The notes under the pieces were generated by a model. The model saw only the letters and a list, made by a program, of their open reading frames with translations. It searched no databases and was not told the DNA's origin. A stretch of 64,000 bases of DNA from Arenicola marina. Its lineage: Eukaryota; Annelida; Polychaeta; Arenicolidae. The stretch spans positions 18,885,143 to 18,949,142 of the forward strand of contig OZ025265.1 of assembly GCA_964019135.1 (NCBI GenBank), given 5' to 3'. Positions within the stretch are counted from its first letter, which is position 1. Each line of letters begins with the position of its first letter. Positions 1-64,000 of this stretch are shown piece after piece. Made by a program: the position numbers and the translations under genes.

Positions 1-2590
1 GGAATCGGGAATGGCACTCTGGGCACAAGGGGAATCGGGAATGGCACTCTGGAGACAAGGGGAATCGGGAATGGCACTCTGGACGCAAGGGGAATCGGGA
101 ATGGCACTCTGGGCACAAGGGGAATCGAGAATGGCACTCTGGGCACAAGAGTAATCGGGAATCGGACTCTGGGCACAAGGGGAATCGGGAATGGCACTCT
201 GGGCACAAGGGGAATCGGGAATGGCACTCTGGAGACAAGGGGAATCGGGAATGGCACTCTGGGCACAAGGGGAATCGGGAATGGCACTCTGGAGATAAGG
301 GGAATCGGGAATGGCACTCTGGGCACAAGAGTAATCGGGAATCGGACTCTCGGCACAAGGGGAATCGGGAATGGCACTCTGGGCACAAGGGGAATCGGGA
401 ATGGCACTCTGGAGACAAGGGGAATCGGGAATGGCACTCTGGGCACAAGGGGAATCGGGAATGGCACTCTGGAGATAAGGGGAATCGGGAATGGCACTCT
501 GGGCACAAGGGGAATCGGGAATGGCACTCTGGGCACAAGGGGAATCGGGAATGGCACTCTGGGCACAAGGGGAATCGGGAATGGCACTCTAGGCACAAGG
601 GGAATCGGGAATGGCACTCTGGAGATAAGGGGAATCGGGAATGGCACTCTGGGCACAAGGGGAGTCGGGAATGGCACTCTAGGCACAAGGGGAATCGGGA
701 ATGGCACTCTGGAGATAAGGGGAATCGGGAATGGCACTCTGGGCACAAGGGGAATCGGGAATGGCACTCTGGGCACAAGGGGAATCGGGAATGGCACTCT
801 GGGCACAAGGGGAATCGGGAATGGCACTCTGGGCACAAGGGGAATCGGGCATGGCACTCTGGGCACAAGGGGAATCGGGAATGGCACTCTGGGCACAAGG
901 GGAATCGGGAATGGCACTCTAGGCACAAGGAGAATCGGGAATGGCACTCTAGGCACAAGGGGAATCGGGAATGGCACTCTAGGCACAAGGGGAATCGGGA
1001 ATGGCACTCTGGGCACAAGGAGAATCGGGAATGACACTCTATGCACAAGGGAAATCGGGAATGGCACTCTGGGCACAAGGGGAATCGGGAATGGCACTCT
1101 GGGCACAAGGGGAATCGGGAATATCACTCTGGGCACAAGGAGAATGGGGAATGGCACTCTGGGCACAAGGGGAATCGGGCATGGCACTCTGGGCACAAGG
1201 GGAATCGAGAATGGCACTCTGGGCACAAGAGGAATCGGGAATGGCACTCTGGGCACAAGGGGAATCGGGAATGGCACTCTGGGCAGAAGGAAAATCGAGA
1301 ATGGCACTCTGGGCACAAGGGGAATCGGGAATGGCACTCTGGGCACAAGGGGAATCGGGAATGGCACTCTGGGGACAAGGGGAATCGGGAATGGCACTCT
1401 GGGCACAAGGGGAATCGGGAATGGCACTCTGGAGACAAGGGGAATCGGGAATGGCACTCTGGACACAAGGGGAATCGGGAATGGCACTCTGGGCACAAGG
1501 GGAATCGAGAATGGCACTCTGGGCACAAGGGTAATCGGGAATGGCACTCTGGGCACAAGGGGAATCGGGAATGGCACTCTGGGCACAAGGAGAATCGGGA
1601 ATGGCACTCTGGGCACAAGGGGAATCGGGAATGACACTCTGGGCACAAGGGGAATCGGGAATGGCACTCTTGAGACAAGGGGAATCGGGAATGGCACTCT
1701 GGGCACAAGGGGATTCGGGAATGGCACTCTGGGCACAAGGGGAATCGGGAATGGCACTCTGGGCACAAGGGGAATCGGGAATGACACTCTGGGCACAAGG
1801 GGAATCGGGAATGGCACTCTAGGCACAAGGGGAATCGGGAATGGCACTCTGGAGATAAGGGGAATCGGGAATGGCACTCTGGGCACAAGGGGAATCGGGA
1901 ATGGCACTCTAGGCACAAGGGGAATCAGGAATGGCACTCTGGGCACAAGGGGAATCGGGAATGGCACTCTGGGCACAAGGGGAATCGGGAATGGCACTCT
2001 GGGCACAAGGGGAATCGGGAATGGCACTCTGGGCACAAGGGGAATCGGGAATGGCACTCTGGGCACAAGGGGAATCGGGAATGGCACTCTGGGCACAAGG
2101 GGAATCGGGAATGGCGCTCTGGAGATAAGGGGAATCGGGAATGGCACTCTGGGCACAAGGGGAATAGGGAATGGCACTCTAGGCACAAGGGGAATCGGGA
2201 ATGGCACTCTGGGCACAAGGGGAATCGGGAATGGCACTCTGGGCACAAGGGGAATCGGGAATGGCACTCTGGAGATAAGGGGAATCGGGAATGGCACTCT
2301 GGAGATAAGGGGAATCGGGAATGGCACTCTGGGCACAAGGGGAATAGGGAATGGCACTCTAGGCACAAGGGGAATCGGGAATGGCACTCTAGGCACAAGG
2401 GGAATCGGGAATGGCACTCTGGGCACAAGGGGAATCGAGAATGGCACTCTGGGCACAAGGGGAATCGGGAATGGCACTCTGGCCACAAGGGGAATCGGGA
2501 ATGGCACTCTGGGCACAAGGGGAATCGGGAATGGCACTCTGGCCACAAGGGGAATCGGGAATGGCACTCTGGGCACAAGGGGAATCGGAC
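1..2590. repeat. 30-bp satellite array, about 86 copies
   Basis: The whole stretch is a head-to-tail array of a 30-bp unit, GGAATCGGGAATGGCACTCT followed by GGGCACAAGG. Common variants carry GGAGATAAGG, GGAGACAAGG or AGGCACAAGG in the last third. The array is open at the window's left edge, so its true length is unknown. It decays between 2580 and 2690 into degenerate GGAATCGGAA-like sequence. Because the unit is a multiple of three and lacks stop codons in several frames, long open frames appear on both strands; I regard them as by-products of the repeat. Exact 180-bp periodicity of rare variants shows higher-order structure near the left edge. Confidence 0.97.
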
Positions 2591-3188
2591 ACGGAATGGA
2601 GACACAAAAGGATTCGAAGAATCGGAATCGGGACCCACAGGGAATCGGAATGGAACCCTTCCGCACTATACCATTCTATATCTTGCTTGATGTGGAATAT
2701 AGGCGCCGGAGGTGGGTTGGGGGGGGGGGGGGAGGGGGGCGGAGGAATCACGGATAATCACAAGATAATACATTCTATTTCACCTAGAATACTAGTTTCG
2801 TGATCGTGCTCGCCTTCATTGTGTAATATATGTATTCTCCAGCAGAAAGAAGAAACTGTGTGTATATATTGTGATCAGATGAGGATCAAACTTGTTTATT
2901 GCGGAAAACAAAACTCAAAAAAAAAAGAGAACAAGAAAATGAACACAACGAACAATCTGATTTTGTCTACATGGCGAGCAAATAATACATGAAACACGTT
3001 CATAACAGACATCGTTATCGTTAGGCCTGTCTTACAGCGGTATGACGTCAATCATTGAATTATTTAAGCTGGAGATATAATTTACAATATAATGAAATAA
3101 TCAAGCGGTAATATTGAGATAAATATTGCTATATAAAATAGTCATTCTGTTGAAACAAAGCAGAACACTTACCCTCAGCGGTAGGGTG

Positions 3189-3206
3189 TTAGGGTTAGGG
3201 TTAGGG
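3189..3206. repeat. Short interstitial TTAGGG repeats
   Basis: Three perfect TTAGGG units in tandem are followed by a mutated TTATGG. TTAGGG is the telomere repeat of vertebrates and many invertebrate animals. With only three units this is an interstitial trace, not a chromosome end. Confidence 0.85.
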
Positions 3207-3242
3207 TTATGGTTGGGGTGACCATCTACACGCGCACGGTCA

Positions 3243-3485
3243 AATTTGGTTGTACATTCAGGACGCTTTATTCCGTGGATGGGAGAAAGGAGGGAAGGGG
3301 GCGAAACCATGTCCCCGTACTAACACCCTACTCTTTGCAAAGATGGACATGGAATCTTTATCCTGCGACCACACAGACATGGCCACAGCGGGGCGCGAAC
3401 CACCGATCCACGCGCTGTTGGGCTATGGGGTGGCCAGAGCACTCAAGGCGAACGCTCTAACCCACTGAGCTATCGGGGCGGCCCT
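3243..3485 (-). mobile_element. tRNA-derived SINE, family 1
   Basis: Read on the minus strand, the element starts with a tRNA-like head. The A-box-like part is GATAGCTCAGTGGGTTAGAG and the B-box-like part GTGGTTCGCGCCCCGC. A body follows that includes the shared CAGGATAAAGATTCCATG segment and ends near the GTACAACC region at 3250. The same layout recurs at 12100, 16486, 31060 and 48805, which defines a dispersed family. It is probably non-autonomous and no protein is encoded. Confidence 0.85.
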
Positions 3486-3614
3486 TCAAGGTACCAGCGG
3501 CCCATCAATAGATACACAGATCCTCGGCGGAATGCCGGGTTTAACCTGGTTAGTCTTGACGACACCTAACGACTAATAAACGAACAATATAAGCCGGAAT
3601 TAGCTACATAGGCA

Positions 3615-3722
3615 ATGGTATGGAAGGGGTACATGACGACACTCGACACATGCATATTTGAAGCATCGACATTCGACATTGACCCCGAAATCCCGACAAT
3701 GAGGATCTGAAATTGCGACATC
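3615..3722 (-). repeat. Dispersed repeat, inverted copy of 6975-7080
   Basis: The minus strand here matches the plus strand at about 6975-7080. Shared landmarks are GATCCTCA, GTCGGGATTT or GTCGGAATTT, GGGGTCAATGT, GTCGAATGTCGAT, GCAAATATG-like and the TGTCGxGTGTCG motif. Neither copy encodes a recognisable protein. It is most likely an old non-autonomous transposon or repeat; boundaries are approximate. Confidence 0.6.
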
Positions 3723-5371
3723 GACACAGATAGTGGCATTTTAGAAACAGCGACAATGTCACTGAACATCTTGAAAAATCGACGTGCGCACTGAGAATTT
3801 TGATACGCTGGAACCTTCCTTCCAGACCCCTATAGGCTTTCCACAAAGTTAAAAAATTGTGTGACGTCACGCCTTTGCCAAGTGTTCATTATCTTGAAGA
3901 ATGGATCGAAAAATAGACCTAGCCGTGTTGTATTAACGTAAGTGTGCGTTACATCAAATACAGAACGGTAAAACAATGCTTTAATTTAATAATGAAAGGA
4001 AAAAACTGTGCATTATCAATATAAAGAACAGTTGTTAATATTGACTCGTCAAGCGTCATGGTATAATCAGTCGAGCTGAGGTGAGCGGAGCCGAGTTGGC
4101 TGGTGTTGACAGAACTTGCCAATTTCAAGACAAACAATGGAATGCATAAGTCAATGTTAAGCACCAAAAGGGCGGGGGGTAAATCAGAAATCTCAAAATA
4201 TATGGAAATTCCACAGTTATCGACTGCATACCTTTATCATTATATCCGTCATATCGCTTTTCAGGGGGCGATGTTTTCACGAAACTAAGAAGCAACGACT
4301 TCCAAAATGTCTACTTCATCCACGCCTTCCCACCCCTACCCTCCTCCCTGGGGCTTCACAATGACGAACCGTTGTTTCCACAATGTGCCTCATGTATTCG
4401 TCGGGCAGTGCAACTGACACAATAGTCAATTCCTGTGTCCAAACGTGAGCACATGTCATGCGCTATCGCGTCTCGTGCTTTATTTTGGCGAATGCACTCC
4501 AGCTCGTTCTTTAACTAGTACATATTATTACAGTACTAGTAGTGTATTATAGTAATATCGTTGTTATTCATCATTCAGTGATTATTATAAACGCCAAGGC
4601 CTAATATAACATTATTGCAGCTAGAATTTATTTGTACAAGGACATGCCGCAGAATAATATGTACAAGAATGAATTTGTTCAAATAGTATTGGAGCGGTAT
4701 ATTTTTTAGCTATAATAATTGTTGTTGGTCCGAGTCGCTATGTTGATCATTAACCGCCTAAACTGAGCTGTTAGCATTGCACCATGTTTGTGATAGGAAC
4801 AATCCTTCTGACACCGACAGTGAAAACTACATGCCAGGGTGAATAGAGGGGGCGGGCAAGGGGGGGTTGTGTTCCCAAGTCACGAAGAACACATTTTCCA
4901 CTTCACGGTGACTTAATATAAAAATTCTCAGTTCACGATTAATGAAAATCCTCGATCACGGCGGTCGGCTAATATCCCATTCCCAGTTCACGAAGAATTA
5001 TTTTCCTCATTCCCAGTTCACGGTGAAATGAAAAGCCCATTCCCGAGGAACGAAAATATCCCTTGCCCCCCCTCCCCCCCCCCCCCCCCCCCCACCCCCA
5101 ATAGAGAAGAGATGGCGAGAGCATATGGGTGCTGGTTTGTAAGACTGGTTTGTTACACTGGGTTGTTGAAGGGGGAGGGAGGGTGTATTGTTTCAGTGGA
5201 AGAGGGAGGAAGGGTGTATTGTGTTAGTGGAAGGGGGTGGGGTGTGGGGGGAGGGGGTTGTTGGAGCTAAGGGAAGGGTGTTGGGGCTCGGGGAAGGGGG
5301 GGAGGGTGCTGTCGGTTAACTTCAGGAATCGGTATCCACTGTTTGTTGAAACTTCAAGTTGGTGCAATGTG

Positions 5372-5382
5372 GGTCGTGAGGA

Positions 5383-5432
<50 letters not shown>

Positions 5433-5712
5433 AGGTTTCGGGTGAGGATGAGGGTGGGGGTGAGGATGAGGGTGGAGGTGAGTGTGAGGGTGAGGGCGGG
5501 GGTGAGGATGAGGGCGGGGGGGAGGATGAGGGTGGAGGTGAGTGTGAGGGTGAGGGCGGGGGTGAGGATGAGGGTGGGGGTGAGGATGAGGGTGGGGGTG
5601 ATGATGAGGGTGGGGGTGAGGATGAGGGTAGGGGTGAGGGCGGGAGTGAGGGTGAGGGCGGGGGTGAGGGTGAGGTTGCGGGTGAGGATGAGGGTGGGGG
5701 TGGGGCACGTAG
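5372..5712. repeat. GGGTGA-type G-rich minisatellite
   Basis: A 6-bp GAGGGT unit grades into 12- to 18-bp variants (GAGGATGAGGGTGGGG). The plus strand is strongly G-rich with regular GGG runs every 3-6 bases, so G-quadruplex formation is possible. Low-complexity Glu/Gly, Arg/Val and Pro/His open frames result from the repeat and are not called as genes. Confidence 0.9.
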
Positions 5713-5934
5713 GTCGTTACGCTCGCGGGTACACTTGTTTAACTCCAGTTAATTGTTGATTGCAATCAACGGACACTTCTGATTATGGAACAGCAATTAC
5801 AATACCCCCGCCCCGCTCCCTTACACCGTGGTTGTTAGAGCAAACGAAGGTTAAACTGGGTCGCTGTTGATCTGCAGCGCAGCACTTACCAGCCGACCTT
5901 GGGTTGGTTGCATAGTCGGGGCGACTTAATCACG

Positions 5935-6025
5935 TTTGGTCATATCGCGTTAATGGGAGAAGGAAGGGAGAGTGGAGCCATGTCCCCGCGGGTAACCCCC
6001 TACTCTTTGCGAAGAAAAGAGTCTG
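5935..6025 (-). mobile_element. SINE family 1 fragment
   Basis: Contains the distal body of the family-1 SINE (GGTCATATCGCG, GGGAGAAGGAAGGGAGAG, GTAACCCCCTACTCTTTGCG) without its tRNA-like head. It breaks off into unrelated sequence after about 6020. Confidence 0.7.
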
Positions 6026-6154
6026 TTCACCTGCACAGAAATGGAAGGTGTCTATTTATCTGTTACTGAAGCAATAACTAGTAACATGCCGTGCCAAACA
6101 GACTATCAACGATGAAAATAAAATAGAATTAAAATGCTCGTATAGGCATTCAAT

Positions 6155-6389
6155 GACGGATCCAGGAATTGACGAAAGGGCGGGCATCATTCTTTAAGTA
6201 CTATCCAGGCGCCAATCCAGTGACCGGGAGGTGGAGTGGAAGGGGGGGGGGGGGTGCTAGGGAGGTTGTGCAGAAATAATAGTTCTCCCCTGTGCCCCTT
6301 TCTTCAGGGCTTTTTTCGCCTATTTACCAGCGAAGGGGGTGGGGGGGGTGCACATGCCCCCTGTGTCCCCGTCTGGGTCCGCCACTGGC
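6155..6389. mobile_element. Poly-G MITE-like element
   Basis: Begins with ACGGATCCAGGAAT and ends with GGGTCCGCCACTGG, imperfect inverted termini, with G-tracts at 6242-6253 and 6336-6349. The layout resembles the better preserved copies at 48206-48350 and 49499-49657. There is no coding capacity. Confidence 0.55.
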
Positions 6390-6564
6390 ATTCCCATGTC
6401 GAGCCAAGGGAGATTAGTGACTGGACCTTTCAGCGAGTGAATAAGCTTATGAAACAAACAGTAAAATCCACACAAACCGTGTCCACCCCGCCTCTTCGGC
6501 GCGCCGTCGGTCCCCGTGTCACCGTATTATCCGGCGACCATCATGGGAGCTGCTCATGGCGGCA

Positions 6565-6638
6565 CCAATAGGAACGCTTCTTGTCAAGCAGTCGATATCG
6601 CTTGATTGGCTGGTTCAGTAACTAGCTATTGGCGCCAA
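6565..6638 (+). promoter_or_regulatory. NF-Y / E2F-like promoter block of the cyclin gene
   Basis: Seen: a CCAAT box at 6565-6569, inverted CCAAT boxes (ATTGG) at 6605-6609 and 6628-6632, and the palindrome TTGGCGCCAA at 6629-6638 overlapping the last one. A TATA element follows 24 bp later. Known: multiple CCAAT boxes bound by NF-Y and E2F-type sites are typical of cell-cycle-regulated mitotic cyclin promoters. Inferred: this block drives G2/M expression of the cyclin just downstream. Confidence 0.7.
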
Positions 6639-6661
6639 GCTGGAGTGAGAGATCGCGTGGG

Positions 6662-6668
6662 TATATAA
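6662..6668 (+). promoter_or_regulatory. TATA box of the cyclin gene
   Basis: TATATAA lies 30 bp downstream of the CCAAT/E2F block and about 40 bp upstream of the first ATG of exon 1. Transcription is expected to start near 6690-6700; the exact start is not visible. Confidence 0.65.
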
Positions 6669-6708
6669 CCGACCATCGTTGTCCGCTCTGCACTAATCAA
6701 CGTAGCTG

Positions 6709-7129
6709 ATGCAACGAACAGCGAACCGGGAAACAAAAGAGTCAGTTGCTGAAGGAAGAAAACCAACCACTGGCTTTCAAGAAGTCGAGGACAAAAGATT
6801 TGGTAAGTTCATTGCCGCAGTGAATGGTGTATGATTATTTACTTTTTAACTTGGGACGCTGGAGTGTTCATTCTAAGATTTGTCTCCATTCGCATTCCAT
6901 TCGAGGTACAACGATTTCGATTGTACTTTTGTTTAAACCTAAGATTTCGTGTAATTCATCTGTGTCTGTCGCTTTTTCAGATCCTCAGTGTCGGAATTTG
7001 GGGGTCAATGTGATGTCGAATGTCGATTTTGCAAATATGCCGGTGTCGCGTGTCGCCATTTGCCCCTTCCAGACCCCTGACACTCTTGCTGCTGCGTGGC
7101 ACCGCTCTTTCCAGGTTCCTGCAGCGTGA
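6709..7129 (+). other. Upstream ORF in the cyclin 5' leader
   Basis: The inferred leader exon ends at 6802 (AAAGATTTG before GTAAGT) and would join an acceptor at 7123-7124. An ATG at 6709 opens a frame of 31 codons in exon 1, crosses the junction with one split codon and stops at TGA 7127-7129, 17 bases before the main ATG at 7147. The frame differs from the cyclin. If this leader is right, the uORF could damp cyclin translation. No transcript evidence is available. Confidence 0.45.
6975..7080 (+). repeat. Dispersed repeat in cyclin leader intron
   Basis: Contains GTGATGTCGAATGTCGAT and CGGTGTCGCGTGTCG. It matches the minus strand at 3615-3722, and the TGTCGCGTGTCG core recurs in tandem at 21655-21870. 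It lies inside the inferred leader intron, just before the first coding exon. Confidence 0.6.
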
Positions 7130-7146
7130 CAGACGCAGACTTCATC

Positions 7147-10100
7147 ATGCCGCTGCGCAACTTTCTCCGCCAGAGGGCCACCGCGGACGCCACCACCAAG
7201 CCTTCGAGGGAGGTCCTCGGACCACGCGGCTCCGATGTATCCAAGGCAACCGAGAAATCCTTTTCCAAGACGGTGACCCTTCCAGGGGGCAAGAAAAAGA
7301 AGGATATGAGAACGGTACAAATCGTACCCAAAGCTTGTAGAGCGAGTAACGCCATTGACTTCATGCAACATTTGCAACGTAATAGATGTTGTGGAAGGGG
7401 TGCTGCGACAGGTAATGTAGAGTACTGCAGACATGGTTCGTGGCTGGCAAACCGTTCGTGGTTGAGCTACCTACTTATACTGCTCGAAAGACTCCTTGGT
7501 TCGGTATTACCATTTGTGCACAAAGGTGGCCTATATAAAACCCTCCATTTCATCCATCCGCCCATTACAGAGATCTGCGCTGGAAGACTTGGTGAACGTT
7601 AACAGCCGGCCGGAGTCTCGCCCCAGCGGCCCGCTCGCCAAGGATCAGAGGCCCGTCGTCCAATCCGTCGCCGTCCCCGGAGCCGCGAGAGCCGCAGTCA
7701 AGGCCTCCAAGAGTGTCAAGGTCATCCCGGTCAATGTCGTGCGTCCTCAGTCCACGGCCCTGGTGAGGGGACAGAAGCGTCCCGCTGAGGGGCGCAGCAA
7801 GCAGACCAAGCAAGTGAAGCAAACCTGTGGTAGGTCTCAACTAATGTCTCAGTCATTGAGCAGTTCCTTTGGTACTGAAATCTTTTTGTTTACGGAGATG
7901 GGTTTTTAGCGGCAAACGGGGGGCCTCTGCCTTCCCACCCCTCTTGAGAAATAGAAAGGGATACATTTAGGGAATAACGGAACCTCTTCGTAAAGTTTTT
8001 TTAATGGGGGATTTGGGAAAGTTTAGGCGAGGTGGGGGCACACACATCCCATCAGCCAATGTTGTCCCACGGGACTGTTCAATTATGTCCACATACCCTG
8101 CCCATGCCTTTTAGTGGACCTGCTGGATCTTGATAAATTGAGGAGAGAACTGCCGGATGCCAAGCGGCTGCCACCTGGCGTCGAGGATGTTGACAAGGGA
8201 GAAACTGATTACTTCTACTCTCCGGACTTTGCCCTGGATATCATGGACTATTTACTGGTACCATTCATGTATACTTGTATTGTTTCTATGTGCCCACGGA
8301 CTTTAACTGCCCTGCATACCATGAACTGTTTACTGGTATTGTTCCTATATGCACTGACGACCAGGCCTTGCCTGTCGAAATAGATCTGGCTAAATTGTCC
8401 CCCAGTTTATTATCTGCTTTTAATATAGCATTATAATCGAACCTTCATTTATCGAAATCCCCGTTTTGAAGAAATATATTTTTGCAGTTGAGAGAGAAGA
8501 AATTCAAAATCACTTTGAAAAAGTATGGCAAGGACTCTAAAATGACTCCAAAGATGAGGAGCATTCTTATGGATTGGCTGCTGCAAGTCCAGGTTAGCAT
8601 ATTTTAGTATGACGGACTCTTATAAAAGTGCTCGTGCAACAAGCGATTTTAAATATGTTTTCAGCAACTTGATGAAGATACATTAGCTCTTCATTTAATT
8701 TATGTCATTAGCGAAATGCTGTCTGGTAAAAGAGCATCCTCGACGCGTACTAAGTGACTATAATAGTTGTAGATAATAACGCAGATCGCGTCCAGGCTAG
8801 CTTATATTAATAACTACAAGGCTAAAATCTATTAGATTTGAAGTTTACTGGATGCCTCCTGGGATATCTTTGCAGGCTCACCTGGGTCTGTTCCCGGAGA
8901 CTCTCCATAAGATCGTGGGCCTGATCGATCTCTTCCTGGATCGTGTCGATCTGGATCTGCGCCGGATTCAGCTCGTCGGGATCACATGCGTCCTGATAGC
9001 TTCCAAATTCGAGGAGCGATTCCCGCCCAGCGTAAGATACAGGGATAACTTTAATATCATCCAACAGAGGGAGCCTCCGTAGCTGAGTTGGTCTACGGAG
9101 CGAAGTTTGCATCTATGAATCTGCGGATTGTTTCGCATATCTTTTTCAGGAGCTCCCATGGCGAGCACGGTTTAACCTATACCTTCACAAAGCTGCACAA
9201 TCCATTAATTTGTTATGGATGTGTAGCTGTAAGCTGTAGCAGTTTTGGTACTTGTTGCCACTATAAATTACCTTAGTGTTTCCATTTGGGCAAGATATAT
9301 ACTATAATAAAATGAATGATTATATATTGTAATTTAGATTGCAAAACTGATTCACCTGACGGAGAACAGTTACACCTTCGACGAGGTGGTCACCATGGAG
9401 CGTGTGATCCTCAGCAAACTCAACTTTGCCGTCAGCGTTCCTACGCCAGTCATCTTTCTGGAACGCTACTACCGTGTCACCGGATCCAGCGAAAAGGTAC
9501 AATACGTTTTTTTCTAAAACTAAATCATTGTATATAAAATTAAAATTAATTAGATTAGTAGGCTAGCGATTCTTGCAAAATATTCGTGTGAATCTACCCC
9601 AAAATTAAATAACATGTATATGAACATTCTGGATGTTCTCTCGTGTCGCGTGAGGCCATGTCGGCAAGGTAACCCCTTTACACCCCCCCTCCCCCCCCCC
9701 CCCGCCCATCCCCCACAACAGGGCCCTGGCCAAGGGTGCGAACGCGAAGTTCAGGCCTTGTCTGCAAGGTAAGGCCTTTACACCCCCACCTCCCCCCCCC
9801 CCCCACCCCCGCCAAGGGTGTAAATGCGAAGCTCAGGCCAATGTCTACAAGGTAAGGCCTTAGAATAGCACCTCTCCCACCCCAACAACAATGCCCTGGC
9901 CAAAGGTGTGACCGCCAAGCTCAGGCCATGTCTTCAAGGTAAGGCCTTTGCACCCCCACCACCCCCACCCCCGCCTCACGCGAAGTTACAAATTTTAACT
10001 GGCGTTTTCCTGGAACCAGGAATTTTTTGCAGACTCATTTTTTTGAGATGAAATATTTAATATTTACAGTAAAATAACTTGCAAATCCTTTAGCAAACGG

Positions 10101-10765
10101 AAACCAACCACTTTGTGAGACATATTTGTCGTTGAAACTCTTATGCGACAAAATAGGGCCTACGTACAGAATACAGTTTCTCATACTAGGTGGAGCTGAT
10201 GAGCAGGTACTTCCTTGACCTTGGGTTGACTGACCCTGACCTTTGCTGCCAGCCTCCGTCCTTGAGGGCAGCCGCCGCCCTGTACCTGGCCAACCATCTA
10301 GAGGCCCACGAGAAGGGGGCGGCATCTGATGGGGTGTGGACGCCCACTCTGGAGGCCTACTCCTCCTACAGCAAGACCGACCTTCAGCCATGTGTGGCCC
10401 TCTATCGCTCCCTGGTCAAAAAAGCCAAGACTTCAAAATTCCAAGTCAGTTTTTTTTTTTTTGCAATCATTGAAAGCCTAATATTTCGTGCAACGTTGAA
10501 TTAATGCTCGGCCTACCTTTTCCTGATAATTTTGAACTACTCTACTCCATGCATGTCAATGGCAGTATATGAATATTTTTTGTTAGGCATATATTCGCCT
10601 TCTGTTATTAATTTTAGAACATTTCTTGTCGCTACTCAGGGAGCCAGAGAGAAGTACTCCAGCAAGTCTGCGTTCCAGGCAGTCAGCCAATGGCCACTGC
10701 TTCGCTCTACCACTGCGATGAAAGTACTGGAGCTGGAAGACAACAAAGGTCGAACCACGCTCTAG
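7147..10765 (+). CDS. CCNB3: G2/mitotic B-type cyclin, cyclin B3-like
   Basis: Regulatory subunit that would activate a cyclin-dependent kinase (CDK1/2) at mitosis or meiosis. Coding exons: 7147-7314, 7571-7829, 8115-8257, 8488-8592, 8876-9031, 9338-9496, 10190-10444 and 10640-10765. The phases join into 456 residues. A canonical destruction box, RSALEDLVN, sits at residues 57-65 at the start of exon 2 after a KKKK basic patch. The cyclin box begins near GVEDVDK and DIMDYLL and continues with MRSILMDWL (213-221), PETLHKIVGLIDLFLDRV, LVGITCVLIASKFEE and the second fold up to SKSAFQAVS. RSAxxDL-type D-boxes and the GVEDxDK segment favour B3 over B1/B2. The weakest point is the first donor (ACG before GTACAA at 7315). 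A strong CAG/GTAATG donor at 7412 would shift the frame and destroy the D-box. No N-terminal homology beyond the D-box is recognised. Confidence 0.88.
8665..8725 (+). other. Candidate poison exon inside the cyclin gene
   Basis: A 61-bp open segment is bounded by a good acceptor (ATGTTTTCAG) and a usable donor (GTCTG before GTAAAAG). It lies between cyclin exons ending at 8592 and starting at 8876, which already join perfectly in the conserved cyclin box. Its first residues (QLDEDTLALHL) look faintly like the ETLxLA helix of cyclins. Its length is not a multiple of three. Including it would shift the next exon into a frame that stops at a TAA 12 codons into that exon. Either a regulated nonsense exon or chance. 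Confidence 0.25.
9645..9985 (+). repeat. Imperfect ~65-bp repeats in a cyclin intron
   Basis: Four diverged copies of GTCTGCAAGGTAAGGCCTTT plus a C-tract and CCAAGGGTGTxxxGCGAAG. Three carry CAAGGTAAGG, a strong 5' splice-site consensus, inside the intron between exons ending 9496 and starting 10190. The unit does not resemble the adjacent exon end (GCGAAAAG), so unlike other arrays here it is not a copy of the junction. Confidence 0.7.
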
Positions 10766-10970
10766 GATAAGGGATTGCCCTGACCGTCGATGGCTTGCCG
10801 CTGAAATATACCACCAAACTTACTGCAATCTTTCCGCCATTCGTTATTTCCGTTTCGTATTTATTTGGTTTTATTAATTGAAGTTATTGTTATTTTACTT
10901 AAATTATTTGTTTTTTCCTTTTACAGTTTACATTTTACATTGTGTGGTTTCAAATTTGAATATTCTTTTG

Positions 10971-10976
10971 AATAAA
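10971..10976 (+). promoter_or_regulatory. Poly(A) signal of the cyclin gene
   Basis: AATAAA occurs 206 bp after the cyclin stop codon, followed by a T-rich stretch (10999-11020). It is the first clear AATAAA after the stop, which gives a compact 3' UTR of about 0.2 kb. Confidence 0.7.
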
Positions 10977-12099
10977 ATGTTTTAGCATGAAATTGTTTAG
11001 TCTCTTGTTTTTTTTTATCAAGAGTGGCTGAGAGGTCATTACGCCGTCTACAAAGTCCTGGCTGTGACACTGGATCAATTAATGATAAACATAGATTAGA
11101 GCTAATGGGCAAGTTTCTATAGAAAGATTTAGAGAGCGTAGCGACATTCACTTGTCGAGAGTGTAAGGCTTGCGTTGTTTGCGCTGCACATTAAGCGATG
11201 GTCGAATACGATCATTAATCTACTTAGGAAGGTGAAGGCCTCAAATCTATTCTTTATTTTTATTTACAGTTTACGACCTGTCGCCTTGGCTGGTAAATTG
11301 TATATGTGCTTTAAACTTTGCCGGCATCTGAGTGAATGAATATCTGTGCCGGAGCCGGAGTTGATTCGCTTGAGGCGTGTTGGATTTGCATGGAACGAAC
11401 TGAAAAAATCGAAATGGTCTTGCTTGGGGTCACCGAGAAAGCACCGGCAGTTGTAAACCATGCGGTTCTGTTAATCAAACAATATATATTCGGCACTAAA
11501 TGTATAGTACGTGTAGCAGGTGCTATTAACAAAATTAGACAAATATACTTGATAGAAAAATGTTCTACCTGTGTGCATATTTTTAACGCTTAATGGCTTA
11601 GTTTGGTGCCGATCTTCGACCACGTATGATTTATAAGTACTGCATCGCTAGTTGTTCCTGAAATAAATATATAAAAGAATAACTAAACAAATAAAATATT
11701 GAAACCGTTAAACTATCGAGAAAGCTGGTTTCGCGAAACGGTCATGATGCAGTTCAGTCGACACATACATCGTAGTGCAATAATAAAGTAGTGATTCGAA
11801 TCCAGGCACGTAGAATACTTTATATAGATTATGTGTCAATTATTGTATACAAAAGGATATGNNNNNNNNNNNNNNNNNNNNNNNNNNNNNNNNNNNNNNN
11901 NNNNNNNNNNNNNNNNNNNNNNNNNNNNNNNNNNNNNNNNNNNNNNNNNNNNNNNNNNNNNNNNNNNNNNNNNNNNNNNNNNNNNNNNNNNNNNNNNNNN
12001 NNNNNNNNNNNNNNNNNNNNNNNNNNNNNNNNNNNNNNNNNNNNNNNNNNNNNNNNNNNNNGTGCCCGGATCCGGATTCGAAGCTATTAATCTGGGTTA
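10977..12099. other. Intergenic stretch with assembly gap
   Basis: No conserved coding sequence was recognised on either strand. Short open frames at 11260-11590 overlap each other on both strands and lack homology. Bases 11862-12061 are a run of exactly 200 N. The true size of the gap is unknown, and missing MCRS1 exons could lie in it. GATTCGAATCC at about 11791 and GGATTCGAA at about 12072 on the gap's two sides look like tRNA-related repeat sequence. Confidence 0.7.
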
Positions 12100-12350
12100 G
12101 TTGTATATGCAGGACGCTTTAACCACTTTTAGTCATATCGCGTCAATGGCAGAAGGGAGGGAAAGTGGAGCCACGTCCCTGGGGGTAACCCCCTACTCTT
12201 TGCGAATAAGGACATGGGATCTTTATCCTGCGACCACACAGACATGGCCACAGCGGGGCACGAACCACTGATCCACCAGCCGTTAGGCTCTCAGGTGACC
12301 AGAGCACTCAAGGCGGGCGCTCTAACCCACTGAGCTACCGGGTCGGCTCC
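12100..12350 (-). mobile_element. tRNA-derived SINE, family 1
   Basis: On the minus strand it starts with GTAGCTCAGTGGGTTAGAGC, followed by CAGTGGTTCGTGCCCCGC (B-box-like), CAGGATAAAGATCCCATG and the long GGGTTACCCCCAGGGAC body. It ends near GCATATACAACTA. It is a close match to the copies at 16486 and 48805. Confidence 0.85.
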
Positions 12351-12599
12351 CTTTTTAATCTGGGGTCTATGGGGCTAACTACTAAACCAAGGGAGGAACC
12401 ACACAAACAACACCATGGCACTGAGTTAGGTCACAGCGGCTGTCAAAGCCATCTGTCGCGAATAGCCAAATGTAATTTTCAATTATAAAATACAATGTCT
12501 GGATGTATCATGAACAACGCGTAAACCACGCGGCTGTACACAAACCATGAAAGAAGAAAATGTAATTTTACAAATAAACCTGCAACGCTGGCGTCCTTA

Positions 12600-12670
12600 A
12601 CTGCGAGTGTCTTGCGCAGGTGCGGATCGAACCCCGCACCGACTGTTTCGGCTGGCCTGGCAGAGAACTA
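12600..12670 (-). mobile_element. tRNA-like SINE fragment
   Basis: The minus strand contains GGTGCGGGGTTCGATCCGC, a T-arm/B-box-like hairpin. I cannot fold a full cloverleaf, so I read it as a SINE head remnant and not a working tRNA gene. A similar B-box relic (GGGGTCGAATCC on minus) lies at about 13190-13205. Confidence 0.4.
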
Positions 12671-12815
12671 GCAGAGTTCGTACGGTGCCATTATGATAGA
12701 TACAGGGGGGGGGGGGGAGGGACATCTCCGCATGGAGGACAATTCCGCATACCAAACCGGCAGGAGGGGGTACCTACTAAGCCACGGGTTTACCTCTCCA
12801 CCCACGGAGACTGAC

Positions 12816-15800
12816 CTGACTGGTCCGGCAGGAGGTGGTACTGCTTCATGAGGAGCCAGTGATTGAAGAGCGCTTTGGCCGTCCGCCCGGGGTGAAAGGT
12901 CACGGGTTGAGAGGTCAACAGGTCTATAAACGTCTCGACTGTCGGCTGACTCGTCTAAACACCCGGGAAACAGACACGTCATCATGTCTTTATCAAAGCC
13001 AATTTCCCAACAAATTCGATATTCCAAACATGAAATGGTTGAGTCTCACGTGCCAGGGCGTTTCTCGATAAAACAATGTTAAAGAATTTAACAGCAGGTG
13101 GTTCAGAAAAATAGTTTACTCCGTGAAGTTTGTTGGCTAAACTGGGCAAAGAAAAGGTTGAAATATGCTCCAGATTAGGTGCCTGGGCCCGGATTCGACC
13201 CCAGGTATGATTGATCTGCGGTCTAATACGTTAATCACTACAATAGGAAGGCCCCCATGTGAAAAAGTTAAGTCTTTTTACAGAGACTTGACTCTCTCGT
13301 GGGACTTGCCACTTACTCCACTAAGGACAAGCCAGGACGGTTCCCCCCTCCTTGCTGTACAGGGCCTGTGAGTTACACTATGGACGGGTTGTGGCTTACC
13401 GAGGTGACTATACCCAGGAGGGTTTCCCCCTCCTTGCTGTACAGGGCCTGTGAGTTACACTATGGACGGGTTGTGGCTTACCGAGGTGACTGTACCCAGG
13501 AGGGTTTCCCCCTCCTTGCTGTACAGGGCCTGTGAGTTACACTATGGACGGGTTGTGGCTTACCGAAGTGACTGTACCAAGGAGGGTCCCCCCCCTCCTT
13601 GCTGTACAGGGCCTGTGAGTTACACTATGGACGAGTTGTGGCTTACCGAGGTGACTGTACCCAGGAGGGTCCCCCCCTCCTTGCTGTACAGGGCCTGTGA
13701 GTTACACTATGGACGGGTTGTGACTTACCGAGGTGACTGTACCCAGGAGGGTTTCCCCCCTCCTTGCTGTACAGGGCCTATGTGTTACACTATGGACGGG
13801 TTGTGACTTACCGAGGTGACTGTACCCAGGAGGGTTCCCCCCTCCTTGCTGTACAGGGCCTATGTGTTACACTATGGACGGGTTGTGGCTTACCGAGGTG
13901 ACTGTACCCAGGAGGGTTTCCTCCTCCTTGCTGTACAGGGCCTGTGAGTTACACTATGGACGAGTTGTGGCTTACCGAGGTGACTGTACCCAGGAGGGTT
14001 TCCCCCCTCCTTGCTGTACAGGGCCTATGTGTTACACTATGGACGGGTTGTGACTTACCGAGGTGACTGTACCCAGGAGGGTTCCCCCCTCCTTGCTGTA
14101 CAGGGCCTATGTGTTACACTATGGACGGGTTGTGGCTTACCGAGGTGACTGTACCCAGGAGGGTCCCCCCCTCCTTGCTGTACAGGGCCTGTGAGTTACA
14201 CTATGGACGAGTTGTGGCTTACCGAGGTGACTATACCCAGGAGGGTTTCCCCCCTCCTTGCTGTACAGGGCTTGAGAGTTACACTATGGACGGGTTGTGA
14301 CTTACCGAGGTGACTGTACCCAGGAGGGTTTCCCCCCTCCTTGCTGTACAGGGCCTATGTGTTACACTATGGACGGGTTGTGACTTACCGAGGTGACTGT
14401 ACCCAGGAGGGTTTCCCCCCTCCTTGCTGTACAGGGCCTATGTGTTACACTATGGACGGGTTGTGGCTTACCGAGGTGACTGTACCCAGGAGGGTTTCCC
14501 CCTCCTTGCTGTACAGGGCTTGAGAGTTACACTATGGACGGGTTGTGACTTACCGAGGTGACTGTACCCAGGAGGGTTCCCCCCTCCTTGCTGTACAGGG
14601 CCTATGTGTTACACTATGGACGGGTTGTGGCTTACCGAGGTGACTATACCCAGGAGGGTTTCCCCCTCCTTGCTGTACAGGGCTTGAGAGTTACACTATG
14701 GACGGGTTGTGACTTACCGAGGTGACTGTACCCAGGAGGGTTTCCCCCCTCCTTGCTGTACAGGGCCTATGTGTTACACTATGGACGGGTTGTGACTTAC
14801 CGAGGTGACTGTACCCAGGAGGGTTCCCCCCTCCTTGCTGTACAGGGCCTATGTGTTACACTATGGACGGGTTGTGGCTTACCGAGGTGACTGTACCCAG
14901 GAGGGTTTCCCCCTCCTTGCTGTACAGGGCCTATGTGTTACACTATGGACGGGTTGTGGCTTACCGAGGTGACTGTACCCAGGAGGGTTTCCTCCTCCTT
15001 GCTGTACAGGGCCTGAGAGTTGATGGCCGCCATGATGTCTGGGTGCAGCTGTTTGATGGCCTGGGACGCCAGCCTGTAACAACAGCGTCAGGAGACATAA
15101 TGAACACTACAACATTGTGAGGATGTATGATGTGCACGTAATGTTGACAGCGTGTGAAATAAAAGTAAGCATGGTGACCTTAACTTTTTATATGAATAAA
15201 ATACAAATAAAATTTATCGACGTGTAGGTGTCATAACAGTTTGTTTTGGCCGCTAACGGATCACGTGTAATCAAAAAAAACATTGAGACACATATTTAAA
15301 TATGGCAAATCTGATATGGGGGCCCCCTCATCGAAGTGTTTTTAGCTCTTGAACGAAAATGGTGACATGTATATATGTTCTCGTCTTTGAGCTTAGTATT
15401 TAATGCTCTTCAAATGGTGTGAAAATCCTGGGGGAAAAAACGTAAAAAATGTATCATACATTTTTAAGGGGAATTAGACATAAGACAAAAAAAGCAACAT
15501 GTTAAATTGACTATTTTTACGAATTATTATGTATCTATTTTATATAGGATCGATTCAGGGTAGCATTTTGGTTGGACGTCAAAGACAATTTCCCTTTTCA
15601 ATGCTCAAATTCCCCGTTCGTCCCCACGACTTACTTGGACAGGATGGGGTCGTACATGAGAGCGTACCAGCGTTCCTGGATTTCTTTCAAGGTAAACTTG
15701 CAGGTGAACTTCACTCCCAGGTAAACGGCGGTCAGATCACACGTCTGAAAACGACAAACACAGTATAGATTTATGTATAATTTATATATAAGTACAGATT

Positions 15801-18517
15801 TATGTATAATTATAAATAAGTACAGATTCATGTATAATGTATATATAAGTACAGATGTATGTATAATGTATATAAAAGTACAGATGTATGTATAATGTAT
15901 ATATAAGTACAGATGTATGTATAATGTACATATAAGTACAGATGTATGTATAATTTATATATAAGTACACATGTATGTATAATTTATAGATACCGATAAG
16001 TACAGATTTATGTATAAGTACGCCATATTTACAAGTAAGAAATAATCTTATAAAAATACCTTGACGACTTTTTAAAGGCAACCCTTTGGATGCACTAGAG
16101 GATACGATCAACAAGGCCATTGTAATATACATGTATGTGCAAAGAGATCTTATTCGCGAATAACATAAATACAAGAAAAACTTGGTGGCGAGGAATGCAC
16201 GAAATGTTACTCACAGGCCAAAATTTGGTTTCTCCATTAGTTAACAAATACATGATTTCCTTTCTGAATAGTTGCATCCCTAGTTCAGTTGGTAAGCAGG
16301 CTGAGCTGCAGAAGAACGGTACCCTGGCACCCGCGGTCATGTTTCATTGACTTCACAATCTTTTCATTACGATTATCGCAGGGAGGTGTCTTGGCCCAGT
16401 TTACCTTTCACAATGACCCAAAACAAGTTGCTAAAAACAGCCTAGTTTGTCTCCCTCCTCTGGATCCTCCATCTCGATGTGCTGGCTGGTTGTATATTCA
16501 GGACGCTTTAACCACTTTTGGTCATATCGCGTCAATGGGAGAAAGAAGGGAGAGCGGAGCCATGTCCCCGAGGGTAACCCCCTACTCTTTGTGAAGAAGG
16601 ACATGGGATCTTTATCCTGCGACCACACAGACCATGGCTACAGCGGGGCTCGAACCACCGATCCACGTGCGATAGGCTCTCAGGTGGCCAGAGCACCCGA
16701 GGCGTCGGGTCGGCCCGGGTCGGCCCCCTTACCTGTTGAACGGCGTTGATGAGGGCCAAATCATCTTGGGGCTTCCACCGCCCGAGATCCTTGGTGGACG
16801 CCGCCGGTGGGGGCTGGAGGGGTGTGGGAGTGACACAGGGTCATAGTCATAATCGAGGTGAACATTAACATGTGAATTCGCTGTTGTAAACCTTGTAAAA
16901 TAAATAAAGTTTAGATAAAAAAAAAGTTATCTGATTCTTTTTTAAGGATTTAAATTAAAACTTAATCGAATGAATTGATTCACTGAAGCATATTCACAAT
17001 TGCATACTAATTATTGTTTTCTAACTGATACAAATGCAAGCTTTAAAACTTGTGTCGCCTGTATAGCAATTTCAAGTGCAAATCTAGAGACAACTTTAGC
17101 TATATGCCACAACCATTATACATACCCTAGATTTCTTCGAACGCTTGCTTGACGACTTTGACTAAAAAAAAGTCCAGACAATCAATAAAAAATAAGTAAG
17201 AAATATAGTGAACGTAATGAACGCTAAGGTCATGGGATAATGCTATAAATCTTTTAAACACGTGATCAGGTGTAAACATTGCATGTATCAATCTTCCGAG
17301 GCAGAATCAAGCAATGTGTCTCTACTTTATTATAACAACTCCAACTTTACTGAAAAATTCCAACATCAGTATTGAGGTACCAATCAGAGCGGTGGACATG
17401 TCATGGTAACGACCTCATGCAAGGACAGGTCAAGCTGATTTTTACAGTTATTTCTGAGATGTTGCACTTACCACAATACCATTACCACAGTGGCCTTAAA
17501 CATAATAAAATGATGACGATGAAGCTTGCAACACAATTTTTCGACAACCACAAATGTCGATACATCTTAAATGAATGTAACATCTTGGATGTTCTATACA
17601 AGCTGGATGCGTGAGGGGGCATGACGGTGCAGGGGAATGGGGGGGGGGGTACTTACCCTTTTCCGCTCGGAGGCGGGGACAGTAGGGGTGGCTGGGGCGG
17701 GTGCCGTCACGGCCGCACTGACGACAGTCGTGTCTTCGCTCAGTGCGGTCGGGTTACTCGCCAGACTGCTGGACGCCGCGGTTGCTAGGCTACCAGACGC
17801 CGTCGTCGTCAGGCCACCAGATGGCGCGGTCGTGGTGAGCTCGGCGGATACACTCACTAGAGGCGCCATCGTAGCACTGATCGCCGGTGCGACGCTGCCC
17901 CCACTCTCCTCGGTGAGGGCGCTGCAGTTGCTAGCATGCCTCTCCCTGGTGTGCTCCATGGTCAGCTCGCTGGCCGGAAGGCTGGCGGCGGCGGCTTCAG
18001 TCTGCCCGCCTTCGTGGAGCACCAGTTTACCCGGCAAATCCCCCGTGGTAGCCGCGCCTCCGCCCCCGCCCCCTAGCGTCGGAGATGCCGCTTGCAGGCT
18101 CGACATGGAGGCACTAGTTTTAGTCCTGCTGCGGTCCGTTTTGGCCAGACTGCTCTCCACCAGCTCGTCGTCGAACTTCTTTCGTTTGATGGAGCGGGTG
18201 GAACTGCGTCGCTTCTGCTGGGTGGCGGAAGCCGGGGTGATGGCGTCCCCGAACCCCCGAGCGACGGAAGACGGGGTGAGGAGACCGTCTCCCGACCCAG
18301 GCATGGCGGAGTACGGAGTGGAGAAGTCCAAGGGCCCGCGAGAGGTAGAGGTCGGGGTGGTGGGGTCGCAAGCCTCTCCGTGTGCCACAGGGGTGGGTGT
18401 GGAGGGCTCTCCGGCGCCCGGGGACAGCAGTGTGGCTTTCGCTGGTGTGGAGGTCGGAGTTTGAGGCATCGCTCCCGGGAGGAGGTATTCACCGCCACCG
18501 AGTGAATCTCCCTCCAT
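12816..18517 (-). CDS. MCRS1: Microspherule protein 1 orthologue (3' end missing)
   Basis: MCRS1 is a nuclear subunit of the INO80 and NSL (MOF) chromatin complexes and also acts at spindle microtubules. Minus-strand exons: 18517-17657 (287 codons from ATG), 16813-16733, 15744-15635, 15073-14965 and 12954-12816, together 433 residues. Residues 103-126 contain RRSSTRSIKRKKFDDEL and VESSLAK, nearly identical to the vertebrate basic motif. Then come KDLGRWKPQDDLALINAV, YLGVKFTCKFTLKEIQERWY, YDPILSK, QAIKQLHPDIMAAINSQAL, TSQPTVETF and TAKALFNHWLLMKQYHLL. The Ser/Thr/Pro/Ala-rich N-terminus is about twice the vertebrate length. The coiled coil and C-terminal FHA domain should follow but I could not find them down to the cyclin gene; they may lie in the N gap or further left. 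Exon 4 is the seed of an 82-bp junction array. Confidence 0.9.
13339..15017 (-). repeat. 82-bp minisatellite copying an MCRS1 exon end
   Basis: About 20 tandem copies. On the minus strand each unit holds GCCCTGTACAGCAAGGAGG, GGAAACCCTCCTGGGTACAG, TCACCTCG then the donor GTAAGCCACAACCCG, and a short spacer ending in CAxAG. The first copy is the real end of exon 4 (ALYSKEEETLLGTVTS, donor at 14964-14963). The rest fill the 2-kb intron before exon 5. Many units therefore contain an AG/GCC acceptor-like start and a GTAAGC donor bounding a 48-nt in-frame segment; others carry a one-base C-tract change that breaks the frame. Confidence 0.95.
15766..16012. repeat. AT-rich ~27-bp tandem repeat
   Basis: Units of TATATAAGTACAGATGTATG and TATAATG repeat about nine times with small changes, inside the MCRS1 intron between exons 2 and 3. 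They start 22 bp from the exon 3 acceptor. No coding sense. Confidence 0.85.
16276..16345 (+). mobile_element. tRNA-like SINE fragment
   Basis: CCCTAGTTCAGTTGGTAAGC resembles a tRNA A-box and D-arm. A second promoter box is not clear and there is no family-1 body, so it is a different or decayed tRNA-derived element inside the MCRS1 intron. Confidence 0.4.
16486..16728 (-). mobile_element. SINE family 1 abutting the MCRS1 exon 2 donor
   Basis: The body runs from TTGTATATTCAGGACGC to the head near CCGACCCGACGCCTCGGG. On the minus strand the head begins only about 6-10 bases after the GTAAG donor that ends MCRS1 exon 2 (16732-16731), so the insertion sits directly against a splice site. The part of the head with the A-box is degraded (CCGGGTCGGCC duplication), but the B-box-like GGTTCGAGCCCCGC is intact. 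Confidence 0.85.
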
Positions 18518-19661
18518 AGCTCAGAAGAAAACCTGACAAATAAATGCCAAATGTTAATATATTACATGGAGAAACACATCTTCAAGCTGCTCATACAGCA
18601 ATATTTCTAAAGGCCATGCTTGTTGCATGTGCCGTGGTAGCCGATTGAGATATCCAGTGGGGGAAAACGTTGCTTTCTTAGATACTGTTGCCATGTTTTG
18701 CCAAGAAGATAGATTTGATAAACATACATTTTCAAGCCAACTTCTCCTGGCTTAAAAAAGGAAAGCATTTACATAAGGAACTGACCTAGGCTGAAATGTG
18801 GGGGTCTTGTTAATGAAAAGACAGATGGGTGACTGGGTTGGGCAGGCTTGAAGTCTTTAAGTGACTTCCATATAAATGCATGCAGACTACAGAACTATCA
18901 AGCTATAAAATCTGTAAGTAGTACAGCTACGGTTTTAAATTATGTCATAATAATAATGTCTAAGGCTAAGACCTCCCCTTTCGATTCAAAGAGTATATCC
19001 TTTAAATCACAGTTGTATTGTAAGGTGTAGCAGTTAGCAGGCCCCTAGAATAATGGCTGCCTGAGTACCCTAGAACTACTGCTGCCTATCCATGCAGTGC
19101 AGGCAACCAGAGGCAGGCAATACTCAAAGTAGACTATATTTCATACACAGTCCTCTTGTTCATCACAGAAAAAGGCTCATAACAATATCGTAATATCAGA
19201 GAGTCAACACAATTTAAAAAGGATGTGTTATGCAGACATAAGAAAGCTGAGCTCACTTTCTCCACTTCATACAATGGAGTGTCAGACTGAACAAATATTA
19301 TTTTTGTCATAATAATGGATAACATTGCAGTACAGGTGGGTGTATGCTAGCCCTGGTACATGCCTCTCTTACCACGTCCGTAAACGGAGCAAGGGTGAGA
19401 GCCATGCCATTCACCAGGCCTAAAATTAGAAATCACGGACCGGTGGCTCGAGTTGAAGGTCCTAACAGAATAAATATGCGGTGCCCAACCATCAGTGCCT
19501 ACCATCTCTAACAATGGCGTAATCCTTTAACAACAACAAACAATACCTAGCATTCGCCCCCCTGCATATCGCCAACGATGCGCACCAAGCCTGACACCAT
19601 AAGCATGAGCACTGAGCACCCACCCCACTTCCATCCCCCCACCCTCCCTGCTGTCCACAAT

Positions 19662-20248
19662 TAGTAGCATTGAATCACCCAGCTCGCTTTGATGAATGAT
19701 AGTCGATTATGACGACGAACCTACCTCTCCTAATCGCCTCGACCCTCTTCTTTATACATTACTTAAACTATAGGATGCATTCATTTTAAAGTTTGCTCTA
19801 TCTTCTTGCACATCAATGATATTTTCGTCAGTCGTTAATGGTTTACCCTCTCTGCCGCTTCAAATATGTCAAATGCAGTTGCTGCAGCTCGTTTGTTGAC
19901 ATCAGGCAATACACCCGACAGCTTCCGCATGGCAGCGCCACTAATTCTCATTGTGTGTCTATAGTCGTGCATGCGTTTTAGATGCAACTAGCCGCACCGC
20001 CATGTGGATGATGTCTGTTCTATTGCCCGGTCACATTTGAAGCATCAGAGAGGAAAGCTGTTAACAACTGATGAAAATATAATTGATGTGCAAGCTAATA
20101 AAGAGCGAACTTTAAAATTAATGCATCTTAGGGTCAAAGTAATATCTAAAGGAGAGGGTCGAGGCGATTTAGAGAGGTAGGCTCGTTGTCATAATCGACA
20201 GTCATTCATCAAAGTGAGCTTGGTTATGCATTACTACTTTTTTAACCA
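19662..20248. mobile_element. Fold-back element with ~190-bp inverted arms
   Basis: The left arm (about 19662-19872) and right arm (about 20040-20248) are imperfect reverse complements. Paired landmarks include CTCGCTTTGATGAATGA / TCATTCATCAAAGTGAGC, GTCGATTATGAC / GTCATAATCGAC, AATCGCCTCGACCCTC / GAGGGTCGAGGCGATT and TTGCACATCAAT / ATTGATGTGCAA. The spacer of about 165 bp shows no coding sense. This is a non-autonomous fold-back or long-TIR DNA transposon; target-site duplications were not clear. Confidence 0.85.
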
Positions 20249-21071
20249 TGTGTATTGCTTGACCCTTCTGCCTATCATCTTGTTGTCAGAAGCCTAAAGG
20301 GTCAAGTTCACTGGGCTAGGTGTAAACCACCTTCTCAGCTTCTGGCTCTGTGTCATTTGATTTACTGTGGCTGTGCCTGCAGCTGCATACCCTACCTGAG
20401 CCAGTGGCCAGAGCAAAGCCAAACTTGCCCGAATAAAAGGGAAAGCGAAAGAAGTGCAAAACGAACCGGCGCCCGGCTAACCTGCTAACGTCCGAGACTG
20501 AGTGCTAAACACGGCAATACGACCTTTAGGAAGCCCGCTTAATAAACAAAATTGCACCTATTGTATGGAAATAAAGTCCCTGTTAATAAATCATATTATT
20601 ATCTCCGATATCCGCACATAAAAGGTTGAATAAATGAATACAAACGGCAGATAACGCTTGTTTGGGTAAATCGACAACAAACTTCACGCAAAGCTAGCAC
20701 AGAGTTCAAAGTTGTTGTCGTATATTTACACCCTCAATGTAGATGGCGCTGTAATCTCTGGCGGTCACTTACCATTAACATCGCACCATCCAAATACTAT
20801 ATGATGAATAAGAAACCATACTGAGGGTAAAAACTCAAATGATCAATTAACTTCATTCAGCGCTCCCAAAGTCTGATAAAAATGGCAACAAATGTCATTT
20901 GTGCGATGGAAACAAGTTGTTAGCATAACCTCTGCTGCAGCTGGTTCTGTGCGCTCAATGCGCAACACTCGCATTGCGAACTTTGCCGCGCAGGCTTTTG
21001 TTTGATCTAGCTAGCTATTATTATTAATCAAAAGCAGAAAGATTGATTTTCCTCATGATTCCGATACGACC

Positions 21072-21099
21072 GCGCCATATGGGAATTCCAATATGGCGC
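21072..21099. promoter_or_regulatory. 28-bp near-perfect palindrome
   Basis: GCGCCATATGGGAATT is followed by CCAATATGGCGC. All bases pair with the reverse complement except one symmetric pair. It carries two outward GCGCCATAT half-sites around GGAATTCC. It lies about 1.8 kb upstream of DNAJB11 and 2.6 kb upstream of the MCRS1 ATG. The symmetry suggests a dimeric protein site or a cruciform; function is unknown. Confidence 0.5.
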
Positions 21100-21654
21100 A
21101 GGATCACGTACGACACATATATAGCGCAGACCACATACATGCCCGAGTGTCTCAGTATAGTTCTAGCTAACAGCCTCTTCACTAATCTAATACTGGTTTC
21201 AAACTGACTTCCAGGCTGTGTTACATTTTTTTAAACGGAAGCGGGGACCAAAGGTATGATTTCTCCAAAATGTGGCTAGTCGATTCATAAGTGCATTCGT
21301 CGATGGTGCCATTACAATATTGGCCGGCATAGGGAGTTTCAGGTACTATGTATTATTCTAGTGTGAAAGAAGTGTTGGCGGCGCTTGGCGTACGTCTATT
21401 AGAGCCCAAACGTCATAGTGACCAAAACGTCATACCGTGTTGGAATGAAGTATTGAGCTTTAAGTTTGACTTCAACCATCCCGGTTATCTCTCACACAAC
21501 CCTGCGTGACGTTTTTGAAGGAGACGAGAGGGGCCACTCGGGGCTAAAGGAGTGATTGATTGACAATAAGAGACTTCTTGGAGGCCGAAATTCGCAAATT
21601 AAGGCGCAGGAAAATAAGGAAATCTAATGTTTCTTATAATAGAAGGGCCCCTAA

Positions 21655-21870
21655 GGGGGGTAGCCATGTCGCGTGTCGATTTAAAAAAAAGGCCCATGTC
21701 GCGTGTCGATTTTAAGAAAAGGTCCATGTCGCGTGTCGATTTTAAGAAAAGTTCCATGTCGCGTGTCGCTAAGTCTTATGTCGCATGTCGATTCTAAGAC
21801 AACCCCAATGTCGCGTTGTCGATTTTAAAAATCGCCGTGTCGCCGTGTCGAAAAAGCCCCTCTAGGGCCC
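21655..21870. repeat. TGTCGCGTGTCG tandem repeat
   Basis: Seven or so diverged ~30-bp units of CCATGTCGCGTGTCGATTTT plus AAGAAAAGG. The core matches the dispersed repeat at 3615 and 6975, so this is a tandemly amplified relative. It is flanked by GGGCCCCTAAGGGG and CCCCTCTAGGGCCC, a short inverted pair, which suggests it is carried by a small transposon. Confidence 0.75.
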
Positions 21871-22863
21871 TAATAGAAGGTTCCAAGGAATGGATCGATT
21901 GGGGGGGGGGGGGGGGGGGGGGGTGGCGATACCCCATATTCCATCGTTTATCATAAAAGCACTTAAATATAAATCTTAAACCGCCAGAAGAGTTACTGCC
22001 TCACATATTCATAGCCCCGGTCAATAGACACGGCGATCGGGGCAGAGTGTGCAGCTGTACATTTGTTCCTAGATGGTTCAGACTGTGTTGTCTGACGTTT
22101 TCGTCACCATGACGTGTTGGGCCCTAACATATGTCTTCCTCGAAGGTGTCCTGTAGTTGTGCAGTTATCCAATGTCAAATCCCAATAATTGATTGGCAAA
22201 ATATTGCATATTGCAGTGGTGAATACAGTAGGGAGTACTTCGGCTTAAGCCCCCCCCCCCCCCCTACCTCCTGGTCAAGCCACCGAAGCCCCCCCCCCCC
22301 TACCTACAGGTTTAGCCCCCCAGAATAAAGAGGCCTATCCCTGTCCAGGAGCAGCAGCCTGATGCTGAAGAAGGGCCAGTGTCCAACGTACGAATAAACT
22401 CACTGACTCGGAAGGTCACGGTAAGACGCAAGCTGATACAGGCATCTTGAAACTAACCATGGGGTTACATATGCCCACCGCTAATAGGGTCTGTAAGTAC
22501 ATCTCGCTCCTCCGCGCGATTTGGCGAGAATTATCACTTCCGGGCTGCAGCGCATTTCTCTGCTTGTTGATTAATAATCAACCCGCAAATGAAATGTTAC
22601 TATAATCCGGTAATAAGATCTTAATGTCTATATATGTTTTCTTTCCGCTACATGGATTTTATCATCCTTTTTCCAAAATCTTCTGTAACTATAATTTTGC
22701 TAGCAACACTTTTATTATAGCAAATTACAACTTTCGGCAGAGCTTATATATGACGTACGCGTGGCGGCCTGCAACAATCACTTGCACGACCGCCAGCGTA
22801 CACATGGCCATGTAGTGCCCGTATCATGGGCGTGGGGAACCAGCGTAATGACATTTCTACAGT

Positions 22864-22872
22864 ACCGGAAGT
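22864..22872 (+). promoter_or_regulatory. ETS-type site at the DNAJB11 start
   Basis: ACCGGAAGT, the consensus of ETS/GABP factors, lies 30 bp before the DNAJB11 ATG. There is no TATA box close by. ETS sites near the start are common in TATA-less housekeeping promoters, so this probably belongs to the core promoter or early leader. Confidence 0.45.
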
Positions 22873-22901
22873 ACAATTGACTGGCGTGGCAGACGTCAAA
22901 C

Positions 22902-25900
22902 ATGGCTTCTCAAGCGCGGTGGTTGTGCCTCTTGGCAAGTTTGCTCTTGGTTTTGGTGGAAGTTCTTGGCGGGTAAGGAAATGTGGAGCTCTTTGGGGAA
23001 TTGCATGATGGTTAATTTGTTTGTTAAGGTCCATATTCTGAGTCTGAGATGGCTAACTGAAGCAGGATGATTGAATAATGTTCGGTGTTTACAATGTTGT
23101 GTGAACGGCCGTGTGAACCGGCTCGCTTAGCCAATGATATGTGCCCACGTGAAGTTACATACATATCACATACACACGATGCATGCTGATACATCTTCGT
23201 CATATATTGAACAAATTCCTGCCCCAAACAAGGTGCAAGCGATTGAGCAAAATTGTAAAATATCCCCTAATGGTAAAATTGTATGAAGGATATTGTAAAT
23301 AAAATATTCTAGATCTATTTAAGCTTACAATTTGATCTGGAATTTTATTGTAAATTTCTAAAGTCAAAGTCATAAATACCGTAGACACACGTTTCGGCCC
23401 ATATTATCTGCGAATTTGCCTCGATCACTCTCAAAATATCTGACGTGAGAAAGCAACACTAGACCATTTTAATGATACCAAACTTACGTTTGTACTGCGA
23501 TGTTATCCTTTTTTATGACACAAAGAATATTTCTCCATGCTATAAGCTTAGTCTATACTATTACCAGTTACTGATAGACTAAGTCTTAGGCCCAGTAGGT
23601 AGTTTGGTGTCTTACCGATTTCTGATTAGTCTTATCTTAATCTAATAAGTGTGGCCTAATAATTAAGTGTTAGACATATAATATTATTAAATTAAGGCAA
23701 TAGATATTTGCCAGTGACCAATTACCAAATGCCTTGGGCTTGGGGCTATTTGTTGGTGTCACAGAAATGCCCCTTTATGCAGAGATACCCCCCTTAAATA
23801 CAATGCATGATATTGATACCGTCTCCACTCCCACGCATTTATTCGATACCATTATGGTAGATACAAAATAAACATTTCTGAATAAGATAATAATAATGTT
23901 ATTCTCCAAAGTTCCAAAGGTATGCATCGCAAGTAAAAAACATATATATATTACATAGACAACAGCAGAAGCCTCGGCTTCACTTCTACCAATACCAATC
24001 CTAGATACTGATTAGCCATTATTCATTATATTATTATAATGCTGGTTATGGGCCTGTTTGGTACTATTTACCAGCAGGTATCAATACAGGATATTGCACT
24101 GGGGATCGTTTCACTAAGAGTTATGAGCTTGTAAGCATATCTTTTACATGCTTATTTAACGACAGATCTGAATTTTAAGAGCAACGGAAATAAGTGTTTT
24201 ACTGCGATTACTGGTGTGCAGCCATATGCATGAAATTTATTTTCTGCCAATATTATTCAAAAACATGCTTTCCATATTATTGATGGTAATTATAACATTT
24301 TTCATTTATTTTCGGGTGAACAAGACAATTTAAAAAATTTATGAGTAAAAATTGCAAGATCTTAATGAAATCATCCCCTGACAAAGAAAGAGACTCGATA
24401 ATTTACTGGCAAATTCAATGCATTAGCATTTGACTTAAGAGAAATATAACAATAGCGCAAGTTTGCAGGGCATTAGGCAATTTTTTTGGCCCGACATGAA
24501 GCTGTGGCAGCCAGCCAATTTTCATTATCTGCCTGAAGCCGCATAGAGGCCGAGGGCGGATAATGTTAATACATTAATCATATATTTTTTAATACCTGGA
24601 TTATGTACTTCATTCACAAGCCAGTCATTACAAAAATATAAAATGTACAGAGCTTATTTATCTATATAAGGATTTGTATAAAATCAACTTGGTTAAACAA
24701 ATTTTAGCATTTTTTTTTTAATAAGATCTTTTATAGTCTATGTGCAAAGAAAAGTTCTATAATGATAAGAGTCTTTTATTATAGGTAGGTAGTATGAAAT
24801 ATTTATTTGTATTGAGATGCTGTATGTTTATTATTGTATTTTTCAGGCGGGACTTTTATAACATTCTTGGAGTAAACAAAAATGCCAATACAAATCAGAT
24901 AAAGAAGGCATATAGAAAGCTTGCCAAAGAATTACATCCGGACAGAAATCAAAATGATCCAGATGCCAATGATAAATTTCGAAATCTGGGAGAGGCATAT
25001 GAGGTAAGTAACAGCTAAATATATTTTGGATTTGAGATGCTCCTACAAATGGTTATTTAGTTTAGAAAACCTTAATTGTGATATTGTAGATAATTATAAT
25101 AGTTATCACCATATATATCATTTCCTGTATTGTGCCTGCCTGACACTGTAAATATCTTTATTGTGATCAGATGAAGTTGTGGATCCATGCAATTCATGTA
25201 ATCCATGAATGCAATTCATATGGTATAACCGTATATTTAACAGTTAATAAAGTACTATATCAGATTGTTATCTTATACTGATTATATAGGTAGATAAATT
25301 CGGTACTAGTAGTTAGAATTGAAAAAAATTATATGTACCGGTATATATCAGTACTTTTTTGCTTGGGAGACACAGCAATAGTGTGGCAATTGTGTTATTT
25401 GCTGACCAATCATTGATTTACTGGTTACCGGTACATTGTAATGCATGAAACATATTTATTAATTATATCATATGCAACTGTAAACATATGTGTTTTTTTT
25501 GTCTAAAAATGTTTTGTACCATTTTCTCTAAAAAATTATCGAAATCTGATTGTTGTATAAGTGTAAGTGTTGTGCAGAACTGGGCTGTTGAGTATTCTGA
25601 TGTTGTGAAGGTCACTGTTCCATGTTGTGTGTATGTCCACGTCCTCTCGTGACTCTTCTAGGTGTTATCTGACTCTGAGAAACGAAAGATTTATGACAAG
25701 CATGGAGAGGAAGGACTCAAACAGGGCAACAACTTTGGGGATCCATTTGACTCCTTCTCCAGGTATGTCACCATCTGTCTATCTGTCATCTGTCACTTCC
25801 ATCAACCTTTGGCTCCTGTATATGGACAGATGTGATGCATGTCTGGGCTCGCGCTAGGATATTTTTTTCATTAGCCAATTTGGCTAATTCCGTGGAAAAA

Positions 25901-28900
25901 CATTAGCCAATATTTGTTCGAGGATTTTCTGGTTCCATTTGTTGAAAAAAACATGAATAAAAATGTGTTTGTAGTTGAAATTTTATATTCGCCATTTTGG
26001 CGAGTGTCCAGGAAGTTCTTATCGCCAAATCCCGGATTTTCTCGCCAAATGGCAATTGGCGAATGCTAACGCGAGCCCAGCATGTTCATCGAGCTGTGTA
26101 TTTATGAATGGCACTCTGTGATTGTTGTGCCTGGCATTGACTGGTGACTATCTCTATCGAGTGGAGTCTGATGGTGAGTAAGTCAAGGGAGTGCCGTAAT
26201 GATGTGAAAAGCCTCTCCACCTGTGGTGCAGGTCTTGTCTGATAGCGAGAAGAGAGCCATCTATGACAAACACGGGGAGGATGGATTGAAACAGAACCAG
26301 GCCGGATTCACAGACCCCTTTGAGGCTTTCTCCAGGTAACTCAGGGAAACCATGCATCGTGGTAGCCATGGTAACGCGCTCGGCTGCGTTCTGTGCTTTA
26401 GTTTTACTGTGGTAGCAGCCATCTCGTTGCAATAACCAGTGTCTGTACAGGGTATATATGTAGACCTAGTATGAAGAGTAAGTTTCTTTTTCGGCGTGAA
26501 ACTAGGGACATGTCTTTGACCTTATTACATTATTAATTCCATATGTTACAATATTTAGATTCCTTATGTTATATTACAGACAATTATCTTCCTTGGTTAT
26601 ATTATACCTGTGCCACCCCTTGGGTCTTCACGCCCTCTTGCAACGGCCTCTGGGGCATGTTTCATCCAAACCGATTTCACAGTCTCAGAGGGTTCTTGGC
26701 CCGGTTTAGCCTTTATACACAAATCAAAGCCTTATAAGCACCAACGTTTCATTTCCCTTCCCTGCCCCTCTCGTCTATCAGACGCAGTTGGCATACATGT
26801 AACAATAAATTATGACATTACAGATATAATGTTTTAATTTCAGATTGAACCAGTTTGTAATTATATTGGTTTTTGATAGATCCGATGGCCGTTTAAAGAT
26901 TAAAGTCGATGTCCATACATGTCTTTAGTACATTATAGTTTGTATGATTCAGGCCTACTGTAATGGACACGTTTGCATTACTATATGTTAATTTAGCTGT
27001 GCATCCATAGTATAAAGTAAAAACAAGACCATGAGACCCACCACATATGCGGTATAATATTATGTAATTAGCTATTACAGCGACGCTGGAGATCTCGTTA
27101 ATATATTCAGGTCTCTTTCAGCTTTTTTGGCGACTTTGGTTTTGGCGGCGGCGGTGGCAGTCGGGAGCGCGAGATTCCTAGGGGTGGTGACGTCATTATG
27201 GACCTGGAGGTCACGCTGGAGGAACTGTACTCTGGCACCTTTATAGAGGTGGGAACTATTCTCGGCCACCGTTTTAGAGGTGGGGACTATTCTCTGGCAA
27301 CTTTATAGAGATGGGAACTATTCTCGGGCAACTTTGTAGAGATGGGAATTATTCTCGGGCAACTCTATGGAGGTGGGAACTATTCTCGGGCAACTTTATA
27401 GAGATGGGAACTATTCTATGGCAACTTTATAGAGGTGGGAACTATTCTCGGGCACCTTTATAGAGGTGGGAACTATTCTCGGGCATTTATTGTGCTTGAA
27501 ATTGCCCTTTGTAGAGTGTAGGTCTCTACTGCGGTAAATTTGTAACGGAAAATATAAAACTGGTCAACTACCTGTTTGGCGAAAAATGTCATTAAGGCTT
27601 GGTGGGTTCGGTAGCTGTATGGTTAATAATAGACGCTCTGACTCCACGGGGTACCTTGGTTATGATGTCACTGGTTACCTTGGTTATGACGTCACGGGTT
27701 ATCTTGCTTATTACGACACGAGTTACCTTGGTTATGACGTCACGGGTTACCTTGGTTACAGGTGATCCGGTACAAGCCGGTTGCCAAGGCGTCGCCGGGC
27801 ACGCGGAAGTGTAACTGTCGCCAGGAGATGCAGACCATACAGCTGGGCCCTGGCAGGTTCCAGATGGTCCAGAAAGACGTCTGCGACGACTGTCCCAATG
27901 TCAGGTGAGTGTCGATTTCATCGGGATTGATCACGTGACGGGTGAATCACGGGACCCGTTGAGGTAGGTCACGTGACTAATTGTGGGAACACGTGACTCA
28001 TTGGGAAATATAACGTGACTCATCGGGAAAGATCCCATGGCTCAGTGATATAAATCACGTGACTCATTGGGATTGGTCACCTGACTAATTGGGTTGGATC
28101 ATGTGACTCACTGATATATACGAAGTGACTGTTGGAATATTAGTCACGATCCCACGAAATGGATGACTGTAGATAAGGGTAGGCGTGAGTAATACGTGAG
28201 CTATGCTGGAACTATGGTTCGCCCTAACGAGAAAGAACGACGCGCCAAGGCATTGAGATTGTGTTTACAACAAACCACTTTCGTTGCTTAACAGCTTTGT
28301 TTAATGTTAAAGCCGTGAGCGTTTAACGATACAAAAAACCCTGCTTTCTGACTGTGAGACAATATGAGACAAGATGAAAGTTTTAGAGGCATTAGGTGTT
28401 GTCTTCTATTGATCCTTCGCTAACGACCGCGTCTTGCGCTCTGCTCACTGCTCACTGTAACAGCTGGTCGCTCATTCGCTGCTGGGGACAGTGGGGTTCC
28501 TAAGGCCGGCTGGACCTCGGTCGAGGCGTGTGGGGGGGGGGGGGCTGGGGCGAGGGGGTCACTAGGTCCTGGTCTGTATCGACCCGCTCCTCCACTGCAA
28601 ATAATTAGGGCAACAGTTGTCGACTAAGATGTTATATAGTCAAGATGGCTCGTTGCCTTTCGCTAAGTTATTGATGACTACATGTAACTGAAGCTGTGTA
28701 AAGTGGCCCTGTATCCATTGTAGTGGATTTGAATCCTTTGGTCTGTGAAGCTGTAAAGTGGCCCTGTATCCATTCTAGTGGATTTGAATTCTTTGGTCTG
28801 TGAAGCTGTAAAGTGGCCCTGTATCCATTCTAGTGGATTTGAATCCTTTGGTCTGTGAAGCTGTAAAGTGGCCCTGTATCCATTGTAGTGGATTTGAATC

Positions 28901-31508
28901 CTTTGGTCTGTGAAGCTGTAAAGTGGCCCTGTATCCATTGTAGTGGATTTGAATCCGTTGGTCTGTGAAGCTGTAAAGTGGCCTTGTATCCATTGTAGTG
29001 GATTTGAATCCTTTGGTCTGTGAAGCTGTAAAGTGGCTCTGTATCCATTGTAGTGGATTTGAATCCTTTGGTCTGTGAAGCTGTAAAGTGACTCTGTTTC
29101 CATTGTAGTGGATTTGAATCCTTTGGTCTGTGAAGCTGTAAAGTGACTCTGTTTCCATTGTAGTGGATTGGAATCCTTTGGTCTGTGAAGCTGTAAAGTG
29201 ACTCTGTTTCCATTATTAGTGGATTTTAATCCTTTGGTCTGTGAAGCTGTGCGATGACCTGTTACCACTATTGTCGCCTTGTTGTATCCGTTGACACGCC
29301 GCAGTTTATGATTGCGAGTCTTACGCTTTTGGGTTTGCGCCTGTGCGAAGACTTGTTACTAACGTCACATCATCTCTGTATGACTTGACACCCTGTAGTG
29401 AATGTGAGGCTTTACTCTTTGATCTGTAAAGCTGTTCAAACTGTAAACAGTCGCCATTCGCCGTCGTGTGTCAAAGTCACAACCTTTGACACATCCTGTA
29501 GTAGAATTCAAGTTCTAGCGTTTGGCTTTTGTATCTGAGACAAGACCAGAGTATTTTTGTTCTGATTGATGAATACATGTATTGTATTTACAGGCTTGTA
29601 AATGAAGAAAAGTTGTTAGAAATCGAAATTGAACCCGGTATGCGAGACGGGCAGGAATATCCCTTTGTGGCAGAAGGTAGGTGCTTGGCTCTATTGCTGT
29701 GATGTGATTGGCCACTTTGAATTGTTTTATAAATATAAGATACCTATCCAATTTATAATTTAAATATTCATGCATCAATTCCTTTTGCTAAAGGTAAAAC
29801 AATGACTAGTCGTATCGCTGAACAAATATATAAATTAATGTGAAAGTTAGTCCACGAAAATGTCCTGAACTGCTTACTTAACGATTGATAGCACAGCGCA
29901 TTGAATCAGTGCGAGAGCATGTTGTAACTCATCAGACATCTGAGCGAGATATTTGTTAACCGATAGTTTGCTATGTTTACAGGTGAACCGCATATAGACG
30001 GCGAGCCTGGGGACCTGCGTTTCAGAATTAAACAATTGAAGTGAGTGTCACCTGATGATAAGCTTTGGCGCCAACAGTGAACTACAATGCAAATGCACAA
30101 ATGTCTATGTATAAGTCATTAACCATTGTGCTGATCTACTCCTACTTGTATGTTCTACTCGCCAGTTTTGCGAACAAGGTAGACATTGTGTTTACCGCTA
30201 TGAACAGGCATTTCATGTCTCTTGTGACCCCTGACCTCTGACCTGACCCCTGTTATTGCAGACATAACAAGTTTGAGAGGCGTGAAGACGACCTCTACAC
30301 CAACGTGACGATATCGCTGTCAGACGCCCTGGTGGGCTTCGAGATGGATATCAAACACCTGGATGGCCACAAGGTCAGCACATGGGGTCAACTCATATTG
30401 TGACATATCTAGGTCAAGTTAAACATGTAGGTCATGTTAATTGCTTAGGTCAAGCTAAATTTAGGTTGAAGCTGTTCATACGGCAATTTCCACTTTCAAT
30501 TTGCTTCTCTCTTGTTTTTATTTACTAGAAGTATTGCCCGATCCGGCATGTTGCATTAATATGGGTATTGTGATTAATTTTTTCAATATTATGGGAAGCC
30601 GTTTGAACGAATTAGCCGCCATGAGAAACGGGTAAAAAATGCCGCTTTGCCGTTGCAACGAATTAGCCGCCATGAGAAAATGGTAAAAAAAATGCCGCTA
30701 TGCCGTGGCAACGAATTAGCCGCCATGAGAAAAGGGTAAAAAATGCCGCTATGCCGTTGCAACGAATTAGCCGCCATGAGAAAAGGGTAAAAATATGCCG
30801 TAATTACCGGTAACTAAGCAACCATTAACGCCCGCGGCAGGTGCGAGTGGTGCGAGACAAGGTCACGTGGCCGGGAGCGCGGATCAGGAAGACTAGCGAG
30901 GGAATGCCGAACTACGAGAATAACAACGCCAAGGGAACGCTTTTCATCACCTTCGACGTGGAGTTCCCGAAGGGAGCGCTGTCAGACGCCGACAAAGACG
31001 GTAAGGGCCACGTCATCCCAGCTTAAACGCACACTCCGAGTGTATATATAAAGGTGCCGGTTAACCAAAAATCCGGAGAGCCTAACGGCACGTGGATCGA
31101 TGGTTCGAGCCCCGCTGTGGCCATGACCATGTGGTCGCAGGATAAAGATCCCATGTCCTTCTTCGCAAAGAGTAGGGGTTACCCCCGGGGACATAGCTCC
31201 ACTCATCCTTCCATTGACGCAATATCACCAAAAGTGGTTTTGATTATGATTTATTTAATATCGTGTATCATTAATTTGTTATGAATTACCGGGTAAATGT
31301 ATCATTATTTGACATTCGTTATTATCCTCTAATATTATCTGATCTTTTTTTTGTTATTATTTGTTGGTATTTTCTAATCTTACGGTAGGGATAATAATAT
31401 ATACAAACTATTATTAAGACTCGTTATTGTTGTTTCTCTGCAGGAATCCGTGCCATCTTGAAACAGCAGTCCGCCCAGAAGGTGTACAACGGCTTACAAG
31501 GCTACTAG
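22902..31508 (+). CDS. DNAJB11: ER-lumenal J-protein, DNAJB11 / ERdj3 orthologue
   Basis: Hsp40 co-chaperone of BiP in the endoplasmic reticulum. Exons: 22902-22972, 24847-25003, 25662-25762 or its alternative 26232-26335, 27122-27248, 27762-27904, 29594-29676, 29983-30040, 30262-30373, 30841-31000 and 31444-31508. The product is 358 aa (359 with the alternative exon), the same length as the human protein. Residues 1-24 are a signal peptide. The J domain starts at RDFYNILGV with HPD at 54-56; a short Gly-rich FGFGGGGG follows. The substrate-binding part has CNC and CDDC cysteines, [17 protein letters not shown] and the sequon NVT, and ends [10 protein letters not shown]. All junctions keep phase. 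An ER-stress element lies in intron 1. Intron 4 starts with a 31-bp array that copies the exon 4 donor. Confidence 0.96.
23131..23149 (+). promoter_or_regulatory. ER stress response element (ERSE)
   Basis: CCAAT, nine bases (GATATGTGC), then CCACG: an exact match to the ERSE-I consensus CCAAT-N9-CCACG bound by NF-Y with ATF6 or XBP1. It lies in DNAJB11 intron 1, 158 bp after exon 1. DNAJB11 is an unfolded-protein-response target in vertebrates, so both the match and the place make sense. A CACGTG E-box overlaps its 3' half. Confidence 0.7.
25662..25762 (+). CDS. DNAJB11: DNAJB11 exon 3a (first of two alternative exons)
   Basis: 101 bp, starting [20 protein letters not shown] and ending FGDPFDSFS. 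It encodes the end of the J domain and the linker into the Gly/Phe region. Entry phase is 0 and two bases are left for the next codon. The acceptor is TTCTAG and the donor CCAG/GTATG. Either this exon or exon 3b fits exon 4 in frame. Confidence 0.88.
25844..26079. mobile_element. MITE between the alternative exons
   Basis: Terminal inverted repeats TGGGCTCGCGCTAG and CTAACGCGAGCCCA (one mismatch) enclose 208 bp with internal palindromes (ATTAGCCAATTTGGCTAAT; ATTCGCCATTTTGGCGA). Flanks GCATGTC and GCATGTT look like a 7-bp target-site duplication with one change. It lies in the intron between DNAJB11 exons 3a and 3b. No coding capacity. Confidence 0.8.
26232..26335 (+). CDS. DNAJB11: DNAJB11 exon 3b (duplicated alternative exon)
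   Basis: 104 bp, starting [20 protein letters not shown] and ending FTDPFEAFS, with acceptor GTGCAG and donor CCAG/GTAAC. It is homologous to exon 3a along its whole length, one codon longer and of identical phase. Using both exons would add 205 bases and break the frame, so they should be mutually exclusive. Changes fall mainly on KRK to KRA, E to D and the QGNNFGD / QNQAGFTD linker. Confidence 0.85.
27232..27486 (+). repeat. 31-bp minisatellite copying the DNAJB11 exon 4 donor
   Basis: Eight units of GGCACCTTTATAGAG plus GTGGGAACTATTCTCG with exact 31-bp spacing. The first unit is the real exon 4 end (GTFIE, donor at 27249-27250). Units 2, 5, 7 and 8 keep GAG/GTGGG; units 3, 4 and 6 have GAG/ATGGG and lost the GT. 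Use of a later donor would read into TAG at 27306-27308. Confidence 0.95.
27640..27761 (+). repeat. ~28-bp repeat running into the exon 5 acceptor
   Basis: Diverged copies of GGTTACCTTGGTTATGACGT followed by CACG repeat four times. The final copy merges into CTTGGTTACAG, the acceptor of DNAJB11 exon 5. Two units contain an intact TGACGTCA (CRE/ATF site), others a decayed form. Confidence 0.8.
27925..28140. repeat. Diverged ~30-bp repeats with E-boxes
   Basis: Copies of TCACGTGACTCATTGGGA or similar follow the exon 5 donor in DNAJB11 intron 5. At least four retain CACGTGAC, including the palindrome GTCACGTGAC at 27967. That is the E-box/CLEAR-type core bound by USF and MiT/TFE factors, but here it may simply be the repeat unit. 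Confidence 0.7.
28690..29255. repeat. 55-bp minisatellite, about 10 copies
   Basis: Unit: CTGTGAAGCTGTAAAGTGGC, CCTGTATCCATTGTAGTGGA, TTTGAATCCTTTGGT. It lies inside DNAJB11 intron 5. The last four copies share a subtype (GTGACTCTGTTTCC instead of GTGGCCCTGTATCC). Minus-strand open frames of up to 196 codons come from the repeat. Confidence 0.95.
30595..30800. repeat. ~57-bp repeat, four copies
   Basis: Units contain GCAACGAATTAGCCGCCATG and AGAAAAGGGTAAAAAATGCC in DNAJB11 intron 8, ending 40 bp before the exon 9 acceptor. No relation to the exon sequence was seen. Confidence 0.85.
31060..31238 (+). mobile_element. SINE family 1, plus orientation, head truncated
   Basis: Starts inside the head near ATCCGGAGAGCC, keeps GATGGTTCGAGCCCCGC (B-box-like), CAGGATAAAGATCCCATG and GGGGTTACCCCCGGGGAC, and ends at ACCAAAAGTGGTT. 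It lies in DNAJB11 intron 9 and is the only full-body copy of this family on the plus strand in the window. Confidence 0.8.
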
Positions 31509-31829
31509 ATGTGTCCCCTCATCTTAGGCAATGGCTTCGGCTGCGATGGTCGTGCAGACATCATCTCGTGGGAGCCGCGAGACTTGGGGCCTGGGGGCTC
31601 CCCTCCCCTCCCGTCCTCAGACGCGGCTTTTATTGCTCAGTCGTCACCTCGTAAAGCGTATCCTCCGATTCCTGTGCTTGTCTTTTTGTCAATTGTAATC
31701 CTATGCAAGTTTTTACGGGGCGCGGAAGGGATGTTCTGCAGTACAAGAAAAGGGCGGTGTTTTTTTTTTTGCTGGGTATGATGAATGTATGGCTTAGGAC
31801 TTTTTTTTTTGTCTGGAGGTTTTTCTGTA

Positions 31830-32045
31830 ATTGTCTCCCTAGCATCTGAGGAGTGTTTCAGAGGTAATAGTCTCCCTGGCGTCTGAGGGGTGTCTCGGAG
31901 GCAATAATCTCTGTGGCATCTGAGGAGTGTTTCAGAAGTAATAGTCTCCCTGGCGTCTGAGGGGAGTCTCTGATTCAATATTTCTCTCTGGCATCTGAGG
32001 AGTGTTTCAGAGGTAATAGTCTCCCTGGCTTCTTAGGCGTGTCTC
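31830..32045. repeat. Minisatellite in DNAJB11 3' UTR
   Basis: Five or so diverged copies of GCATCTGAGGAGTGTTTCAG and AGGTAATAGTCTCCCTGGC, 330 bp after the DNAJB11 stop codon. Copies alternate between two subtypes (GAGGAGTGTTTCAGA and GAGGGGTGTCTCGGA). Confidence 0.85.
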
Positions 32046-32504
32046 CGCGGCATTGGTTTCCCTTGTATCTGAGGTATGTCTCAGACAATAGTATTCCTTA
32101 TACGTTGCATAAGAACTATTTCTATCTCTGTAACTGACCAGTGTCACAGAGGTAATAGTTTTCCTTACTCTTTAATAAGTTTCTCACATGTAATATTTTA
32201 ATCTTCACATCAGGAGTGTCAGGAGTCTCCTAGGTTCCTCTGCCTGTAATAAGGATAATTATTTAATGGTAGCGTAACGAGTGTCGCAGTTTAAATAGTA
32301 GTACTGACCTTAATATCTGAAGGCTTTCCCTACATTGTATGACTTTTTGTTAGATACCGCGATGTGGATCTACGTTATAACCAGTATTTTTAAACTGTGC
32401 AATTGTTTACCGGGCGAAATCAAACAGTAGAGAACTAGAGGCGTCATGTCCCTGTTGTAACTTGATACTCTTGTACCAGGATCTCTGTTAACGCCTCCAT
32501 ACTT

Positions 32505-33345
32505 AAGTCAAGCCAACTTAACCTGTTTATGTCTAGTTTCAGTCAGCTATGTCAGGCAAACTTAACCTGTTTCTGTCTAGTTCCAGTCAACTGAGTCAGG
32601 CAAACTTAACCTGTTTATGTCCAGTTCCAGTCAACTGTGTCAGCCAAATTTAACCTGTTTATGTCTAGTTCCAGTCAACTGTGTCAGGCAAACTTAACCT
32701 GTTTATGTCTAGTTCCAGTCAACTGTGTCAGGCAAATTTAACCTGTTTATGTCTAGTTCCAGTCAACTGGGTCCGGCAAACTTAACCTGTTTATGTCTAG
32801 TTCCAGTCAACTGAGTCAGGCAAACTTAACCTGTTTATGTCTAGTTCCAGTCAACTGAGTCAGGCAAACTTAACCTGTTTATGTCTAGTTCCAGTCAACT
32901 GTGTCAGGCAAACTTAACCTGTTTATGTCTAGTTCCAGTCAACTGTGTCAGGCAAACATAACCTGTTTATGTCTAGTTCCAGTCAACTGTGTCAGGCAAA
33001 CTTAACCTGTTTATGTCTAGTTCCAGTCAACTGTGTCAGGCAAATTTAACCTGTTTATGTCTAGTTCCAGTCAACTGGGTCCGGCAAACTTAACCTGTTT
33101 ATGTCTAGTTCCAGTCAACTGAGTCAGGCAAACTTAACCTGTTTATGTCTAGTTCCAGTCAACTGAGTCAGGCAAACTTAACCTGTTTATGTCTAGTTCC
33201 AGTCAACTGTGTCAGGCAAACTTAACCTGTTTATGTCTAGTTCCAGTCAACTGTGTCAGGCAAACATAACCTGTTTATGTCTAGTTCCAGTCAACTGTGT
33301 CAGGCAAACTTTACCTGTTTATGTCTAGTTCCAGTCAACTGTGTC
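32505..33345. repeat. 44-bp minisatellite with 308-bp higher-order repeat
   Basis: About 19 copies of CTTAACCTGTTTATGTCTAG, TTCCAGTCAACTGTGTCAGG and CAAA. Rare variants recur exactly 308 bp apart (GTCCGG at 32771 and 33079; CAAACATA at 32953 and 33261). So a seven-unit block has itself been duplicated. Confidence 0.95.
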
Positions 33346-34469
33346 AGTGCGAATTTTCGTACACTGATCTGTGTGCCGGCCTGTGAGACATGCCCTTCCC
33401 CACCCCTCCTCCTACCCACCCCCACTTCCACAAACACTGATATACTATTCGAGAGTCTTATATTTGTGCATGATGAGAAATCTCATTGGCTTCTTGGAAA
33501 CTAATTATGGGGTTACCCCTCTCCCGTCTGAATATGGTGCAGTTCGACATTGACCCGTTCCACTGGTGTTCCATGGTCTTACAGGTTACGGTTATGTGTG
33601 GTAAAGGTATGCTGTAGGAGAGAAGTAATACGCCAATAATTCCAAGTGTAAAGAATATCTTTGTGCGGGTTATACTGCCCCTGGTGTAACGACTTTAGGC
33701 GTCAGGTTGACACATTTTATCCCGGTTGTATTTCCTCGTGATCAATTAACGTAACATTCATCAGTCTCGTTAGCATGATGTAAACAGCTGACTATGGTGT
33801 TGGCGACCGGGCGACCATGCTGTATAAACAGCATAGCCAACTCTTCCCTGCTTGACAGAGCGCGCAGTGTATTCTGGGTTTTGCGACGAGTTTGTTTCTG
33901 TTGATTCATAAAGTACGGAATGTAGTGGTGGAATGTGATGCAAATACTACGGAATGTGATGGTGGAATGTGATTCATACAATACGGAATGAAATGGTGAA
34001 GTGTTGTTCCTACAATACGGAATGAAATAGTGAAGTGTTGTTCCTACAATACGGACTAAAATAGTGAGGTGTTTTTCCTACAATACGGAATCTGACGGTG
34101 GCATGTGATTCATATAGTACGGAATAAGATGGTGGAATGTTATTCATATATTATGGATGTCATGAGACATGGACTTCCTACAGTACGGAATGTGTATATG
34201 AAATGGGCTTCTTACAATTCATACGGGATGTGTTTCATACATTGCGAAATGTGACAATGGAATGTAATTGATATATTAAGGAATATCCATATGACGTATG
34301 ATTCTTACAGTAGGGAATATGCATATGAAGTTGGATTCATACAATACGAAAACGTGAGGAAGAATGGGATTCCTAAAGCAGGCAATAGGATCCCTATATT
34401 ACGGAATATGGAGGAGTGGGCTTGATACAACAATAACGGAATAGAGGGATGGGATCTAGCGGTAGTCAG

Positions 34470-34565
34470 GCGCGGATAAAGGGGGGGGGGCGGGTGTGGG
34501 GGTCTGGCGAAATGCCTCTCCCACCCACCTTTTTGTAATGCCTGGGACCGCGCCGGGGTAGCACA
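34470..34565. mobile_element. Small poly-G MITE-like element
   Basis: CAGGCGCGGATAAAGGGGGG at one side and GGGACCGCGCC at the other, enclosing G-rich and C-rich segments. It resembles the CGGATC poly-G elements at 48206 and 49499 but is shorter. Termini are imperfect. Confidence 0.4.
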
Positions 34566-35429
34566 TGTCACGTTGTCTGCATATCAAAGTCTTGTGAGCC
34601 TTTATTTACTCACTGCTCATCTTCAGTTATTCAGCATTCCCACACACTGGAGCGACTTGCATAGATCTGTGACTTGCTGTGTGCGACCGCTTTTGATTGG
34701 TCTTGGAGGCTTCTTGGTCCAGTGTAACCTTCGTCTTCATAGAAGTGACGCAAACATGTTCCATCACATTGTATACTATAAAAGGCGGTCACGTGTTAAT
34801 ATTACGCCAATCACGTCGCATTACGGGTAACCATGGTACCCGAGCCCACAGTACAGTTACGTGAACACTTTTCTATGAATAGCTGTAAACGCACACCGCG
34901 AGTAGTGATATTGGGGATTAAGTTGCCTTCATAACTGATGACCGAATACAAATGATGAATGTTGATCATGAATCACTATATACCATATTTTCCATAATAT
35001 TATGGTATGATATTTTATGGTAAATTTACTCGTGGCTAATTAACTACGCATGATTTTCGCCGCTTAAAGCAGTAAGAATTATTCAGTTACATGATTACAA
35101 TACCGGTGTTTACCAACTATTCCGGCGCCTAGAAAACAGCCAAACGCTTTATGAAGCTATAGTCTAGCATATATTGTTGTGTGTCTGTCAGTCACTTATG
35201 GCTTTCCTTTCAGTTGTTGTCTTTGTCCTCGTACTTATCGTGGGGCGAGTTGTATTACCATTGTTCATGTGGGGTATGTCAGTGTGACTGTGAATCATGG
35301 GACAGCATTCCACTTCGGTCTGCGAGTAAATAAACTATTTAAGTGAAATTTTGTCATGTGACCTGGCATTGAAGTCGTGTGGTGCCACGTGTGATCACCA
35401 GATGGCGCCAGTGGGCGATATCACGAACG

Positions 35430-35527
35430 AACGCAGTTTAGCCGACTACGGAGCTTATTCGACTAAAGTTACCATGTAAAAGATGGGCGATTTTAGTCGA
35501 CTAAGCCCCGTAGCCGGCTAAACTATG
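35430..35527. mobile_element. Small fold-back element
   Basis: Arms GCAGTTTAGCCGACTACGGA and AGCTTATTCGACTAAA pair with TTTAGTCGACTAAGC and CCGTAGCCGGCTAAACTATG across a spacer of about 24 bp. Probably a tiny MITE; it could form a stable hairpin if transcribed. Confidence 0.65.
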
Positions 35528-35879
35528 TTTGTGCAAATAGGCCCCAGGTGTGCCGCGGCGGGGGGCGGGGGGGGGGGGTACGGACCACCCAGTCACGTAC
35601 ATATATATCCTGGTGTACATAATTCCGTCAAAGGTCAAGGTCATCACCTGCGCGGCGTCTAATGTCAGTGGTAATCTACCGCCAGGTGTCGTTGGTGTCG
35701 TGCCTTACACTGCTGCCCTCATCGTAATAAAAGTGTATGTGGAAATAAATTATGCGTCAAATTTAGTGGCGGTGTTTGCTTTATTTGCTAATGATATAGA
35801 CAAACAAACCCATCGGGAGGCCGACAAGGAGGAGAGAAATGATTGTTACCAGCTGGCAAACATAATGCACTAATTGTAC

Positions 35880-38800
35880 TAATTCCGCGTACGTCCCCCA
35901 CTCCCCGACCACCTTAAGGTTCCGCGTCCCCCACTCCCCGACCGCCTTAAGGTTCCGCGTCCCCCACTCCCCGACCGCCTTAAGGTTCCGCGTCCCCCAC
36001 TCCCCGACCGCCTTAAGGATCCGCGTCCCCCACTCCCCAACCGCCTTAAGGTTCCGCGTCCCCCACTCCCCGACCGCCTCAAGGTTCCGCGTCCCCCACT
36101 CCCCAACCGCCTTAAGGTTCCGCGTCCCCCACTCCCCAACCGCCTTAAGGTTCCGCGTCCCCCACTCCCCAACCGCCTTAAGGTTCCGCGTCCCCCACCA
36201 CCCGACCGCCTTAAGGTTCCGCGTCCCCCACTCCCCGACCGCCTTAAGGTTCCGCGTCCCCCACTCCCCGACCGCCTTAAGGTTCCGCGTCCCCCACTCC
36301 CCGACCGCCTTAAGGTTCCGCGTCTCCCACTCCCCGACCGCCTTAAGGTTCCGCGTCCCCCACTCCCCAACCGCCTTAAGGTTCCGCGTCCCCCACTCCC
36401 CGACCGCCTTAAGGTTCCGCGTCCCCCACTCCCCGACCGCCTTAAGGTTCCGCGTCCCCCACTCCCCGACCGCCTTAAGGTTCCGCGTCCCCCACTCCCC
36501 GACCGCCTTAAGGTTCCGCGTCCCCCACTCCCCGACCGCCTTAAGGTTCCGCGTCCCCCACTCCCCGACCGCCTTAAGGTTCCGCGTCCCCCACTCCCCG
36601 ACCGCCTTGAGGTTCCGCGTCCCCCACTCCCCGACCGCCTTAAGGTTCCGCGTCCCCCACTCCCCGACCGCCTTAAGGTTCCGCGTCCCCCACTCCCCGA
36701 CCGCCTTAAGGTTCCGCGTCTCCCACTCCCCGACCGCCTTAAGGTTCCGCGTCCCCCACTCCCCGACCGCCTTAAGGTTCCGCGTCCCCCACTCCCCGAC
36801 CGCCTTAAGGTTCCGCGTCCCCCACTCCCAGACCGCCTTAAGGTTCCGCGTCCCCCACTCCCCGACCGCCTTAAGGTTCCGCGTCCCCCACTCCCCGACC
36901 GCCTTAAGGTTCCGCGTCCCCCACTCCCCGACCGCCTTAAGGTTCCGCGTCCCCCACTCCCCGACCGCCTTAAGGTTCCGCGTCTCCCACTCCCCGACCG
37001 CCTTAAGGTTCCGCGTCCCCCACTCCCCGACCGCCTTAAGGTTCCGCGTCCCCCACTCCCCGACCGCCTTAAGGTTCCGCGTCTCCCACTCCCCGACCGC
37101 CTTAAGGTTCCGCGTCCCCCACTCCCCGACCGCCTTAAGGTTCCGCGTCCCCCACTCCCCGACCGCCTTAAGGTTCCGCGTCCCCCACTCCCCGACCACC
37201 TTAAGGTTCCGCGTCCCCCACTCCCCGACCACCTTAAGGTTCCGCGTCCCCCACTCCCCGACCGCCTTAAGGTTCCGCGTCCCCCACTCCCCGACCGCCT
37301 TAAGGTTCCGCGTCCCCCACTCCCCGACCGCCTTAAGGTTCCGCGTCCCCCACTCCCCGACCGCCTTAAGGTTCCGCGTCCCCCACTCCCCGACCGCCTT
37401 AAGGTTCCGCGTCCCCCACTCCCCGACCGCCTTAAGGTTCCGCGTCCCCCACTCCCCGACCGCCTTAAGGTTCCGCGTCCCCCACTCCCCGACCGCCTTA
37501 AGGCTCCGCGTCCCCCACTCCCCGACCGCCTTAAGGTTCCGCGTCCCCCACTCCCCGACCGCCTTGAGGTTCCGCGTCCCCCACTCCCCGACCGCCTTAA
37601 GGTTCCGCGTCCCCCACTCCCCGACCGCCTTAAGGTTCCGCGACCCCCACTCCCCGACCGCCTTAAGGTTCCGCGTCCCCCACTCGCCGACCGCCTTAAA
37701 GTTCCGCGTCCCCCACTCCCCGACCGCCTTAAGGTTCCGCGTCCCCCACTCCCCGACCGCCTTAAGGTTCCGCGTCCCCCACTCCCCGACCGCCTTAAGG
37801 TTCCGCGTCCCCCACTCCCCGACCGCCTTAAGGTTCCGCGTCTCTAACTCCCCGACCGCCTTAAGGTTCCGCGTCCCCCACTCCCCGACCGCCTTAAGGT
37901 TCCGCGTCCCCCACTCCCCGACCGCCATAAGGTTCCGCGTCTCCCACTCCCCGACCGCCTTAAGGTTCCGCGTCCCCCACTCCCCGACCGCCTTGAGGTT
38001 CCGCGTCCCCCACTCCCCGACCGCCTTAAGGTTCCGCGTCCCCCACTCCCCGACCGCCTTAAGGTTCCGCGTCCCCCACTCCCCGACCACTTTAAGGTTC
38101 CGCGTCCCCCACTCCCCGACCGCCTTAAGGTTCCGCGTCCCCCACTCCCCGACCGCCTTAAGGTTCCGCGTCCCCCACTCCCCGACCGCCTTAAGGTTCC
38201 GCGTCCCCCACTCCCCGACCACCTTAAGGTTCCGCGTCCCCCACTCCCCGACCGCCTTAAGGTTCCGCGTCCCCCACTCCCCGACCGCCTTAAGGTTCCG
38301 CGTCCCCCACTCCCCGACCGCCTTAAGGTTCCGCGTCCCCCACTCCCCGACCGCCTTAAGGTTCCGCGTCCCCCACTCCCCGACCGCCTTAAGGTTCCGC
38401 GTCCCCCACTCCCCGACCGCCTTAAGGTTCCGCGTCCCCCACTCCCCGACCGCCTTAAGGTTCCGCGTCCCCCACTCCCCGACCGCCTTAAGGTTCCGCG
38501 TCTCCCACTCCCCGACCGCCTTAAGGGTCCGCGTCCTCCACTCGCCGACCGCCTTAAGGTTCCGCGTCCCCCACTCCCCAACCGCCTTAAGGTTCCGCGT
38601 CTCCCACTCCCCGACCGCCTTAAGGTTCCGCGTCCCCCACTCCCCGACCGCCTTAAGGTTCCGCGTCCCCCACTCCCCGACCGCCTTAAGGGTCCGCGTC
38701 CCCCACTCGCCGACCGCCTTAAGGTTCCGCGTCCCCCACTCCCCGACCGCCTTAAGGTTCCGCGTCCCCCACTCCCCGACCGCCTTAAGGTTCCGCGTCC

Positions 38801-39680
38801 CCCACTCCCCGACCACCTTAAGGTTCCGCGTCCCCCACTCCCCGACCGCCTTAAGGTTCCGCGTCCCCCACTCCCCGACCGCCTTAAGGTGCCGCGTCCC
38901 CCACTCCCCGACCGCCCTAAGGTTCCGCGTCCCCCACTCCCCGACCGCCTTAAGGTTCCGCGTCCCCCACTCCCCGACCGCCTTAAGGTTCCGCATCCCC
39001 CACTCCTCGACCGCCTTAAGGTTCCGCGTCCCCCACTCCCCGACCGCCTTAAGGTTCCGCGTCCCCCACTCCCCGACCGCCTTAAGGTTCCGCGTCCCCC
39101 ACTCGCCGACCGCCTTAAGGTTCCGCGTCCCCCACTCCCCGACCGCCTTGAGGTTCCGCGTCCCCCACTCCCCGACCGCCTTAAGGTTCCGCGTCCCCCA
39201 CTCCCCGACCGCCTTAAGGTTCCGCGTCCCCCACTCCCCGACCGCCTTAAGGCTCCGCGTCCCCCACTCCCCGACCGCCTTAAGGTTCCGCGTCCCCCAC
39301 TCCCCGACCGCCTTAAGGTTCCGCGTCCCCCACTCCCCGACCGCCTTAAGGTTCCGCGTCCCCCACTCCCCGACCGCCTTAAGGTTCCGCGTCCCCCACT
39401 CGCCGACCACCTAAAGGTTCCGCGTCCCCCACTCCCCGACCGCCTTAAGGTTCCGCGTCCCCCACTCCCCGACCGCCTTAAGGTTCCGCGTCCCCCACTC
39501 CCCGACCACCTTAAGGCTCCGCGTCCCCCACTCCCCGACCGCCTTGAGGTTCCGCGTCCCCCACTCCCCGACCGCCTTAAGGTTCCGCGTCCCCCACTCC
39601 CCGACCGCCTTAAGTTTCCGCGTCTCCCACTCCCCGACCGCCTTAAGGTTCCGCGTCCCCCACTCCCCGACCGACCGGTC
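35880..39680. repeat. 33-bp satellite array, about 115 copies
   Basis: Unit: CCTTAAGGTTCCGCGTCCCC followed by CACTCCCCGACCG. It is very uniform, with sporadic variants (GACCACC, TCTCCCAC, CTTGAGG, CTCGCCG). The unit is a multiple of three and stop-free in several frames, which produces giant open frames on both strands: an 11-residue GEWGTRNLKAV repeat of 1209 codons on minus, RFRVPHSPTAL on plus. Overlapping open frames on both strands and the lack of any splice or start context argue against coding. It lies between DNAJB11 and SLC4. Confidence 0.97.
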
Positions 39681-41189
39681 CGAAAAAATTCCTAAAAAAC
39701 AAACAAATGGCCGCGTGTATTCATGCATTTAGAGTGTTATGAAACCCGTACAAACGAATAAAACGTAAGAACTATGATCAAATGAAACGCTCTAATTACC
39801 CTACATTAATTATGACACTCGGTATCCCGTCCATATTTGAATATAACCTAAGCAAACGAAGTAAAAATCTATACTGAAACTAAAACGACTATAACAGAAC
39901 AGAAGTGGTATGCTATTTATATGACCTTGGGGCTACGCGTTCAAGGTGACTCGGCGTCCCTTTATGGCCGACAAGGATGAAATGATTGTTACCATCTGGC
40001 GAATATCGTGCATATGGTTGAGAGGCCACTCTGGTCTCATTCTCGGCTTTACAAATAGAATGAGTTCGTGTTGTAGGCCGCTGTTGTGCACACGCTGGCT
40101 AAACTGGGCCAAGGAACCTCCCGGGACAGAGTCTCATGCTTTTAGGCGCGCACCATTTCATATGAGAGGGGGGAGGGGGGGGGCGTATTTTATTTTTCAG
40201 ATGCTACAAAAAAAAATAACTTGCAAAAAAAATGTTTATGACACTGTAGAAATAAATTTCGAATGGAATTACCAGGCTATAAATAATTTGATGACAAAGA
40301 TAAAATGTCAATAAATTTGTGAAAAATTATACTTCGAATTGCCCCACCCCCACCCTCCTTGACGAAATCGTCATGCGCCGCCACTCCCCCCCCCCCCCAC
40401 CCATTCAGTCTTTGACTGTATACTGGCTCCGCGCGTGTACCCCCAAACCTGCCCCCCACCCCCGATGATTTGCCACTGGTGGACTACCAGGAGTGCGCGT
40501 CAAGCAGCCGTAGCGGCTAAAGCATGATGCGCCCCTTGCCCGGGAGTTTAGAACCAGCAAGCCCTGTGCAGCTCTATTCGCCATGTAAAAGGCCCTGTGA
40601 TATTTCCGAAAGTTGTGTCTTTTCTCACTTTAATTTACTTCTCGATGTGTTTTAATGTATATGAAAGTAATTTCGGCAACCCTAAACTGGGTGTTCGTTC
40701 CGAGACGGTCTTGGCTTAATTAACACGTGCTGGCGAAGGCACTGAGGCGAACCTCAGTGGTCAAAGTGTCGATGATTTATTAAAACCCTTAAACTCAATT
40801 AAAACGAGTTACCAACTCCGTTAAACGGTGCGCAACTTACCTGGCAGCAGTTGTTTGATAACTGTGTGCCAGCCTCTTGCTCCGCAGGGCGGTGTATCCG
40901 AACTAAATAAAAGTCCTACTCAACTGCTAGCTTGCTAGCTGGAAACCTGTCCTCCAGCGCAACGCCGCTGACTCACTGACTTAAAACAGAGGCGGCGGTG
41001 CCTTCACCGCTATAGTTGCTATAGCAACGCACGCCAGGAAATCTACAGAGACCTAGGATACCACAGCCCCATCCGATTGTGAATACCACCTAACCGACCC
41101 CATACCGAAGTTCATATTTTCATCGCCGGGTGTCTAGAAGTCACTTATTTCGTCGTGATAAACACACACAGGGTAAAGCAATGTAAAGT

Positions 41190-41195
41190 TTTATT
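41190..41195 (-). promoter_or_regulatory. Candidate poly(A) signal for SLC4
   Basis: On the minus strand AATAAA is followed, about 25 bases on, by CCCTGTGTGTGTTTATC, a GU-rich downstream element. It is 5.1 kb after the SLC4 stop codon. It is a good-looking poly(A) site, but nearer variants could be used. Confidence 0.35.
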
Positions 41196-42204
41196 CTTTC
41201 CTGTCGCATAGTTACAGAGAGTAAAGCTTCCAAGCTGGACCACTCCTATAAAACAACAGTCTCTGATATACAAACACACTATGTAAAACTGTCAAACAAC
41301 GGTCACCGGGCAAGAAATCTTATTCAGTAAACCGTACACACCGATAGACATTTATATTCGAAATGTCGCTTTGGGTGTGATATATTCGTATTAAAAGTTG
41401 CCACCAAGATATACAAAAAGTGTACAACATAAAATATCATCGGGCAAGAAATCTGTAGTAACATAAATGCACAAAATAGAAACCGTTCAAATTTCGCTGG
41501 ACTAAGTCAAAAGGCGGATAGGCATCCCGTGTATAACATGAGGAGAACACTGTGAGGAATTAAAAAAAAAAATACTCGTGGTCAAAGATATATATAGGTA
41601 AAATGAAAGATTATTTCAAGTGTCACATTAATATGTTTACATGCGTGATAAGATTATTGAGGAGTAAATTAATGAGACACTGGGCAGTGTATGCATGGGA
41701 GAAACAACAGAGTAAGCGAGTCTTCGATTGGTTGATTTGAAAAAAAACGTACGCTTTAACCTGTTGCGTCATATCGTGACGATGGCAAGGGTCACACTGC
41801 ATATGTGCTTAGTCTATTACAATCATCTATGTTTTGAGCAGTATTTTGGTCGTCGATACAAATCACGTCTGCATTTGTTGTCAAGTTACTGTAAACTTGC
41901 TTGGTACAAAACGTTCCCTGAAAATACTATCCGATATCAATCAGAAAATTATCTAAAACGTAGAATGATTAATTTTACATTCCTGCATGATTACCTGATC
42001 TGATTAAGGGTTAATGAAACGACTGCGAAGAAGAATATATATTTACGTTTGTTGAGAGTGAGCAACATGCGGAACAGCATAGTTGAACATAACCAGGCAC
42101 GCAATATTGTGGTCAAGGCGCCAGATAAATAGTCAAGGCGACGGATGCGTAATGAGGGCAACCATGGAGTCATTTACGCAACAGTTATAGGTAGCACGAC
42201 TGCG

Positions 42205-42500
42205 CAAATATACGCCATCTTGGAAAAAGCTTGACTGGCGCAAAGAGTTCTGGGAAATATTTTGGTGTTATCTTAACATTTTCTACGGTTATAAATACCA
42301 TATTTCCAGGTTATTGGCAATGGATGTATACAATTTTAATAAGCTGGCTTAAATTACATCCAGATTACATAATTTTTCCTTTTATAAAGATGACAATATC
42401 GAATGTTTAATTGTCTGCTGAATATAAGTTGTCATGCAATGACGCCATCTTGACATCTCGCGGAGACCAAAATATTACCCAGAATGCATTGGACATGCAA
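42205..42500. repeat. Dispersed repeat, relative of 52650-52890
   Basis: Starts with CGCCATCTTGGAAAAAGC and GACTGGCGCAA and ends around ACCCAGAATGCAT. The same landmarks in the same order occur in SLC4 intron sequence at 52650-52890. Probably a transposon remnant; no protein. Confidence 0.6.
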
Positions 42501-43374
42501 TGATTGCGATAGGGCATGCAGTCTCTCAAATTCGTTACGCTGGGATCGTCGTTGAGATTTTGAGAGCGATTTGACATACATTAACTTCACTGTACGGTAT
42601 CACGATATCTTTGCTTCGTAGCTCCAAGCATTCCTCAGGTCGAGGGTCGGGTTAGCTGGGACAGGGCTTAGAGATCGAGTGAGAGGGTGGGTGGGTTATG
42701 TACACAGAATCCACGCGCATGACCCATATATTGACACCCTGGTCCCCAAGCAGTAATGACCCTCTTCCCCTCATCACCCGTGTGTTCCATCATATACCCT
42801 GCCTCGCCGTCACACTCTGTTGGCATGACAACTTGTCTCCACAATCTCCCATAGCAACATACTTCTCTAAGTAACCCTTCCCCACACCCTTATAAGTTGT
42901 ACACACGCAGCCCCTGACGATATAAATCATAAAGGAAATTTGTCCTGCATAAACTATTGATATGTTAGCACACCTAACAGTTGCAGACTTAACGGTTTAA
43001 CGCTACATTAATGACACAGCCAATAAACGGCATCGAAACTTGTTCAGTATTTTCCACAAAGCAGATGGAAAGAAAAACCGCCAGTGCTTATATAAGCGGG
43101 AAAATACGGCAATCGTGGCTACATGTGTTAATGTCATAACATTACTTACAACCTTACATGAGTTATCCCAATGAGAGGAACGCATAACATTGCATGTAAG
43201 CTGATATAGGCTGCTAGCTGCAATGTTAAATATATATAGCCATCATAGGACTAATGTACATCATTGAAAAAATGGGACCGTAGGCCTAGCTTTACAATCC
43301 ACACCGAATGAGGAAATCACCGGGAGAAATTATGTCACGATCCCCATCAGCTGAAGACATAACTTTACAATACA

Positions 43375-44455
43375 CATGGGTTAATTGAAGGCATAACTTT
43401 ACAATCCATATGGGTTGAAGGCATAATGTTACAATCCATATGGGTTGAAAGCATAATGTTACAATCCACATGGGTTGAAAGCATAATGTTACAATCCACA
43501 TGGGTTGAAAGCATAATGTTACAATCTACATGAGTTGAAGGCATAATGTTTCAATCCACATGAGTTGAAGGCATAATGTTACAATCCACATGGGTTGAAA
43601 GCATAATGTTACAATCCACATGGTTTGAAGGCATAATGTTACAATCCACATGGGTTGAAAGCATAATGTTACAATCCACATGGGTTGAAGGCATAATGTT
43701 ACAATCCACATGGTTTGAAGGCATAATGTTACAATCCACATGGGTTGAAGGCATAATGTTACAATCCACATGGTTTGAAGGCATAATGTTACAATCCACA
43801 TGGGTTGAAGGCATAACTTTACGATCCACATGTATGTAGGGCATAACTTTTCAAACCACAAGGGTTGAAGGCATAACTTTACAATCAACAGCGGCTGAAG
43901 TCATAACATCATAATCAACATATGGTTAAAGGTGTAACTTTAAAATCCACATGGATTAAAGGCATAATGTTATAAGCCACATATGGATTTAAGGCATAAC
44001 TTTTCGAAAAAACACATGGGTTGAAGGCATAATTTTACAATCCACATGGGTTGAAGGTATAACTTTACAATACACATGAGTTGAGGACATAAATTTACCA
44101 TCCACATGGGTTGAATGCATAAGTTTGCAATCAACAGCGGCTGAAGTCATAACATCCTAATCAACATATGGTTGAAGGTGTAACTTTAAAAAACACATGG
44201 GTTGAAGGTATAACTTTACAATACACATGAGTTGAAGGCATAACTTTACGATCCACATGGGTTGAAGGCATAACTTTTCAAACCACAAGGGTTGAAGGCA
44301 TAATTTTACAATCAACAGCGGCTGAAGTCATAACATCCTAATCAACATATGGTTAAGGGTGTAACTTTAAAATCCACATGGATTAAAGGCATAATTATTT
44401 ACAATCCACATGGGTTGAAGGCATAACTTTACAATCCATATGGGCATGATATGAC
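43375..44455. repeat. 30-bp minisatellite, about 36 copies
   Basis: Unit: ACAATCCACATGGGTTGAAG and GCATAATGTT. The centre is homogeneous and both edges are diverged. A composite block containing CAACAGCGGCTGAAGTCATA recurs at about 43884, 44128 and 44310, which shows segmental duplication within the array. Confidence 0.93.
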
Positions 44456-44566
44456 AACCATCTGGGCGTAAACTTCTAATCCACATACGAGGAAGGAACT
44501 GTTGTGAATGATCACAGACTCAATGATCTCAAGCCAACGATATGCTACATGCATGGACATTTTGTG

Positions 44567-44601
44567 GTAACGACCAAAGACGGTTTGTCTTTGGTCGTTA
44601 C
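44567..44601. other. Perfect 15-bp hairpin
   Basis: GTAACGACCAAAGAC, a five-base loop (GGTTT) and the exact reverse complement GTCTTTGGTCGTTAC. There is no T-tract after it and it is too short for a typical microRNA precursor. It could be the core of a very small palindromic element; function unknown. Confidence 0.6.
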
Positions 44602-45691
44602 ATAGGCTCTGTTAGGATATCTCCTTATATCAACGATATACTCGCGAAACCCTTAAGATGTCGTTACTTTTGTTAGTACTTGCCTGTGGTTGGCTATTGC
44701 AGGAGGGGTTTAGCATATATATGTGTAAATATGCACAACAAAGATACAGCGGCCTTGGCTTGAAACGGACGTTTCTCGTTAGATTGTTTACAATAAGCAG
44801 GCATACACAAAAACTAAATATTCAATAGATAATAAATAAAGCTTTAACAGTGACCATTAAATCAGGTCGCTTATCAGATTCTGTCTTCCATCAAGTAACA
44901 CAGACACAGCTGAGGAGTATTTGAAGAAACAGAAACAATGCGTAAAACGAGATCTAGCTTTCACAAAAAACGTTAAAACTTACAAAAACATTGGCTCGGC
45001 AAGAATACAAGCTTAATCACCGACGGCGGGAAAAGCGCACCAGTAAATATCACAACAGAAATATATGAATCTCAAAATCAAATGCACAAACTACAGTTCT
45101 ACCGTAATATGTAGACTGATGGTCGTTTCATTTCCTCCAACAACCTAAGTTACTTAACAACCAAATTAAGTACATATGTTCACAAAGAAAAACACGATTA
45201 TGTTAAAATTGCCTAATATTTAAATATTACATCCCATTTCATAAATATGTGTTAAAGTATATGTGTATATATCGCTATATACATATAGATCTAATGGTAT
45301 ATCACATGACAATGGTGCGAGGTGCATGAGTTGTGTAGCCATACTGAGGCGAATGCAGGCAGGAGGCATACGACGATCACATACACACATATCACGTGAC
45401 AGACTGACGGTGTAGCGTCACGAGCAGACGCCACACTTAACATAAAGTGAAAACAGGTAAAAAAAAGCTTGTGACACACCATCCCGTTCCCCTGTGATCC
45501 TCCTTTCGTGAAATTGTTCAGGATAAAGTTTAAAACTATAATGTGATATATGACAAACGCGCTTTGACGCAGAGCGAATCATCTCACGAGCCTCTTAATT
45601 TGCATATTGCATTCTCGTATTGATGCCTTGAAATGGCCACAAGATATTTTTTTGCTTCGCTTACTAATAAATTAAGGTGTAGATAGCATGG

Positions 45692-45898
45692 ACGTACAAC
45701 TATTTATGTAAAAATAATTGATTAAGTTACTATACTATTAAAATAGTATTGACACCGGTAGCTCAGTTAGCGTCAACATTTTGAACACGACGTACAACCA
45801 CTTCTGCAAAAATAATTGATTAATTATTATACTAAATTATTAATTATTATCAAAATAGTTAACCAATTGACACCAGTAGCTCAGTTGGCATCTACATT
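45692..45898. repeat. ~100-bp tandem duplication with tRNA-like boxes
   Basis: Two copies of ACGTACAACxAxTTxTGxAA, AAATAATTGATTAA and TTGACACCxGTAGCTCAGTT. Each ends in an A-box-like GTAGCTCAGTTxGC. They look like decayed SINE heads with AT-rich tails, tandemly duplicated. Confidence 0.6.
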
Positions 45899-46324
45899 TA
45901 AAGTTACGTCCCATTTTCTATTACACCAACTTTAACTTGTGCTGTTTTGTGCCTGCTTTTTTGTGCCTCATTTTAGTGTCCGGTAAAATGATATTTCCCG
46001 GTTACATCTGTATTTATGCTTTGAGTTTCTAGTTACGATAAATCGCGGGGAACCATTTACCGGTTTATCTGTAGTTGGTTGGGTCATTATTTTGGTTTCC
46101 GTTAGCCGGTGACTTAATTACTGGCATCTCTATTAAGGGTTGGGGGCTATTGTCCGTCTTCCATTTCCGGCGATACACCATTGACAGAATTTGTCTCAAT
46201 TTGTGGTTAGGTCGTGGTCCCCGTTTCAAGTGACATTTAATGAGGTCTCTTCATCTGTGGCTTCTGCATGGGGTCTATTTTCCGTTTCCTGTAAAGTAAC
46301 ATTTCCCAGTGTTTCTGTCGTTGG

Positions 46325-49300
46325 CTAGGCTTTGGTTTCGGCTTCTGGGGGGTCCACGATGATCTCTGGCGCCGACACTGCGGTCCGGTTCTCTTCATCT
46401 CCCACATGAAACGTGACGGGACTCTGACTCTTAGAGCGGTGCTTGCTGTGGACAGAGGAATAACGTACCTCGTCAGGGTGCGATTAATACAAGAGCAGGG
46501 CTGTCATAACCATCAATGTTATATTATATAAAAATGGTAATAATAAAATGATTGGTTGAGCGTTGCGCAAACAATACATAGACGAGCCATTGTTTCACTT
46601 ACCGGTGTCCCCTATAACAGCCACTAACATCAATAAATCAACAGACGGCGCCATTGTTTCACAGACGATGCATGAGGTGGGAGCCGTAGCCTAGCGCCAT
46701 AACTTCTCCCACCGTTGTCTAGCGCCATGGTTTCACCCACCGTTGCCTAGCGCCATTGTTTTACTCACCGTTGCCTAGCGCCATTGTTTATCTCAACATT
46801 GCCTAGTGCTATTGTTTCACTCACCGTTGCCTAGCGTCATTGTTTCACTCACCGTTGCCTAGCGTCATTGTTTCACTCATCTTTGCCTAGCGCCATTGTT
46901 TTAATCACCGTTGCCTAGCGCCATTGTTTCACCCACCGTTGCCTAGCGCCATTGTTGCACCCACCATTGATTAGCGCCATTGTCTCACTCACCATTGCCT
47001 AGTGCCATTGTCTCACTCACCGTTGCATAGCGCCATTGTTTCACTCACATTTGCATAGTGCCATTGTTTCACTCACATTTGCCTAGCGCCATTGTTTCAC
47101 TCATCATTGCCTAGCGCCATTGTTTCACCCACCGTTGCCTAGCGCCATTGTTTCACTCACCATTGCCTAGCGGCATTCTTTCACTCAAATTTGCTTAGGG
47201 GCATTGTTTCACTTACCGTTGCCTAGCGCCATTGTTACACCCACCGGTGCCTAGCGCCATTGCTTCACGCACCATTGCCTAGCGCCATTGTTTCACCTAC
47301 TGTTGCCTAGCGCCTTTGTTTCACCCACCGTTGCCTAGCGCCATTGTTTCACTCACCATTGCCTAGCGGCATTCGTTCACTCACCATTGCCTAGCGGCAT
47401 TCTTTCGCTCAACTTTGCTTAGAGCCATTGTTTCACTTACCGTTGCCTAGCGCCATTGTTACACCCACCGGTGCCTAGCGCCATTGCTTCACGCACCATT
47501 GCCTGGCGCCATTGTTTCACCCATTGTTGCCTAGCGCCATTGTTTCACTCACCGATGCCTGAGGTGGAAGCCGTAGCCTAGCGCCATCGTTTCACTCACC
47601 CTTGCCCAGCGCCATTGTTTCACCCACCGTTGCTTAGCACCATTGTTTCACTCACCGATGCCTGAGGTGGAAGCCGTAGCCTAGCGCCATCGTTTCACTC
47701 ACCCTTGCCCAGCGCCATTGTTTCACCCACCGTTGCTTAGCACCATTGTTTCACTCACCGATGCCTGAGGTGGAAGCCGTAGCCTAGCGCCATCGTTTCA
47801 CTCACCCTTGCCCAGCGCCATTGTTTCACCCACCGTTGCTTAGCACCATTGTTTCACTCACCGACGCCTGAGGTGGGGGCCGTTGCCTAGCGCCATTGTT
47901 TCACTCACCCTTGCCTAGCGCCATTGTTTCACTCACCGATGCCTGAGGTGGGAGCCGTTGCTCTGCCGGCTGCTGGCCTCGTTGGCCACCAGTTGCTTCC
48001 ACAGGGCCGTCTTGGACATGTTCTCGGAGACGTGGATCTGGTTGTGAACCGGGTCATACGTGATTTGGTCCACCGGGATCTTGATGGACTTGCCGCCAGC
48101 CAGAGAGATGTACACCGTGCCGCTCCGCACCTCCAGGGTCTCCTGGGAAACAGGGGGGGGGGGGGGGAAGGGAGGGGGGTGAAGCAAAACATGACCATTA
48201 TGATAGGGTCGGATCCAGATATGCTGAAAAAGAATGGGGGGGGGGGGGGGAGGCTTCGAGTAATGGCCTAGCTTTTTGGTTTTCATATGATTAACGATAT
48301 AAATTTATTTTGCCCCCCCCCCCCTCCCTCTCCTTGGATCTGCCCCTGTATGAGGATTGATTAAATAGAGAAGCTTTATTTCGCACTAATCAGGCCATAG
48401 GCCCATAGTACAGAATACGTGTATATTCGATCAGACTATGGACAAATGATGGAATTTCGAATTTTCATTGCATGATACACAAGTGCTGCGACATTTTGAA
48501 TAGTTCTGCCAAGCTTAGATTCATTTGATGGATTTAGGTAGGACGTTTTAACCTCTGTTCTAAGGTCATATCGCGACAACGGGAAGGGTCAAGATAGAGA
48601 GGAGCCATGTGTCTCCAAGGAGTAAGTAACCCCCTTCTCTTTACAAGAGAAGGAAGAAATGGAATATGTTACCTGCACAGACACAGACATTTCCCTATAT
48701 GGGATTCGAACCCTGCGTCGTGGCGCTTAGGCTAGCATAGTAGTTCACACGCGACCACAGCCGAACGCGTTACCCAATAGGCTATGGGGTAGTATATTGG
48801 TGGATTGTATATTCAGGACGCTTTAATCACTTTTGGTCTTATCGCGTCAACGGGAGAAGGAAGGGAGAGTGGAGCCATGTCCCAGGGAGTAACCCCTTAC
48901 TCTTTGCCAAGAAGGACATGGAATCTTTGTCCTGCGGCGACACAGACATGGCCACCGCAGGGCGCGAACCACCAACCCACGTGCTGTTAGGCTCTCAGGT
49001 GACCAGAACACTCAATGCGAGCGCTCTAACCAACTGAGCTATCGAGGCGGCCCCCGTAATATCAATGAATATGTAATAATAATAAACTCAATATTAATTA
49101 TTAAATAGAAACAAAAATGATATATACAGTCATGTCTTTAGTACTTAATCCGAGCTGGACAAACGGATTGTTGGATCAGACACCAGCTAGCCCAAGAGAT
49201 ACATGTGACCAGATAAATCAATGCGAGCGCTCTAGCCCATGAGCTATCGAGGCGGCCCCCAACGGGGTAGTAGAGGCTCCATGAGAAGTAACTCGCTTCA

Positions 49301-52300
49301 CCTTTGCGTCGCCCTTGGCGTCGTTTTCCAACAGTTTCTTCTGCTCCTCCTTCTCTCGCTTGTGGGACTCCGGCATAATGTCGTCCAGCCACTGCAGCTC
49401 GTGGCGAGTGAAGACCCAGTCCAGAGCCTTGCGCACAAACCCCATCGCCATGACCTGTAGGAGGAAAGGTAGGACGCTCCATCATCCGTATGTCATATCA
49501 GGGCGGATCCAGGAATTTGCTACAGGGGTGGGGGGAAGGGTGCTCTTTGAAAACGTGTTACCAGGGTGGGGGGGTTGCTCGGAGAACCCGACTTTAACAG
49601 TGTGTCATTAAGTTCCCAAGGGGGGGGGGGTACAACCCCCCATTAGATCCGCCCCTGCATATCGGGACAATGGGAGAGGGGAGGCGGTGAAGGTAGAGAG
49701 GAGCCATGTCTCGTGGAGTAACCCTCTAGTCTTTGCGAAGAAAACTCTGGAAGGATATATGTAATGCACAAACATCGACCTTTGCACAGGTGGGATTTGA
49801 ACCACGCACCGGCCGCTTGAACTAGCCTATCAAAGCACACTCGACAACTGCCGAGCGCGCCGCCTACTGGGTCATCAATCACGTGGTTGGCGGGGTGGAG
49901 ACAGTGAACCTATATACATCCGAAAATCCAGCCAAAAAAAAACATTATGTGAAACGCTTGATCCTAGCTGATGTAGATGATATTTTACCCTTGAAGACAA
50001 CACAAGCTTGCAACGATCCATTATCAGATCTTGCGTGCTACGTGGACGTTACCTGGACGTTACGTGGAAGTTACGTGGACGTTACGTGGACGTTACTTGG
50101 ACGTTACGTGGACGTTACGTGGACGTTACTTGGACGTTACGTGGACGTTACTTGGCGTTACCTGGACGTTACTTGGACGTTACTTGGACGTTACGTGGAC
50201 GTTACCTGGACGTTACCTGGACGTTACGTGGACGTTACGTGGACGTTACCTGGACGTTACGTGAACGTTACCTGGACGTTACGTGGACGTTACGTGGACG
50301 TTACTTGGACGTTACGTGGACGTTACGTGGACCCCCGTGGACCTGTGTCTATGATGGGACGAGAGACGATGACGTCACACTTACCATGAGCGGGAAAATG
50401 ATGGAGATGAACTTGACCGTTTTGATGGCCCACAGGGCGGCCAGACAGATGACTTGGATGAGGGTGAAGAGGTGGACTCTCTTGAGGGGCACGTGGCGGA
50501 GGAACATGTAGTCCGGCTGGTACTTAGACGGCATGAACAGGATCAAAAACCGCTGCATAAACTGAAGGACGAAATACAAAAATGCTGCCATTAAAATAAA
50601 GCCAGCATAAGGATGTATCATGATTATGGCCATATAATTTAATTCATCTACCATTCACTGCTGGGTAATAGTTCCTAACATCTATCATTTATGGTTTATT
50701 CGTTCCTGATACAAATTGCAATAAAATACGATATCTTAATTCCACTTACACACATAATGTAATATAGTTGTCGCTAGCTGCTGTGTTCCACCAGTGCTTG
50801 AAGTTCTGTAATTACCTCTAACTTTGGCATGGGGCCCTTCCCCGACAAAAACAAATAACTATGATATGCATGAAGCCATAATTAATATAACATTGATGCG
50901 GGTACCCCCATCTGATATCAACACATTATTGGTTTACAAGTGGGCTGGTGGGCGAACGGGGGGAAGGGGGGGGGAGGGGGGGGTGTACCTGGATTCCCTT
51001 GAGGGATGCCACACCCATGAATAGGAACACTCCGTACAGAACAGCCATCGGTATGATCTGAAACAAGAAATAAGTAAGTCAGACGTATATCAATACTGCC
51101 ACAATGACAGCACCCATTACGGACAATAGTGCGTTGCAGACACCCCTGGCGACATCTACCATCAACTGTCAGAACTTCCCCTACAACGGTCTATAATTTC
51201 TGTTACTTTTACATATACATGTACTAATTTAATATTCATAAATAATAATAATAATAATAATAATAATTTGACTGTATAAGACATGCATACAACATACATC
51301 CACATACATGTGGACACCAATGCAAAAATCCAATGCCAATACATACTTATATTTATGCTCTGCTTTGTAGTATAATTGCCATATACTTACCTGAACCATC
51401 GGTATATTATTTATTGCATAGACCTTTAAGCTGACCATCAGTATATTATTTATTACACTGAACTTTGGCAAGTTGACCATCAGTATATTATCTATTACAT
51501 TGACCTTGACCATGCTAACCATCAGTATATTATTTATTAGACTGACCTTGAACATGCGGACCATCAGTATATTATTTGCTACACTGACCTTGAACAGGCG
51601 GACCATTAGAATATTATTTATTCCACTGACCTTGACCATGCTAACCATCAGTATATTATCCATAACACTGACCTTGAGCATGCTGAACATCAGTATATTG
51701 TCCATTACACTGATCTTGAGCAAAGTAACCATCAGTATATTGTTCATTACACTGACATTGAGCAAAGTAATCATCAGTATATTGTTCAGTGCACTGAACT
51801 TGAGCAAAGCAACCAGCAGGATATTGTTCATTATACTGACCTTGAGCAAAGTAACCATCAGTATATTGTTCACTACTGACCTTGAGTAAAGTAACCATCA
51901 GTATATTGTTCACTACTGACCTTGAGCAAAGTAACCATCAGTATATTGTTCACTACTGAACTTGAGCAAAGTAACCATCAGTATATTGTTCATTACACTG
52001 ACCTTGAGCAAAGCAACCAGCAGGATATTGTTCATTATACTGACCTTGAGCAAAGTAACCATCAGTATATTGCCCATTACACTGACCTTGAGCAAAGTAA
52101 ACATCAGTATATTGTTCATTACAATGACCTTGAGCAAAGTAACCATCAGTATTTTGTTCATTATACAGACCTTGAGTAAAGTAACCATCAGTATATTGTT
52201 CACTACTGACCTTGAGCAAAGTAACCATCAGTATATTGTTCACTACTGACTTTGAGCAAAGTAACCATCAGTATATTGTTCATTATACTGACCTTGAGTA

Positions 52301-55300
52301 AAGTAACCATCAGTATATTGTTCATTATACTGACCTTGAGCAAAGTAACCATCAGTATATTGTTCATTACACTGACCTTGAGCAAAGTAATCATCAGTAA
52401 ATTGTCCATTACTCCCTACCTTGAGCAAAATAGACATGAGTGTATTATCCATTGCACTGAGCTTGAGCAACGTAACCATCAGTGTATCGTTCATCACACT
52501 GACCTTCAGCATGCCGGCCATGAGAGCTGACAGTCCAACCATGATGAACACCAGAGTTCCGGTCACTCGTTGCTCCCTGTAATATTTCACAAACAACGGT
52601 TTTTTTAATCTTTCAATAAATCAATAACTACGGCTGAGAGACGTGCACAGGCACCGATCGCCATCTTGGAAAAAGCCAGACTGGCGCAACTACAGTTTAC
52701 TACAGGAACAAACATAATGTTAGGAATGAGACAATCTGTAAAAAGAAAAGAAGTCTATGTCAATTACACTCAGAAGATATACGCTTTACTTCACACGGAT
52801 GCCAATATAATGCCATTTCATAATCTAATTAATGTGCTGTCATATGATGACGCTACCTTGACACAAACCCAGAATGCATAGCATATACAATGGCGCATTA
52901 GTATCTGAGAGTGGGGGATTATGTGGACGGTATGACTAATTTGCAATGAAACCTTATCGAATAACAAGAAACAAGTTCTTACAGACGCCATGATCATGGG
53001 TTACGGAAAATCCATGCACAAATGAAAACCTGTCGGTTTTTCAAGCGGTTATGGAGTTTATATCACGGACAAGGATAGATCTAATAACACTGGTTAAGAA
53101 CTTTTTTATGTATATTTATTTTTTCTCACACTTGCACACCTTTGTACATAGGACACCTGAAATTGTTTAACGATACGGGTTAACCAACTATATGTGCATA
53201 CGATGCTGGAAACCTCAGACCTTAGAAAATAAATCACGTCTAAAAACAAATTTGTTTACAACCCTCAGACTTCAGAAAATAAATCACGTGTTAAAAAATT
53301 TGAAACAAAAACCCCCTCAAACCTCCGAAACTAAATCACATCTAAAAAGCTATTTAAAAATAATCCTTAGCTATATATATATTTAGACATCAGAAAAAAA
53401 TTACGTCTTAATTTTTTTTTTAAAGACCCTCAAACCTATATATATACACATAAGGAAAAAAATCACGTCTTAAAACGTCTAAAAAAGATATGTTGGATGG
53501 CGCGGGTGTCGCTAGTCCTGCAAGCAAGCCGCTGTGGCTACCACCAACAGCGCTCCGCGACTGGACCCATATCTGAGCGGTCTACGTTACATCTATGGAA
53601 TTATAGGGTGTCGCGTACCTGACCCCGAGGAACTTGGGCCTCTCCCCCGGCGCTGAGGTCTCGGACTCCCGGGTCAGACTGCGCACGTGGACGATGGAGA
53701 GGACGATGGCGGCGATGAACCAGGGAGTGCCGACCAGCGAGCAGATGGCAAGCTGAGCCGCCACCACCAGCAGGTCCAAGTGGAAGCCGCCGCCCTTCTG
53801 CAACGCCGTGACGTCATCACGTGAGGTGTCATGTCACACGGTGACGTCATTACGTTAGAGAGTTAGGTGCTATATATGTCACACAGTGACGTCATTACGT
53901 TGGGGACGTGTCATCATGTCACACGGTGACGTAAGTACGTTGGGAAGCTAGGTGGTATATATGTCACACAGTGACGTCATTACGTTGGGGAGCTAGGTGT
54001 CATGATTTGTGATACGGTGACGTCATTACGTGAGGAGGTGTTATATGTCACATGGTGACGTCATCACGTGAGGAGGTGTCATCAAATGTCACACGGTGAC
54101 GTCATTATGTGAGAACATTTGTTTATATGTGAGATGACGACGTCCGACTCATTAGATGACGAACTTCGCTCTTATTCAAGACGATAACATCATTACGTGT
54201 ACAGATATATCCCTCTGCCGCAAGATGACGTAACTACGCGAAAATTAATTCTTAGCATGTGCAACGATGGCGAAAACCGGACTAACGAATCTTATGAGAT
54301 TATGACATAAACACAAGCAGCAATCTCCATATTCAGATGAAATATCGCCTCCATCAAAAGTTATAAGTTGAAAATGCATTGTTTTTTGGAATACCTCATA
54401 TATTGTTAGTTATATACATGATATTATATACATATATTGTCATATTATATATATTCTATAACATATAAATTGTTATACTATATATATTATGGTTACATGT
54501 AGTTATATTATATATAGTTATATTATATATAGTTATATTATATATAGTTCTATTATATATAGTTATATTATATATAGTTCTATTATATATCATATAATTG
54601 TAAGGATTTGGCAATCCGTACCCGCAGTTTGTTCTCCTTCCTGTTGATGATGACACCAGTGATCTGCTGATCCATAAAGACCAGGATTGTGGCCAGGATG
54701 GCAGGCAAGATGGCGGCAGGGATGGCCCAGAGGGGGTTCTGGAAGGGATCGACGATCCAGCCCCGGTCATGGCGGGTAGGCTGTGGAGGACATGGAGCGA
54801 GAGAAATCATGATACACAATTTGGATTGCTGAAATCCCGTGGGAATATAATAGACATCTCGTGGAAATAAAATGGAAATTCCGAGGAAATATAATGGAAA
54901 TCCCATGGAAATCCCGAGGAAATATAATGGAAATTCCATGGAAATCCCGAGGAAATATAATGGAAATTCTATGGAAATCCCGAGGAAATATAATGGAAAT
55001 CCCGAGGAAATATAATGGAAATCCCATAGAAATCCCGAGGAAATATAATGGAAATCCCATGGAAATCCCGAGGAAATATAATGGAAATTCTATGGAAATC
55101 CCGAGGAAATATAATGGAAATCCCATAGAAATCCCGAGGAAATATAATGGAAATCCCATAGAAATCCCGAGGAAATATAATGGAAATCCCATAGAAATCC
55201 CGAGGAAATATAATGGAAATCCCATGGAAATCCCGAGGAAATATAATGGAAATTCCATGGAAATCCCGAGGAAATATAATGGAAATCCCATAGAAATCCC

Positions 55301-58300
55301 GAGGAAATATAATGGAAATTCCATGGAAATCCCGAGGAAATATAATGGAAATTCTATGGAAATCCCGAGGAAATATAATGGAAATCCCATAGAAATCCCG
55401 AGGAAATATAATGGAAATCCCATAGAAATCCCGAGGAAATATAATGGAAATCCCATGGAAATCCCGAGGAAATATAATGGAAATTCCATGGAAATCCCGA
55501 GGAAATATAATGGAAATTCCATGGAAATCCCGAGGAAATATAATGGAAATCCCATAGAAATCCCGAGGAAATATAATGGAAATCCCATAGAAATCCCGAG
55601 GAAATATAATGGAAATCCCATGGAAATCCCGAGGAAATATAATGGAAATCCCATAGAAATCCCGAGGAAATATAATGGAAATCCCATAGAAATCCCGAGG
55701 AAATATAATGGAAATCCCATGGAAATCCCGAGGAAATATAATGGAAATTCCATGGAAATCCCGAGGAAATATAATGGAAATTCCATGGAAATCCCGAGGA
55801 AATATAATGGAAATCCCATAGAAATCCCGAGGAAATATAATGGAAATCCCATAGAAATCCCGAGGAAATATAATGGAAATTCCATGGAAATCCCGAGGAA
55901 ATATAATGGAAATCCCATGGAAATCCCGAGGAAATATAATGGAAATCCCATGGAAACAAATTAGAAATCTCGTGGAAATAAATTAGAGATCCCGTAGAAA
56001 TAAATTAGAAATCTGCCGGAAATAAATTAGAAATCTCATGGAAATAAATTAGAAATCTCGTGGAAATAAATTAGAAATCTCGTGGAAATATAATGGAATC
56101 AGGTGAAAATATCGGGGAATATCGTCAATCGAAGCCATGTGGAAATCCCGTAAAAATCTCGACAGTTGCATTTACAAGAGGATTTTCTCATTACGTCACG
56201 ACGGATAGACGGATTGATGTCTTACGGCGCCCCCCCCCCCACCCCACCACAACACCGAAGAATGTGAATTGATATTAATGTAACGCAGTAGGACATTATG
56301 ATACGGTCAATGTACAGCTTTATATGGAAAACAAACACAACGGTAACGGGCAAGGTAGAGAGGAACCATGTCTCCTGGGGGTAATTATTTTTCTATTCAA
56401 GTGCCAACATAATTTCACTGTCCCGGGCGGTTTATTGACCCAATTTACCATTGATGTGCGCACAAAATGTGCCTAAAACACCAAGATTTCATTTCGTTTC
56501 AATTAAAGTAGTCGTTCGTAAATTGTTAATGTTATCTGCCATATTTATCTCAATCAATTACCCTACAATTTGTCTTCACTTTACTAACTCTGGTCCAATG
56601 TCGTAAGAGACAGAGACGCGAATACTCACCCTGAAGTTATCAGGCACGATCATCTTAGGCGTATCTATGGCAACGATGATGTCGAGAAGGACCATCAACG
56701 AGATGGCGATAACCACGGCAAAGTCACTGATGATGGCACGCGCCTAGTGGACAAAACACGAGTAGACGTGAGTAATAGATGAGCTATTTTTTTTTGGGGG
56801 GGGGGGGGGGCTTTGAACAAAAATACACATCAATACGTGAGCTATGCTGAGACAATGGTAGAACGACCACGGAGAGGATGTGGTATATAATAAAAAGTGC
56901 ATGTAAGGAGTTTGTTGAACTTGTTCTTTGATAGCTTCACCTCAAACTCTGGCATTGTAAGTCGTGTGCTGTGACGTACGATTTGATGATTCCATTTTGT
57001 AATTTATACGAGAATAAGGTTATTAACAAAAAATCGTTCACACAAAAAAAAGTCGAGTTAAGTTTGCGCAAGATACAAAATACTCACTCTATTGGGGAAG
57101 AACCTAGAGTTTCTGAAGAACTTGAGTCCGTAGGCGATGACGAAGGTTCCGATAAAGAGGAGGCAGCAGAAGAAGAAGACGTCGGACATGTGGTCACATC
57201 CGTTTCCGGCCAGCTGGCCACCCACCTCCTCACACACCTTCTTGTCCAAGATGGACGCCCAGTCAGGAGGTCCCTGCGTCTCGTTAGAGGGAGCCACTGA
57301 GACACCGTCAGGCGCCAGCCACTGGGCAGTCGTCATTGCGTCTGCGCGAGATAACTCGAATTTGTAACCCAAATGTTCGCCTTAATGTGTACTACTACAT
57401 GTTGATTGAAATATGACAATTGCATATAACACATTTTGGTTTGTATGCATTCATAATACATAATATTATGCATGTGTTTCGTAATTTTTTTAGAGCATAG
57501 CATGTGTGGGAAGACGTAACTCATATCTAAATTACTTAAAACTTAGATATATTCGGGAGATCGAGTTTCAAAATCGTAAGATCCAGGCAGAGCCATGCAT
57601 GAAGACACATACGAATAATTATTTTAGAGCTACAAACATAGGTCTGTAAACAAGCACCATCAGCGCAAAAATGAAAACGAAAAAAAAATTGAACTAGTGT
57701 ACGACATAGCGAGCAGCGTATACACTGACGGTAAGCTTAGCGACAATTTCGTGACGTCACTCACGTGTTAAGCGACGCAGCAGGATCACCAAGCGGTAAA
57801 ACAGCAAAGCATTGAAGCACATATACCTTTACAATCAGCGATCGGAAACAAAACAAAGCACTTAAGTAAAACCGCACCATGGCATCCTTCATCATACAGG
57901 CCACGAATCTAACAGAGCAAAGCGTACAGATCAAGATAAAGCGTACAACTTATGGCAACACACAACAATAATTTCGCACTTGGCTGCTTACACGTCATTT
58001 ACGTTACATAGAAATATGATCGTAGCATATATAATCATGGAAAACAGAAAGACGCCATTTGTTATAGAAGCTATATTGTAATTACAGAGTTATGGTCATA
58101 TTACTGAAACACATAATAACATAAGTAAATTTGACTCATTCAATATTATGCGTACTGAAATTTATCCCCACTACATTTACACTTGTTTTGCAACAGTTAT
58201 TGAAATCATATATGGCTTAAATAACCATATATGAAAAACATATAAAGGTGGCGCCTTTCTGTTTTCCATGAGTATCAGGGTACGCACAGACAATAACACA

Positions 58301-61300
58301 TACGGCAAAGCACACCAATTCCCTTAACATACGATTGGGGTAACCTTATAATAATTGCATACTTCTAACACACAGACAACACTGACTTCGTCTGGTGTGG
58401 AAAGGGATCACGCAAGTACACACGCTGCACAGTGATGGTCACCGGTGTTTAAAGAGGTAAGCGTGACACAGGCTATACACAGTATTACATACTGACCTGA
58501 CCCAGTATTACATACTGACCTGACCCAGTATTACACACTGACGTGACCCAGTATTACACACTGACCTGACCCAGTATTACATACTGACCTGACCCAGTAT
58601 TACACACTGACCTGACCCAGTATAGAAACTGGTCAAAATAGTTACCTTTACCGGCTCATACAGGGGTTCACACACGGACCACATATTGACCTCATACTGA
58701 TCTTGGGGTTAAAACCCATAACGACCTTTTCCGGGTCACACAGGGGTCACACAAAGACCGCGGATTGACCTTCCCGGTATTGAAACAGGTCACACCCAGA
58801 CCCCACACCGACCTCAACCTGACTCACAAAGGGGGCCACATCCAAACCCCACACCGACCTCAACCCGACCCACAAAGGGGGCCACATCCAAACCCCACAC
58901 CGAACTCAACCCGACTCACAAAGGGGGCCACACCCAGACCCCACACCGACCTCAACCCGACCCACAAAGGGGGCCACATCCAAACCCCACACCGACTTCA
59001 ACCCGACTCACAAAGGCGGCCACACCCAGACCCCACACCGACCTCAACCCGACCCACAAAGGGGGCCACACCCAGACCCCACACCGACCTCAACCCGACC
59101 CACAAAGGGGGCCACATCCAAACCCCACACCGAACTCAACCCGACTCACAAAGGGGGCCACACCCAGACCCCACACCGACCTCAACCCGACTCACAAAGG
59201 GGGCCACATCCAAACCCCACACCGACCTCAACCCAACTCACAAAGGCGGCCACACCCAGACCCCACACCGACCTCAACCCGACCCACAAAGGGGGCCACA
59301 CCCAGACCCCACACCGACCTCAACCCGACCCTCAAAGGGAGACACACCCAGACCCCACACCGACCTCAATCCGACCCACAAAGGGGGCCACACCCAGACC
59401 CCACACCGACCTCAACCCGACTCACAAAGGGGGCCACACCCAGACCCCACACAGACCTCAACCCGACCCACAAAGGGGGACACACCCAGACCCCACACCG
59501 ACCTCAACCCGACCCTCAAAGGGGGACACACCCAGACCCCACACCGACCTCAACCCGACCCTCAAAGGGGGCCACACCCAGACCCCACACCGACCTCAAC
59601 CCGACCCTCAAAGGGGGCCACACCCAGACCCCACACCGACCTCAACCCGACCCACAAAGGGGGCCCACAACCAGACCCCACACCGACCTCAACCCGACCC
59701 AGAAAGGGGGCCACACCCTGACCCCACACCGACCTCAACCCGACCCACAAAGGGGGCCACACCCAGACTCAACACCGACCTCAACCCGACCCACAAAGGG
59801 GGCCACACCCAAACCCCACATCTACCTCATCCCAACCCACAAAGGGGGCCCACACCCAGACCCCACACCGACCTCAACCCGACCCACAAAGGGGGCCACA
59901 CCCAAACCCCACACCGACCTCAACCCGACCCACAAAGGGGGCCACACCCAGACTCAACACCGACCTCAACCCGACCTACAAAGGGGGCCACACCCAAACC
60001 CCACACCGACCTCAACCCGACCCTCAAAGGGAGACACACCCAGACCCCACACCGACCTCAATCCGACCCACAAAGGGGGCCACACCCAGACCCCACACCG
60101 ACCTCAACCCGACTCACAAAGGGGGCCACACCCAGACTCCACACAGACCTCAACCCGACCCACCAAGGGGGCCACACCCAAACCCCACACCGACCTCAAC
60201 CCGACCCACAAAGGGGGCCACACCCAGACTCAACACCGACCTCAACCCGACCCACAAAGGGGGCCACACCCAAACCCCACATCTACCTCATCCCAACCCA
60301 CAAATGGGGCCACACCCAAACCCCACATCTACCTCATCCCAACCCACAAATGGGGCCACACCCAAACCCCACATCTACCTCATCCCAACCTACAAATAGG
60401 GCCACACCCAAACCCCACATCTACCTCATCCCAACCCACAAATGGGGCCACACCCATACCCCACATCTACCTCATCCCAACCCACAAATGGGGCCACACC
60501 CAAACCCCACATCTACCTCATCCCAACCCACAAATGGGGTCACACCCAAACCCCACATCTACCTCATCCCAACCCACAAATGGGGCCACACCCAAAACCC
60601 ACATCTACCTCATCCCAAACCCACAAAGTGGGCCACACCCAAACCCCACATCTACCTCATCCCAACCCACAAATGGGGCCACACCCAAACCCCACATCTA
60701 CCTCATCCCAACCCACAAATGGGGCCACACCCAAACCCCACATCTACCTCATCCCAACCCACAAATGGGGCCACACCCATGACCGACCTCAACACGACTC
60801 ACAAGGGGCCACACCCAAACCCCACACCGACCTCAACCCGACCCACACTGACCTTGATTCGGCGTCGCTCCCAGTTCGCCCGCCGATCCGTTGCCTAGCG
60901 ACGTCCCGTTGCCTGGCGACGTCCCGTTGCCAGGGACGCACTGACAGGTCCTGATGACGTCACTGGGGCGGTCGATGCCATAGACTTCGAGGATGTGGAA
61001 GAGCTCCTTGAAGGCGGCGACGATCAGGATGAGGGCGATCAGCATGGCGAAGCTCTCCTCCGTGAAGCGGGTGATGTACTTGACGAGGGCGCTCAGGTCG
61101 AAGGCCACAATCAGCACCAGCGCCAGACACATCCACATTCCGATCCAGAAGCGGAAGGACAGGTACATCAGTCCGTATTCCCTGGATCAGGCGTCAACGC
61201 ATACAGGATACACAACATATATGAGGAGAATTAGCGGTCAAGGACTAGGAAACATCAGTCCGTAGTCTCTGGATCAGGTGTCAACATGTACAGGGTACAC

Positions 61301-63777
61301 AACATATATACTGTCATATCAGGCGAATTAGTCTTTGTATGACACTCAGCATATATACTATAAGGCGAATTAGTCTTTGCATCATACACAGTATATATAC
61401 TATAAGGCGAATTAGTCTTTACATGACACACAGCTTATATACTATAAGGCGAATTAGTCTTTACATGACACACAGCTTATATACAATAAGGCGAATTAGT
61501 CTTTACATGACAAACAGCTTATATACTATAAGGCGAATTAGTCTTTACATGACACACAGCTTATATACTATAAGGCGAATTAGTCTTTACATGACACACA
61601 GCTTATATACTATAAGGCGAATTAGTCTTTGCATCATACACAGCAAATATGCTATAAGGCGAATTAGCGGTCTTTGCAAAAGGACAGGTACATCATTCAG
61701 TCCATATTCTCTCGACCGGAGATTAAGATGATAAGGATGATAATACACGGACAAAGATGATTATACACGGCAGATGGCTGGTCAGTCGAAAAGAAACAAC
61801 CGTGCATACACGGCTGCTTTTAATTTCTCATAAATTTGCACAAATGCAGGATTCAAAGGAAGCTAAATTGTCCTTATTACTTAAAATGTAATCAGCTTTT
61901 ATTGGACATTTGGATAATTTCATCATTCCAAATATCCATCGTCTTTCGCAGACGGACGGATGCCAAACCAAAAACCATCATTCCAAATATGCCACCTTAT
62001 TCGGATTTGCATCATTTAATTACATTAACTAATGTTAACAAATGTTAAGCATGTTTTTTAAACCTAACAAATTGTGTCCGCACTATTTTTAAAGTTTCTG
62101 TTTCATACTGAACTAACTAACTGAAACGATGTAATTGTTCATAAGAAGCACCAATTTCAATTTAACATAAATGTTTTATTATTTTAAATATTAACAATCT
62201 TCATTTTTATAAACCAGATAAATACTTACTTGCAGAAGTTGTAGACAATGGCTTCGAAGACTAGGACAGGTCCAGTGGAGCCCAGGAAGGTAAGAGGCTG
62301 GCCGCCAAACAGGTGGAAACACACGCCGGCGATGGCACCAGACACCAGACTCTCCATGGCCGCCTGGCGAAAGGGAGAACCAGCGTAATGACAAAGAGAT
62401 GGAAACACACGCCGGCGATGGCACCAGACACCAGGCTCTCCATGGCCGCCTGGTGAAAGGGGAAACCAGCGTAATATACAAACCGGTGGAAACACACGCC
62501 GGCGATGACACCACACACCAGGCTCTCCATGTCCGCCTGGTGAAAGGGGGAACCAGCGTAATGACAAAGAGATGGAAACACACGCCGGCGATGGCCCCAG
62601 ACACCAGGCTCTCCATGTCCGCCTGGTGAAAGGGGGAACCAGCGTAATATACAAACCGGTGGAAACACACGCCGGCGATGGCACCACACACCAGACTCTC
62701 CATGGCCGCCTGGCGAAAGGGGGAACCAGCGTAATGACAAAAAGGTGGAAACACACGCCGGTGATGGCACCAGACACCAGGCTCTCCATGTCCGCCTGGT
62801 GAAAGGGGGAACCAGCGTAATGACAAACAGGTGGAAACACACGCCGGTGATGGCACCAGTCACCAGGCTCTCCATGTCCGCCTGGTGAAAGGGGGAACCA
62901 GCGTAATGACAAACAGGTGGAAACACACGCCGGCGATGGCACCAGTCACCAGGCTCTCCATGTCCGCCTGGTGAAAGGGGGAACCAGCGTAATGACAAAC
63001 AGGTGGAAACACACGCCGGTGATGGCACCAGTCACCAGACTCTCCATGTCCGCCTGGTGAAAGGGGGAACCAGCGTAATGACAAAGAGGTGAAAACACAC
63101 GCCGGCGATGGCACCACACACCAGACTCTCCATGGCCGCCTAGTGAAAGGGGGAACCAGCTTAATGACAAACAGGTGGAAACACACGCCGGCGATGGCAC
63201 CACACACCAGACTCTCCATGTCCGCCTGGTGAAAGGGGGAACCAGCGTAATATACAAACCGGTGGAAACACACGCCGGCGATGGCACCCCACACCAGACT
63301 CTCCATGGCCGCCTGGTGAAAGGGGGAACCAGCGTAATGACAAAGAGATGGAAACACACGCCGGCGATGGCACCAGACACCAGGCTCTCCATGTCCGCCT
63401 AGTGAAAGGGGGAACCAGCGTAATGACAAACAGGTGGAAACACACGCCGGTGATGGCACCAGTCACCAGACTCTCCATAGCCGCCTGGTGAAAGGGGGAA
63501 CCAGCGTAATGACTTATGGAACAATGCATGGACTATATAGTATTGGTGAGATAGTGAAGCTGGCCGCCCCAAGCAGCACCCCTCAACCACACCCCAACTC
63601 ACCAGGTGGTTGTCGGTGGCCGCCCCCAGCAGCCCCCCGAAGGTGATGACGTTGGTGAGCGCCGCCAGGTAGAGGAATAGGAATGACCCCAGACACTGGA
63701 TGTGCAGCGAGTCCCGGAAGTCACTCAGGTACCACGCCCACTTCCGCTTGATGTCCATCACCAGACCGCCGAAGAGT
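46325..63777 (-). CDS. Na+-coupled bicarbonate transporter, SLC4 family (N-terminus outside window)
   Basis: Multi-pass plasma-membrane carrier moving Na+ with bicarbonate or carbonate. Minus exons: A 63777-63603, B 62363-62230, C 61181-60853, D 57341-57088, E 56743-56630, F 54780-54622, G 53797-53619, H 52576-52504, I 51057-50989, J 50561-50385, K 49454-49302, L 48142-47937, M 46445-46325. All phases agree, giving 713 C-terminal residues. Landmarks in order: [47 protein letters not shown], four loop cysteines (CQC, VCEE, GCDH) with four N-glycosylation sequons, [88 protein letters not shown] and C-terminal ETKA. FMDQQIT...INRKE marks the Na+-coupled branch (NBCe/NBCn/NDCBE), not the anion exchangers. 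C-terminal MSKTALW is closest to NBCn/NDCBE types. Confidence 0.93.
46640..47936 (-). repeat. 28-bp minisatellite copying the SLC4 exon L donor
   Basis: About 45 units. On the minus strand the unit is GGTGAGTGAAACAATGGCGC and TAGGCAAC, so most copies present G/GTGAGTG, a strong 5' splice site. The array starts exactly at the real donor (47936-47935). Four further copies of the exon end itself, CCACCTCAGGCATCG before GTGAGT, lie at about 47570, 47665, 47761 and 47868, and a decayed one at 46670. Confidence 0.95.
48206..48350. mobile_element. Poly-G MITE with CGGATC ends
   Basis: Left end GTCGGATCCAGA and right end TTGGATCTGCCCCTG, with G-tract and C-tract inside, in SLC4 intron K-L. Same layout as 49499-49657. 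Confidence 0.55.
48537..48792 (-). mobile_element. tRNA-derived SINE, family 2
   Basis: On minus the head contains CTATTGGGTAACGCG (A-box-like) and GCAGGGTTCGAATCCC (B-box). The body has GTGCAGGTAACATATTCC and GGAGACACATGGCTCCTC. It shares its far end with family 1 (GGTCATATCGCGACAA) but differs in the middle, so the two families are related by their tails. Confidence 0.75.
48805..49052 (-). mobile_element. tRNA-derived SINE, family 1
   Basis: The best preserved head: on minus GATAGCTCAGTTGGTTAGAG and GGTGGTTCGCGCCCTGC, then the usual body ending at GTCCTGAATATACAATCC. It lies directly next to the family-2 copy in SLC4 intron K-L. Confidence 0.88.
49222..49257 (-). mobile_element. SINE family 1 head fragment
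   Basis: Minus strand GCCGCCTCGATAGCTCATGG and GCTAGAGCGCTCGC: the first ~35 bp of the head only. It lies 45 bp from the donor of SLC4 exon K. Confidence 0.65.
49499..49657. mobile_element. Poly-G MITE with target-site duplication
   Basis: Inverted ends CAGGGCGGATCC and GGATCxGCCCCTG-type (right end GATCCGCCCCTG). It is flanked by a perfect 5-bp direct repeat CATAT (49494-49498 and 49658-49662). G-tracts lie in the middle. SLC4 intron J-K. Confidence 0.75.
49662..49882 (-). mobile_element. tRNA-derived SINE, family 2
   Basis: Minus strand carries GTGCGTGGTTCAAATCCC (B-box-like), CCTGTGCAAAGGTCGA-type and GGAGACATGGCTCCTC-type body elements. It lies immediately beside the poly-G MITE in SLC4 intron J-K. 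A short piece of the same body also occurs at 56345-56385. Confidence 0.65.
50035..50335. repeat. 11-bp GGACGTTACxT minisatellite
   Basis: About 27 units of GGACGTTACGT, GGACGTTACTT or GGACGTTACCT, just inside SLC4 intron J-K, 50 bp from the exon J donor. The third-position changes alternate irregularly. Open frames through it are artefacts. Confidence 0.92.
51400..52503 (-). repeat. 42-bp minisatellite copying the SLC4 exon H donor
   Basis: About 26 units of 39-43 bp. On minus: GTCAGTGTAATGAACAATAT, ACTGATGGTTACTTTGCTCA and AG. The first unit starts at the real donor (ATGCTGAAG/GTCAGTG at 52503-52502). Later units reproduce TGCTCAAG/GTCAGTG, i.e. the last eight exon bases plus donor. The unit at 52461 has lost the GT (CTCAGT), and the one at 52419 has GTAGGG. 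The first two units are exactly 42 bp and stop-free in the exon's frame. Confidence 0.95.
52650..52890. repeat. Dispersed repeat, relative of 42205-42500
   Basis: CGCCATCTTGGAAAAAGCCA and GACTGGCGCAA at the left and ACCCAGAATGCATAG at the right match the element at 42205. It lies in SLC4 intron G-H. Confidence 0.6.
53192..53480. repeat. Diverged ~68-bp repeats
   Basis: Four degenerate copies of CCTCAGACxTxxGAAAATAAATCACGTCTTAAAA-like sequence in SLC4 intron G-H, AT-rich, ending 140 bp before exon G. Confidence 0.6.
53805..54120. repeat. ~40-bp repeat carrying TGACGTCA sites
   Basis: Eight units of GTCACACGGTGACGTCATTA and CGTTGGGGAGxTAGGTGTCAT. Seven keep an intact TGACGTCA (consensus CRE/ATF site), one reads TGACGTAA. 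The array ends at the acceptor of SLC4 exon G. Confidence 0.88.
54400..54600. repeat. TA-rich tandem repeat
   Basis: ATATAGTTATATTAT-type 18- to 19-bp units in SLC4 intron F-G, ending about 20 bp from the exon F donor. No protein sense. Confidence 0.85.
54838..56095. repeat. 33-bp minisatellite in SLC4 intron E-F
   Basis: About 33 uniform copies of GGAAATCCCGAGGAAATATA and ATGGAAATCCCAT (subtypes CCATGG, CCATAG, TCCATGG, TCTATGG), with degenerate GGAAATAAATTAGAAATCTC copies to 56095. The unit is a multiple of three, so 300-400-codon open frames arise on both strands (for example an 11-residue [11 protein letters not shown] repeat on minus, plus an opposite NGNPxEIPRKY frame). Not copied from a splice junction. 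Confidence 0.96.
58470..58625. repeat. 26-bp minisatellite
   Basis: About six copies of CAGTATTACATACTGACCTG and ACC in SLC4 intron C-D. It leads into the larger 46-bp array. Confidence 0.88.
58770..60850 (-). repeat. 46-bp minisatellite starting at the SLC4 exon C donor
   Basis: About 45 units. On plus: CACACCCAGACCCCACACCG, ACCTCAACCCGACCCACAAA and GGGGGC. On minus each has GAGGTCGGTGTGGGG, similar to the real exon C donor AAG/GTCAGTGTGGG at 60852. A distinct subtype (ACATCTACCTCATCCCAACC) forms a homogeneous block at 60270-60780. A multi-unit block around 59330-59460 recurs at about 60020-60150. Confidence 0.93.
61252..61720 (-). repeat. Two decayed copies of the SLC4 exon C start
   Basis: At 61252-61290 the minus strand repeats CTGATCCAG plus GACTACGGACTGATG, and at about 61676-61715 it repeats GAATATGGACTGAATGATGT and ACCTGTCCTTTTGC. 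Both correspond to the acceptor and first codons of exon C (CCTGATCCAG/GGAATACGGACTG, 61182). A 42-bp minisatellite lies between them. Confidence 0.8.
61325..61670. repeat. 42-bp minisatellite in SLC4 intron B-C
   Basis: Eight copies of GGCGAATTAGTCTTTACATG, ACACACAGCTTATATACTAT and AA, enclosed by the two decayed exon C start copies. Confidence 0.92.
62364..63515 (-). repeat. 86/87-bp minisatellite copying the SLC4 exon B acceptor
   Basis: Thirteen tandem copies plus the real exon start. On minus each unit has GCTGGTTCCCCCTTTCACCA, then G/GCGGCCATGGAGAGTCTGGT and GTGCCATCGCCGGCGTGTGT TTCCACC: a pyrimidine tract, an AG acceptor and the first 18 codons of exon B ([18 protein letters not shown]). 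Copies alternate 86 and 87 bp, i.e. a 173-bp dimer. The array fills nearly the whole intron A-B. Confidence 0.96.
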
Positions 63778-64000
63778 CTTAAGATAATGATAATAATAAT
63801 AATAATAACAATATTAAAATATATAATTAAATGTATATAACAAAATGAACTTAAATACAAATTAAATTTAAACTGTAAAAAAATAGAAATACAAAATTAA
63901 ATTGAAAAACAACAAAAATAAAATAAAAAACAAATTGAAAAACAAAAAAAATAGAATAAAAAACAAATTGAAATACAAAATTAATTCTAAATACAAAATT
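63778..64000 (-). other. SLC4 intron, AT-rich, to window edge
   Basis: Upstream of SLC4 exon A on the minus strand. Simple (ATT)n and A-rich AAAATACAAATTGAAA-like sequence only; no exon seen. The N-terminal cytoplasmic domain of the transporter must be encoded to the right of the window. Confidence 0.8.

Follow-up and report, generated by a model that had tools for sequence, protein, structure and literature searches.

Exon-Border Minisatellites in an Annelid Genome and Their Excess at Splice Donors

Introduction

Why should minisatellites in an annelid genome carry exon borders inside their repeat units? The question is raised by a 64-kb stretch of Arenicola marina DNA (contig C20 of an assembly of 867 Mb in 762 contigs), and "the window" below refers to the whole of this stretch. 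A first-pass annotation had described six arrays that begin exactly at exon borders, regarded them as hard to reconcile with random birth of minisatellites and pointed to "mirages" from amphioxus. Such structures are indeed in print. Mirages, which are minisatellites at exon-intron boundaries, occur in the lancelet Adh3 gene (Canestro et al. 2002, cited in PMC3087553), in the globin genes BflGb6 and BflGb9 (PMC3087553) and in the genes for troponin C and PGBD5 (PMC3902484). One of these reports calls the mechanism of origin unclear and splicing seemingly undisturbed (PMC3087553).

Results

Exon Borders in the Repeat Units of the Window

The window is dense in minisatellites, with 69 TRF rows and 35 merged arrays of period at least 12. 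Four genes were mapped in it: a cyclin B-like gene (Pfam Cyclin_N match), MCRS1 (Pfam MCRS_N match; a PDB search with a piece of it returned no match), a DnaJ gene (Pfam DnaJ and DnaJ_C matches), which we take to be DNAJB11, and SLC4 (PDB matches to sodium bicarbonate transporters). From conserved exons and their GT/AG ends, 35 donors and 35 acceptors were mapped.

Arrays were delimited by TRF and by copies of the junction, and the adjoining exons by border mapping, aided by the sequence itself at the MCRS1, DnaJ and 28-bp SLC4 arrays. Five of the six arrays, at four donors and one acceptor, contain exon sequence together with the junction. In MCRS1 (minus strand), about 20 copies of an 82-bp unit at 13332–15021 include 57 bp of the exon end and the donor; the exon (14965–15073) has its 3′ end within the array, the first intron base is 14964, and 19 copies of this junction lie in the intron. 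The DnaJ gene (plus strand) carries 8.5 copies of a 31-bp unit at 27221–27485 with the donor inside; here the exon at 27122–27248 ends within the array, and the donor (first intron base 27249) has seven junction copies. The remaining cases are in SLC4 (minus strand). A 28-bp array at 46684–47961, with higher-order units of 75 and 103 bp, includes about 25 bp of the 3′ end of the exon at 47937–48142, and there are six copies of the junction whose first intron base is 47936. The 42-bp array at 51434–52511 (about 26 copies) extends only about 8 bp into the exon at 52504–52576, and donor 52503, named by its first intron base, has a single junction copy matching 20/24 bases. At the acceptor, 14 copies of an 86-bp unit (62306–63513) repeat the splice site and 58 bp of the start of an exon assigned by border mapping and SLC4 homology (62230–62363), so that the exon start recurs upstream; 13 junction copies accompany the authentic acceptor, whose first exon base is 62363. 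The claim of a border inside the unit fails for the sixth array, also in SLC4 and placed by TRF and border mapping (58791–60847, minus strand, 46-bp unit, about 45 copies): it starts at intron base 6 of donor 60852, abutting the donor without exon sequence, and holds no copy of that junction at 20/24. The repetition of exon ends in introns, with the junction in the unit, agrees with the proposal that the exon border was copied into the intron.

Two further duplications had been pointed out. The DnaJ gene indeed contains, by reading, a whole exon in two tandem copies (plus strand) of 101 bp (25662–25762) and 104 bp (26232–26335). Both are open, and both lengths are 2 modulo 3, so that only one copy per transcript could be used without a frameshift; the pair probably represents mutually exclusive exons encoding the end of the J domain. 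In the acceptor region of SLC4 exon C (61181–61740, minus strand; first exon base 61181), one of the two claimed decayed copies of the exon start was detected near 61268 (offset −87, 21/24 match), whereas the second, near 61719, is seen by eye only; a 42-bp array (61317–61667) lies between them.

By TRF, 4/35 donors of the window are captured by arrays (expected 0.60–0.67, P 0.003–0.005), as is 1/35 acceptors (expected 0.60–0.67, P 0.45–0.49). A TRF-free test finds 3/35 donors (p = 0.056) and 2/35 acceptors (p = 0.22), with 0.9 expected of each. These counts are suggestive, and the arrays were picked after the fact; the window alone is weak, and the sample outside it carries the case. No junction copies were found at the 16 mapped borders of the cyclin gene. 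An intron array of this gene (9654–9971, unit 82–88 bp) contains the donor-like motif CAAG/GTAAGG; the closest mapped exon border is about 160 bp away, and no matching exon was noticed. The array is possibly a decayed exon-border array.

Capture of Donors and Acceptors outside the Window

Conserved exons of the DnaJ, myosin and SNF-transporter families, and later of the kinesins, were sampled with their surrounding DNA from the same genome. The sample comprises 56 islands (226 kb, 89 donors) and seven kinesin stretches (26 kb), together 117 donors and 105 acceptors. Used were 7/34 DnaJ rows (the window row and rows without a locus being dropped), all 77 myosin rows and 40/98 SNF rows, the last chosen by eye as lying in or near sampled loci; 103 of 123 rows of these families fall within the sampled DNA, one SNF row was added later, and not every match gave a border. 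For kinesin, 30/133 rows were used, from stretches picked for dense exons (short introns), and one match within them with four stops was dropped. Exon ends were set by the HMM match and a splice-site matrix trained on the 70 window borders; the predicted borders lie at a median of 3 bp from the HMM end. Capture by TRF means an array overlapping the exon by at least 8 bp. The TRF-free test is a direct 24-mer comparison with a reach of 600 bp and asks that the junction lie within the edge unit of an array. Under the null, a junction falls in such an edge unit as often as any noncoding position, represented by 10,449 noncoding positions drawn at random from the same DNA, the window included; these were kept at least 60 bp from mapped exons only, and unmapped exons may be among them.

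The proposed comparison of splice sites with other positions, run on this sample, revealed an excess at donors, while that at acceptors is not significant. By TRF, arrays reach into the exon at 17/117 donors, about 1 in 7, against 2.8–3.1 expected (P 1e-8 to 3.5e-8), and at 6/105 acceptors against 2.6–2.8 (P 0.05–0.06). The TRF-free test likewise yields 17/117 donors versus 2.5% of the control positions (5.8-fold, p = 6e-9) and 5/105 acceptors versus the same control (1.9-fold, p = 0.12). The two donor counts are equal but differ in membership. Captured by TRF only are C12:10169582 and the SNF donor C13:2678942, for which the border was set at a second copy lying 37 bp downstream; captured by the TRF-free test only are C12:34187954 (25/28) and C12:10161763 (21/28), each of which has just one, weaker copy. 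The C4 muscle myosin gene has three whole-exon matches at its donors, at offsets of 860–1945 bp; these lie past the 600-bp reach and are uncounted. A junction copy matching at least 26/28 bases is present in 14/15 island donor captures. When HMM-aligned coding sequence is used in place of predicted borders, its end is overlapped by an array at 18/117 donor sides and 5/105 acceptor sides; one of the six TRF acceptor captures falls short of the HMM-aligned coding sequence. The sequence given with the results of this sample is INDEPENDENCE.

The donor excess outside the window is firm in this sample. Captured donors are found in 11 and captured acceptors in 4 of 41 gene clusters. When these clusters were resampled 5000 times, the donor rate had a 95% interval of 6.8%–22.8%, and no draw came down to the control rate. 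Dropping the SNF cluster on C13 left donors at 14/110 (p = 7e-7) and acceptors at 5/101 (p = 0.11). Donors differ from acceptors by Fisher's test (p = 0.023; 0.056 without the SNF cluster) and by cluster resampling (P = 0.005). The kinesin subset has 2/28 donors by TRF (expected 0.60–0.65, P 0.12–0.14) and 2/26 acceptors by TRF or 3/26 by the TRF-free test, with no asymmetry between them. The excess of donors over acceptors is suggestive, likely but unproven.

Could minisatellites simply arise anywhere, some of them straddling borders, with selection tolerating those that leave an exon copy intact? The genome is full of arrays: they make up 20% of bases in the first 43 sampled loci (0 to 75% per locus), and a tandem copy lies within 600 bp of 25% of the random noncoding control positions, so some arrays must touch exons. 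The acceptors fit such uniform birth, as does the kinesin subset. At donors, however, the null already spares every border-straddling duplication, and 17 are still observed where 2.8–3.1 are expected. We consider uniform birth unlikely as the explanation.

Position, Length, and Age of the Arrays

In the 56 islands, the density of array edges is 2.2–3.3 per kb across the five bins between −75 and +25 relative to donors and 0.2–0.7 per kb more than 100 bp past them, with a bump of 2.25 per kb at 75–100 bp. Acceptors have no peak at the border (0.5–0.8 per kb from −100 to +8) and a milder rise 8–75 bp upstream (1.5–2.0 per kb). The arrays do not, then, begin exactly at the border as had been stated. 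Their donor-side edges are spread rather than piled on the junction, which indicates that the border has no fixed place in the unit and does not itself serve as the breakpoint. Base units measure about 18–133 bp; higher-order units are longer.

Arrays that capture a border are long, with a median of 373 bp compared with 114 bp for the others when uncut arrays are considered (a further 7 and 24, respectively, are cut by locus ends). Some are also old. Three paralogous SNF-transporter genes (L064, L065, and L067; C13:2.68–2.80 Mb) carry homologous arrays of the 37-bp type at the same donor, and their intron arrays are 77%–79% alike while their exon ends are 92%–99% alike; the array is thus probably older than the gene copies. 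Another island, the fourth of this cluster (L061), also has a 37-bp array near its exon.

Length and age would be expected if birth were even and duplications holding a border merely lasted longer in view, one copy being conserved coding sequence and nearby deletions being selected against. By reasoning, such an effect should amount to at most about 2-fold and be equal at acceptors; this matches the acceptors (1.9-fold) but not the 5.8-fold excess at donors. Longer persistence or detection is thus quite unlikely to account for the whole, although part of the donor excess could come from longer detectability, because one copy is a conserved exon.

Conservation of Splice Signals in the Copies

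Across 15 donor arrays comprising 286 units, a mean of 88% of units retain the donor GT. Within units, the donor 9-mer lies at a mean conservation percentile of 0.68 among unit 9-mers and above 0.5 in 12/15 arrays (p = 0.026); in the other 3, two of them in the window, donor conservation is below the median. Conservation was measured within units, where the effect is smaller, and not against the authentic copy, a comparison biased by the choice of arrays partly for junction identity. On average, the copies are weaker in score than the authentic donor (7.87 versus 8.98, p = 0.0035), and the strength of captured donors does not clearly exceed that of other donors (8.77 versus 7.86, p = 0.09). 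At acceptors, AG is kept in 57% of units on average in five arrays, and the units of two of these five lack it, which fits selection against decoy acceptors, small as the number of arrays is.

In the islands outside the window, tandem DNA holds 70% of 631 strong cryptic donors on the sense strand versus 41% of 336 on the antisense strand. Within the sampled islands, decoy donors reside mainly in repeat arrays. One might suppose that arrays of U1 binding sites are kept for the benefit of the gene, for example to guard the intron from premature cleavage or to regulate splicing, and both the sense-strand bias and the conservation of the donor 9-mer would accord with this. Donor-like motifs, however, are not clearly more frequent in non-capturing arrays (22% sense, 15% antisense) than in background (19%), the copies are weaker than the authentic donor, and donor conservation falls below the median in the three arrays mentioned. 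A function as decoys is improbable on this evidence.

Base Composition and the Donor Motif

The first-pass annotation had offered R-loops and GT-rich donors as possible causes, and neither suggestion is sustained. Birth driven by sequence, whether through GC-rich exon ends, GT-rich donors or R-loop-prone, G-skewed strands that duplicate more readily, could draw on the somewhat raised GC content of arrays (0.475 in non-capturing and 0.518 in capturing arrays versus 0.433 in background). A birth weight based on GC, however, predicts a 1.16-fold excess at donors and 1.58-fold at acceptors, which is the wrong order. Sense-strand GC skew in non-capturing arrays averages −0.001, compared with 0.034 in background, and so does not show the G-rich, C-poor non-template strand of an R-loop-driven repeat. 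Strong donor-like motifs away from mapped exons lie in edge units in 20/631 cases (3.2%), near the control rate, and a donor motif alone is therefore not enough. The bare motif, GC content and GC skew are all disfavored, and sequence-driven birth is very improbable.

That the assembler made or miscounted the tandem copies is hardly credible, for although the arrays are judged from the assembly alone and the window contains a gap of 200 N (11862–12061), copies differ among themselves (mean unit conservation 0.86–0.97 across the 15 donor arrays), cases are spread over many contigs, and lancelet PGBD5 repeats of this kind were confirmed by re-examined reads (PMC3902484).

Discussion

A Proposed Bias Linked to the Splice Junction

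The reading that we favor, with modest confidence, is that the arrays are exon-border minisatellites of the mirage kind in an annelid and that the donor excess reflects a bias in the birth or retention of tandem duplications linked to the junction. A segment of about 20–130 bp straddling a working exon-intron junction would duplicate in tandem. Of the resulting copies, the one attached to the exon would stay under coding selection and remain the used splice site; because it is unchanged, the duplication would be tolerated. Extra copies would end up within the intron, where the usual turnover of minisatellites would expand them, and exon definition may render the decoy donors harmless. Tolerated duplication needs a further cause beside it, given the excess at authentic donors. 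This may be a local bias at authentic junctions, through more frequent birth, for instance by transcription- or splicing-coupled breakage or re-copying near the donor, or through longer persistence.

A stronger version, which we put forward tentatively and hold to be somewhat short of an even chance, is that working donors are hot spots of tandem duplication, where transcription or splicing rather than the motif makes the surrounding 20–130 bp duplicate several times more often, filling introns with intact decoy donors. If this were true, splicing would shape mutation, and lancelets might share the process, whether through common descent or through convergence.

Relation to Lancelet Mirages and Other Boundary Repeats

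As in the lancelet mirages, the tandem units contain the splice junction and the extra copies are intronic; units with an exon-intron boundary occur in 5/6 window arrays and, outside the window, at the 17/117 donors and 6/105 acceptors captured by TRF. Donor and acceptor borders can both be duplicated in lancelets, and both are duplicated here, in the window and outside it. Splice signals are present in many but not all units, as the retention of GT (88%) and AG (57%) indicates, and unit sizes overlap (10–160 bp in lancelets versus about 18–133 bp for base units here). The differences are that the host is an annelid, that the rate was sampled with a matched control and that donors exceed acceptors. 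Mitochondrial sequence independently identifies the host as an annelid near Phyllodocida rather than a lancelet. COX1 translates well under the invertebrate mitochondrial code, and among the best 120 of 7,999 scored COX1 proteins the top match is Pilargis wolfi at 91%, followed by Saccocirridae and Phyllodocida. The gene order nad3-S-nad2-cox1-N-cox2-D-atp8-Y-G-cox3, in which the protein genes other than COX1 were recognized by eye, agrees with that of annelids. A search for GFP (PF01353) gave no match, a result that does not demonstrate absence.

A model of intron gain through tandem duplication (Rogers 1989, cited in PMC3087553) likewise involves short duplications at or near exon borders that may open new splice choices, as do the internal tandem repeats described for exon-intron boundaries in human segmental duplicates (PMC2812944). 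The repeats reported here differ in being intronic, beside conserved exons, and they are known as arrays and not as new introns. In C. elegans, CeRep25B is an intronic minisatellite near regions of alternative splicing (PMC4039745); it resembles the present arrays in the concentration of minisatellites near splicing decisions and differs in being one named repeat that recurs across many genes rather than local copies of exon borders. Among annelids, the earthworm metallothionein gene also has large intronic minisatellite blocks, in its first intron, and one clone has duplications of the fourth exon that are missing from the transcript; the accessible part of that report describes no units containing a splice junction (PMC12783039). 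Titles and abstract openings of the literature on annelid minisatellites and splicing and on boundary repeats contain no annelid case or sampled rate among the matches listed. Within the scope of this search, what is new is the phylum of the host, a capture rate measured on a sample against matched control positions, and the excess at donors.

If the pattern held genome-wide, a curiosity of a few lancelet genes would become a measurable process that links splice donors, DNA duplication and intron growth. The arrays would also provide natural splicing experiments, in which the true donor precedes as many as dozens of nearly identical copies to be ignored, even in so basic a gene as myosin. Both the question of origin, whether splicing or transcription causes the duplications, and that of recognition, why the first donor is used, become directly testable.

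Additional Features

A myosin gene (L039 and L040, C4:367000–386499) is poor in minisatellites (2% coverage) and has about four tandem alternative exons at each of two places (profile 590–640 and 110–154). The 3′ half of MCRS1, beyond the exon that ends at 12816, was not noticed within the window, in which the gap at 11862–12061 lies. Dispersed repeats with a tRNA-like segment (GGTTCGA-type box), recognized by eye at about 3400, 12250, 16640, 31100, and 48700–49250, are perhaps tRNA-derived SINEs; they received no call by ARAGORN or by Rfam at gathering scores. Very long homogeneous arrays were reported by TRF outside the analyzed exons, at 35892–39673 (33 bp × 115) and 1–2588 (30 bp × 86). 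Within the coding sequence of SLC4, TRF also reported an 18-bp tandem repeat (60888–60931), which encodes repeated NGTS-like residues.
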